64,000 nucleotides of DNA, from contig NC_026655.2 in assembly GCF_000004075.3 (NCBI RefSeq), forward strand, positions 1,178,001 to 1,242,000, read 5' to 3'. Below the pieces are notes generated by a model. It worked only from the letters and a program-made list of their open reading frames with translations, was not told where the DNA came from and ran no database searches. Source of the stretch: Cucumis sativus (lineage: Eukaryota; Streptophyta; Magnoliopsida; Cucurbitales; Cucurbitaceae). The translations under genes were made by a program, and so were the position numbers. This document shows, in pieces, positions 1 to 64,000 of the stretch; the stretch's first letter is position 1; the number at the start of each line of letters is the position of its first letter.

Positions 1-625
1 ATAAAAATGAGACTACCGCTCAAAATACAAGATGATTATACAAAGAACAGAAAATGTATAATTTAGGGATCGGTAGGCACACCTAGGCGTCTCAACTAGG
101 TTGACACCCCTTTAGCACCCTCATCATCTCCAAAATAAATACCCAACTCTAGGTATACTAATTTTGATAAATACTCCAATAGTTTTATAAAAGTAAATTT
201 GGTGCTTTCTTTCTCTCGTCCATAAGTGCAGCTCCAGGTATATATGAGTATTAATGCAACTTTGAGGAGATGAAGTGATTCTCTTTTTTTCTTTTCATTA
301 TTGAAAAAACGGCTTGAAATATTATTTTGGCATTTAATATTACTCAATTCTTTTATTTCTTTTTATTATGTAGTGAAGTGACAAATGGCTTAATCATAGT
401 GGATTGTGGCAGCACAGTCACTCTGCCAATTACAATAAAAATTCTACCCATAACATATCATCTCTCATTAACATGTAAAAGCTTTATATTTAACACATCT
501 ATGAAGATATTACTAATTCCAATCTTCCTCTACCCTTCTCTTTTTCTCATATATCTGAGGTGTATCATTTATTTTGCAATGTTTAAGTTCGTTTTTAGCT
601 TTGTCAACGGTGTTTTCATTTGAAG
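1..625 (+). other. Probable intron of the NAGLU gene
   Basis: No exon-like stretch is visible. The sequence is AT-rich, and the segment ends in a pyrimidine-containing stretch and an AG at 624-625 that opens the first recognisable NAGLU exon. Upstream exons are presumably left of the window. An open frame at 327-623 has no familiar protein character and reads as intron. Confidence 0.6.
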
Positions 626-3005
626 GTCGGTGTAGGAATGTCCATGGAAGGAATTGAACAGAATCCTGTTGTCTACGATCTTATGTCTGAAATGGCTTTT
701 CAACACAACAAAGTTGATGTCAAGGTACAAATGTTTTACAATTATTTTTAAAATATAATGGCCCATTTGCTTCATTGCCAGTTGTATTCATGCTCCATGT
801 GTGGAAAGCTGACAAGTGACATTGCATAGATTTAATCGAATATACGGAAGGGTCCATCATATGAAAAGGATAGTGAGATCATTTCTTTTCTGCCGTGCAT
901 ATGTTCACATCCTGGCTAATGCCAATGTGGTTTTATTTTCCAAGTTGATTTCACAACTAGTTCTGTTGATGTCTTGCATGCAATGCATTATGAGAAGGAA
1001 CTGACAGATGCGAAAGATAGAAAATGTTTCATAATAAATTCCATACAATTCATGAACAATCACCACAAGTTCTATGTAAAGTATCTAAGCATGGAAGAGA
1101 GCTGAGATCTATATGGAGATTAGAAATACCTGGAGCTATTATATAGATCAACTAACTTGCGAAGTTACATGAATTAAGCAATCTTCCTCAACTAACCAAA
1201 TATAGGCAATCTTCTTTGCCAACAAATATAGGCAACTTCCTAAGCTATGCTCTACTATAATAGTAAGTATATGTTTTTTCTCCACCGACCATACTGATGT
1301 AGACGAAGCCCATAGGTCAATAATTAAGGCCATTTGCTTATTAAATAGCTAAGATATAATTTTCGTTTGATTCGTTACCCAAATATGAAATAATTGTTAA
1401 CTTCATTGCAAATCATTCCAACAATAGAAAATTTCTTTTCTAGTTCAACAATTTCAGGTTTGTTCATAACATCTTGGCCAACATACTGCACACTTTCCCC
1501 ATGATTTCTGAATTTTAGCTCTATCACTTTCTATTTTAAAGTTTATTTTTCTCCAATAGAATTTATTTTCATGATAGATTTTGCGCAATTGTGTTTATAG
1601 AAAATTTTGTTCCCATCAATTAAAATTTGTAAAATACTATCCTTTTATTTCCAGAAATGGCTTCCTCAGTATTCAGTCAGGCGTTATGGTCATTTAGTCC
1701 CTTCAATACAAGATGCCTGGGATGTATTATATCACACCGTCTACAACTGCACTGACGGTGCCAATGTAAGTATGAAAAAAACTGTGATGGCCATTCAACC
1801 TTTTCTTCTCTTTTGGTACTTCTACGACTAGTGTTTCCTGTCTTGTTGCTTTCAAATGGTCATCGCCGTTCTCCCTTCGTCTATTGTGTTAAAAAATGTT
1901 ATGCTAACATATGTCTGTCACTATGGAAAGGACAAAAACAGGGATGTAATTGTGGCATTTCCTGATGTTGATCCATCGGCAATCTTAGTATTACCCGAGG
2001 GGTCCAACCGACATGGGAACTTGGACTCAAGCGTGGATCGCCTCCAGGATGCAACGTTTGATCGACCTCATCTTTGGTATCCTACTTCTGAAGTAATTAG
2101 TGCACTCAAGCTTTTCATTGCTGGTGGCGATCAACTCTCTAGTAGCAACACTTACAGGTTGACTCACGAATTTAAAATATCTCATCATTTACTTGAAACC
2201 TATAGAGATATCGAATATCGTCCTTTTCTCTATGTTGAAGTCTAGATTATTGAATTGGCATTTGTCACCACTCTTAGGTATGACCTTGTAGATTTGACCA
2301 GGCAAGCTCTAGCCAAATACTCGAATGAACTGTTCTTTAGAATTGTCAAGGCATATCAGTTACATGATGTACAGACAATGGCCAGCTTAAGCCAAGAGTT
2401 CCTTGAACTTGTCAATGATATTGACACATTATTGGCTTGTCACGAGGGATTTCTTTTGGGACCTTGGCTACAAAGCGCCAAACAACTCGCCCGAAGTGAA
2501 GAGGAGGAAAAACAGGTTCAATTCAAGTCCATTCTACCAATTATGAGAAAATTATACTAATAACATCCGAATTCTGACTCATCTCAAATTACAGTATGAA
2601 TGGAATGCAAGAACTCAAATAACCATGTGGTTTGACAACACAGAGGAAGAAGCAAGTTTGCTTCGTGATTATGGTAGTGATTATTATAATTTATCATTGA
2701 GATTAGGCAATTGTACATTCAAATTTGACTTATTTAACCGCGACCCAGGAAACAAGTACTGGAGTGGACTCTTGGGCGATTATTACTGTCCTCGAGCTGC
2801 AATATACTTGAAGTTCTTGAAAGAAAGTTCGGAGAATGGATACAGATTTCCATTGAGTAATTGGAGGAGAGAGTGGATAAAACTAACAAATGATTGGCAA
2901 AGCAGCAGAAAGATTTACCCTGTGGAAAGCAATGGAGATGCACTTGACACATCCCACTGGCTATACAACAAGTACTTGCAAATACCTGAGAGCTCTGACC
3001 AATGA
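626..3005 (+). CDS. NAGLU: Alpha-N-acetylglucosaminidase (GH89), C-terminal part, 5' end outside window
   Basis: Six exons by eye: 626-724, 1655-1765, 1931-2157, 2278-2515, 2595-2673 and 2749-3005. Together they give 336 residues, against roughly 800 for a full plant enzyme, so the N-terminal half lies left of the window. Recognisable blocks include [51 protein letters not shown] and [15 protein letters not shown]; these match the C-terminal half of the family. GH89 enzymes remove terminal alpha-linked N-acetylglucosamine. The animal enzyme is lysosomal and degrades heparan sulfate; the Arabidopsis homologue CYL1 is needed for reproduction. A vacuolar or secreted role here is inferred. The 75-nt intron at 2674-2748 is a multiple of three without an in-frame stop, so its retention would insert 25 residues. 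The stop at 3003-3005 is near the usual end of the family. Confidence 0.93.
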
Positions 3006-6000
3006 ATCAGGCAAGTTATCCTGCTAGCAACTAAGATTTGAATGTTGCATAATGTTTATTTTGCATATTTTAATTCCTCTCCTGTTTTCTGTTTCGTGTT
3101 TGAACTAGTATTATTATTTCGCAGGTTTACAACCTCCTTTTCCTTCTACACAAATGGCCAACGACACAATTTATCTCCCGGTAATGCAAAACCATTTCTT
3201 TTTGTCTTTTAAATAGTATCATTGAGTTTCTTGTGAACGTTAAGCTTATTGTGTCATTTCCAATCCGAACATAATTTAACAGATAAGACATCAACTATCA
3301 TGAATCTGTTGACCTAAACAAAATATATTTAATTATGATCCCAGCTCTTTGTATTTAAGAAAACAAACTATTCATTCGCTTTAGCAAAAAGAAAAGAAAA
3401 GTATATCATCCTATATTTTTGGTTTAAATATGGTTTTTGGTCTTTAACTATCACCTCTTGGTAAAAAAGGAGTCATGATCTTAATAACTAACTAAGAGAA
3501 AATATTGTTTCGGTGAAAGTTTTTTTATTTGTTTTCCATCTCATTCGTGATTCTTTTGAACATTTATGGCCTTTTGGAACAAAAATTAACTAAGATTATA
3601 ATCACATTTTGCTAAGTAAATATTATTTAAAAATCTCCAATTAGCTATAGTAAACATATTTCAAAAACTTTATTATTTTTTTTTATAGTTTTTACTATTT
3701 GACATTATCATTTTTTAATTCTTTACTACAGATTTTTCTATTTTCTTATCAAACTGAAATAGTTTATACACCAAACACATATTATTATAACTCAATTAAT
3801 ACGTACCTCAAACACAAACTATTCTAATTTAAGTATAATAGTCTAGAACTCCTGGTCTTGTAACTAAAATTATAAAGTATGTATTATATGTAATAACAGG
3901 GAAGATGACAGCATCTAAAATCCTTTTTCTAAAGGGAAAACGAAGACTAAAGTTAAAATTCTGAAGGTTGAAAAGTCAAACTTTGCCATCCAAACTGTGG
4001 CTTTTTGGCCTGTACTTGCTTGACTAGTAACTACTATTATATTTAAACATCCAACTGTTGTTTTCCTTTTTGCATAATTATAATTGTATGCAATATTTTT
4101 TCAATTTGTTCCTTGTTCAAGGCGTTGATTTGAAAAGATTAAATTAAAATGTATGATAGATAGATAGATCATCACTTTGTTTCCAAGAAATAGCCAAATA
4201 AAACCTCATTATATTTGGCGTAGGCGGTGACCGATACTTTGGTAAGGTTTGGCCGTCGTTAGTTATTGACTTTATATGCTTTGGAACCTTCTTGAATCTC
4301 CATTATCTTATACCAACCTGAACCAACAAATATCACTTTTAACTCTCTTTTTCTTTTTATTAAAATATTATTTTAGCTTAGTGATTTAAAGTTAATTTTT
4401 AACAAAATTGGTTTAAATGTTAAGTTATTAAAATGAGTAAAACAATTTTAAATTCTATCGATGATGTATATTGTTATATTTGGTAACTATTTTAGCTTAT
4501 CCTTTTTTAAAACATTTGTTGGTAAATCCATCAAATAGAAAACACTACTCGATTTGACACAATATAAAATAGTTTGTAGATATAACAAACTTAGACTCTA
4601 ATATCCTTGTTGCTAATAAGAATGTATTACTAGTAGAGGTCTTTGTGATACTATGCATTTGATTACTTCCAACTCTAAAAGTGATTAACCAATGAAATTA
4701 TCTTTCTTCCTCAATCGTACAACATTTTAAAATGAAAATCATGACGGTTCATACTAACTTACACAATATTTAATAGGTTAACTCACCATTAAAAATTTTG
4801 GGGGTGAAAAATATAACGTATTGGATAAGACTAATGAATTGTCCATCAATTTGGTAGAAAGCTAAAGTAAGCCAAAAATTAAATAACGCATAGATTTAAT
4901 ACTATTTTTAGAGCGAATGACTCAATTTTGAAAATCTCATAGCCAAAAGCCAGATAGGTTTTAAATTGATTATAAGGTATATCTACTCATACATCCATAA
5001 AAACAATATTCAAGTTTTTTTTTTTGCAAATGTATTTTATTAAATGCTGAGATAGGGATTTGAATCCAGAACCTCCAGTTGAGTTAAGTTCACGTTGGCA
5101 ACAATATTCAAATTTAATTTGTTGATATCCAAAAAAAAAAAAAAAACACTTGCGCACATGCAATAATGGGTTAAAGTATTGTTTTGAACTCGGACTTCAT
5201 GCTTTTAATTTGATTGTATTTAGTTCATGCATTGTCTACATTAGTTTCTATCTTTTGAATAAATCTTAAATTTAATCATTTTACATTTTGTTGAGGTTAA
5301 ATTCAATGAAATTACTAAAACAAAACTATTGCGCTTGCCTATCGCCTTCTTACTAACTCGTTTTCCTCTCTACTCTCTTCCTTTCTCTCGTGATCTCGCT
5401 CTCCACCCATTGGTCTAGCTATTCACCAATAAATCCTTGATAATAAGAGCAAGTTGAAGTCGTTAGTTGGAGTATCAACATTTTTAAATTTCATTAAGGA
5501 CGGAAAAATCATTTTCATACCTGCATCATTTAATTAATTAATTGTTATGAATAGTACACACAAAAATTAATCATAAAATATATTAAAAATTTCCAATTTA
5601 CTCTAGAAAATTGAATGAAATTTTGCTATATTTTATAATATCTCTTATATAATATTTAAAATATTATTATATATATATATATTTAAAAAAAAATAGAAAA
5701 AACCAACCAATTATTTACACTCCTACAAAAACTCAAGATTTATTATGAACCGTAAATATTTCGATGAAATTGTATCAGATGACAAAAACATTTTTAAAAA
5801 AATATTTCATGACACCTGTTTTTTTATATTTAAAATATGACAAATAATCATTGATATCATACACTCTTAAATTTGTTATTTTTACCCTAAAGAAAATATA
5901 AATTTTTGTTTAATTTGTTATAATAAAAGAGAATTTTCGTGGGAGGTGACCTTACGTGTCCAAACAGCTTAAAGGAAAAGAACACAATATTTGTATGACT

Positions 6001-6056
6001 TTTCAATCACAATCCACACCTCATTCTTCCCTCTCTTTGAATCACTTCTCACGCTC
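3006..6056. other. AT-rich intergenic spacer
   Basis: No gene is supported. The first part probably holds NAGLU 3' UTR; a short GT/AG-flanked piece at about 3125-3180 could be an untranslated exon. Around 5040-5105, on the minus strand, there is a decayed tRNA-like segment with a box-B-like core (GATTCAAATCC). Positions 5755-5885 resemble the third dispersed repeat family seen again at 42.5, 45.4 and 48.8 kb. Poly-A/T runs are frequent. Confidence 0.6.
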
Positions 6057-6064
6057 TATAAATA
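6057..6064 (+). promoter_or_regulatory. TATA box of the 84-aa protein gene
   Basis: TATAAATA lies 67 nt upstream of the ATG at 6131. The interval is a pyrimidine-rich CT/TTC leader typical of strongly expressed plant genes. A transcription start near 6090 is inferred. Confidence 0.7.
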
Positions 6065-6130
6065 AATACCCATTCCCTCTCACATTCTTTCATCCTTTCA
6101 TTTCTTCTTCTTCATCTTCAATCCAAATCC

Positions 6131-6385
6131 ATGGCTGCAGGCAACAACACCTCCTACGATTGGGCCGACCAGTGGGACTACAGCGACTCCACCGACGTAG
6201 TCTCGGATAACAAGAAGAAGACCGGCGGTGGAAATAGTTCGGCCAAGTATAAGCAGAAGGTCGGGGAAGGGCTTGGCAAGACCAAATCTGTGGCTTCTAA
6301 TGGCGTCAAAAAGGTTAAAGAAGGAACCTCCCTTGGTTTCCAATGGATTAAAGAGAAATATAATAAAACTGCTCATAAGAAGTAG
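6131..6385 (+). CDS. Small basic plant-specific protein of unknown function (84 aa)
   Basis: A single-exon ORF starts at an ATG in good context (ATCCATGGCT) and ends with TAG. The protein is hydrophilic. Its N-terminal third is acidic and aromatic (SYDWADQWDYSD); the remainder is Lys/Gly/Ser-rich (KYKQKVGEGLGKTKSVASNG, then GVKKVKEGTSLGFQWIKEKY) and ends in KK. There is no signal peptide or membrane segment. I recognise the pattern of a small conserved plant family with an N-terminal WADQWD-like motif and a C-terminal GxxWIKxKY motif, but no established function. A clear TATA box and CT-rich leader support expression. It lies next to ALDH10, and a small uncharacterised gene sits beside ALDH10 in Arabidopsis as well; whether the two are orthologous is not verified. 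Confidence 0.85.
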   Translation: MAAGNNTSYDWADQWDYSDSTDVVSDNKKKTGGGNSSAKYKQKVGEGLGKTKSVASNGVKKVKEGTSLGFQWIKEKYNKTAHKK

Positions 6386-9300
6386 AATATTCATCCATTC
6401 TTTTTAATTAGTTTCTCTCTCTAGATCTCTGTAGCTGCTTTCATTTTGATTATTATCTTTGAGTTCTCTGTATCTTTTTTCTGTTTGGTTATACAGATGC
6501 ATATATATGTATGTACACAATAGATTGTTATTATTCTTTTGTTAATATGATTTCATTTTATCTCTGTTTTCTCTTGATTTTGATTTCCTTTTCGATTCGA
6601 TTGTTCGATTATTCTTGATCTCCAATTCTCCATTTCTCGGTTTCTTCGGACTATATTAGGTCAAATTCTTTCAGAGAAATTGATACACTCCCCATGTAAT
6701 TTGGAAGAGAAAAAATCGGTTTGGATCCTTAATTCAACTTACTAAATCATTTATATTTGATGCAATTACGAAGAACGTATTTCATGAAGGAAAAAAAAAA
6801 AAAAAGTCTAGTTTTCAATTTTTTTCAATCGACTTGATATCTTAGATGTAAAAGTCGAAGGAAGAAACTAGAAAATTATGGAAAGTTTGAGGTGAAAGTT
6901 GATGTAATTTAGAAGGGTAAGTATATATATATCAAAACTAACTTTCTCTTCTTTAGTTTTCATTTGTGGGAAATGAGATTGTAAATTGTCAACTTATCTA
7001 ATAAATATAATAAGCCATGTTTGAATGAACTAATTAACTATTCATTTTCATACCACATTTAAAGTCCATTGATACCAAAATGAAAAGAGTTATAAACTCT
7101 ATTGATATATATTAATTAATGTAAAGATGACAAGACACATAACATATATATATATATAGCTATAGCTATCTAGTTGAGGGTAAACTCTTTACATGTTGTT
7201 TGAATAAGTATATTGAAGTAATTGAGTTGGCAATAGTTAGCATGCAATCTCTTAAACCCTCTTACAACTTGTTTTAGTAGTGTTAAAAGTGTTTTAATAA
7301 GTGTTTAAAAACTTGGTTTCTTGTTCCCTTAGTTTTTGTATTCAATAAATAAATATATATATTTATAATACAAAATTTGAATCTTTAACTCGATCTTACT
7401 AGTAAAGATTCATTATGGTAACATTGATTTGTTGTTTATACGTTTTTTTAAGTGTCAAGAAAGTGAGTTATGTTCGATTAGTTTGATGGTTGCGTACAAC
7501 ACTTTGTAATTACATTACCCAATTCAACAATCTAGTTATAGTCATAATTTATTTGTTATCAAAGGTTCTCCAAATTATCCGAAAATATCCTTACTTTCTC
7601 ATTGCTCACTCTTTTCATGGACTTACCACTTTCTTATTCAAAATAATTTAGTACAAGGTAACTTTAAAAAAATATAACAAAATCTATCGATGATAAACTT
7701 TTATCATTGATGAACTTTGACATATTCTTTTATATATTTGCAATGTTATTTTAAAAACATTAGTACAATTGTTATAGTGGGAGTTTGTAAAAATAACAAA
7801 ATAATTTATAATAATAAATATCATGTCACTTATATTTTCATTATCATTATCGTCATACTATTATTTGATTATCGTCTGATTACCATTATACTTGTCAAAT
7901 TTGTAATATGAAAATAAAAAAAAATGTTATAAACAGTTTTTTTCTATTACTATTTTTTTTTGTGGGGGTCGTATAATGCAATTTCCTTGTTATATTTACT
8001 TAACTATCAAAGTGGGTAGTGGATTATCAACTGGGTAATGGATCCTCCCTCAATTATGGAGTGGGCCGATAAGCCCAATTTTGGTGCGCATATCCAACCC
8101 AACCTCCTCAAATGTCCCTTCCACCTTTTTATTGGAAGAATTAATAAATTATGTCAATTTGTTTTTCTTCTTCTTCTTCTTTTTTTTAAGTATCTATATT
8201 TGTAGTACCAGACTAGAATTTGGACTAAAGAAATTACCTAATTTGCTCGTACTTCAATAATGAATTTGTGGAAGTTTGAAGTGAGACGAAGTAATACTCT
8301 TCCCACTAATTTGAGGAAGAAAATAAATAAAGTAAAGTTGACATTTATTTCAAACTAAACATAACATTTATTAAGTTGAAAATATTGAAATTTTAGATGA
8401 GTGGTGTTTTTGTATAATTAACCAACTTTAAACTTTAGAGAAAAAAAAAAGGTAATTCTTTGTGGTTTAAATTAATTTTTAGTATATCATACAAAACTAA
8501 TATTTTCGAATTAGATAATGAAATAAACAACCAAGTACAAATTTTCAATTAAATTAAAATTAAAGAAAAAATGTTGTTTATTTATTTTAATATCAATTCA
8601 ATTAAAATAAATAAATAAATACAAAGATTGTGATGGAAGTTGGTGGGCCTACGAGGTGAGTTGTCACTCCCACGTGCCGTCAAAGATATTATTCATTTGA
8701 TGATATAATTTCTTTTATTTTTGGTTATGAAGAATTTTCAAAAATAGTAAAATTTTACAAATTATTTACATAGTAAATTCTATCAAATTCTCATTAGCTT
8801 TAAATATTTTAATTTACTTTTCCATTTAAAAAATATTCATAAAAAACCTATTTAATTTGATTAGAGTTAATATTAACACTAATTAAATCAACTTTTATTT
8901 TTTAAAATATAAAAATAAATTAAAATATTTACAAATTATAGCAAAATTTTAAATTTTATCGATGTTAAATTTTTATTACTGTCACTGATATACTATCAAT
9001 ATCTATTATTGATACAATTCGACAATTTTAATTATAATTTAATAGATAAAAATAAAGGCATATTGTTAGATAATTATCGAATTTGAATGTTTGATATCTT
9101 AGGCATAGAATTCTTGAACTAAAAGGATAAAAATAAAAGCTTTAGGGAAAAAGTAGTTAGATGCACCCACGAGTGATGAAATTTTAAAATATAAAATAAA
9201 TAACCAAATTTAGATTCTCATATAAAAGGTAATGCTTGTCAATCAAAATAAAAGCTTTAATTCATATTCATTTACTTTTCAATCCTTGTGTTTCACAAGT

Positions 9301-10921
9301 GAACCTGGGTTGATTGAAAATTAGTTTTTCCACCAAAATATGCCACTAACATGATTATAGCTGCAAACCCATTCCAACTATGTTATAATGCATTCACTAT
9401 ATGCAACAAAAAAACGTTAAAGGAGAGATTAGAGATAAAATCAACCTAAATCAAATTTTATAGAAATACTTTTCTTAAAAAGAAAAACAACCATAGCATG
9501 CTTGCTTCATTGTCTAACTTTATATATATATATGTGTGTAAAGAAATATATCTAAATGAGTAATTTAATTCTTTTTTAGAAAAATAAGATTAGGGATATT
9601 TTTGGGTGATTGTGAACCATCTCAACATGTTGATTTTATATAATAAAGTAATGTATAATATGTGAGGTGTAAGAGATTTCTTTGTTGGACCAATATCTCT
9701 ATCTTAACGTGGCCCTATTTTATTTATTTATTTTTAATTACATTTTTTGATTTTTTCTTTATTAATAAAACATTTTAGTAACTTGGTTTTCTTCTCCAAT
9801 TATTCAAATATTTTATATTCACATGAATTATAAAAACTACAATATAATATTTGATATAACATTTATAAAATTACGTCTAATTAGTTCTATCTTTTAGTAG
9901 TTAGTTTTGTTAAGTGGGGTGTAAATTTATTGTTCGAAAACTCAATTTTCATCATTTTATGAGTTCAATTTATATAATTACCGGTCCATTTTTAACACCT
10001 TAAAATTAAATTATTGTATTTAAAAATTTAAGATGGTAATTACAACCACTACCATATTTTTAGAGTCATTTTTACAATTTACTGATTTTATTTTTATTTT
10101 AGATATGATCATTTTCACATACAAAAAAAAGAAAAACCTTTTACTCCAAAAAAAATCCCACTTGTTTCAAACTTTCTCTTTTTGGAATGGAATATTTACG
10201 GAATCCCCATGAATAGGATCAAACCTTATTCCATGGTATTTACATGAGATTCCTCTTTCTTATTCTTAAGCAAGTCCCCGAGAGGGCTTGGCTTAGTTGA
10301 TCCATGATTTATGTTTCGTCTTTCGTTTCGTTTTCGTTTGTTTCGAGAAATATATCGATCAATTCCGATTCTTTCTTTTTCTATTGATTCTTTTCAAGAC
10401 ATAGCGAAATCTATTAAACTCTTCCAATCACATTTTAGTTTTTTTGTTTGGAGTATCGTAAAAAACAGTAAATTTAACAAAATATTTATAAACTATGACA
10501 AAATTTTATATTATATTAATAACAAACATTTGATAGACACCGATATTATTATATTTGTGATATTGATAACAATGGTAAAAGTCTATCAATTTCTATCATT
10601 TACACTATCTAAAAAATTTGCTATAGGTTCACACTCTTTGAATTTATTTTTAAATTTTTTTAAATGTCCATTTTTTTCAAATTTTTTTATATTCGTAGTA
10701 ATTATCTTAATCGGAAATATTAATTTTCAACGATTTGTGACGGGTAGGGGTAAAATAGTAAATTCATGGACGAAATTCAGAAAGAGAAAAAAAAAGTACG
10801 GAGAAAAAAAAATCCGCAAAAGTAGTTCAGAACTTTAGCATAGTTGAGTATTTAAATCGATCATCTCATTTCCCGAACCTTCACTACTTTGAAGTTTGAA
10901 GAAGACAAGAGCTCTGCAGTA
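6386..10921. other. AT-rich spacer upstream of ALDH10
   Basis: No coding gene is supported. It holds the 3' UTR of the small gene (with ATATAT runs) and long A/T-rich tracts. Partial copies of the dispersed palindromic repeat family lie at about 7640-7735, 8925-9040 and 10450-10640. Segment 10130-10440 is less AT-rich than its surroundings and could be an inserted fragment of other origin. A CACGTG core lies near 8672. The open frame at 10311-10838 overlaps the repeat and is not considered a gene. Confidence 0.55.
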
Positions 10922-13900
10922 ATGGCGATTTCCATTCCCACCCGGCAGCTATTCATCGACGGCGAGTGGAGGGAACCAGTTCTCAAGAAACGCATCCCCG
11001 TCATCAACCCCACTACTGAAGAAACAATCGGTCTCTTCTTCTCTTTTCTTTTACTAATTATGATTGTTCATTAATTTGCTTTGGGGATCAGAAGATAAGA
11101 CGATAGGAAGTTGTAAGTTGTTTGAGAATGGATTGTTTATAAGTGGGTTGAGTCTTACTTTTGTGTTACTTGACCAAATATGCTTCAGGATCTATTCCTG
11201 CTGCTACTGCTGAAGATGTAGAGTTAGCTGTTGATGCTGCTAGAAAAGCGCTGGCGAGGAATAAAGGCAAAGATTGGCGCTCTGCTTCGGGGGCTGTACG
11301 TGCCAAGTATTTGCGTGCTATTGCTGCCAAGGTCGGTGGGTTACATGGATGTCTTACTTTTATTTGATTGTGATTTGCTCTCTGTTTTCCTATTGGACTG
11401 ATGCTAAGGATCTTTGATGCTTTTGTTATTTGTGTATGATTTTAGTGGATTGAACCCATGAATTGGTTTCTGATGCGAATCTATAAAAAGTGAGAAATAT
11501 GGTGCCATCCATCTTCCCGTTATAGTTCATGGAAAAATCAGATATTAGGATGGAACCGTTTTATAGCTCTATATCTCGTCTTAGGAATGATACTTCATTG
11601 TAGTGAACTGCCCTAGCTTATTACAACATGGGGATTACTCACCTTGCACGAGTTCTATTTAAATTCATATTTATATTGTGAGAGTCGAAAAGTTTTAGTG
11701 ACTTTGGAAGTTATATCACGTATAAATTCAACTTTACTATCATGTTGAGGGATTCTTTTCTCCCATTGGATATGTTAAGCAGTTGGGTTGTTGTTGTTAT
11801 TATTATTTTGTTAAGTGTTAATGTCATCCATCCTGAACTCTGTTTGTTGTTTTCTCATAGATAACAGAGAGGAAATCGGAATTAGCAAAGCTTGAGGCAA
11901 TAGACTGTGGAAAACCTCTGGAAGAAGCTGCATGGGACATGGTATGGAAATTAATAAAAAGTTTAAAGATATGCATTGAATGTAACATTTTCATCACCAT
12001 CAATGTTTGTTGGTGTTGTACAGGACGATGTTGCTGGGTGCTTCGATTACTATGCAGATCTTGCTGAAGGATTGGATGCAAAGCAGAAAGCTCCTGTTGA
12101 TGTTCCCATGGATACATTCAAGAGCTATGTTCTAAAAGAACCTATTGGAGTTGTTGGGTTGATTACTCCCTGGTACTTGTTGCCTCTTACTGCTTTGATT
12201 CTTTTTTTAGTGGGGTTCTTTCTTGGCATAGCTTCTCAACTTTTGTTGGAATACTACACTTGTTATTATTTTTTAAATCATAGCCAATTACTGTCTCTCA
12301 ACTTTGAAACTGTTGATTCATTAACTTAAACATTAGGATATTAAATATTGCAATTTTTTCTTAAATATATATTACTTGGATTGATTTTTCAAATACAAGT
12401 AAATCTGTTGAGGTATTTGTTTAATTGTTATGTTTGTTCAACAAGTGTTTTATACATGTAGAACAAGGATTGAATGTTAGGTTGTCCAACATATGGTCCA
12501 ACAAGTCTCAAAATACTAGGACGTTCAATACTTGTTGATCGCAGATATGTTACCCAAACTTGAGTAACTCTGGTTCATAGTTTTCATTTTACCTTTAATT
12601 TGGACAAGAGTCATGCTTTGGGATGTTATTAGTTATTAACCTCCAGAGTCATATCTTGTTCTGCTCTCTTTTTTTGTTCTCTTTGTCTACCTTTATCATT
12701 GTTCTCAGTCTCTAGCATGGTGCTTATCTTAATTTTTGATAAGCTTTAAACTTTGCTGATGTCTATCTTTTATTGAAGGAACTATCCTCTATTGATGTGT
12801 GCATGGAAAGTTGCACCTGCCTTGGCTGCTGGATGTGCTGCAATTTTGAAGCCATCAGAACTTGCATCTGTGTAAGTGATTATGGATTTTATGAACTTTA
12901 TTTATTGTGATTTTTTAAAAAATGTTGTTACACAATACCTTTTTTTGGGCAGCACCTCTTTGGAACTGGCCGAAATATGTAAAGATGTTGGTCTTCCATC
13001 TGGAATTTTGAATGTTCTGACAGGATACGGCCCTGAAGCTGGTGCTCCTCTAGCATCTCATCCTCATGTCGACAAGGTATCGCTATCTCTATTGGCATCT
13101 ACTTGTATCCTTAAGGATAAATTGTTGTCTAACTAAAAAAGAGAATACTTGATGATAGGTTGCATTTACTGGGAGTAGTGCTACTGGAAGCAAGATTATG
13201 GCATCAGCTGCTCAACTTGTCAAGGTTGAATTTCAGCACAGTATACATTTACATTTGATTAGTAGAAGTTCTAAATTACCATTTGACTCACTTTCTCCTT
13301 GCCTGTTTTCTTTGGCAGCCTGTTACCATGGAACTTGGTGGAAAAAGTCCCATTGTTGTTTTTGATGATGTTGATCTTGACAAGGGTCAGTAACTTTAGA
13401 GCACATTTTTCTTATCATGGTCTTTAGTTTATCATGGTTGATAAAAGAAATTGCCCTTTGCAAAGCGAGCTACCTTGAAGCTTTTGAATTGGATCTGTGC
13501 TGTTTGTGGTTTTGATATTATTAACTGTTTTTCTTTTCCTATGATTTATAGCTGCCGAATGGGCAATATTTGGTTGCTTTTGGACAAATGGTCAGATTTG
13601 CAGTGCCACATCCCGTCTACTTGTACACGTATGTAGAAATCTAGATGTTTCTTACAGTATGAAATTAAGTATATTTATTTCTATCAAATACGATCATTCT
13701 CTCCTCCTAACTGTCCCATGGATATAGACACTTTATTTTTGGTAGTATCTTTTGGGTTCAATGGAGCAGACGATTTTGTCCTAACCCAGGAAAGGATAAT
13801 TGTGTTCAAGGCCATCTCGTAGAAAAATTTTCTGACTTAGTTAATAAGCTAAGCATTTTTATTCTTTCTTTTTCAAGTTTTATATTTGTTTCTTCTATCT

Positions 13901-15509
13901 GTTATTTCAGGAAAACATTGCTGATGAATTCTTGGATAAGATCGTGCAATGGTGCAAGAACATTAAGATTTCAGATCCTTTAGAAGAAGGTTGCAGACTT
14001 GGCCCTGTTGTTAGTGCAGGACAGGTGAGGGGGATATGTTTCTACATTTCTTGAGTTCTGTATGACAAAGAAAAGAACAATTCACTGTCACTCATAGTTT
14101 ATGGACATGGACATTTGGTAATAATAGGACAGAACACCTGGAAGGGCTATCTTTTTCAAGGAATATATGCTCATATATTAATATATTTCATAGCCTACAA
14201 ATTGTGCTTTTCTAAAAAGTAAACCCATGAAAGGTTAGGGATAAGTTAAAGAATGCAACTCATGCAATTCACACCGGCTTAAATTATTATATTTACCCTA
14301 TTGTTTGATTCTTTAGCTAATTTTTGGTGTAAAATTCAGTATGAGAAAGTATTGAAGTTTGTCTCAACTGCTGAGCAAGAAGGTGCAAAGATTCTATATG
14401 GTGGAGTTCGCCCTAAGGTACAATTAAGTTTTTTTCTCATCAAATTTACTCCTTTTCTTTTTTGTTTAACTAGAACTAACTAAAATGTGTCACTACTATG
14501 TTTAGCACCTAAAGAAGGGATACTTCGTTGAACCAGCCATTATTACTAATGTTACAACCTCCATGCAAATATGGAAAGAAGAAGTCTTTGGACCTGTTCT
14601 ATGTGTAAAGACTTTTAGTTCTGAAGATGAAGCTATTGAATTAGCAAATGATACAATGTAAGTAAAATTCTCCCACTTAGTTTATGCTGGAAACCGTTTC
14701 CTGACGTTCAGTTGATCTTTTGCAGATATGGGCTAGGTGCTGCTGTAATATCAAACGATTTAGAAAGGTGTGACCGTGTAGCCAAGGTGAGGATTGGAAT
14801 TATCAAGCACCTATATGGCATACGCAAACGAGAAACCTCTGAATTTCTGATCACTTCGTGTTTCCTTATTTCTTCCCAACAGGCTTTTCAGGCAGGAATT
14901 GTGTGGATTAATTGCTCGCAACCATGCTTCACTCAAGCCCCATGGGGAGGCATCAAACGGAGTGGCTTTGGTCGAGAGCTAGGGGAATGGTATATTTCCA
15001 TTTTATACTAAAAACTGCTAGATAATCTACTCAAGGTTAATTTAAAGATACCTAAAAAGAAGTTCAATTAAGAAGCTTTTTTGGTGGATTCCCAAAGCGT
15101 TCATTTAGTCTAAATCTCTGTCTGACTTATCTTTTAAGACATAAAAAGATTTAGCTGTTTGGGAATATAATCTTTATTCTTGTCTCTACTTTCCAAACCT
15201 ATTAATTTTAAACAAGTTTGAGCCTATATAAAAAACGAAAAATTGAAGATTCTATTCCACGAAGCACGTTTTTGGGAAGTTAAGAAACATAGGTTTATGT
15301 TGAAATAGCTTTGAACATGATTTTTCAAACAACTCATGCATCCTCATTGGTCAGTATCTTAACATTTGAATCAGCAGCACATGTACTGACTATCTAATTT
15401 TTTTTGTTCAATCAACAGGGGACTTGATACTTATCTGACTGTAAAGCAGGTTACTCAATACATATCCGATGAACCATGGGGATGGTACAAATCTCCTTCT
15501 AAACTGTAA
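10922..15509 (+). CDS. ALDH10: ALDH10-family aminoaldehyde / betaine aldehyde dehydrogenase, peroxisomal
   Basis: Fifteen exons: 10922-11030, 11189-11331, 11861-11941, 12024-12172, 12779-12871, 12953-13076, 13159-13224, 13319-13385, 13552-13628, 13911-14024, 14340-14417, 14506-14657, 14726-14786, 14883-14989 and 15419-15509. They give 503 residues, the normal length. The start [19 protein letters not shown] matches plant homologues; an in-frame ATG at 10889 would add 11 residues but is less typical. The catalytic residues are Glu260 (MELGGKSP) and Cys294 ([10 protein letters not shown]). The substrate-pocket tryptophans Trp288 and Trp459 are present. The protein ends SPSKL, a type-1 peroxisomal signal. 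The enzyme oxidises aminoaldehydes such as 3-aminopropanal and 4-aminobutanal from polyamine breakdown with NAD+. The position equivalent to spinach Ala441 is Ile444, which argues against efficient betaine-aldehyde oxidation. Loss of ALDH10 in rice and cucumber gives 2-acetyl-1-pyrroline fragrance; no break is seen here. Confidence 0.96.
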
Positions 15510-17760
15510 AAGAAACGACCCCTCTGATTCAGAATAAGCACTTCTCGTCTACTACCAAGTCTACGCGGGAGAATAAAGTTGGGTGAAGAAATTCTTGCAC
15601 AAGTAGTTCTGTCCTGTGAGTTTTCTGTTTAGTTCAGTTAGTTTGTGGTTAAGAACTCAATTCAATTTACTTCAAACATTAGATACTATGATTGTGAGTC
15701 AATAGAAAATGGAGTGAGTTGTTGGTAGCCTGAAAAAAGGAATTACTGTATGATAGAATCTGACCTTTGTATGAATTCAGGCACTTTCTTTCAGTCTTCT
15801 TCTATCATTCTCAAATCTTGGCTTTGAAACTATGAGGAAGAACATGGATTCCTTCTCTAGTATTAATTGCCTAAATGGGATTCTACGATGAACCCTAATC
15901 TTTTTGGTCAATTTAGTAGATCTCGACCACCCTTTTCCAATTCAAAATTCATAAATCTATTGAAAATCAATTTTAAATGCTATTAAACATCATAAAGATA
16001 CAAATTTGAAACTTTTGACAACTGTTTTACACAATTATTGAATCTTGGCTGATTCTTGAGAATGATAATAAATAAATAAAAGATGATAATGAAAGGAATA
16101 AACAGAAGTTAAAATAAGAAAGAGATCTCTCTGGTTCCTATGTTGTCAAGCAACTTGTTTATGGGTAATCTCATTCTTTCAACTCAAAATAATATAAAAT
16201 GTATATTATAAGCAACCATCCCAACAATTTGATTAAATTAAAAATTTGATCAAGTTATATATTAGTAGAAATATAGTTGAAAAAATCTTCATAAATACTT
16301 GATTGGATTTGGGTAGATACTAAATTCTAAGTTTCTTCAAGCTTATCAAATGTTGTAGTTTATCTTCTTCGTTGCCGAATTGAGCTTTGTTCAATAATAA
16401 ATCAATATAACTTTTAAGTCTCGATTTTCTACCTCACTAATTAGTTATTTCACTAAAGAAGCTTTTTTATCTTTTCAATGAGAGATAGACAACTTCTTTC
16501 AAGGAGGGATAAGCAAAGAACCATCAAAATCAGTTACTCCATCACCTTCTCATCTTAGATAAAAGGAAAAATATTTGAAAAAAACATTTAACCCTTACGG
16601 ACGTTTGACCTCCAAATTAGAGTGGATGCGTAAAAGAACTCACTCATTATTTGGTTCATTAATAATTAAAAGAGTGATTACCTCGTTATTCACATTACCT
16701 TCTTTAATTATTTTATTCTATAATATTTACCAACTCAATTCATCTAAACTAAACGTTCCATAGAAATTCAAAGATGCACTAGTCCGACAAGCTTATTCTT
16801 TCAAGTGCCTCTTTCTCGTTAAACAGGAAATTGACTCTTTTCTATTCAGTCTTTTTGAAGGAAACAACATTATAATTAGTGTATTTGATAATGACAGTTT
16901 AACAAATCACTGCAATAAAAGCAAGAAAGAACCACAAATCTGTCTGATATTTCTCCTTCAAATTCCCTCTTTCCAAACACAAATGATGTCTTTTCTTATC
17001 CCATCATTCTTTGTCCAAGAAAAGTTCAAAAATATTCACTAAATTATCACAAATGCAACATATTAAGGCAACCCAAATACTCAAAAACAAAAAAGGAAAG
17101 CCTAAAGATGCGTTACAGTACGAAAATTTTATTTGTTCTATAGAATATTTAGTTTTTTTTTCTTGATGGGGTATGATATAATCATGAGATGGGTAAAATT
17201 TTTATGCATAGGAACCTTCAACCGACAAATTCAGAAAGTTGAGTGTGAAATTGGTTTTGACTGAAGTATGGGCCAACATTATCCTTGATGATGGGACAGG
17301 CCAATTCAATTTCACTGCTTAATTCTGCCATTATTTCCCACTGGCTGAGTATCCATAAATCTCTCTTTCTTCCTCCTCAAAAACGTGGGAAGTGAGAGAT
17401 GGAAAGTTGATTTTTCAGGCTGGAATTGTCCTGTCATCGTAAGAAACTGGCAAAGTAACTGCATTAATTCACATCTCGTATTTCTTCTTTGAAATCAGGT
17501 CACTGTTTGTTTCGCTTCGTTTGTTTGTTTGTTTGGTTGAATTTTTCATTGGGTTTCTCTCTGAATTTAGAGATCTTGTTCACAAAACATTATTACCATT
17601 TCTGGGTTGTGTATATTTCGCGCCAAATTAATTACCCATTTATGTAGATTTCTGATTATTCATTTCTTACATCGAGAAATCGCAGTTTATTTCGAGGGAT
17701 TCTTGATTTTGAGATTAGTTCATTGGTGGGTTTTGGGATCTGGGTTTGCTTCGATTAACG
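15510..17760. other. Spacer between ALDH10 and the KONJAC1-like gene
   Basis: The first few hundred bases are probably ALDH10 3' UTR. From about 17,230 the composition changes, and 17,460-17,760 reads as the pyrimidine-rich leader of the next gene. No independent gene is supported; the open frames at 16575 and 17607 have no recognisable protein character. Confidence 0.55.
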
Positions 17761-20700
17761 ATGGGGAGCACAGAGGAGAAGGTTGTAGCTGTGATCATGG
17801 TCGGCGGTCCCACTAAAGGTATATGAAATTTCTTATTTCTTCCTATTTTGTTTTGGAGGGAAGTTTGTTTGATGCATTTACATTCAAATCTGACTTCATT
17901 TTAGCTTCTTCTTCCAGCAAAACTTGATTCTGTTTCTCTGATTCTATCTGGGGTTCATAGAATCCAGCTTTTGTTCATAGGACAAGAATCATATTCTTCA
18001 AATATCTAGTTCGTATTTTGGTTGGGTTTTTTGCTCATTCTAGTCTTCGTAATGAACAGGAACTAGATTTCGACCTCTGTCATTGAATATTCCCAAGCCT
18101 CTTTTTCCTTTGGCTGGACAACCAATGGTGCATCACCCAATTTCAGCTTGTAAAAGGGTATGTGTTCATGAAATCTTAATGGAATAAGCTGTCATTTGAT
18201 TGTTGAATGGACACTCTGTTTATCAAACTGATGTAGTTTCTGTTTTGTTTTTTTACAGATTCCAAATCTGGCTCAGATTTTTCTTGTTGGTTTCTATGAG
18301 GAGCGTGAATTTGCATTATATTTATCTTCCATTTCTAATGAACTGAAAGTTCCTATTAGGTAGCCATTTCCTTTCAAAGTCTACACCAAGTTGTGTTTAT
18401 TTCTCATTTTTTATTGTGTTTGTTGTTGAATTGCTGTGATATTGTGTGTGGTGATTAGATATTTGAAGGAACAGAAACCACATGGTTCTGCTGGTGGACT
18501 TTTTCACTTCAGAGATCTTATCATGGAAGACAGTCCGGTTTTCGTCTCACCTTTTCTTCTCCAATTTTGTCTATTAAGTTGATTCATCAATGTCTTTAGA
18601 TCTCCTAATGTTTCTATAATCTTGTTTTCAGTCACATATCTTCTTGCTGAATTGTGACGTTTGCTCGAGTTTTCCACTCCCGAAAATGCTAGGTAGCTGT
18701 ACTCCTTTTCTTTGATTCAATCTTTTGTTCCCCTTCCCCAACATGCCGGTACTACGTTCGAGTTAAGGTTGATTCTCATGTAAGAAACAGTTGCAATGGT
18801 TGCCTTAATAGGTTCTTTACCATTAATAAGATTGATGTGCTACAGATGCTCACAAAAGTTATGGAGGGATGGGAACAATCCTCGTAATCAGAGTAAGTAA
18901 TCACGCCCTAGCTCTTAAGCTGGATTCTTTAAAGTTCAATGCCTCCGATTCCAGGTTATTGGTTCTTCTTCAATGTTGTCCTTCATCCTTGTTTTGTTTT
19001 TAGGTATCAGCTGAGGCAGCTCACCAGTTTGGAGAGTTGATTGCGGATCCAATAACAAACGAACTACTTCACTATGCGGAAAAACCCGAAACTTTTGTAT
19101 GCTAACTAAAAAAAACATTCAACTTCAGCACTACTACTTCTCTTTTGATTGGATTTTCAATTGTGTTCCTCTGCTTTTATCTTCCAAAACAGGTCAGTGA
19201 TCTCATTAACTGTGGTGTCTACATATTTACACCAGACATATTTTCCACAATTCAAGGTGTTTCGACGCAGCGGAAAGAGAGAGGTGAGTAATAGTCACAT
19301 GAAAATTATGATTAAGATGATTTCAAATTGCTGTAGTTATACAATAATGAAGTCAATTTATTTGAAGCAATTTCCACTATTGGCTTGATTTTCAAAGGGG
19401 GGAGAAAACTCTTTCTTCAACTGCATCACCATATTATAGATAGTTTATTGTCCATTCTCAATTATATCTTATTTTGCAGCAAATTTGAGCCGATTGTCTA
19501 GCTTTGAAGCCCTCCAGTCTGCTACAACAAGGTTGGATGGATCCTTCTCTTTTATGTTGAAATTTTGTATTTAGATTTGGTGCAGACACTTCGAAGCTGC
19601 ATATAAAAATCAGTGTCTTTCAGATTGCTCGATATCTAAAATTACTAATAATATAAAGTTCGATAACAGGAGCTTGCCTAAAGACTACGTAAGATTGGAT
19701 CAAGACATTCTATCACCTTTTGCGGGTAAGAAACAGTTATATACGTATGAAACGATGGACTACTGGGAACAAATCAAAACGCCTGCGTAAGTACTACATC
19801 CACTCTTTTAACTTATAAGCTTTGTTTGCAACCGTTTAAAAATTTATACACATCTTTCCGTGTAAAATTTTGCAGAATGTCGTTGAAATGCTCTGGCTTA
19901 TATCTTGCTCAATTCCGGGTCACCTCCTCCAACCTATTGGCAAGTGGAGATGGTATGAAAAATGCTATCATCATCGGTGACGTTTATATTCATCCTTCAG
20001 CTAAAGTACATCCAACTGCCAAGGTCACCTTCTAAATCTCAAGCCGTAAATATGATATTTTCTAGCCAAAATGATTATTGTACAGGACTTACAAATTTCA
20101 ATGACTCTAATTTTAGTCCCTTGTTGTTCTTCTACTTTCATTCAAATTAAACTTGTATATTGGCTTTTCTCTTCTATGCCGTTATACAGATTGGTCCGAA
20201 TGTCTCAATATCGGCTAATGCTCGAATTGGAGCTGGTTCTAGGCTCATTAGTTGTATCATCCTTGATGATGTTGAAATTAAGGTATGGATTTATCTGTTT
20301 GCAGAAAATTTGGACTCGGACTAGAAGTTTATTTGTTATTATTTTTTTGGCTTGTCAGGATAATGCAGTTGTCATACATGCAATTGTTGGATGGAAATCG
20401 TCTATTGGTCGATGGTCTCGAGTACAGGTAAGTCGACAAATGAGCCCTTTTTCTTTTTTCTTTGGTTCCAATTTTTATCAACAACATTACTTAAGTTAGT
20501 CATTTTAATTATTTTTGTCAACCTTCTATGCTACTTTCTAGGCTGATGGAGATTACAATGCAAAGCGGGGAATTACGATTCTAGGTCTTACTCTTTACCC
20601 GTTTATGCCTTTTATTTTCTTCTAAAAAAAAAAGAGACAAATGCTTTTCTTTCCCTCTCGAGAAGCGCCACACAGCTGCGGTTCTAATATGACAAACATC

Positions 20701-20816
20701 GGTTTTATTATCCAGGTGAAGCAGTCGTGGTTGAGGATGAAGTAGTTGTGACAAACAGTATTGTTCTCCCAAACAAGACTCTTAATGTGAGTGTTCAAGA
20801 GGAAATAATTCTATGA
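17761..20816 (+). CDS. KJC1: GDP-mannose pyrophosphorylase-like regulatory subunit (GMPPA / KONJAC1 type)
   Basis: Fifteen exons: 17761-17818, 18060-18157, 18259-18359, 18459-18537, 18632-18692, 18846-18892, 19004-19096, 19193-19283, 19480-19531, 19670-19786, 19876-20023, 20190-20282, 20359-20427, 20542-20584 and 20716-20816. They give 416 residues. The N-terminal nucleotidyltransferase domain starts [20 protein letters not shown] and includes the [11 protein letters not shown] block. Residues of the second half form a left-handed beta-helix with hexapeptide repeats ([20 protein letters not shown]). The two-residue insertion in the nucleotide-binding loop (GGPTKGTRFRPL) is typical of GMPPA-type proteins rather than the catalytic VTC1 type. 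Arabidopsis KONJAC1 stimulates VTC1 and supports glucomannan synthesis; a cytosolic regulatory role in GDP-mannose supply is inferred. The end [10 protein letters not shown] matches the family. Confidence 0.94.
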
Positions 20817-21284
20817 AAAAACCTTTCTTTAAAAGAAAAAGTTCAGTACATTTTTGTGTCATATTACCCTCCTTGTTGTTCTAGAAAAAAACACACGTGG
20901 AATCGTCAAAAGTCCACGACGACTTCTGTAAATTGAGATCTATTTAAAATTGGCTACTGCTTTGATTCAATTTTGCAAAATACAGACAATAACTACATAT
21001 TTTGTAGATAAACTAGCTATTCCAAGTCATTTGTAAGTGCAACTATCTTACAATGGTAGTATAATACACCATGACGATGGCTTCCGGAGATCGGAGTTGG
21101 CACAGCCAACGTATAAGGACCCTATGGCTTCAAAAATTAGTTCATCAAAAGAATGACTTGAATGCTATACTTAGATGTTGGTTAACAAGAGATTCCAAGC
21201 TACAAAAGAAAAAGAAGAAAAAATTCATCCAAAGGATGACTCCAATGCTACACTTAATAGATTTTGGTTGTCAAGAATTATGCT
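20817..21284. other. Tail-to-tail spacer between KONJAC1-like and DEL genes
   Basis: Only 468 bp separate the two stop codons, so the 3' UTRs lie very close and may overlap. It has no ORF with protein character; an A-rich stretch lies near 21,205-21,222. Confidence 0.6.
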
Positions 21285-23387
21285 TCAGGGATTTGTTTTT
21301 TTTTCAGAGTACCATAACTTCCATGCTTCTTTGTAATGGGAGAATAAATCTCTTAAAGCTGCAATATCACATGAACGAAAACTACTTGTATGTTTACTTT
21401 TATCTTCAAAAGTTAGTGAATTTGAGTTCTTGAAAGAGAAACTAGAATTGGACATACCTTGATTCTGATACTGAGGACAGTAAGTCGAGGCGAGGCTCAC
21501 CCAGTTTTTACGACTCCGTTTTGCTTCAATTTTTGATGCTCTAGCTTCCACTCTAACACTGGGTGAGAAGGGTCCAAATTTGAAGCTCTTAGAATTCAGA
21601 TCTTTCTCTAATTCGCCACCGGTTACTTCAACCCCACAAGTCTCAAGCTGCACGTGCCGCTGTTGCTGGGAATTAGGGCTCTTATTCAGATCAAATGAAT
21701 ATGGCAATCTGTTTCTCTTCAAGTGGTTGTTGGTTATATCGCTTCCGAAACTCCTTTTATTTGAATCACATCGAAGCAGCTTGCCTGGACGACAATTTTC
21801 GACTAAACTTCTCCATCCTAGCCACTTGAACGCAGGCTTTCTAGTACCATCGGTTTGTGTCTGCATTTGTAGAATTCAAAAGATTAAAATATGTATCCAA
21901 TTTTTTTACAAATAGATTAGCAAATTCGTTTGTTATCAAAAACTTGACCAAAGGTTGAACTATATCATATCATTTTACCTTTTCAATAAGATGAAGTGCT
22001 GCCAACACATTCGCGATATCGTAAAGGCGTCTGACTTTGCCTGAAAAATTGAAAGAATGTTAAGAAATTAGTTCTCAACCTATTCTGTTAAACGTAAGAA
22101 ATATTTCAAAATTCTCACCAGCAACAAAGATTCATACTTCTCATTATTGATACACTTTCACCATTACCAAGCAGTAATTTTGCAGCTTCGTCAAGTGAAA
22201 TCAGATGGGCCTGAATAGAGAGTTTCTAACTTTTAGATGATTTTCACATAAGAACAAAGATCACTGAATTAAATATCTCATCTTGCTTGATGACTCACGC
22301 TAGAGCAGACAAAGAGCTTGACAAAATTCTGCGTTAATAGTGCAAGAGATTTTTCCCTCCGATTCTCTGATGCCACTTGAAAAAGAAAAATTGAGAACGA
22401 AACTAAAACGAAATTAACATCCTAATGATCCCTGAGAGTGATTATCCATAGTTTCAAATGATAAATTAATCTAATTGAAGCAAAAACTTTGCCGTATACC
22501 ACATCTCACTGACGTTGAAGATTTAGATATGACAGAGATTGAATCATGGCTCACAGATGTAAGATCTGAACATGTTTCTTCTTCATCATCTATCAACTGA
22601 TACACAAAACAATTTGTGACTAATACATATCAACTCATACACAAAACATAATTCACATATAACAAAAGAAAAAAGATAGCTTTAGTAACAATTCGACGTA
22701 CACTTGAACGGTCATTGGCATCTATAGCGGAGGAGCTATTTCCCTTCGAATCTTCTTCCTATTACAAATGACACCACTTAATTTTTTGAATTTTAACTAA
22801 ATATGAATTTTAACAAAAGAATCAACCTTAAGTTTCCGTAGTGCTTTAGGAATGCCAGAATATCCTATCCAACGATATTGATTCTTCGCTTTTCTACACA
22901 GAATCTGTAATCAAATGCAAATTGTTAAATTAAAAACAAAGAATCATTCATCTAAGATAACAAATAACAAACAGCAGCAACAAATTCCTTACACCAACAC
23001 TTTCTAAAACGTTAACAATATCGTAGATCCGTCGTCTTTCAACACCTACAGAATAGCAGTAACAAAAAATCCTTCAAAATTTCAATTAACGAAAGTAAAA
23101 AAAAAAAAAAAAATTCAGGAAAAACAGACACTACCTAGCCGAGATGCGGCATTGTCGAGGCTGATCAACTGAATGTCATCTCGATCATACAGTCTCAAAA
23201 AACTACAAAAAAAAAAAAAAAAATGAAGAGAGAAAATGAGATAAATTTGAATAAGTAGAGAGAAAATGGGAAAAAAAAGGAAGAGAGGGAGATGAAACTT
23301 GGAGCAGAGGAGGCCGAGAGATTTCTGCTTCCGGCTGTAAGCGTTTGAAGAAGAGTCCGGTAGTGGAAGATGAAGATTGGCGGCCAT
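21285..23387 (-). CDS. DEL: DEL-type atypical E2F transcription factor (E2FD/E/F class)
   Basis: Eleven exons on the minus strand, in order: 23387-23299, 23202-23135, 23045-22993, 22904-22827, 22758-22702, 22596-22500, 22375-22299, 22210-22138, 22040-21979, 21860-21458 and 21358-21285. They give 376 residues, within the DEL range. Two winged-helix DNA-binding domains are visible: residues ~18-96 (KSLGLLCSNFLRLY, VERRRIYDIVNVLES) and ~151-230 (REKSLALLTQNFVKLF, KVRRLYDIANVL). Two tandem domains let these proteins bind E2F sites without a DP partner. There is no DP-dimerisation, marked-box or Rb-binding region. Arabidopsis DEL1 represses endocycle onset genes and links to salicylate metabolism. 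The last intron (21359-21457, 99 nt) has no in-frame stop, so retention adds 33 residues instead of truncating. The conserved tail RDLFSHYKEAWKLWYSE follows it. Confidence 0.93.
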
Positions 23388-26265
23388 AGGTAAGGTTGGT
23401 TTATGTGAAGGGGGAGATGGAAGTGGCGAAGGAAGAGATTTGTGGAGTTGGAGTTGGATTTGGAGAATTGGAGGGAATGGTTTGAAGATTTAAACAAAAG
23501 ATTTGAAGAACCGTTGAGAGAGGGAGGGAGGGAGCGTGATTCAAGTTCAAGTTCAAGTTCAAGTTCCACACAACAGGCGCGTTATCGTTTTTTTCTTCTT
23601 TTCTCTTTTCAAATTTTATTACCCATTGACCGTTTTGCCCTTTCGCCCTCGTTTCATTTTAAAATTTTCTAGGGAGTTTGTAAAAATAGCAAAGAAAAAT
23701 TATAATATTAGAGTTCATATTACTTTGCATTTTCAAAATTGCAAAAATAAAAGTTTAAAAAATAGATTATATGGTCATATTTACCAAATTTTTTTGTCAT
23801 TTAAGTAAAAAATAATTCAATTTTCATTTCGTTTCTCTTTAATTCAAAATTAGACATTTTTAAAATTCATCCAACTCTTAAAAAAATAGGTTTAAAAAAG
23901 TTAGATTTTGTTTTTAGAATTTTGGTGAAAATTCAATTAAGATATAAAAGGTAAAGGTAAAGTGGCTTGTTTTATAATAAAAATCTAAAAGGTTATTGAA
24001 TTCAACTTTAAATTTTTGATTTTATTTTATCCTTCAATTTTGAGGTTTGTTTTACTTTAAATTTCTAATGATTTAGATTTATATTTTTTTTAAAAAAAAA
24101 CAAGCTTTAAAATATGAGGTTGTTTCGGTAATAGAAAAAAAAAAAGTATCCTTCATACAAAAAATCACTAAAAACTAAATTTTAATTATACTTTTTTTTC
24201 TACAACGAACAAATAATTCGTCAATTTAACAACTTTCTCTTAAAAAACAATTATAAATTGAAACTTAATTACAATTCTTTTATTTTTAACAATAAACTCT
24301 TTGCACAATCACTTTTCTCTCTAAAACTTTTCTTCTTTATTAAAAATTTGTTCAAGTATAATTATTTATTTCTACTAACATAATTCGTAACTATACCTTG
24401 TGAACACAAACTTATGTAATTTTTATTTTATGATATTATTCTAATAAAAATGTTTCGTGTTTCCAAGAAGTATATTGAGAATTTGCTTTCTTCTATGGAT
24501 TAATCGATTCCCAAAGTTATTTTTTTTTCTATTTTTCACAAAATAATTTTATTTTTCGCTTTTTTTGAAGATATTAAAATAGTAAGTAGTGGACTGCTTT
24601 TACTAATTTCCATTACTTTGTTGTTTCTTCTGCTTTTGTTGAGATCCGATAATTATAATAAATTTAATAATGAGTATTTTATTGGTAAATATCTCTTTAT
24701 TTCTTTCCCCAATGGATTTTATATTATTGGAAGTCAATAGAGATTCAAATTAGAATAATGTGAAATTTTATCAATAAGATATCCAAATATCTAAAGATAT
24801 GTTTTGGAAAAGAAAAACATTCTAATAATTAAGTGGAGAATGAGGTAACAAAAATATAGTTATTCAGATTTGGTATATATTTTATGAATCTTTGGGATTT
24901 CTTTATATATACACACATATATACATACATATTAAATTAACATAATGTGGTTCTATTAAGTTATTCATGTGCTGAAATAATAATTTTAAAAATGATATCA
25001 AAAGAGAATCTGATTTAATACTTTAAATTGTGTTAAAATATAAACTTCTTCATATAATTTAGTAAAATTTAATATTTAATTGATGGTTTATAAATATTGA
25101 CAGACATTTTCTAAGGTGAGTTTTATATATAGAAAAAATAATGATTAAATTTTAACTTTAATTGCAAAGGCTAAATTTTGTTGATTTTGTAATTTAATCT
25201 TACACTAACTAAACCAAAATTAAATGAAAAGACATATATCATACTTTCAAATCTTTTGCTTATGTTTGTTTTGTCCTCTCAATTTGGAAGAATAGTTAAT
25301 CTTCATTATTCACCTTAATTTTGATTTGGTTCAATTTTAGTTCTACACTTTTAATAAGTCTTAAAAGGTTTTTTTAGAAATTACTATTGAGACATTTTTA
25401 AAAATAACAAAATAAATTAAAATATTTATCCGCTTATCAAATTTTTGAATTTTATATAGTCACTAATAGACTTCTATCCCTCGGTACTATCAATGTCACT
25501 GTGGTTATTAATGTCTATTATTGATAAAATCTACAAACATTGTTATATTTGGTAACATTCCATCAAATTTACTATTTTGACAATTTTTCTTACTATTATT
25601 ATTATTTAACTATTTTCATAAAATTCAACTTTGAGAGGAACTTTTATTTGACTAAACTTGAAAAACTTGGATAAACTATGTTATAACATTAAACTAGCAA
25701 TAGCTAGTTAAGATGTTGTAAATTAAAGTCGAAGAAACTTTTTTCATCGTGTTAGGACAAGAAACCGTAATAATATAATATTGTCTACTTTAGATATACA
25801 CTCTTATGACTTTGCACCGTAATAATATAATATTGTCTACTTTAGATATACACTCTTATGACTTTGCTTTTAGTATCATCCAAAGCACCCCATACCAATA
25901 GAAATAGTCGTCCTCACTCATAACCGATGGTCGCATTACAAATCCGAATTTGGCTAAAGATGAGTTAACCAATTGAGAATAAACCGACACAATTATAAAA
26001 AACCAGAATTTTTGGACTCAATTAAAAAAGTAAACTTGATGATAAAAAATTGGTTCATTTGTTTGTAACAATTTTTTTATATAATTATCAATTTTGTTTG
26101 CTAAATAATTGATAAGATCGAGATTGAAACCTAAGTTTTAATTTGTAGAAAGTAAGTTTACCCATTGTTACTCTTTCAAAAGTTCTCAAATCTATTAGAT
26201 AACAAAATGTTGTGATATTCATAAATATTTTATAAAATTTTCGTTGCTATTAAAAACAATTTTCT
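23388..26265. other. Spacer upstream of DEL, repeat-bearing
   Basis: The first ~270 bases are the DEL promoter/leader, including a GTTCAA-type hexamer run near 23,540-23,563. Beyond is low-complexity AT-rich DNA with a palindromic-family repeat copy at about 25388-25590 and an exact 52-bp tandem duplication at 25764-25867. No gene is supported. Confidence 0.55.
25764..25867. repeat. Exact tandem duplication, 2 x 52 bp
   Basis: The unit beginning ACCGTAATAATATAATATTG occurs at 25764-25815 and again, with no mismatch seen, at 25816-25867. Perfect identity in non-coding DNA suggests a recent duplication by slippage or unequal crossing-over. Confidence 0.95.
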
Positions 26266-26641
26266 CTAAAATTTAATTTGAAATAAGAAAAGGGGGAGAG
26301 AATTAATGAGTTGTGGAAAAGAATGTAAAAGGAAAGATCCGTAGGGATGTACTAAGTAACACTGATCCGCCATTGATGAAAAAGGAAAAGGCAAAAAGGA
26401 AAGAGATTGAACATTGAAGAAATCAGTGATGGTTAAGATCGGAAGAAGATCTTTCTCTCTCACACGCAATCCCAAAAAGAAAGTGAAGAAGAAAAAAAGG
26501 CTTCAAATGGAATAATAATAATAATAATCACAAGCAAAAGTACAAACTCCAAAGCAAAGCAGATCCTCCAGTTTAATTCAAGAAAAATCGGATTCTGTAT
26601 AATATCAGTCAATCGGATTGGATATCGACGATTATCATCAT

Positions 26642-26714
<73 letters not shown>

Positions 26715-26946
26715 ATATCGAATCCCTAAATCTCCTAATTTATTTCAATTTCAAACACAGAAGAAATGAAATCGGATTTGACGGTTCACGCAAATAGATA
26801 ATTTTCTTTTTTGTCTTTGATTCGATTCAGAAATTAGAATCAACAATCACCTGCTAATGCTACGCTCTGCTGCCGATGAATCGTTCTTCGGATTCCGTGC
26901 TGCTGCCATTGGCCATTGGGCGGCTTTCCTTTTTCGCTGCCGCCAT
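26266..26946 (-). other. Candidate minus-strand transcript with two short ORFs
   Basis: This ~680-bp island stands out from the AT-rich surroundings. On the minus strand, 26946-26860 encodes a 28-residue GC-rich ORF (MAAAKKESRPMANGSSTESE...) from an ATG in AAAATGGCGG context. A plausible splice donor (AGCAG|GTGATT) follows near 26850. After the AT microsatellite, a second ORF at 26373-26266 encodes 35 residues starting MADQCYLVHPYGSF. I recognise neither peptide. It could be a leader with upstream ORFs, a spliced non-coding RNA, or a decayed gene. Confidence 0.35.
26646..26703. repeat. (AT)n microsatellite, about 29 units
   Basis: This is an uninterrupted AT dinucleotide run, followed by a short imperfect extension (TTTATATATATAAT). 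It lies inside the putative minus-strand transcript island. Such length is usually highly polymorphic. Confidence 0.97.
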
Positions 26947-29026
26947 TTTTGCCCTACGCTTTCCTTTTTCTCTCTCTCGTCTACTCAGAAAATACAACCC
27001 TTCGTTTACATTTTAATTTATGTGAAAATATTTCAATTTTTAAAATATTTATAAATATAACCGAATATTAAAATAGTCTGATTATTTTTATATATTTGAA
27101 AATAACTTTCTATTTATTATCCTATTTTCTTTTTACAATTACCCATTTGTGGTTTTAGTCTATTTGTTCATAAAGAAAATAAGAGAAAGATATATTTTTG
27201 GCCATTGATGTTTGAACTTAATAACCATTTTGTGTATGAAGTTTAAAAACGAACACTATCAATGTTAAATGGCCTATAAAATTAGTTATTAGAATATTAA
27301 TTGACTAATAGAAAAATGACATGACATTGATTGAATTTTAGTATAATAATTACTATATGGAGACAATGTGAATTATGACCAAAACGCTTCAATAAAAAAC
27401 ATGTTAAGATTTGAGATTGGTGACTAAATTTAAATACCATTTAACTTATATTATATTTATTTTAAATTTATCCATTTATTACAATCAAATTCAAAATTTT
27501 ATATTCAATATATATATATTTATTTATTTTAGTTTAATATAATCTAAATGTTTAGTTGTTTGAATTGAGTGGAGCTCGTCCTTCAACTTTAACTAAATCT
27601 AGTTCTAAGCATCAATACATATGTTCGAGTCTATCTATGGTTGAAGAGGGAAAAATGATTGGAAGTGGTACTAAATTATTTTCTTGGGGTGTAACTTTTG
27701 AAGAATGCAAGTGCACGCCCAATTATTTTGTTGAAAGTTGACATTGCTATTAATTTCACAACAAAACAAGCTTGCAAGGAAAGATTGAAATAATTACAAC
27801 CTATTACAATCAATGTTATTGTATAGGTAAATAAAACTCTCTTTTTTCAAAAGAATTCAAAATTTCAAAATATAACTCTTATTTCCTCTATACATTCAAA
27901 CTTGTATACCTAAATTCAATGAACTTGGCTAATATTTTCTTTAAAATAAAATTACTCACACGGTTACCGTTTCGATTGTATTCTCCCTATCATTCATTGT
28001 GAGTAGTTGAGAGAGTAGTGTTTGTTGGATGTTTCATTTGAGAAACACAAAAACAAACGTTTGAAATGTCCAAGCTTTTGTCGATAACATTGAATTTTTT
28101 TTTACGAATAAGACCTTGTGTTTAGACTTATCGTTTAGACCATATTTCTTCCCTTATGCGTGATTTGAAGCTTACCTCCTCTACATATCAATGTTGCTAT
28201 GTTTAGTGGTTCAATAATTCGTTAGTTCAATGTTTTTATTCTATATTGCTAAGAAACAAAAAGGAATTGTAAAAAATAGAAGAATTGACAAGTTATTTAC
28301 ATCTCATATCAAAAATTTAATTCAAATCCAAAATAGATAACCAAAATTTTAACCAAAGTCCAAAGTATCAATTTTTCTTTCTATAGGATGTAAATACTTT
28401 TACATTTTCTTCTATTTGACATGCTTATATAAGTGAGATTGATACACATTAGTAAGGCTATTAATTTCTATTATTAATAAAAATGTTTTGCTATTTTAAA
28501 AAAATGTTAACCTAACATATGGATATTAATGAATATTTTAAAAAAAATAATAAATAAATAAATGATTTGAATAAAAGTTTGATAGTTTAGATTTATTAAG
28601 ATTTAGGGAATGGTGCAAAAGGGAAAAAGAAGTTGAAATGTAATGAATAGTAGTGGTCAACGGTGTGCGGCAGTTTGTAAAGTCAGTGGGCACAGCGCCT
28701 CCAAAACAAACACAATGGCATATACTCATAGATCGTACTCTCAATCTGCACACTTCTATTACTCTCTCTCTCTCTCTTTCTCTTTCTTTTGTTTTGACCT
28801 ATCATGGCGTCAATTGACAAGTGGCCCTATTCTTTATCTGCGCTGGGATTTCGATTCTCTCTCTCAAATCACATTAAACAAACAAACCCCCTCTTCTCCG
28901 ATCTCACTGAAAATTTTGGATCCTCAGAATCTCTGCTTTTACTCCTCCCCATTAATTAAACCAACCCATTTTCCCCACTTATAAGATGACCCCATTTTCC
29001 CTCTTCTTCCATAGCCAACCTTTTTT

Positions 29027-29028
<2 letters not shown>
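26947..29028. other. Spacer upstream of the response regulator
   Basis: AT-rich sequence without a supported gene. The region 28,630-29,030 is less AT-rich, with CT runs near 28,760-28,790, and is probably promoter and distal leader of the response regulator gene. A partial palindromic-family repeat lies at about 28,370-28,505. Confidence 0.5.

Positions 29029-29067
<39 letters not shown>
29029..29067 (+). repeat. (TC)n tract in the 5' leader of the response regulator
   Basis: A run of about 19 TC units ends 9 nt upstream of the ATG at 29077. CT-rich leaders are common in plant genes, and GA/CT repeats can bind GAGA-type factors. Length variation here could affect expression; that is inference. 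Confidence 0.93.
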
Positions 29068-29070
<3 letters not shown>

Positions 29071-29076
29071 CTCCCC

Positions 29077-30332
29077 ATGGCGACGGTTCCTGATCTCTTC
29101 CGCCGCAACGGACTTGTTGGGTTTTCCGACGAGTCGAAACAGAGGAGTTCCGGTTCCACTCAGCTTCATGTTCTTGCTGTTGATGATAGTTTTGTTGATC
29201 GGAAGGTTATTGAGCGGTTGTTGAAGAGTTCGTCATGTGAAGGTATAGATTGTTGTCGATGATTGTTTTTGTTTAATGCGTTGATTTTCGATGGGGTTTG
29301 TTTGAATTGGATTTGGTTTTTTTTGTTCTTTTTCTTTTGCAGTGACTGTTGTTGAGAGTGGGAGAAGTGCTCTTCAGTATTTGGGTTTGGATGGGGAAAC
29401 TAACTCTGTTCAGTTTAGTAGTGTAAGAAAATTTTCCCTTCATTTTAGTAATTGTTTGTTTAAGTCGAAATGTTGTTTGATCTTGAATTGATGATTAGTT
29501 GTTGGGTTTTGTGTTGATTTATTGCTTTCAGGCTTTGAAGGTGAATCTCATTATTACAGATTACTCCATGCCTGAAATGACAGGATATGAACTGCTCAAG
29601 AAGATCAAGGTTGGTTTCTTGGTTGATTGGCTTGTTTTTTGTTCTTCTCACTCTTTCTAAAATAAATTGGTTCTTAGTTTTTGAAAGTTTCGTCCACTTC
29701 TAGATTTGTTGCTTTGTTACCCACTTGTTACCCAAGTTGAAGGAAAAAAAACAAGCCAAAGTTTTGTTCTTCCAATTTGGCTAAGAATGAACTCTGTTAG
29801 TAAACCATTGTATGAAAATTGAGAGATACTGCACTTCGTATGTTATATCAATGGCTGAAAGAGGATTGTTATGAACAGGAATCATCAGCTTTCAGGGAGA
29901 TTCCTGTTGTGATAATGTCATCAGAGAATATTATGGCTCGTATCGACAGGTATAGATACATTCTCCCTTCTCTCTTGTTCTTGGATTTACTTTTTCATGG
30001 TTAACTTTAAAGCTGAAGAATTGGGGTTTCATTTTTCTTATAGTTGTTTAAAGGAAGGGGCTGAAGAATTCATAGTAAAGCCAGTGAAACTGTCTGATGT
30101 GAAACGATTGAAAGATTTCATTATGGAAGGAGAAAATGGAGGGAAGAAAATTGATCTTAAGAGGAAACTCCATCTCAATCATGATCACAACCCATTGTCT
30201 CCAGCCTCTCCAACGCCGTCGATGACAGCGTTCGACCAATGCCAAGGATTCAAGCAACGATCACCACCGTCGTTACGACCGTCCTCGATCATACATTCAT
30301 CAAAGAAACCTAGGTTCCTCAATGGCAACTAA
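29077..30332 (+). CDS. Type-A two-component response regulator (ARR5/ARR15-like), cytokinin signalling
   Basis: Five exons: 29077-29242, 29343-29422, 29532-29609, 29879-29949 and 30044-30332. They give 227 residues. A receiver domain covers about residues 29-155: acidic pair Asp36-Asp37 ([12 protein letters not shown]), phospho-acceptor Asp92 ([20 protein letters not shown]), Ser/Thr switch in VVIMSSEN, and Lys144 ([13 protein letters not shown]). A short Ser/Pro/basic tail follows, without a GARP/Myb DNA-binding domain, which makes it type-A. Type-A regulators are rapidly induced by cytokinin and dampen the histidine-kinase/phosphotransfer pathway, competing with type-B regulators. Exon 5 begins so that the residue before CLKEGAEEF is Ser rather than the common Arg. 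Its position between DEL and EDS1 agrees with ARR5 (next to EDS1 in Arabidopsis) and ARR15; the subgroup assignment rests on that context. Confidence 0.95.
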
Positions 30333-31823
30333 TTCACATGATGGAATTCAAGTGGTAAAAGCTCTTTGTTCTTTTTGTATAAAAGTTGATTGGTGTTGTT
30401 GGAAACTCAAAATCCCACATTTGCTGTTTCTCTTTTTCTTTTTTGGTTCATTGCTGTTTCAAAGGTCTCAGAGAAGTAAAAGAAAAAAAAAGTACATTGA
30501 AGTGTCAATGAAAACACAATAGACAAGTTTCGTAGCTCTGCTTGGTTGTTTGCTTTCTAGCTATGTTTTGATCTTATTGCTTGTGGCTATGCCACGAGGA
30601 GAGATTCGAACGTTCACAGTAATTAAACTCGACTCTTACATTGTACAGTGGATCGGGTCACAAACTTTCGATTCATTGAAACTTGTTGATTTTGGATTTA
30701 TTATTTGTACCTACAAAATCTTTTGTTCATAATATAGATTGTAATACAACTATGAGGGATTGGGAAGTTATTTGGAAATCAATCATGAGAATAATTGACA
30801 TGGATTATTGGGGAGAAATGTGTTGGAGTAATGATGGAATTATGTGGTTATCATTTTGAAATCAGTTGCAACCAATTGTTAATTATTTGATTAATTTATT
30901 CCTTATGAGAATAATGCAAATGGATAATGGAAGAAAACTGTGGTAGTATTAATGGAATATATATTGAAATTCATCATATATTTGGGTCATATTCAATGTG
31001 AAATTGGGATAAACATATTGAAACAACCATTAAAACAATAAGTAAAATCGATGAGATAGCATCTATGTCTAGGGTCTTTGACTTGAGATCACCGGCTGCA
31101 AAATGTTCAAATACATGAGTAAAGATCCAACTACAAATCTTCACTAAAAAGGCAAGAGATTAGAGATTTTGTTCATATAAAATGCACCAAAATGTCCAAA
31201 TACACGAGTAAAAATCCGACTACAAAATTCACTAAAAAGGAAAAAATATTTTTCAAAAGGAAACCAAATAAAATCTTTATCCCAATTGATTATTCTTCAA
31301 AAAAATTCTTTTTGACTGTCAACCAAAAAAGTCAAAGCTGAACAAAACAAAATTTCCGCATCCATGTGGCTTCTAACAAAGGGAAACAAAAGTGATCTCA
31401 AGTTTCAAAAAAAAAAATTCTTCTTTTTGTTAGTGTTGTACTATAACAACATTGTAATGTATAAAAGTCAAATAATATCTAAGCTAGCGATATACTTTTC
31501 GAAATCATATTAGGTACTCCCTGTTTGATTGTATGTTAAATGCTTTCAACTAGCCCAAGCAAACAAGTTGATGCAGCAAGTGAAGTTCGCCTTTCTTTTT
31601 TAGATGCCCTCTTTATGATATTTTGCATTAGAACATGTTGTCAACTCAAATGGATTGCAAATGCACTAACTAAACACTTTAACCAAATCTTTACTTGACT
31701 AATACATACATTCTTCATGGATCCCCCACTTCTCAACCAACTGTCATCCTAAAATCTACATGAATGTGGAGAGTTTGAACATTTAAACTGCAATTCTAGT
31801 TGGATGAACATGTAGTCCAACTT
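30333..31823. other. Spacer between response regulator and LAP5-like gene
   Basis: The early part is probable 3' UTR of the response regulator (open frame 30322-30522 is a shadow). The rest is AT-rich. Two near-identical phrases (ATACACGAGTAAAAATCC / ATACATGAGTAAAGATCC, around 31,110 and 31,200) mark a short imperfect local duplication. No gene is supported. Confidence 0.5.
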
Positions 31824-31831
31824 TATAAATA
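31824..31831 (+). promoter_or_regulatory. TATA box of the LAP5/PKSB-like gene
   Basis: TATAAATA lies 69 nt upstream of the ATG at 31893, leaving room for a short ~35-nt leader. Confidence 0.65.
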
Positions 31832-31892
31832 GCAATGTTATCCTGGCAAATTGCAAAGAATCAATTGATTCCTAGGTTTCTTTGGAAAAGTA

Positions 31893-33340
31893 ATGAAAGA
31901 GATGGAAAACAGAAATGGTGCACAAGAAGCTTCCAAGGGAAAGGCCAACCCTGGAAAAGCTACGATTTTGGCTCTTGGGAAAGCATTCCCTCCTCAACTT
32001 GTCCTTCAAGACTACCTAGTCGACGGCTATTTCAAGGACACAAGCTGCGATGATATTGATCTCAAGCAGAAACTCACTCGACTATGTAATTTTAATCTTT
32101 CACTCTTTCTTCTTTTTTTTGGAAATATCTCATACTTCATTGATCTGAAAGAACTGAATGGAACTTCTAAGATGGTTTTAAAAAAAATTTACAAGTGCAT
32201 TAGAGTACTACTTCTCCTTTTTAACTGAATTAATCGTCATCCTCTAATAGTGTAAATCCTTTAACAGGCAAGACAACAACAGTAAAAACTAGATACGTGG
32301 TGATGTCAGAAGAGATCTTGAAGAAGTACCCAGAGCTAGCAAAGGAAGGTCAACCGACCATAAAGCAGAGACTGGAGATTTGCAACAAAGCTGTGACAGA
32401 AATGGCCATTGAAGCTTCACAAGCTGCCATTAACAACTGGGGAAGGCCAGCTTCAGACATTACCCACTTAGTCTATGTTTCTTCAAGTGAAGCTCGCTTG
32501 CCTGGTGGTGATCTCTTCCTAGCAAGGGGCCTTGGACTCAGCCCTCAAACCCAACGAGTCATGCTTTACTTCACGGGTTGCTCGGGAGGCGTGGCAGGCC
32601 TTAGAGTCGCAAAAGACTTAGCTGAAAACAACCCAGGAAGCCGAGTCCTGCTTGTCACCTCTGAAACCACCATTATCGGGTAACTCTTTTAATCACCTCC
32701 TAAAGCTCATACATGCTGTTCTCAGAATTTTAAACATAAACACCAATTTCTTTACAGCTTCAAGCCACCGAGTGTAAATCGTCCATACGATCTCGTAGGC
32801 GTGGCACTATTTGGGGATGGTGCAGGGGCGATGGTAATTGGGAGAGACCCTTTTTTGGGCATTGAACGACCACTCTTTGAACTCCACACAACAACCCAGA
32901 AATTCATTCCAGATACTCAGAACATAATCGATGGGAAACTGTCGGAGGAAGGTATTAGTTTCACAATAACAAGAGAACTTCCTCAGATAATTGAAGACAA
33001 CATCGAAAGTTTCTGTGAGACATTTCTTCAAACACTTGGGTTACATGAGAAAGAATACAACAAAATATTCTGGGCAGTACATCCAGGTGGGCCAGCGATA
33101 TTGAACAGGTTGGAGAAGAGGCTAGAACTGTTACCTGAGAAGCTGACAGCGAGCCGACGAGCTCTGATGGACTATGGAAATGCGAGTAGTAACACGATCG
33201 TGTACGTATTGGAATACATGATGGAAGAAAGCTTGAAAATGAAGATGGAAGGTAGGAAAATTGAGGAATGGGGATTGATTCTGGCGTTTGGACCTGGGAT
33301 TTCATTTGAAGGGATTCTGGCGAGGAATCTTGCCGTATGA
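31893..33340 (+). CDS. LAP5: Type III polyketide synthase, LAP5/PKSB type (sporopollenin biosynthesis)
   Basis: Three exons: 31893-32085, 32268-32679 and 32758-33340. They give 395 residues, the usual type III PKS length. Catalytic triad by count: Cys169 (MLYFTGCSGGVAGLRVAKD), His310 (FWAVHPGGPAIL) and Asn343 (DYGNASSNT); the C-terminal GPG motif is in LAFGPGISFEG. The N-terminal blocks NPGKATILALGKAFP and LTRLCKTTTVKTRYVVMSEE, and the block VYVSSSEARLPGGDL, match Arabidopsis PKSB/LAP5 better than PKSA/LAP6 or chalcone synthase. The enzyme condenses fatty acyl-CoA starters with malonyl-CoA to hydroxyalkyl alpha-pyrones, precursors of the pollen exine, in the tapetum. The first ATG was used; an in-frame ATG at 31902 would remove three residues. 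Its Arabidopsis counterpart (At4g34850) is not in the syntenic block, so it is an intruder between the response regulator and EDS1. Confidence 0.95.
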
Positions 33341-34634
33341 GAAAAATGATAGAGTTGATGCTTACTATGAATATGAAATTTTCAATTTCTATTGTGTGTT
33401 AGTTTTTAGAAATGTTGAATGGAATGATTTGTTTTGGTCTCTACGTTGTTATCATCCACCAAGCTTTTTGTATATTATAATTAGGATAATTATAAATAAC
33501 AATTTTAAGAATAATGATAACAAAATCTATTGGTAATAACTTCCCACAATTTTTTTTAAATATAACAATCTTAATTATTCCTTTAATTTTAAAATATTAA
33601 GTCTATAGAATAAAACTAAACAACTCATTTTAGCACTATACATCAATTTTCAAAAAGTTATATAGTTAGTCACTAATGTTGTAATTTTATCTTTGTTTCA
33701 ATTTAATTCTTAGTTTCGATTTTCATTAAATACCAATTAATAGACATTAATGTCTATTAATTGATTTAAAATAGTTGTGAAGTGATGATTGAAATTTAGT
33801 TTTAATAGTGATACATAAATAATCAAACTTAATTAATCATACTCTTTTAGGATGGAAGGTGAGTATTTAGCTGATGTTAAACCTTAAAATGTAAATCTTG
33901 AAAAATCAAAACAAAAACAAAAAAATGACTAAATTTAAACCAAACTTAGAAACTAAATAAAAATTAGATTTAAAGCTTAAAGACCATAATAAAACAAAAG
34001 TCAATAAAATTGTAACGGATTAAATTAAAAACAAACTCAAAATAAAAGTCTTGAATATTTAATATTTTGAAAAATGTGGACCAAATAAAAAGTTAACAGA
34101 GGTGTAAAAAAGGAAAAAAAATATTTATTCAACTCCGAACCATTAATTTTATCAATTTAGACCTTGTATTTTTACAAAAACATAAATATAAACTTCAAAT
34201 TTTAATTTAAGTTTTAAATTGATACATTGAAGCAATAATTAATTTAAGATTTAAATTTATACAACATACAAAGTTTTATAATATAAATATTTGTATATGG
34301 AAAAAAAAAACCAAAAACTTATTGGTGGAAAAGGAATTATAATTTTAGGAAAAGCAATTCCCGAAGACGCAAACTCTCACATGTGAAAGTGAAACAAACA
34401 AACAAAGTTGGAAAGTTCGTAGATATTGAAACTTTGATTCCTTGACAAACCACTTATATTAAATTTCTTGGAAAAGCACTGCCCAATCCAAAACTACTTT
34501 TCCAAACGGAAAGACGACAACCAATGATTAACAATTCCATAATATACAATCTTTTGTATCATAAATTATGAAGACCAAGACGTAGACTCAGAGCCAAAAG
34601 AGCAGAGAACCATAATCGGAGCTAAGGGAAAAAG
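33341..34634. other. Spacer / EDS1 promoter region
   Basis: AT-rich, with remnants of a common dispersed motif (AACTAAATTTAAACC-like) around 33,900-34,260. The last ~250 bases, including a purine-rich leader, belong to the EDS1 upstream region. No gene is seen. Confidence 0.5.
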
Positions 34635-37600
34635 ATGGCTCACCTGAAGCTTGAAGGCGCCATTAATTTGAAGGAAGATCTCATCGCAACCGCTTGCTCT
34701 GCCGCCATTAAAGCTCACAAGCATCCTGAGAAGCCATTTCTTCTTGATAAAACTAGAGATTCCTCCATCATTAGCTTCGCCGGATCTTCGTCGCCGGAAG
34801 CCTGGTTCTCTGCTTCCGATTCGTCTTTTGGAGAAACCAAAATCGATACTCAGCTGTTTCCGTCAGTCAGGAGCATCGGCGTCGATGATTATGCCGTCGT
34901 CAATTCCGCATTTCTTCGGAGATTCCAGGGGATTTTGGGGAAGCTTAAGGAGGTACCATTACTATTATTTGCCCTAATTTGGTACTTTTTATTCTTCACA
35001 TTTGCTTTCTTAAGTTATTTATTTACTTTCTTCAATAAATTTTGGCTAATCTAATTATATATTTTAATCTCAAATTTTCTATTTAATAATTTTCCAAAGT
35101 ATTCTTTTATACTTTTTCTCATTTCAGTTGGAGTAATGATAAGTTTCAAATGCAAACTTAATAAATGCTCTTAATTTGATTCACTTAGGGGAAATGGAGT
35201 TCCATGAAAATAATTTTAAGTCCCACAAGGTTTGTTATATACTTACTCGTAGAAGTTTAAGATGATGATAAATTTAGATATTTCATTAAAATTAAAGTTA
35301 AAGATGACTCTGCGTTCAAAATTTTAAATAATATGATCTAAATTGAAAAAAAAAAAATCAAGTTTAGAGTGTTAACACTGTTATAAATATTCTATTATAA
35401 ATTGCAATAAAAAGCATTTTTGTATGGGTAGACTAATAATCGAGTAAGGAAACATGACCTATACAAATATATTTTCAAATTTTAGGATGAAAAAAGAAAA
35501 ATTATTATAAATAATAAAACTGGAAGTCACTCAAAATATATTTTGATTTATATATTTTGATTCAATCTAAACAGACCATCAATCCAAATAGCCCTCAATA
35601 ATCACCAAGAGGGTTGCTATATTTTGTATTTGAAAATCGTCTTGAGATAACGAATAGATAACAAGTAGTTTTATTTTAAAAAACAACAATAAATAGGCTT
35701 TCTTGAAAAATATAGGACAAAAATTAGATATTTGAAGGTATGAACACAAAAAGTTGAATAAAATTTTGCTTTGACATTTTTGCAATGCTATGATTACAAC
35801 AAAGATGATTAGGTATCGTACTCCATATTTAGAAATTGCATTATTTCCCTATGCAATTTCAATAAATCCAGGCTTCCAACAAAACCCTATCACTTCTCTT
35901 AACTATTGAGGGATTTCGTTTTCTCAGGTTCTGAGAGTGAACAAGTCTGTGGTGTTTACCGGCCACTCAGCCGGAGGTTCGATAGCCATTCTTGCAACCA
36001 TCTGGCTGTTGGAACAGCAAAGAAACCCAGACTCAAACCCATACACCAACTTCACTCCTACATGTATCACATTTGGATCTCCCCTTGTTGGTAACTTCAT
36101 TTTCTACCATGCTCTCAAAAGGGAGAAATGGTCCACCCAATTTGTGCACTTTGTCACCAGATACGACATCGTTCCACGAATCCATCTTGCTCCTCTGTCA
36201 TCCTTACAACCACAACTACAAACCATCCTCAACTGCCTGAACTCGAGATCACTTGGGTCAACAGTGAATGGAAACGTAGCTACCGAATTCTTTATGACGG
36301 TGATGAGGAATGCATCGGCTGTGGTAAGCAACGCTGCATGTCGTCTCATGGGAAACACTAACCTTTTGCTAGACACATTGCAAAGCTTTGTGAAATTGAG
36401 TCCTTATAGCCCTTTTGGCACATACATTTTCTTCACTGAGAGTGAGAAAGCGGTGGTGGTGACCAACCCAGATGCTGTTTTACAAATACTATTCTATGCT
36501 TGTCAGTTGAGCTCTGAGAGCGAATGTGATCACATTGCTCAACAGAGTTTAAAGGCCCATTGGGGTTATGAATCTAAAATGCAGCAAAACTTGGAGCTAC
36601 TGCATGCCATTCGCCTAGATGAATTGGCTAAGCTGCCATTGTCCTTAACAGGCAGGAACACGGCAATAACTGAAGCATTGAATGAACTTGGCCTAGTAAG
36701 TTCTCTAATCTTCTTGCTCTCTCCATCTTTATCTCTCATATTATATTCTTCGACTCCTATACCTAAGAAGACAAATACACATGAAATATAGATACAATAA
36801 AATACACCCAATGTTCAATGCACCAAATCACATTATGAAAAGTATCTAAAAGTATCAATACTGATTTTTTGCCTTACCTAAAGGATAAGGTATCCCTAAC
36901 GGGACTTGGTACAATGAACTCTAACCATCAAATGTGAAATTACAGAGTACAAGAGCTTTATTGAATCTTCGGGCAGCAGGCGCATATGAAGAGCAGAAAA
37001 CGAGAAATAAAGAAAGGATGGAAGTAAAGAAACAGAATATCGAGGATCATTTGAATTGGCTAGAAGTAGATTACAGAGCTGTTTGTAAGGTTGATGGTTT
37101 CGGATACTATGATGTATTTAAACTCCAGAAGGATCCAATAGATTTCCAAGCTAATATCAAGAGACTTGAACTAGCAGGTATATGGGATGAGACTGTAGAA
37201 ATGCTCAAAAGATACGAGCTCCCAGAGGAATTTGAGGGCGACGATGAATGGATAAAACTCGGAACCAGGTTTCGCCGTCTTGTTGAGCCTCTAGATATTG
37301 CTAACTACTATAGACATTCAAAGAATGATGACACTGGTCCTTATCTGATAAAAGGAAGGCCGAAACGTTACAGATTTACACAAAGATGGCTTGAGCATAA
37401 TAAAAAAATGTCAGATCCTAGTGAAGAATCAACTCTTTGGGCAAAAGTAGAGGAGATCCGTATCAAAACCAAAACCAAAATGTACGCTGAATGTTCAAGA
37501 GAAATTATAGAGCTGGAGAGGAAGATGAAGCGATGGATCAATGAGATTGAAGATGATATGTTGTTAAAGAAATCTACCTTCATGGAGTGGTGGAAGACAC

Positions 37601-37686
37601 TTCCTGAGCATCATAGATCACAGTCTTGTATTAAGGATGACATCGAGAGGATGGTGAATGACAACAATGCCACTAACACAATGTAG
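34635..37686 (+). CDS. EDS1: EDS1, lipase-like immune regulator of TIR-NLR signalling
   Basis: Three exons: 34635-34952, 35928-36695 and 36946-37686. They give 608 residues, against 623 in Arabidopsis. The N-terminal alpha/beta-hydrolase fold carries the lipase-type nucleophile elbow FTGHSAGGS with Ser120, Asp186 (RYDIVPRIHLAP) and His317 (KAHWGY), so the catalytic-type triad is intact. The C-terminal EP domain (about 363-608) contains RLVEPLDIANYYRHSKNDDT then GPYLIKGRPKRY; the family's KNEDT motif appears as KNDDT (488-492). EDS1 forms heterodimers with PAD4 or SAG101 that bind TIR-made nucleotides and activate helper NLRs, driving salicylate-linked and cell-death defence in nucleus and cytoplasm. 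Lipase activity is not needed in Arabidopsis. Intron 1 is unusually long here (975 nt) and AT-rich. Only one EDS1 copy is seen in the window. Confidence 0.97.
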
Positions 37687-39386
37687 TCCAACATTAATAA
37701 GCCATTGTACTTGAAAAAGACAATGACATTCCAACAGCATCCCTTCTGTTTGTATGAATAATCAGAACTTATTTAAAAAATGTCCCTAATGTAATGAACA
37801 TGTTCTGAAACAATTTCGCTACCAATTTTATAATAGTGTTGAGGCTATCAACAAGATAATCAACAAGCACTAACCTTGTAAACTCTGACAGAAACGGCCA
37901 ACCACCTGTGCTGACGGGCAGAGGCCTCGTTCATGGTCCATGGAGATAAACCTTAAGAAAAAAGTACGACAAATATAGAATAGAATAACCATTTAAAACA
38001 GCAGACATAAATTTGAGCATGTTTGGAATGACCTTTAAAGAGCTACAGAAGGGGTATCCAAGCACTAAGATAATCAATCCAAACTCCATGAATCCAATCT
38101 CCAATCTGTTCATTTACAGAAATTGTAATAGTTTCCAATAGAGACCACCAATCAACAATCAATATTTTCTAAATAACTTGCACCGAGTAAGTCAATATCA
38201 ATAGCAAATGAGTAGAGTAGGACCTCATTGAAAGGAAGGAAGATCACCAATGGCCTAATGAATACATGATGTACAAGCTCAAATGGTGAACGTTATTCCT
38301 GTGAAGGATCAACCAATTACATAAACTATGAGAAACTCGTCGTCCATGTCCTGCCCTGCCACTGCCAGTGAAGTACAGACGAATGGTCTGACCAAAATCG
38401 ACGTTGCATTTTCACCATCCAAGGAAAACTGCCGGCTAAATCACTGTCTTTCAAGCTTAGATCACAGTTTCTTTATTGTCTCTTTCATGGAGACAAACAT
38501 TTTTTTAAGAACTGTTTTATTCAATTTGAAAAGTCATATGTAAAGACACATATGAGAGACACAGGAGTCCATCTTTAAAGCATAAGAAGCATCATAAAAA
38601 GGAACACCCACCCCCACCACACACAAACACACGAAATCTCTTCCAATAAGAAGAATCAAGGCAAAGGTAAGGCTGCAAAGTTAAAACAGGCCAAAACCAA
38701 AAAGTTAAAATAAGGGGTTTCCAATCATTGGACATTAAAGAGTCATTTTAAATGACGAAGATGTGTTAAGATGTATCAAACTATAGATTCTTCAATATCA
38801 AACCATGCTCACTGTTAACTCTTGAGAAAATGTTATTTTACATGTATGTTGCATTCAAGGTACACAGTCATAAAAACCTAATTAGCCTATATGTCTAAAC
38901 TCTAAAAAGCAACACAAATTGAGATTTACTTAGGCTGATTTCAAACTTCTTATCCCAAAATAAACAAGCAAAAAGACTTATGTAACATACAATTTATTGG
39001 CAAATACATGAACTCAGACAGACAGAGGAACGTGATAAGTAGAACAGTTTCAGCATATATGCAAATACAAATAAATAAGTGGAAAAACCAAACGTTGTTT
39101 CATTATTCCATGTATTCATTTCTATACCACCTCGTCTATTCACATATTAAGTACGAAATAGGTCCTCTACATTGGCAAATGTACGATAAGATAAGAACCA
39201 CACTCATGTACGAAACAGTTCAGTTTAAAGGTTCTCAATCTCATAACCATACTTCAACACCCAAATGCCACTTCTATTACTATGAAAATCAGAGCCCAAG
39301 ACTAGCATAATACCCAAGACGCAGGAACAAAAGGAAAAAAAAAAGTGAGACCAGACGTACATTAACTCACAGAAACTGAACACTAC
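37687..39386. other. Tail-to-tail spacer between EDS1 and RING gene with exon-like relics
   Basis: Includes the EDS1 3' UTR and the probable 3' UTR of the RING gene. Between about 37,860 and 38,480 the base composition is gene-like. On the minus strand 37,873-37,952 reads LSPWTMNEASARQHRWLAVS... flanked by an AAG acceptor and a GTTAGT donor, and 38,033-38,105 reads LEIGFMEFGLIILVLGYPFC. The pieces do not join into a complete protein and I do not recognise the family. A decayed gene or a non-coding transcript is possible. Confidence 0.35.
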
Positions 39387-40601
39387 CTAAGACCTTGAAA
39401 TCATGCTACAAGAACGAGCCAATGGTAACGTTGGGCTGCCAGCAAGTACGTTTGTTTCATTGTCGGCAGGATCACGATCATATGGCTTTCTGCAGCCAGG
39501 ACAGCGCCCATCCTCTTCAAGAATCCTCTTATGACAGAAAAGGCATAGTCGAAATCCACAGAAACAAGGTAAAAAACTTGAGTCTGTAAGGTCCAAGTCT
39601 TCAAAGCAAATTGGACAAGATGTAGGCACAGGAATAACACCACCACAGGCCCAAGAGACCCCTCCACATCCAAAACGCCGATCTGTAGTCGGTAAACTAA
39701 GCTGTTTTGATAACGTGGGCAAACTCTGAGGACGAAAGGCATCATCAGGCCTCCATGCTCGGCAATTCATCGAAGCCCTCTGCACTATTCTCCCACGCTC
39801 AACACTCGAGTCACCATCTCCTACGCCCAACTCGTTTCTTCTGTCTCCACAAGAATCCAATTGAGAAATAACATTGCCTCTGGGGGAAGACTCTGAACAT
39901 TGATCATGTTGCTTGTCAGTGGCGGCTAGGGCATCGGCAATAGCCTCCCAATCATCCAAGCAGTCATCATCTCCTTCTTCTTCTTCCTCCTCCTCCGTTA
40001 TACTCCCTGAGCGACAGCCACTAGAGCTGCTACGGCAGCTACTACTACTGCTACTCCCAGTAAAATGAGGACCCGAATCATTTCCACCCAATATACTACT
40101 GCCAAGACTAGGGGGGCTATTAGACGGTGAGTCCGAATAATCGCTATGGTGGTGGACCGATCTGTCATTCTCTTCTCCTATTTCCCTCATATTTATTTTT
40201 TCAGAGGAAAGGTCATCATCTTTCCTCGTTTTAATAACCACTGAATCCAGCCGATTGTCTTCCTCGTTCCATTTTTTGTTCTTTACAGCACCTATCACTC
40301 GTGAACCCAAATCGATTAAAAACAAATTCCCACATGCATCAATCCCGTTTCATAAACATCTTCAATCAAACAACAAATTCAAACATAATTAATGGTTATA
40401 CCTCGAGAAAGCCATTGTTCCCGACGAACGTCAAGCTTGGATTGCTTCAATTTTGAATTCCTAACCTGAAACCCCCAAAACAAAAACAATCACAACAAAT
40501 TACAAGAAACAAAAACAAAAACAATAAAATATCAACAAAAACAAACTCTACATCATTAAAATCAAAAGAGAAAAAAAATGAGAAGATTTACGTTTGAACA
40601 A

Positions 40602-40639
<38 letters not shown>

Positions 40640-40727
40640 TCCTCACCCTCTTCTTCTTGGGCAGGGGCAAATCCCGAGCGTTGGGTGCCAAAGAAATTGA
40701 AGCATTGGCGATCGAATCAGTAACCAT
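39387..40727 (-). CDS. RING-type (C4C4, CNOT4-like) zinc finger protein
   Basis: Three exons on the minus strand: 40727-40647, 40465-40402 and 40291-39387. They give 349 residues. The start MVTDSIANASISLAPNARDL is followed by a basic stretch (LPLPKKKRVRNSKLKQSK) that may be a nuclear signal. The middle is acidic and Ser-rich, with a TEEEEEEEGDDD run before DDWEAIADAL. The RING has eight cysteines (274, 277, 291, 293, 298, 301, 312, 315) with CPICFEDLDLTDSSFLPCFC and CPGCRKPY, the C4C4 pattern of CNOT4/NOT4. Proteins of this type are ubiquitin ligases; unlike true NOT4 there is no RRM domain, so membership in the CCR4-NOT complex cannot be assumed. Homologues flank EDS1 (At3g48070) and ARR15 (At1g74870) in Arabidopsis. 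Intron 1 holds a GA repeat just downstream of the donor. Confidence 0.92.
40603..40639. repeat. (GA)n microsatellite in intron 1 of the RING gene
   Basis: GAGA run on the plus strand (CTCT on the transcript), starting about 6 nt after the GTGAGG donor at 40646 on the minus strand. It resembles a polypyrimidine tract placed at the donor side, where it could influence splice-site use. Confidence 0.9.
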
Positions 40728-41280
40728 GATTGAAGAGTTGAAATCGAATTGAAGGAAGAAGAACGATGAGAAGAAACCCTAATTTGTGTGGATATTTTTT
40801 TCCGGGAGAGAGAAAAAATGGTTCGGGGGAGAGAAAGGGAGAGAGAAAGAGAATGGATAACGGAAACTCCTCTGCTTCGCTCGCTCTTTTCCACAGACTA
40901 GGAAAAAAACAGAGGGCCGAGATTTCATTTAAATACCAACTAATTTACCATAATATCCCTCTTCTTTTCCTAAATTTTCGTTCTTACCCACTCATCCCCT
41001 CCCCTTCATATTGGCTTTATATTGAAGGGCGAAACATCCTGCCTTCGTGTGCTTCCCCAAAGAGACGATTTAAACGATGACGTTTTCCATTCCATTTGAT
41101 TTGGGCCATTTCTTGGGCCGAAAAAACCCCCAACAACTTCGGCCCTTTAAGGGAAATTGAGAGGGGGAGGGAGGTTAGGTTTGTTTGGTATGTTAATGTG
41201 ATCCATTTTCTTCCTCCTTTCCGATCTAGGTTTTGAGGGTCCAACTCTGTTTTTAGAGGACGATTCACTTAAAAACTAAC
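40728..41280. other. Promoter/leader of the RING gene
   Basis: Contains a GA-rich stretch (40,800-40,855) likely in the 5' leader. Further upstream a less AT-rich segment runs to 41,270, then a sharp change to AT-rich DNA. The minus open frame 41268-41017 has no recognisable features and is treated as chance. Confidence 0.45.
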
Positions 41281-42534
41281 TTTTTTTTTTTATTGCTTAA
41301 AGTAAGAGATTGAAATCATTGAAGCTCATTCAGAAGAATGATCAAGTTGAGCTTTATCTTATCCAGTAACGTATTTGTCTGAAACTCTTTGGAAGAGTTT
41401 GTAAGATAAATCTAACCTGATTAGTCTGATTAATGCGTTCACCTTTTACTTCAACGATGTTGAATTGCATCATCATGTCTAAGACATGTTCTCTAACAAT
41501 TGTATCTTCCTTCATTCGCTTTGTGTAAATATATTTTATTACTTAATGTCTTAGGGAGTATGACTGTTGTTCGAACATCTCCCTCAACAAGTTCATAATC
41601 GCTTTAGTTGTGGCTAATGTCACACCTCGTCTCGCACGCGTTCTTAAATTTATCGTGCAAAACAAAACGTGACTTAAGCAATATAGAAAAATGAACTAAA
41701 ATATTTATAAAATATAATAAAATTATAGAATCCATCAAAAATAACATTGATAGAATAAAAAATTGACCGTGTATGATAAATCCAAACTTTTACTATATTT
41801 TGAATCATTTTAGTCTATCTAAAAATGTTCCAACTGTGAATATGTATTTGATACACTTGTTTTTAAAATATACTTAAAAAAAGGGTATATTTTAGAAAAC
41901 AATAAAACCACGTTTTATTTTTTAAAAAAAAATATTAGAGAACACAAAACACAACATTTATAAAGAAAACATAAATAGATTTTAATCAAATAAATATTTT
42001 CAACATTTTCAAATTTACAGTCAAACACAATTAAAAAAAATGAATTCAAATCTAAAGTTTTTAAATTACAACCAAACAAAGATGTTTTTAGATATGGTAA
42101 AAATGAGAAATTTATTGTCATAAAAAATTATTTCCAAAGTAAAAAAATTGAACTAACAACCAAATCCAACCTTTATTTTTCATTTTTTTAAAGTAAGAAT
42201 ACTCTAATTAATTGGAACGTATAATGTAAGGACTCAAAAGGAGAAAAATAGTACCTTAGATATATATTTTTAAAAAATACATTAATCTAAGAAAGTACCT
42301 TAATTATATTTTTATTATACATAAAAAAACATTAATTTGAGAATTGGGTTTTTTATTTTTTATTTTTTAAAAAAAAACCTAAAATTAGGTTTTCTTACTT
42401 GGAGAAAATGGAATCTAATATTGGGGGGAATTTCCAACAATATGTTATGACCACAAGTTTCCTTCTTTCCATTTTAATATATCTTTTCTAATATAAAAAT
42501 ATTTTTTTCTTAATAGAAAAATACAAACTAATTT

Positions 42535-42745
42535 AGTAAAATCATATCAAATGACGAAAACTTTGAAAAAAAAATAGCTCATAGTACCAATTTTTTGGCA
42601 TATTACAAATATGACAAAACTAGTGATATCAGTAATCATAGGGCTAACAAAGAGTCGTCAGTTTTAAATTTGTTATTTTTGCAAATTTAGAAAATGTTGT
42701 GACATGGACTCTATTATTATAATTTCTTTTTGCTAATTTTACAAA
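42535..42745 (+). repeat. Dispersed repeat family 3, copy
   Basis: Opens with ATCAAATGACGAAAACTTTG, then AAATAGCTCATAGTACCAA, AATCATAGGGCTA, and closes with TTAAATTTGTTATTTTTGCA. The same order of phrases occurs at 45.4 and 48.8 kb and, more decayed, at 5.8 kb. It has no coding capacity. Confidence 0.6.
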
Positions 42746-44919
42746 AGCCCCAACGATTTACACAAAAACCACTAAAAGACAAAAACTCATTATAATTATT
42801 TTATGATTTTGTCATAAAGTGTAAATAGTTTATCTATTTTATCGTTTTATTTACTATTTCCCATAAAGGTAAAATTCTGATAATTTTTTTTTCTTTTTCA
42901 AGTAGGCTATATTTGTTAACATATAAGTGAATATTTATTAGTCCTTAGGGAGGGTAGTGGTTAGGTAAAATCAAATTTGTGTTGAGTTTGGCCAATTTGT
43001 ATTAATTTTCCTTAGTCCCACACCAACAGGGTATGAAAGTAATTTAACAACAAAAATAAAAACACGGAGAAAAAATGATTTTTTAACGGTAAATTATCAT
43101 TGAGTTATGCTTACTATTAATATAATAATTGTTTGTACGTGGTATTCAAAATCTCAAATTTCTAATTTCTTTTAGATGGAACTTGCCATTTAAAGTAGTT
43201 ATAATATTAAGATAAAATTAAGAGTTTCTATTATCTATAAGAAAAAAAAAATCAAAAAATAGTCCTAAAAAGAAAAAAAAAATCATTACATTTGATTTTT
43301 TTTTTTACTTTTGACAGTTTTCCATAAAATTTATATACTCTACGTTAGTTTGGGATTTTTTACTATTATTTTCTTGTGAAAAGTTAGTCATTTGATCCTC
43401 ACAATCGTTAAATTGAAAATAAGCTCTCGAAATATTTTTCTTAATTTTTGAGACATTCACAGTGACTAGTCCAGATGAGTGTGTTTATGTGTTGGTAAGA
43501 CTAGAGATTTTTACAAGTTGTTTATAAGAAAAGTACATTTTTGTTTAATAACACGAGTGAAAAATTAAATATCTATGATCTAATCACTTCTTTGTAATAG
43601 TTTAACGGTTCAAGTTGGGGTTTAGTTTATAATTTATTTTTAAACAGTTGATTGTAAAAATTTGTATTAGTTGAATTATGCTCACATTGATAGATTTATG
43701 TATTTAACTCTTTTTGATTTTGTTGGTTTTATTCATGTATTAATATGTGGATTTTGTTTAATTTATTTGTGACGTATCATTTCACCATTTACTCTCTATT
43801 CTTCTAGGGTATATGATTCAATTCAATAAAGCTAAAAGCATAGTGTTATGATTGACTCACTCATGTGCTGACTAAACTAAAGGTGAAAATATTTTTTTAT
43901 TTTCTAAAAATGATCAAAGACCTATCTAACTAAAAGGTCGTATAACTATCGACACATAACCCTATTTCAATAGGTACGACGTTGTACTTTAGATCTTAAG
44001 CTTGGAGATTTCGATTTCCAATTCTATCGTATTGTTAATCTATATTTCAAATATTGTTTAAATGTCCTTCTAAACAATAGAATTTTAAAATTAATTAAAA
44101 TTACTCTTAATTGATCACAAGTTATCACATAGAAAGTAAGAGACGATAAATGAAAACGTTATTAAATGGACCCTAAATTTCAAAGTTTTTTTTGTTAAAA
44201 AAAAAAGGATTGAACTAACATTAAGATTTATTTACAAATATGCCTATAAATATATATATATACACGTATATATACGAGATTTGAATTTTGTACTTAATAG
44301 ATCAATGAATCGTGAAAATACTCTTAGCTTAATTAGTATGATCTTTCTTTATATATAAATGAGAGTTTCGAATCTCTTAATTCTACCATTGTTGTACTAA
44401 TATATATATATATAACATTTTAACTTCATTTTTTGTTTTCAATGAGTCTTCGAAATTTTGAATCGTATCTTATAAGTCTATTTATATCCATATTTTTTAA
44501 AACATACATTCACATAATTTGTTAGAGGTAAAATTGAAAAAGTTAAGTTGTTTGTTGGTAGAGAACTTGAAAACATACATTTTAAACAAAATGGATTAAA
44601 TGAAAACATAATTCTACTTTACCAGAAACATATTTGATAGCAAATTAAAAAATTGAATTGTAATTTAAATGATTGTAAATTCGTTGTATTTGGTTACTTT
44701 AAAATAATTTAGTATTAATTTATTTACGAGCATATATTTTGTTAAAATAAAGTTTGTATTATTATTATTATTATATTTTGTTAAATTTGTTAAAACGAAT
44801 TATCCACATTTCATAGAAAAAATTCATACAAAAATTAATTACGCCTCATTTTTATTTGAACAGTAAATATTTTGTTTATTTTCTGTTTTTGACATTTTCT
44901 ATATGTATACGAAGAATCG

Positions 44920-45125
44920 TAAAAAATAACAAAGTTAACAAAATGTTTTGTAAAATAAAATAATAAATTAAAATAAATATATAGCAAATTTCATATCCTA
45001 TGAGAGATAGATATTGATAGGTGCTGATATGTTTCTGTTACTAACATCGATAGACAATAATGAAAGTTTACGGGTTTCTATGAATATCTGCTAAACTTTG
45101 CTATATTTTATAAATATTTTAAAGG
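44920..45125 (+). repeat. Palindromic repeat family 1, copy
   Basis: Begins with a TAAAAAATAACAAAGTTAAC stretch, has a core rich in GATAGATATTGATAG/ATCGATAGACAATA, and ends with TTTGCTATATTTTATAAATA and TTTAAAGGACATTTT. The two ends are roughly inverted repeats of each other. It abuts a second copy directly. Confidence 0.65.
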
Positions 45126-45365
45126 ACATTTTCAAATACAGTAAAATAAATTAAAATATTTAAAAACTATAACAAAATTTTGAATTCTATCCATGATAGA
45201 AACTAATAATCTTCTATCATTAATTGTCTATCAATAGCACAAACATATAAGTTTCTATCAATATTTATCTCCAATAGAATCTAAAATTTTGCTATATTTT
45301 AAAAATATTTTGTCAAATTTATCATTTTTTGATAAATTTTATTTATTTTACTATATTTGTAAATG
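45126..45365 (+). repeat. Palindromic repeat family 1, adjacent copy
   Basis: Left arm AAATTAAAATATTTAAAAAC, then CTATAACAAAATTTTGAATT and CTATCCATGATAG; right arm AAAATTTTGCTATATTTTAA and TTTATTTTACTATATTTGTA. The arms are inverted copies of one another, as expected for a MITE-like element. Confidence 0.7.
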
Positions 45366-45384
45366 ACTCACACACATATATATA

Positions 45385-45600
45385 TATATGAGAAATTACA
45401 TTAGATGAAAAAAATTTGAAAAAAAATGGCTCCTAACACTTCTTATTTATATATTGTAAATTTAGTAAATATGATGGTAATCAAACGATAATATGATACG
45501 ATCATAATTTAGTTTTAGATCTTCTATTTTTACATTTTTAAAAATATAAATTACATAGGCTCTATTAACATTTTTTTTTTTTTTACTATTTTTGCAAACT
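45385..45600 (+). repeat. Dispersed repeat family 3, copy
   Basis: GAAATTACATTAGATGAAAA, AAAAATGGCTCCTAACACTT, GGTAATCAAACGATAAT and a TTTTTACATTTTTAAAAATA tail match the order seen at 42.5 and 48.8 kb. It lies directly after a family 1 pair. Confidence 0.6.
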
Positions 45601-45663
45601 CGCTCGGCGTGTTATATATATTAAAAAGAAATTTGATGGAGAACGGTACACCTGAAAGCTGAA

Positions 45664-45681
45664 ACGTGGAGCCCTCCACGT
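45664..45681. repeat. Perfect short palindrome carrying a G-box
   Basis: ACGTGGAG-CC-CTCCACGT: 8-bp arms, 2-bp spacer. It overlaps CACGTG at 45677-45682, the plant G-box/ABRE core. No gene starts nearby. Confidence 0.8.
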
Positions 45682-46386
45682 GGCGTGATGGGCCTAAAAA
45701 GTTCCAAAAGAGAATTCCACAAAAATCCCATACTATCGTATTATTTTTCCAATGTCGTCATCTTAATATATCTACACCTATAGTTACTTTTAAATTTGTT
45801 TTTTCTTTTCACAAAATTACTTTTAAATTTATATTTTGTAAATCTCAAATTACATTTTGTACATTTTTTTCAAGTTTACATATTGTTAATTAATCTTGGC
45901 ATCTATTTTTTTTAATGGAGATCTACAATTAAGTCGCAATAAAAACTATATTATCGATAAATATCATCATTAAAATGCATAGTATAAAAATATACTATAT
46001 ATGTAGTCGGAATGAATATTAAAATTCATAATTTAGTTAGTGTCATTTGATTTATCAAAATTTGAATCTCAATAATTAGTGGAGGAAGAGAATATAATTT
46101 AAATTAGCTAACTTATATATTTTCCAACTGGTGATCGTAATTTGTATAAACTTAATTTGAGTTATATTTAGTTTAGTATACTCTTTAAAATTTAGTGATC
46201 AAAAGAATAGATTCACGTGGTACTATCGTCCTAGAATGGAAAATGGGTCATCATTCCTTAAGAAAAAAAGAAAATTTGTTAGATTGAAGATGAGATGAGG
46301 TACACCAAAATTTATACATTGTTATTAAGTTGTAACCATATCTCGACTTCACGCATTAACTTAAGCACTAAAGAATATTTTGCAAA

Positions 46387-46643
46387 AACTATAAGAATTT
46401 TTTATCTTCGACGATAGCTTTTTCTGTCCACGTAATAAAAAATGTCAAGAGAGCTATTATTCTACAGACATTTTTTCAATGCGTGGGCATAACATCACTT
46501 CTACTGACGACAATCTACACACATTAGCAAAAAATTGTGTGGTTAATTCTAGTGAAAATATTAGATTGAGTTTCTATCGACACTTATTTTAGTTTCTAAT
46601 TAACCACGCATCTGTATTGACAAAGACCACAATTCTTGTAGTG
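46387..46643. mobile_element. CACTA-like miniature element
   Basis: The right end is AATTCTTGTAGTG, the inverse of CACTACAAGAATT, the hallmark terminus of CACTA (En/Spm) transposons. About 255 bp to the left a diverged counterpart (ACTATAAGAATT) occurs. Both ends are flanked by AAA, compatible with a 3-bp target duplication, although the left flank is an A-run. There is no transposase; it would be non-autonomous. Confidence 0.5.
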
Positions 46644-47265
46644 AAAGTACTACCACATTGATATTTATGCATAGTGTATTGAACATATGCTACGATAACA
46701 AAGGAAGTTTAAAGGCGAGAAACACACGACAAGTCAAATGATTTAGAAAAATCAAGATTAAGATTCAGAACAAAAGTTTGTCGAAATTTTGTTCGAAAAA
46801 CGACATTTGAAGGGCGAGAAAAAGCTTTCCCATGACGAAATATAGGAATATGAAGCATTCGAATTTGTATGATAGTTACGTATGGATGGGTATCAAAAAT
46901 TATTTGTTGGCACCCCACACGTTATATGTCGCACTACATGTTAAGAAATAAGCATATACATTCTCTCTTTCCTTGCAAGATAAACAATAAATTCAATGTA
47001 CTATAGATTTAGAGAGAAAGAGATCTCTCCCTCTCTATATATATGGAATATATATTAAGGTGAGCTACAATTTTCTTGGTTGGATGTACTCTCATATTCA
47101 CTCTAATAAAAGCCATTGTCCCAATTTGACCATGATTTTGGATGATGACTTCTTAACTCTACCCACATTTTAAACAATTTCATTAGTTTAATTATATTAT
47201 AATCTATATGATTGAATAATCTTCTATGATTGTATTATTGACTATAATAATAATAATGATAAATA

Positions 47266-47269
<4 letters not shown>

Positions 47270-47311
<42 letters not shown>
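47270..47311. repeat. (AT)n microsatellite
   Basis: An uninterrupted AT dinucleotide run of about 21 units, followed by TATTATTATT. Confidence 0.95.
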
Positions 47312-47314
<3 letters not shown>

Positions 47315-47315
47315 A

Positions 47316-47480
47316 TTGGATGAATATCGATCGATCGAAGTTGAATTTCAGCTAAACTGCTATTGAACTGACTATAATCGATGAATGATGATATTGGTTG
47401 ATTTAAATCGATTTAAGCATATAAAATCATTTGTTTAGAATTGCTATCAGTTTGAACTTTTCTCGAATGGACCGGTGAAG
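47316..47480 (+). repeat. Repeat family 2, decayed copy
   Basis: ATCGATCGATCGAAGTTGAA followed by GAACTGACTATAATCGATGA echoes the 5' half of the clearer copies near 52.0 and 53.0 kb. It is strongly diverged. Confidence 0.4.
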
Positions 47481-48171
47481 AAAAAAAATGGTAGAATATA
47501 AAGTTGTAGGAGTTTTAAATCATCTTCTAAATACTTTATATACTAAAAGCAACCAAAGGAAAATTAAAGTTAATATTTTAGTTTTAAAATTTAGTGAAAT
47601 ATTAAAGAAGATTATTAGGAGTGATTCACTTCTCAACAAATTTTGAAATCATTATAAACTTAGTTTTTTCTTTATCCGAAATTAATTAATTTCTAGTGAT
47701 TAATGATACATTATAAATGATTTTTAAGTACGACAAAAACCATTTTCATTCATTTCAAAATTACTTCATCTTCTCATTTTTATTATAAATGATATTTTTA
47801 ACACATAGGTTGAAGGGATGAAAAATGTTTATATGTATAATTTTTATTAAAAAAAAAAACAACAATATTTACACTTTCAAACAAAAATCTAATTCTAATA
47901 GATTTTTTTTTTTTTGTTTTTCTACTAAGGGTTAGGATATATGTATATTTCTATTTAAGAAAAAACCAAAAAATAGAAAGAAAAAAAAGATATTCAAAAT
48001 CCCTTTCCCATTTCAACCGACAAAGAAGACTGATAAATTAAGGCCGTCGAGTTTGGGGTCAACAAAATTTGAGGTCATTAATGACTTTTGTGGTTCCCTA
48101 ATTAAATTGTGTTGTGAGTTGGGACACCTCAACTTAAATTAACTATTCTTATCACCACTATTATTATTATT

Positions 48172-48350
48172 AAAGACATTTTTAAAAATAACAAAATAAA
48201 TTAAAATATTTACCAGCTATAGTAAAATTTTAAATTTTATCAATGATAGTCTTCTATCACAATAGCATATCAATGACTGTCGATGGTAGAATTTGCTATA
48301 GGTTGTAAAATCTACTATTTTTAAAAATTTCCTTTATAATTAACTATTCT
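48172..48350 (+). repeat. Palindromic repeat family 1, copy
   Basis: GACATTTTTAAAAATAACAA and AAATTAAAATATTTACCAGC on the left; core TCAATGATAGTCTTCTATCA; right end CTACTATTTTTAAAAATTTC. It is close in sequence to the copy 340 bp downstream. Confidence 0.7.
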
Positions 48351-48509
48351 TATTACTAATAAGAATAAATTTTAAAAATAAAAGATTTGACAAACTATCT
48401 ACGGTCTATAGCAAAATTTTAATCTCAAAGTATTCATGTCTTTTTTATTGTAAGATGTAAGTACTTTTCAGAAATGTAAATTCTCCATAATAATATTATT
48501 AGTATTAGA

Positions 48510-48685
48510 GGTATTTTTTAAAATAGAAAAATAAATTAAAATATTTACAAACTATAGCAAAATTTTCGATTATATCAATGATAGTCTTCTATCACTATAA
48601 CATATCAATGACTATCGGTGAAAGAATTTTCTATAAGTTGTAAATATTTTGTAAAATTTGCTACTTTTGAAATTTTATCTTATTA
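48510..48685 (+). repeat. Palindromic repeat family 1, copy
   Basis: AAATTAAAATATTTACAAAC and CTATAGCAAAATTTTCGATT, core TCAATGATAGTCTTCTATCA, then CATATCAATGACTATCGGTG; right part TTGTAAATATTTTGTAAAAT. It shares the core and internal phrases with the preceding copy, which suggests local duplication. Confidence 0.7.
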
Positions 48686-48824
48686 TTATTCACTCTTCTA
48701 ATTTTAATTTTAAAATTCCAATACTCTTTTTTGAAAAAATGGAAACTATTCATGAAAAAAAAAACCACTAAAAAATATTACATTTAGTTGATTTTTTATA
48801 AAATATAAATAGTTTGTTCATAAG

Positions 48825-49030
48825 AAAATTACATCAAATGACAAGAATATTATAAAAAAAAAATAGCTCTGACACCAACTTTTTGCACATTGTGAATATT
48901 AAACGATAATCATAAGACTATTGGAGAGCTATCAAACAGTAATCACAAGACTATTAGAGGACATCACTTTTAAATTTGCCACTTTTACAAATGTAAGAAA
49001 CGTCGTTACATCATAATTTTTTTTCATTTT
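48825..49030 (+). repeat. Dispersed repeat family 3, copy
   Basis: AAAATTACATCAAATGACAA, AAATAGCTCTGACACCAACT and TTTTAAATTTGCCACTTTTA appear in the family order. It contains an internal near-duplication (AATCATAAGACTATTGGAG / AATCACAAGACTATTAGAG). Confidence 0.65.
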
Positions 49031-52006
49031 ACTGATTTTGACAAATTTCCTAAAAAAAATATATCAAAAACATAAAAAGTGGAAATAAACAACAATTTAT
49101 AGAGAAAACAAAGTTTTTTTAGGAAAAAAAACTAGAGGAATAAACCCTAAAGTTAGAATAATCGAAAATAAAAAGTATAAATCAATAATGATAGAGACGA
49201 AAAAAAACTAAACTTTTCACATGATTTTAAAGACAAAATAAAAAGAAATGAGAGAATATATATTTTTCTTAACTTGAAATGATAGTCAATTTTTTTATAA
49301 AAAAATCAAAATATCCCACAAACATTAAAAAAAAAAAAAGACAAAAGACTTAAAAAGAGTGAATTTTTAAATTAATGTATTTGAAATCATGATCCATTAG
49401 AAACATTTTATTAATTACTCGAAACGAAGATAACAAGAGAGAAACCTCACCCATCTCTTTTGAGATAGAATACTCTCTAATTATCATGAAGTTGACTAGC
49501 CCACACCAAAAGACGAGTCTCATCCCTTTCATAACACACAACACAAGCACCACACAAAAGACTCAACGCCAACAAACGAAATCGAAGCAAAAGACTACGC
49601 ACAAACTAAAAGAGCTCGTACATATGATAAGGTGAAAAAAAAAACATTCCCTTTAATAAAAGAAAATTGTTAAAAACAGGATGCTAACACTATTTGTCAT
49701 TCATAACCGGAAATTAAACAATTGAATTTATAAGATATTAGAAAAGAAAAATCAATATTGCAACACAATAATAATTATAATTCATTTTAATTTTAGGAAT
49801 ATGATTTTTGAGATAAATTTGTTGAACCAAAATTGAAAAGAAAACCATTAGTTGAGGTACCAACTACACTCATGTTTTTATGTGTAAAATCATTTGAACT
49901 AAAGCATATATATATATATTACACAAACACAAGAGAAAGGTAAAGAGGAATACAAATCAAATATTTTTCTCACCTACCACACCACTTTTGCATTTTCTTC
50001 TCACCTCACTAACAACAAATCCATTTTGCCTTCAAAAAATAAAAATATTACACATCATACCAAGAAAAATAAATTAGGAGTTTTGTGTTTTTATTGTATA
50101 ATAATTATAAGTTTAGTTGTTAAATAATAATCTAAACTTTTAAAATGAGTTATAAATTTACAATTTTCTTAATATATTATGGAGTATTGATTCTCACATA
50201 CCCAAACATTTATTGTTTGTTTTTTCCTTTTTTTTTTCTCAACTATTTAAAAGAGAGATTTTTAAATATAGCAAATAAATTAAGTTATAGCAAAATCATC
50301 AAATTTTCTGTAAATTATTGGAGTTTTTTTTTTTTTTTTTACTATTTTGTAAATAGTTTCAATTTTTACTATTTATCACAATTCTTCTACTTAATATAAA
50401 TATAGGGCAGGACACAAATTTATTCACCATTTTATAAAGAAAAAATAAAATTTTAAAATTTTAAAAAAAATTATTTGAAATTTGGTAAAAAAAATTAATT
50501 CAGGAAAAATTGAAAAAATAGATTCAATTTTCAAACATAGAAAATCAAATAAGACTTATAACTAAAGGGTCAATCACCAACCAGAGTATTATTCTTCAAA
50601 ACTTGGTTTGATTTTATAATATGGGTAGAAAGTTAAATTTAAAAATGAAAGTTGGGTTTATAAACTTCATTTTTAAAATTAATAAAAAAAGTATTAATGT
50701 CAAATTAATTACCAAATGGAACTTTATTAAACATGTTTTTTTTTTTTTAATATTTAAACATAATTTTCAAAGTTGACCCTAAAAATAAAAGAGAATTATG
50801 GGTTCTACTTTGTGTTTAAAAAAATGTTAAAAAAAGTGAACCTATTAAATAATTGTGTATTGTTTTTTTAGAAAAGAAAGTAAAAGAATAAATGAAGATA
50901 GGGATACATACTTTTATTAACTCATCACTTTAAAAACAAATCCTTAGTATTAGCATCTAAAAAAGGTCAATTATTCTAAATAAACCTATGATGTTGAAAT
51001 GATATAATTAGAGATTGAAATTTGTTGTAGTTACTTTTTTAATTAATTAATTAATTAATTTGTTTTTTTTTTAAATTCTAAAGGATGATAGTGAAAGGAA
51101 AACTGAATCGAAAGATGGAGTGAATTGGGAGGAAGATTTAAGCGGAAATTTTTTGTCTTAAATATCTACAACTGTAGTAAAATACCACAATTTATCACAT
51201 GACAAACGATCAAGACAAAATATTATTAGCTGTAACACAGATAGACGATAATGATCTATTTGATATTTTGTGGTCTATATTGAGATATTTTGTTATATTT
51301 TATAAATATTTTAGTTTATTTTTGAATATCTGAAAATGATTTGGAAGGAATAACAAAGGGTGGTTTGGTAACTAGGGATTAATTAATTAAAACATTAATT
51401 AAGGTTATGATTTCTTCAGCTTTTTCTTAAGGTTCATTTTATAAAGGGCTCGATTTTGCTCCCACTCATTTCATTTTAGCTTAAATTGCAAATCACCTTA
51501 TTAATTAATTTAATATATATATAAACATGCTTTAACTCATTCAAATGATTTGTTCTAAAAAATATATATATTTATTATTTATATATGTATATATATATTT
51601 TAATTTCATCTGAATATTTCATTTTGCATAAATAATGAAACTATATGTTTAAGATTGGTAGGGTGACAAAAGTTACACACATATATTGTTTAAATTTCAC
51701 ACGTTTTTTTGCGTATTACATTATTTTTGTTTAAGACATCAATAATATTATTTTTTTTAATCTTCGCAAAGGAGAACAAAGTCGTTCTTGTAATCGTAAC
51801 TTTGACAACTTCTTCTGAACGCTCAACGTTACTCTTTACTCTGAAAAATATATTTTTTCAAATGTAAGGATATTACAAAAGACCTCATTCACCATCTCCA
51901 AAAGGGAAGAGTGAGTGTTATCTCTAAAGAATAGCTACGACGTATTCTAATTTGGAGACCGTTATAGGCTCACCAACACATCGATTCAATAAACTTTCAC
52001 ACAAGT

Positions 52007-52215
52007 AGAGGTGAGCATCGGTCGGTCGAAGTTGGTTTTTTGACAAAACCGACCATAATCGGTTTAGTAAAGTGTCAAACTGACTAGTCGATCAGTTGAT
52101 TTAACACTTAAAAATACTGTTTGAAAATTCTCGATTTGAAACTGTTTGAAACCAGCTCTCTTGTTTTTCGATTGACCAACTTCAATATGATTCTTGGTCC
52201 ATCATGGTCACCTAT
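52007..52215 (+). repeat. Repeat family 2, copy A
   Basis: Starts GGTGAGCATCGGTCGGTCGA, then AAACCGACCATAATCGGTTT and AGTAAAGTGTCAAACTGACT, ACACTTAAAAATACTGTTTG and AAAATTCTCGATTTGAAAC; ends near ATGGTCACCT. The ends are short inverted repeats (AGGTGAGCAT / ATGGTCACCT). Confidence 0.75.
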
Positions 52216-52962
52216 ACATACAAGTTTACTAGATAGATAAGACCAAATCAGAAGAAGAAGAAAAAAAACGTATTGACAAACAATCCCAAAAGGAACGTGG
52301 AGATGTCAACAAACTATTTGGACAAATTTTCATTCAAACAATGAAAAACAAAAACAATAATGATAATGATATTATTTTATTCACCGTATAATAAGGTTAT
52401 GATAAATGAGAGATTGAATGTATTTGAAATAATTCACATAAATAATAGAAAATAATAGTGATTTGGTTGAATTAAGTATTTGTTTAATTATTTAAGAGGG
52501 AAATTTAATAGGCAGAAGAAGAAGACTGCGTCGTTCGGGGAAAGATTAAAGACGAAGCAAACAGTGAGAATGGTTAAAATAATGATGAAAAGTAGGTTAG
52601 TCTTCGCCAGCAGGTGACGGAAAACCCCAATCATTACGTGACACGTTATCTTTTAAATTATGACCAATTAAAGTTTTCACTTTATTAATTTTTCAGTACC
52701 CCTTCACAGTTCACATCATTTTCTCTTTATCCCAAATTTACTTCTTTTTCTTCCTTTTTGACCTCTTTGCCTCTTGCATTGTTAGCTAAAGTAATATGGA
52801 TATCAACATGCTATTGAATTTCGGTTGACACGTACGAACATGTTTTGAAACGTAATTCATCAATGGTAAAGTAGAAAGTGACCTTTAGTTGGATTGTGTT
52901 TGTAGTTGTTTGCTTTTTTTTCGTAATCGTAATAAATGTCTTTAGAAATCACCTTCAAATAG

Positions 52963-53230
52963 AGATGATCATCGGTCGGTCGTAGTCGGTTATTTAAAAA
53001 ACTCAACCTGAACTGACCATAGTCGAGTTAATAAAGTGTCAAACCAACCTCAATTTTAATGAGTAAGAGTCGACTGGTCGATTTGTGTCCGGTCAGTTTA
53101 ACATTTAAAAATACTTTTTGAAAATTCTCGATTTGAAACTTTCCAAACCAACATTTTCTCGTTTTTCTACTAATCGACTTCAATTTGATTAATAAGCTCG
53201 ATTTTTCGATATATTATGCTCACTCCTACC
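52963..53230 (+). repeat. Repeat family 2, copy B
   Basis: Starts AGATGATCATCGGTCGGTCG, followed by AACTGACCATAGTCGAGTTA, ATAAAGTGTCAAACCAACCT, AACATTTAAAAATACTTTTT and GAAAATTCTCGATTTGAAAC. It ends ATTATGCTCACTCC, an approximate inverse of the start. Confidence 0.75.
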
Positions 53231-53430
53231 TTCAAATATGCAATCAAAACATGTAATCTAATTGAGTAGCAAAAAATTGAGGGACTCATTACTTTTACGG
53301 GTACGATAAGAATATGAGAATTATGAATTTGTTACTTTTACTTTTTACCTTTACCCTACCATTTTCATTATCGTTGAGATAAAGTAGTAACAATAAACTT
53401 AACAAATTTGTAATTATAAATAATAATTAT

Positions 53431-53583
53431 GTCAATTTAAACCCTAAACCACAAATGTTATATCAATTTAAACCATAAATTAATAATTATATCAATTTAA
53501 ACTCTAAACTTTTACAGACTCGTAAATTTAAACTATGAACTTTCACAAACATATCAATTTAAACTCTTAACTTTTATAAGTGT
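53431..53583 (+). repeat. Imperfect ~31-bp tandem repeat, five units
   Basis: Each unit starts ATCAATTTAAACYCTAAAC or a variant and has a length of 29-31 bp. Unit starts are near 53431, 53462, 53491, 53522 and 53553. It has no coding frame. Confidence 0.75.
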
Positions 53584-54237
53584 GTCCAATAAAACATAAT
53601 AGATGACTTAAATTGACGCAACCTAAAACTCGTGGTTTAAAATAATATAATTATCATTAATATATGGTTTAAGTCGATACAAACTATAAGTTGATACTTT
53701 TCTAAAAGTTCAACTATATACATACCATACCTCCTCTAACACTTCATAAAACTATTTATTATATTTGAATTAAAGAAAACTTTAGTTGTTACTACAATTT
53801 ATTTACATGCCATTGAAGTGTAACTATAGAGCATTATCTCAACTATAGAACATTACATTATAATTTCCCCCACTTTTTTTAAATAGAAAAGTACACAACA
53901 AATCAAACATAAAGAGCCTAGATGCTATTTTTATGTACATTTTTTAATTCTTAAAAACTAAAAAAGGAAAAGAAAACACAAGTGGGGGAAGTTAAAACTA
54001 CCAAAATAAAATACATACACAAACTTTAATATGACACAAATAAAGAAAGAAAGAAAGTAAGAAAAAGTAGATGTACTATTTTACCCAATAAAAAAGAAAA
54101 GAAAAGAAAAGAAAAAGTGGTATTTTCAAATATACGTTGACCAACCAAAATATAACAAAAATTTTAGATTCTATTAAAGGTTGACAAAAAGACATCAATA
54201 GACTTGTATTAATGTCTTTAGTGATCGATAAGGAATA

Positions 54238-54500
54238 AAAATGAGCATGATAGACCCAAAAATTGAGCCGACCTACTGACTAGAGGAGTCGGTCAGGTTC
54301 AATTTCAAAAAATTTCAAATCGAGAATTTTCAAAACCTATTCTTAAGTGTTAAACCAACCTAACAAAAACTGACTAATCCTTACTTATGATGTCAAGGCC
54401 GGGTTGACACTTTACTAAACCGATTATGGTTGGTTTGGGGTCAATTTTGTAAAAAAAAGACCTGACTTCGACCAACCGATGTTCACCCCTATTATGGAGT
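54238..54500 (-). repeat. Repeat family 2, copy C (inverted)
   Basis: In reverse orientation: GGTGAACATCGGTTGGTCGA is read on the minus strand from the right end, then AACCATAATCGGTTTAGTAA and AGTGTCAACC. The left end ATGAGCATGATAG mirrors the end of copy B. Flanking DNA on both sides resembles halves of a family 1 element, so this copy appears nested. Confidence 0.7.
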
Positions 54501-54998
54501 CTATCAAGGTATTTCAATAATATATTTTGTAAATATTTTGGGTGTTTTTATTTATTTAGGATGCTTTTATAATTTATAAATAATACAATATACAATAAAA
54601 GGTGAATAAAGTATTTATTTAATTTGTTAGGAGTACAAAAAGTGAAGAAGGGTGTGAGGGAATTAAATGTATATATTTGTGGACCAACGCATAAGTTATG
54701 ATTAATTTAATGCCAAATTTAGGTTATAATCAAATTATATATATATTTATTTATTTTCCTTAAGAAAAAGATTATATAAAATTTATTGTGATCACCGGCA
54801 TCTTCTTCTTCACAGTTCCCAACAGTTTAAAAGCATAAACCGGTTTCCTCGCGACTCCCATCTTCTTCCCCAACTCCCCGCGGGAAAAATCCGTAGCCAT
54901 TTTGTTATCCGCTTCCCGCCGGCAATGTTGCCGGTATTTCCACATCTGTCGCCGCCGCCTGAGGTCTAACTCTGTATACGGCTACAATTCCACTTGTT

Positions 54999-57758
54999 AT
55001 GGCTCTCTCTGCCTCTACGCCGCAGAGCTTGAAGCTTCGTATTCTCTCGTGCCTTACCAAGCTTTCCGATCGAGATACCTATTCTCTTGCTGCATCCGAG
55101 CTAGAATCCATTGCTCAGAATCTTGACGGGAGTACCTTGCCGATTTTCCTTTCATGTATATATTCCACTGATGCTTCGGATAAATTGCTGGTTAGGAAGC
55201 AATGCATTCGTCTCTTTGCTGTTGTCTCAGAGATTCATGGAAATTCTCTCGCTCCTTACCTATCGAAGATTCTTTCTAATATCACACGCCGGTTCCGCGA
55301 TCCTGATTCGTCGGTCCGATCTGCTTGTGTTAGCTCTGTAACAGCATTAGCTTCCGGTGTTACCAAACCGCCGTTTTCGACATTTTTGAAGCCTTTAACT
55401 GATTCGCTTTTCACGGAGCAAGATTCTAATTCGCAGGTCGGAGCGGCGTTGTGCTTGGCTTCGGCAATTGATGCTGCACCGGATCCGGATCCGGTTAAGA
55501 TCGGCAAGCTTTTGCCGAGGTTTGAGAAGCTTTTGAAATGCGAGAGTTTCAAGGCGAAGCCGGCTCTCTTAACGCTGATCGGGAGTGTTATTGGAGTTGA
55601 CGGAGCTTTAGGAAATGGAGCTCTAAAAAATTTGGTCCCCTGCTTGGTTGCATTCCTCAGCAGTGAGGATTGGGCGGCGAGAAAGTCTGCGGCAGAGGCG
55701 TTAGGTAAGCTAGCAGTCGTGGAGAGGGATGCTCTGGCAGAGTTCAAGGCCGGTTGCTTGAAAACGCTCGAGAGTCGGCGATTCGATAAGGTATCAGTTT
55801 CTTAATGCCTTTAAAAATACAATAATCGAATTTAGTTATTTGATCTTGTTTTTCGAAACACTGTGATATAGGTTAAAGCTGTACGTGAGGTAATGAGTCA
55901 GATGCTCGAGGCATGGAAACAGATTCCTGATCTCTCGGATGAGGCATCTGCGCCTGCTTATTCCCAATCTTCCTCGAAAGGTAACGTGCTTAGACATTAT
56001 CTTCGGTAAATGTTTAGCTAATTTCCTGCATGTCTGGTGAAATTGTTTACAGCATTGTAATTTCTTCCATTTCGGTACTTGATTCTGTTTTAGAAATCGT
56101 AAGTGATGGACGTTATCCACCTGGATTTAAGAATAATTCTTCAGCTCGTCTTGATGCTCCTCTCCCGAGGAAGAACGTTATCTCAGCTTACAGGTCTACA
56201 CCGCCGGATGCCTCACCTGCGACGGCAGCGAGAAGGAGAAGCTCTTTGAGCGGTGGTGATAAGAAAGCAAGTTTGTCAATGCTCCAGAAGGCTGAGCGTA
56301 AGAAGCCTCTGGACTGGAAAGTAGAAGTCTCTGTTAGGAAATCTCCCTCGGGAGAACTGAAGGAAAGAGATGAAAACATTCCGGATAGAAGGTTCAGTGA
56401 GAAAACAAAGATTTCGAAACCAGAAACAAAACGCGCACTCTTCAACAAGATTTCTGACGATAAGACTATTAAATTCGGTGGACTCCGGTCTGGATCTCGC
56501 GTAGTTCCTTGTCCAGAGGATTTTCCTGAATCGACTGTTGTAGCAAGTAGTGCAACCGATGATCTGCACAGGAACCACAAAGACTCTGAAGAATTACATT
56601 TGATCCGTAACCAGCTTAGTCAAATTGAAAAGCAGCAATCCAGTCTTCTGGATATCCTCCAGGTTGGTAACCGAATCCCTAAATCTGTACCTAATCTGAA
56701 AGTAATACGTTGAATCTGAATTTATTTTCGTTTCTTCATGCTTGATTCATGACCTCAGTTAAGTTGTATATGTTTTCCTCATTGTCATTCTAGATATGAT
56801 AAATTTTCCGAGAAATATGAACGTTCTTACATCAATATAGTAAATCGTTCCTTGGAAATTGGAATAATTAGAATGCAGGAAATATAGACGTACTTGTACA
56901 ATGTAGATAGAACAATAGACGGCAAGCACATAGAACATTGAATCCAAAAATGAAATATTCAAGGGACATTGTATGTTTCATTGTACATGCTCTACGGAAT
57001 TAACATGATTTTCTTCCTTAGAGATCGGATTTGATATCCCATCGATCGTTCGAATATGATTTTTGAAGTATACACATGGTTGTTTTTTCATACCTCACCC
57101 TGCCACTAAATCTTAGATAAACCACATTCGGGCTACTATTGTGTCAACTGCTCATGCCGTTTATAACTTCTCTACCATTTCTTACCAAAAAGTACGTTTC
57201 TCGTCAAAATACAAACAAACTACTGCCAACTTCAGAATTACATTGGGATTCTCTGCAATGTGCAGTATAGTGATCACTCATTGCAATTCAGTCATTAAGG
57301 GCTATCAATCTCACGTGTTTTGCCTTATCTACCCTTTTTAGAACTTCATTGGGAGTTCCCAGAACGGAATGCGATCCTTGGAGACGCGTGTACATGGTCT
57401 CGAACTGGCATTGGATGAGATCTCATATGATCTAGCTGTATCAAGTGGAAGGATGTCTTATGCTAATACTCCCACAACCACTTGTTGCCTACTACCAGGA
57501 GCTGATTTTTTGAGCTCAAGGTTCTGGAAGAGAGCAGAAAGCAGACACTCAACGTCAAAGTTCTCTACTCCCATTCGTGCAACTCCACTGGCTCCAATCC
57601 GCAGCAGATCAGGCGATCGCCATGGAACCAATGTGGATGTTGGATCCACGAATCTGGAGAATCATAGGTTTCATATCCAGCGACGGGGTGGATTTATGGT
57701 GAATCCATTGGCTGTGAGACAAAGTGAACCCAGGGCTGCCTCAGATGTAACACACTAA
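54999..57758 (+). CDS. TORTIFOLIA1-like microtubule-associated HEAT-repeat protein
   Basis: Four exons: 54999-55790, 55872-55980, 56094-56662 and 57342-57758. They give 628 residues. The N-terminal ~290 residues are a helical TOG/HEAT-type array (SLKLRILSCLTKLSDRDTYS; RRFRDPDSSVRSACVSSVTA; EDWAARKSAAEALGKLAVVE; VKAVREVMSQMLEAWKQIPD). A long basic, Ser-rich linker follows, then a predicted coiled coil around 470-520 (LIRNQLSQIEKQQSSLLDIL then NGMRSLETRVHGLELALDEI). TORTIFOLIA1/SPIRAL2 and relatives bind cortical microtubules, track minus ends and set organ growth handedness. Sequence and length agree with the shorter TORTIFOLIA1-like members rather than TOR1 itself. The last intron is 679 nt. 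The ATG chosen begins the conserved domain; an upstream frame at 54902 is in another register. An extra 3' exon beyond 57758 cannot be excluded. Confidence 0.92.
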
Positions 57759-60700
57759 AGAGTAAATTCTGAACTTAATTCACTCTCTCTTTTATTTTAC
57801 TCTTAAATTCCATCACTTCTTTTTGTGGATCTCTAAGTAATTTACTAAACTTCAAACCATTTTTACTCTTTTTTCTTTCTGGGATTTGTTATATAGGCTT
57901 ACGGCTAAATGGGTTTTCACATTCCTTGTGCCAATGGGAATCTAAAGTGGGGATTCAGAAAGCAATTACTACCACGATTTATGTGGCTAAGGTAATGCAT
58001 TTAATAGCATTTTTCTATTATATGTTCAAGAGCCAAGTGATCTGAAAATTCAGTGAGGTGTCCTCAAAAATTTGAGTGAGGTGTCAAAGTTAAATTTCTC
58101 TTTTCCCTATTGATGTGGCTAAGGCAATGCATTTCTTTTAAATTTTTCTTTTTTTGTTTGGGAATGTGATTGAAATTGGAAACAATAGGAGTCTACACTT
58201 AAATGCCAAATATTCTAATATCTAGAAAGGAGAGTGATTAATGATGTGTAAATAGGAAGCAGAATACAAAGGCCTTTTTCACTTCACTTTACACTTACGA
58301 TTTTACTCACTGGGGTGTGGAGTTCTTTTCGATCGGTTGAAACTTATTGCTTGAAGTGGAAAAGAGTACATATATTTGGTTGATGATTATGATGTTCTCT
58401 CTTCATTTTTAGCCTTTTTTATTTTTCTTTATAGTATCTAACTTGTATAGGTTGGTAATCTAAACCGATACAACTCTATCTATTAGTTTATATTACTGAT
58501 AAATACGGTTAAAAATCTCCTTAATATATATATAATATGATTATAACTTGTGTCAATTTTAAGAATAATAATTTAGTATATAATAATATTTTTTAAAAAA
58601 TACAAATATGGCAAAATCTATCTATAGTTGAAAGACCATACAAAATCTATTCGTATGAGATAGACTTTTGCAACATGTCTTACAAATTTTGCGATATTTG
58701 TAAACTTTTACAATTAATTCTCTATATATATATATATTATAATATAAATAAATAAATAAAGGTGTCAATCTTTTTTTAAGAAAAAAGAAATGTATGAAAG
58801 TGCAATGCTTAGTAAAAAAGAAAAATGGGTATAGTATTGAGAGGTTCACATGTAGGGCACTGCACAACTGAAATCAACTTTTCTATTGCATCCTTATTTT
58901 ATTATTAGTATTATGCCTTTATATTGCATCTTTATTTGAGTCATTGGATAAGACTTAAGAGAATATTAAATACAATATGAAATTTTAGGTCGAGCTTTTT
59001 GATGCTACTACTAGTGTCACATCACATTAATCATTAAAGGTGAGTGGTTATAAAATTATAAGAAAATTATGGTTTAGATTGATTGATTGTTTTTCTTTTC
59101 TTTTTTTAATCTAGCAAATTTTATCCTCCATGAGATTGTTCCTCCACAGTTTTCTATCGATTTTCCTAATTTTTATTTTTCTAGTGATTTTCCAATTTCT
59201 ACTTTATCTGAATTTTAAATTAGTTTTAAACATTTAAAATGAGTTAAAATATTGAAAAGTTTGCGATAATAGGAATATATATAATAATAATAAAGTTTAT
59301 GTCACCGCTATTTTCAAATTTGTAAAATTAAAAAATTTAAAAACAGATTCTATTTTTTTATAAAACAGATTCTATTAGTAAAATTTGCACTATGAACGAA
59401 AAAATGCTAATGATCTATTTTTTAAAAACTTTCTTGTCATTCAATTTTTTTAAAATATTCTATATTAATATTTTACTATATTTATAAATATTTTCAACAA
59501 TTTTGTCATTTAAAATAATTTTTACAAAAAAATAATTTGTTTTTTCTTTTATTTCTAAAATTTAACTCAAAATTTTGAACCCCAAGTAAACATCAATTTT
59601 CATTTCTGCTCTCAAGTCTCAACCATAAGATGTGAGTGAAGATTACAATTTCTAGAGAATATAATCAATTACATTGTAGTTGTAACATTTATATAACTTT
59701 TGTATTAAAAGAGTTTCATATTTACTTAGGAACATAACAAATAACAAATCTCCAACTAAAAAGAGGAAGTGTATGTCTATTATAGAGGTACTCACAATAC
59801 AATTTTACCTTTATAAATATTTTTAGGTTTAAATACTATTTGATTTTCCTTACTTTTAATTTTTTGGTTATTTATCTCTATTTTCAAAACGTTCATTTTT
59901 ATTTCTACAGTTTCAAACTTAGTTTATTTTCATCCTTGTACCCAAAAAGTGACCATTTTGTCTCATTTGTTGAAGGACTAAAATGAATTAATGTATAAAA
60001 TATCATTCGAAAAGTATAAGAGCAAAAAATGAATCAAAACTAAAAGTAAAGAACATTGATATGGTATAGTAATTCTAAAGTTCTAACTTGACAAATAAAA
60101 AACTATCCTTCCTAGAAAGAAGGTGACAAATAGTAAATGGAAGGAGAATTGTGACAAATAATTCAAAAGATTTAAGTTGAGAAGATAATTATTATATGAA
60201 AGAGTGATTGGAAATTACCGAATCATAGGTGAGTTTTTTACCCAATTTGACTCAACTTGAGACCAAAACCCCCAAATTAATTTGTAACAAGGCTTGATGG
60301 TTTTCTTCCACAACCAAAGCCAAATCCATCAATGAATAGAATGACACATTTTTCTGCGTCCAATTCAGCCTCTTCCAAAACCTAAACTTGGACTTTCCTC
60401 TTCTATCTTTTATCTATTGTACAGCACTACCAACATTTTTGCCTAGATCAAGCTGTCAGACACTTCTTAAATGGCTTCTTTCGCATTCGTGAATAATTTT
60501 GAAATTCATTCCATCAATAATTTAATTTCCCCCCACCAATAAATAAAAAAATCTCTATAATTAGCCTATAAAATTTAAGCCTTTATTGGTCTCACTAATA
60601 CGAGCATATATATAGCTGCTCAATTAATATATAAATGTATTAGCAAATAATTTGTTTTTGGTATGAATCTTCCGCATTTAATTGTGCTACAAAAGGTTCG

Positions 60701-62062
60701 GTTTCGCTCTAAAGTTCAAAATATGTTGGGTTAAGTTTTTATTTTTAAGGGAACCATCTTGTTTTACTTTTAAGGGAAAATTGCAAACACTACCTTCGAA
60801 ATGAAATATGGTAGTAGTTGCAACGAACCCTTAAATTTACAATTGTAAAAATTAAACTCTTAAACTTACCTAAGTTAAAATTTTAACCCAAAGACTTACA
60901 ATAATGGTAGAAATAAGACCTCCGAAATAAAATTAAAAAAAATTAAACCTTCAAGTTTATACAATTTCTAACATTATATAAGTTTGAGGGTCAATTTTAA
61001 CAATCCTACAATTATATAAGTTTGAAGATCAATTTTACAATTAAAAGCTTAAGAGTATAATTGCAAGTACCACATCTATTATTAAAAAAAGGTTTTTTAA
61101 AAACTCTGAGGAAAGTGACAAGAGGACGTAAGATGAAAAAAAAAGATTTGTTTTTAAAGGAAAAAAATCCACGCAATATATAAATGATATAAAATTATCA
61201 AACAAGAGATTCTATGAGTGAAATAGGATTTGAAGGAACATGAGATGTAAGCGTACCGTTTCTCCTTAGCTCTAATCATCGTTTCGTTTCTTTCCTTTTC
61301 TCGTATACGATACGATGCTGTTCATCACGATATGCAATGCTCCCAATTTATGAAAAGTTAAAAGGAAAAAAAGGTTAATGATAATGATAATCAGCAATAT
61401 AATGTATTTTCTTAAAGGAAAAGGAATTAAACAAAAGGAAGACAGTTGCATGGGGATAAGGCCCCACCCCTCTGGTTGATACGTATGTTATGAGTAATTT
61501 ATTTATATTCAAGCAAGAAACCTACCAAACCAAGAAACTAATGGCTTCAAATTCCAGCTTTTTCTTTAAAAAAAAACACTCAAATTTAGATCCTACAGCT
61601 CAGCCACATGAACAGCATTTTCAGATCCATAACATTTCAGGAAAAATTATATTGTTTCTTCATGTTCAAGTTGAATTATTCAATTTAAGGAAGTATCTAC
61701 CAATCAATCAATCAAAATTTCACATTACACTTACAATGTAATATGCTAACCACTCTAGTTTCTAAGGAAAAATAACATCAAACAAGCAAGCAAGTAAACA
61801 AACAAAAATAAAACAAAAATATTAGGTACAACCAACTAGAGGAAAGTTGTCAATCAAAATTGTTTAATTCCTTAAATCATATGTATTTGATTGATGAGAG
61901 ATCTGCCAACAAGAGCTTTAGTTCAATTGACACTTGTGTATATCCGAGAAAAAGAGGTTTTGGGTTCAAATCTTCTCACCCCCAATTGGCACTCCTAACT
62001 TGTGTTTTGTTAGTTGGTATAAGATGTGTCCCTTCTATTGTACGATAAAACTTGGACTACTT
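57759..62062. other. AT-rich spacer downstream of the TORTIFOLIA1-like gene
   Basis: Positions 57,759-58,330 are probably 3' UTR and trailer, including two similar phrases (GATGTGGCTAAGG near 57,975 and 58,110). Then repeats and low-complexity DNA: a family 1 fragment at about 58,585-58,735, and repeated AAGTTTGA(G/A)G(G/A)TCAATTTTA units near 60,980-61,050. A possible tRNA-derived SINE relic lies at 61,905-61,990. No gene is supported. Confidence 0.5.
61905..61990 (+). repeat. Possible tRNA-derived SINE relic
   Basis: TTAGTTCAATTGACAC resembles an internal Pol III box A, and about 45 nt later GGGTTCAAATCTTCTC resembles box B. It does not fold as a functional tRNA cloverleaf by eye, so a decayed SINE head is more likely than a tRNA gene. 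Similar box-B phrases occur near 5,060 (minus) and 44,375. Confidence 0.4.
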
Positions 62063-62295
62063 ATAAGTCTTTTATCAAACTAAATAGACTAAATTCTATA
62101 CGTCTCCCTACTATATAAATAAATTTACAATTAAACCTTTCTATAAACTCATCTATTGGAGGTCAGGGTTAAAAATGATATAAGTGTTTTATCAAACTAA
62201 ATAGACTAAATTCTATACGACTCCCTACTATATAAATAATTTTACAATTAAACATTTCTACAAACTCATCTATTGGGGTCAGGGTTAAAAATGAA
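62063..62295. repeat. Tandem duplication, two units of about 117 bp
   Basis: Units 62063-62179 and 62180-62295 share long identical stretches (TTTTATCAAACTAAATAGAC; TCCCTACTATATAAATAA; GTCAGGGTTAAAAATGA) with few substitutions. It is non-coding and relatively recent. Confidence 0.9.
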
Positions 62296-64000
62296 ATGCG
62301 AAAAAGTAAAAAAAAAAGTAAGGGTTCAATAACGGAATGATTAAAGGTAAAAACTACTTACTACCATCTGTGTATGAATAGAGCACAGCAATGATCCATG
62401 AAATAAAAGATCACAAGGCATGCTCTACGGACAATATTTTGAAGGCCTTGTGGTCTGCCACTAACTTTGCCGTCAAACGGGGAAAAGATGCTTACTTTAG
62501 CCTGAAAAGTTCGACCACTCATAAAAAATTATTACCTTCCTTAAGTTTCATCTTTTGTAATGTTTTATGAGAAGATTCTATTCCATCACATGAAAGTAAT
62601 ATTTTTAAATGCAATGTTTTCGTTTATAAAATACAAATTTCGTACTTGTGAAAAGAAATTGAAAATTGTTAAAATTAGTTAAAAATAATTTCATTAATTT
62701 ACAAGAATAGTCAAATACACACTCTAAATCTAACCTGTTAATCTTGCACTTTTATCTTCCTCCTGGCATAAAGATGTCAAATCTGAAACTATATATAAAA
62801 AAAAGACAGAACTTTACAAAAAATTTCACAAGAAAACTACACTTTTGATAGCTAAAAAGCTATAGTGGGGAGTTTATGCCTTTAATTCTATTAAGGACTC
62901 AATGGAGGAAAAAGGCAGAGAGACGTTAAAGAAAAGTGTTGAGAAAATTATAAAGAAGAGTTTAGGTACGGAAAGGAATTAGTCTGAAATAATTGGAAGT
63001 GTTAATCACAATGTGAGGAGTTTGTCACAGGAACAATTGGAAGGGTCAAGGGGAATAGGAATACTAGGAGCATTGAAATTTTGCGAATGTATAGAATCTA
63101 TCCCTATCATGGTAAATCAAATAATTTCTTTCTAGCCATAAACTCCAAGTAATTGCTTTAACAGTATTCCTTCATATAATCTCTGTATTTCCTTTGGACT
63201 TGGTTCCAGACAGAAGCTGTATCAAATTATCCTCAACAGTGAAATAAAAAGCCTAAGCGAAGTCAAAAGAAAGGTAAAGAGCTCTCTGATGCTAGAGGGA
63301 AAAGAAATAGTAAATGGATCGGCGTTTCCCCTACTTTCCTACATAAAGAAGCATCAATTGGTTGTAATGTCATAATGCACAACGTCCTTGCAATCTCTCG
63401 ATTGATTTAGCTCTTCAAGAGTCAATAAACATAGCCCAAAAGAAAATTTAAACATTTTTCAGTACTCCCCAACTTTCCAAATTGAGAGTACTAGTTTTTG
63501 GAGTAGCAAGGAAATGGTAGCTGTTAATCTTGAGTCGAAAGCAAACTGATGAAAGATAACCTTCTTATGTCACCTCCTCTCTTAGGGCATATTTCAACCA
63601 ACAGCTCCAAAAGGCCGCAGAATTCCTTAATCACCAACTTACTCAGATTCCTCCTGTCAAAATTTTAGGATGTAGTAGTCTTCTTCCAGAACTACGTAAT
63701 GTAGCATAAAGTGCGCTAAGCAGAACCAGAAGGAAACTCTCCATTAAATGTCTGTTACTAACAACCCTTATTACCTTTTCCAACAACATGTATTAATGCA
63801 ATTTTCAAAACTGACAGAGGAAATGTGTTCCAATATGCTTTTAGATTTTGAAATTTTCCACTGAGGGCAATGGCTGCTTCCTACCTTTCTTCTGTTATCT
63901 TGTTCCTCTCTTTCCCGTACAAGCTAGGGAATATGAGATTACTAGGTGTCATGACTTATTCGGTTCATTGATGAGCTTCAGAACCACTAACAAAAAAAGC
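62296..64000. other. Right-edge region with exon-like segments, gene not resolved
   Basis: Base composition is less AT-rich than the spacer before it. On the minus strand 62,499-62,364 forms an open stretch reading AKVSIFSPFDGKVSGRPQGL... bounded by a good acceptor (TTTTCAG) and a possible donor. On the plus strand 63,003-63,135 and 63,249-63,376 hold open stretches of about 40 codons. None has a family I recognise. This may be UTR, introns or a decayed copy of a gene lying to the right. Confidence 0.3.

Follow-up and report, generated by a model that had tools for sequence, protein, structure and literature searches.

Gene content and order of the block

The window (the whole stretch of Cucumis sativus DNA analysed here, 64,000 nucleotides, C1:1178001-1242000 of the 226.6-Mb genome) includes a run of seven genes in about 30 kb. 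Positions 10922-40727 (ALDH10 ATG to RING ATG) encode, in order, an aminoaldehyde/betaine aldehyde dehydrogenase (ALDH10), a KJC1/GMPPA-like protein, a DP-E2F-like protein (DEL), a response regulator (RR), a type III PKS, EDS1 and a C4C4 RING protein. All seven were modelled as intact spliced ORFs, free of internal stop codons and with every intron of the GT-AG type, and Pfam assigned the expected family to each of them. The initial annotation had described ALDH10, KONJAC1-like, DEL, RR, EDS1 and RING genes as following one another in this order, and the gene models and Pfam assignments confirm that they are consecutive and intact.

ALDH10 (10922..15509, + strand) has 15 exons and a CDS of 1512 bp, encoding 503 aa with an Aldedh domain. 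Among solved structures it matches 3iwj (2.7e-292), which places it near the plant aminoaldehyde/betaine aldehyde dehydrogenases. Its exon number and CDS length equal those reported for soybean GmBADH1. No second ALDH10 was seen among the 12 of 85 candidates from the cucumber genome that were scored. The KJC1/GMPPA-like gene (17761..20816, + strand) has 15 exons and encodes 416 aa with NTP_transferase and GMPPB_C domains; it matches the structure 8yre_A (1e-210). The single protein encoded by DEL (21285..23387, - strand) carries both E2F winged-helix domains (two E2F_TDP stretches in Pfam); the inner splice sites of the gene are partly ambiguous (720 compatible solutions). The 3′ end of DEL lies 469 bp from the end of KJC1.

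The RR gene (29077..30332, + strand) has 5 exons and encodes 227 aa. Pfam confirmed the receiver domain (Response_reg), and the solved-structure matches at ≤1e-10 are four CheY-like chains. We regard it as a candidate type-A, ARR5/6/7/15-like RR, given its motifs, the short C-terminus and the match of the gene in the corresponding poplar neighbourhood to ARR5. For both RR and DEL the final models were re-translated. EDS1 (34635..37686, + strand; 608 aa) combines a lipase-like and an EP domain (Lipase_3 and EDS1_EP) and is closer to EDS1 structures than to those of PAD4 or SAG101. The RING protein (39387..40727, - strand) comprises 349 aa with a zf-RING_4 domain.

The type III PKS (31893..33340, + strand; Chal_sti_synt_N and C) hit 72 sequences at ≤1e-80. 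The 60 matches listed score much alike and are for the most part chalcone or stilbene synthases; a stricter PKS search gave no match. It is a putative LAP5-like gene. A LAP5 gene between RR and EDS1 had been thought to break the pattern, but the PKS is an additional gene and leaves the pattern intact. The Arabidopsis blocks discussed below are not known to contain a counterpart of it.

Outside the block, gene modelling and Pfam identified a TORTIFOLIA1-like gene (TOR1L; 54999..57758, + strand). The C-terminal part of an alpha-N-acetylglucosaminidase gene (NAGLU) occupies 1..3005 (+ strand), with NAGLU_C on a model from 638 to 3005; the gene start seems to lie to the left of the window, and longer models were also obtained. 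A transportin-3-like gene and a bHLH gene are located beside the window.

Linkage of the block genes in other plants

Closeness in outgroups was judged by locus number, which stands in for position. Placement was achieved for ALDH10, RR and EDS1, and KJC1, DEL and RING were unplaced; no outgroup positions of KJC1 or DEL were found in the literature. The two-component literature on cucurbits and Chinese cabbage, as available in part, gave no helpful gene positions.

In poplar, EDS1 (Potri.015G069600), RR10 (Potri.015G070000, matched to ARR5) and ALDH10 (Potri.015G070600; second copy Potri.012G075600) are close by locus number and in the same order as in the window. The probability of this triple arising by chance is roughly 0.0029 x 0.0002, with copy numbers partly assumed. 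By the same measure, ALDH10 (Glyma06g19820) and EDS1 (Glyma06g19920) are close in soybean, as are EDS1 (VIT_17s0000g07560) and an RR (VIT_17s0000g07580, labelled just type-A and not ARR5-like) in grape. On the basis of the poplar triple and the soybean and grape pairs, we infer that the window keeps part of an old block.

In tomato, the RR labelled ARR5/7/15 (Solyc03g113720) and EDS1 (Solyc06g071280) are on different chromosomes, so not every lineage keeps these genes linked. The separation could stem from a lineage-specific duplication. Tomato ALDH10 is probably Solyc03g113800, a number for which literature support was not found. The initial annotation proposed that the window appears to keep the union of the gene types of two Arabidopsis blocks before differential loss. 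The linkage in poplar, soybean and grape agrees with this claim, and the tomato arrangement does not.

The tomato arrangement also bears on two other explanations. If rearrangement in the cucurbit lineage had gathered unrelated genes, the cluster would be secondary and would reflect no ancestral order. The separation of RR and EDS1 in tomato fits such an origin, as does the fact that outgroup places are at hand for three of the six genes and not for KJC1, DEL or RING, but the window order of ALDH10, RR and EDS1 in poplar and the close pairs in soybean and grape argue against it, and we regard it as unlikely. Alternatively, selection for co-regulation of growth and defence, rather than chance survival, might hold EDS1, DEL and the cytokinin regulator together. 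EDS1 is a defence hub, and effects on growth and on defence that depends on salicylate have been ascribed to DEL1 and type-A RRs. However, RR lies away from EDS1 in tomato and the block appears divided in Arabidopsis, which makes this explanation very improbable.

Relationship to Arabidopsis segments

The first of the two Arabidopsis blocks presumably comprises At1g74920 (ALDH10A8), At1g74910 (KJC1), At1g74890 (ARR15) and At1g74870 (RING). We take the second to comprise At3g48170 (ALDH10A9), At3g48160 (DEL1), At3g48090 (EDS1) and At3g48070 (RING), along with ARR5. ARR5 itself is AT3G48100. A third segment, At5g62, seems to map to the window too: the counterparts of TOR1L, the transportin-3-like gene and the bHLH gene would be At5g62580, At5g62600 and At5g62610. 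The four descendant segments would be At1g74, At3g48, At5g62 and At1g19.

According to Kaltenegger et al. (2018; PMC5975490), ARR5/ARR6 and ARR7/ARR15 are alpha pairs, and the beta and gamma duplications expanded the ARR5/6/7/15 clade. Given these alpha pairs, the At1g74 and At3g48 blocks are probably beta copies, the two RR pairs would be related by beta, and four descendants are expected. The two-block scheme of the initial annotation therefore needs amending: a union followed by loss is largely supported, but two descendants had been named where the RR pairs lead us to expect four. That the two named blocks are instead alpha copies of one another is very improbable: the presence of one of the two Arabidopsis ALDH10 copies in each block favours it, but ARR5 and ARR15 belong to different alpha pairs.

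We conclude, with a probability of about 0.83, that the window represents an ordinary copy of an ancestral eudicot block that fractionation has largely spared, and that in Arabidopsis the contents of this block were split by the beta and alpha duplications and differential loss. The ancestral eudicot order would have been ALDH10 - KJC1 - DEL - type-A RR - EDS1 - RING. The beta and later the alpha genome duplication may have copied it in the Brassicales, and separate copies would have shed separate genes, leaving the Arabidopsis contents spread over several segments. What we infer here is the dating to beta, the number of four segments in Arabidopsis, and that KJC1 and DEL were adjacent in the ancestor.

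A possible sister segment around SAG101

Within the EDS1 family (EDS1, PAD4 and SAG101), the member in the window is EDS1, whereas SAG101 (C3:34.21 Mb) and PAD4 (C4:20.67 Mb) have one locus each, both away from the window. A whole-genome search placed the nearest KJC paralogue (KJC2) 51 kb from SAG101. A GASA gene is 6 kb from SAG101, and a GH38 gene is 3 kb beyond KJC2. The other DEL gene found, at C1:5.165 Mb, has a different GASA gene 47 kb away. As it is near neither SAG101 nor PAD4, direct SAG101-DEL linkage was rejected. The proximity of KJC2 to SAG101 reopened the idea of a sister segment with SAG101 and DEL. The Arabidopsis order is presumably GASA14-SAG101-GMII-DEL2.

We tentatively propose, at somewhat less than even odds, that EDS1 and SAG101 lie on ancient sister segments, the former with KJC1/DEL1 and the latter once with KJC2/DEL2. 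EDS1 and SAG101 might have split with the segment duplication, or a tandem EDS1-SAG101 pair might have been sorted by later reciprocal loss. Of the 254 residues aligned between KJC1 and KJC2, 190 are shared; for EDS1 and SAG101 the figure is about 30 to 41% within alignable stretches. Synonymous dating of KJC1/KJC2 was abandoned, with just 4 fourfold sites counted.

Genome searches with TOR1L (9 matches), CBP60 (31 matches) and RING_4 (12 matches) gave none at C3:34 Mb, which is evidence against a large sister segment. CNGC16 (At3g48010) and CNGC18 (At5g14870) are a possible further pair. Among 18 Ion_trans matches in the genome, one weak match is at C3:34.344 Mb (3.7e-4) and none is at C1:1.0-1.3 Mb.

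The closest RR paralogue is at C5:25.977 Mb. When the proteins predicted from C1:1.10-1.30 Mb with a score of at least 15 (a set without the correct DEL model) were used as queries, RR pieces alone matched C5:25.95-25.99 Mb, and a sister segment there was rejected. Whole-genome DEL, KJC and EP-domain searches likewise found nothing on C5.

Should the segments around EDS1 and SAG101 prove to be sisters, their neighbours, KJC above all, could be used to date the origin of two of the three members of the lipase-like hub central to plant immunity. It could then be decided whether the two diverged after a genome duplication or go back to an earlier tandem pair that reciprocal loss sorted. This extension matters more than the main finding.

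Comparison with known duplicated blocks

Kaltenegger et al. (2018; PMC5975490), in the portion available, covers the RR genes but leaves aside ALDH10, KJC1, DEL and EDS1 beside them. As read here, the block clearly exemplifies a process already known, in that a single segment left whole would account for the gene order of several Arabidopsis segments. This fits the fractionation that followed the beta and alpha duplications of the Brassicales, in which each duplicate keeps its own subset of genes and the union survives in a lineage that lacks those duplications. The window does not differ from this in kind and adds one further locus.

Gene content and order of the block

The window spans C1:1178001–1242000. 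Spliced gene models were built over window positions 10922–40727 and compared with Pfam. All seven genes of the initial annotation were recovered intact and in the order claimed: ALDH10 (+ strand), a KONJAC1 (KJC1)/GMPPA-like gene (+), the DP-E2F-like gene DEL (−), a putative type-A response regulator (RR, +), a type III PKS (+), EDS1 (+) and a zf-RING_4 RING gene (−). At least one Pfam family was assigned to 9 of the 10 proteins submitted, which comprised these seven, TORTIFOLIA1-like TOR1L, alpha-N-acetylglucosaminidase (NAGLU) and the product of a small ORF (6131–6385, +) that had no Pfam family. This ORF encodes 84 amino acids, is lysine-rich and overlaps an open frame on the minus strand.

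In the ALDH10 model a CDS of 1512 bp is spread over 15 exons, both figures equal to those reported for soybean GmBADH1. The best solved-structure match of the KJC1-like protein is 8yre_A (1e-210), and for the EDS1 gene, EDS1 chains outscored PAD4 and SAG101 chains in the solved-structure library. ALDH10 best matches 3iwj, a putative aminoaldehyde dehydrogenase from pea. KJC1 and DEL lie tail-to-tail, with 469 bp between their ends. Intergenic sequence includes a 52-bp unit in two perfect tandem copies (25764–25867) and, in the DEL–RR interval, an AT dinucleotide array of 37 copies (26646–26718).

Linkage in other plants

Locus numbers from papers served as a proxy for outgroup location. The analysis drew on PMC5344371, PMC7010635, PMC4409362, PMC5767954, PMC12906814, PMC4865519, PMC10235105, PMC8584571, PMC4916222, PMC4131832, PMC3648381, PMC9030070, PMC12652587, PMC11523033 and PMC5975490. 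By locus number, poplar EDS1 (Potri.015G069600), RR10 (Potri.015G070000; the sole ARR5 match among 11 type-A RRs tabulated) and ALDH10 (Potri.015G070600; a second copy is Potri.012G075600) retain the window order. Under random placement, with some copy numbers assumed, the chance is ~0.003 for the ALDH10–EDS1 linkage and ~0.0002 for an RR between them. By the same proxy, soybean has ALDH10 as Glyma06g19820 and EDS1 as Glyma06g19920, and grape has EDS1 as VIT_17s0000g07560 and a type-A RR as VIT_17s0000g07580. Tomato counts against the linkage, with EDS1 as Solyc06g071280 and the RR labelled ARR5/7/15 as Solyc03g113720; the locus after EDS1 (Solyc06g071290) is annotated there solely with “oxidoreductase activity.”

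Going by numbering, some three loci would fit between EDS1 and RR in poplar, and roughly one in grape. The window PKS, a putative LAP5, may reflect insertion here or loss in Brassicales, and we keep both readings. A further aldehyde dehydrogenase gene lies on the window's contig, C1, ~150 kb left of ALDH10 (C1:1037454–1039198), and our guess is that it is of the ALDH2 type. Poplar ALDH2B locus numbers, where tabulated, are near those of the ALDH10 genes.

Relation to duplicated Arabidopsis segments

The block had been proposed to be the union of two Arabidopsis blocks (At1g74 and At3g48). The pattern is real and is best explained by known fractionation (probability about 0.83); what should be revised is when the blocks duplicated and how many Arabidopsis segments there are. 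KJC1 and DEL may have been neighbours in the ancestral block. According to Kaltenegger et al. (PMC5975490), the pairs ARR5/ARR6 and ARR7/ARR15 date from the alpha whole-genome duplication, and beta and gamma took part in expansion of the ARR5/6/7/15 clade; the alpha pairs are repeated in PMC11523033. Thus ARR5 and ARR15, one from each proposed block, did not arise as partners at alpha. Most simply, their blocks would be related by beta, with the ARR6 and ARR7 segments as the two missing descendants. We take these to be At5g62 and At1g19, respectively. Alpha and beta are Brassicales duplications; beta postdates the split from cucurbits, and therefore one cucurbit segment is expected against four in Arabidopsis.

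Genes were predicted across C1:1.10–1.30 Mb, and the seven selected for Pfam all received families (xanthine/uracil permease, PADRE, CBP60, U-box, MYB, transportin-3-like and bHLH). Presumed counterparts are At5g62890 for the permease, At5g62580 for TOR1L, At5g62600 for the transportin-3-like gene, At5g62610 for the bHLH and At1g74840/At1g19000 for the MYB. If the At5g62 counterparts are correct, a third Arabidopsis segment maps to the window region. The region also holds a putative 5-formyltetrahydrofolate cyclo-ligase gene, so read from its sequence. We assume At5g13690 for NAGLU and At5g13050 for this gene, both presumably in the same part of chromosome 5 as SAG101; the two would represent a further source, one that copying of the block by beta and alpha does not by itself explain. 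The CBP60-type calmodulin-binding domain occurs in many clustered copies (C1:24113885–24326731, C5:9356357–9398110 and C78:63664–258536), with identical scores in the latter two clusters.

A possible sister segment around SAG101

Across the cucumber genome (226,625,048 bases, 88 contigs), the EP domain has three loci (all 4 candidates scored): the window gene EDS1, SAG101 at C3:34210960 and PAD4 at C4:20674018. The KJC1 search (26/26 scored) also found three places: the window, KJC2 at C3:34155434–34159806 and a more distant relative (34–36% identity) at C6:0.904 Mb. KJC2 lies 51 kb from SAG101 and has 190 of 254 aligned residues in common with KJC1. A GH38 gene (three places genome-wide) lies 3 kb past KJC2, away from SAG101, and on the side opposite KJC2 a GASA gene (13 matches genome-wide) lies 6.3 kb from the EP match of SAG101. 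The 70 kb containing all four (C3:34148324–34218055) is possibly the sister segment of the window block. A second DEL gene at C1:5.164 Mb (16/16 and 12/12 candidates scored) has a different GASA gene 47 kb away, and this pair (C1:5163570–5212370) may be a further relic of the segment around SAG101. The chance per proximity is 0.0007 to 0.005, by simple post hoc figures for pairs picked for testing. An E2F_TDP match on C2 (C2:19298003) lies 19 kb from a GASA gene (C2:19316911), which may be coincidence.

Several searches count against a sister segment. Near C3:34 Mb there was no match for TOR1L, CBP60 or RING_4, nor for aldehyde dehydrogenase among 12 of 85 candidates scored; on C3, RR matches come no closer than 1.05 Mb to the SAG101 region, and GASA and GH38 had no match near the window. 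EDS1 and SAG101 have diverged far more than KJC1 and KJC2, consistent either with rapid divergence or with loss-based sorting of an older tandem pair. Tomato and the further pairs that did not turn up temper our confidence both in fractionation and in ancient sister segments, the latter standing somewhat short of even odds.

Possible sister segments carrying EDS1 and SAG101 are the part of the result worth following. The SAG101 segment would once have comprised GASA, SAG101, GMII, KJC2 and DEL2, as the counterpart of EDS1, KJC1 and DEL1 in the window. For Arabidopsis, we take the corresponding loci to be GASA14 (At5g14920), SAG101 (At5g14930), GMII (At5g14950) and DEL2 (At5g14960).
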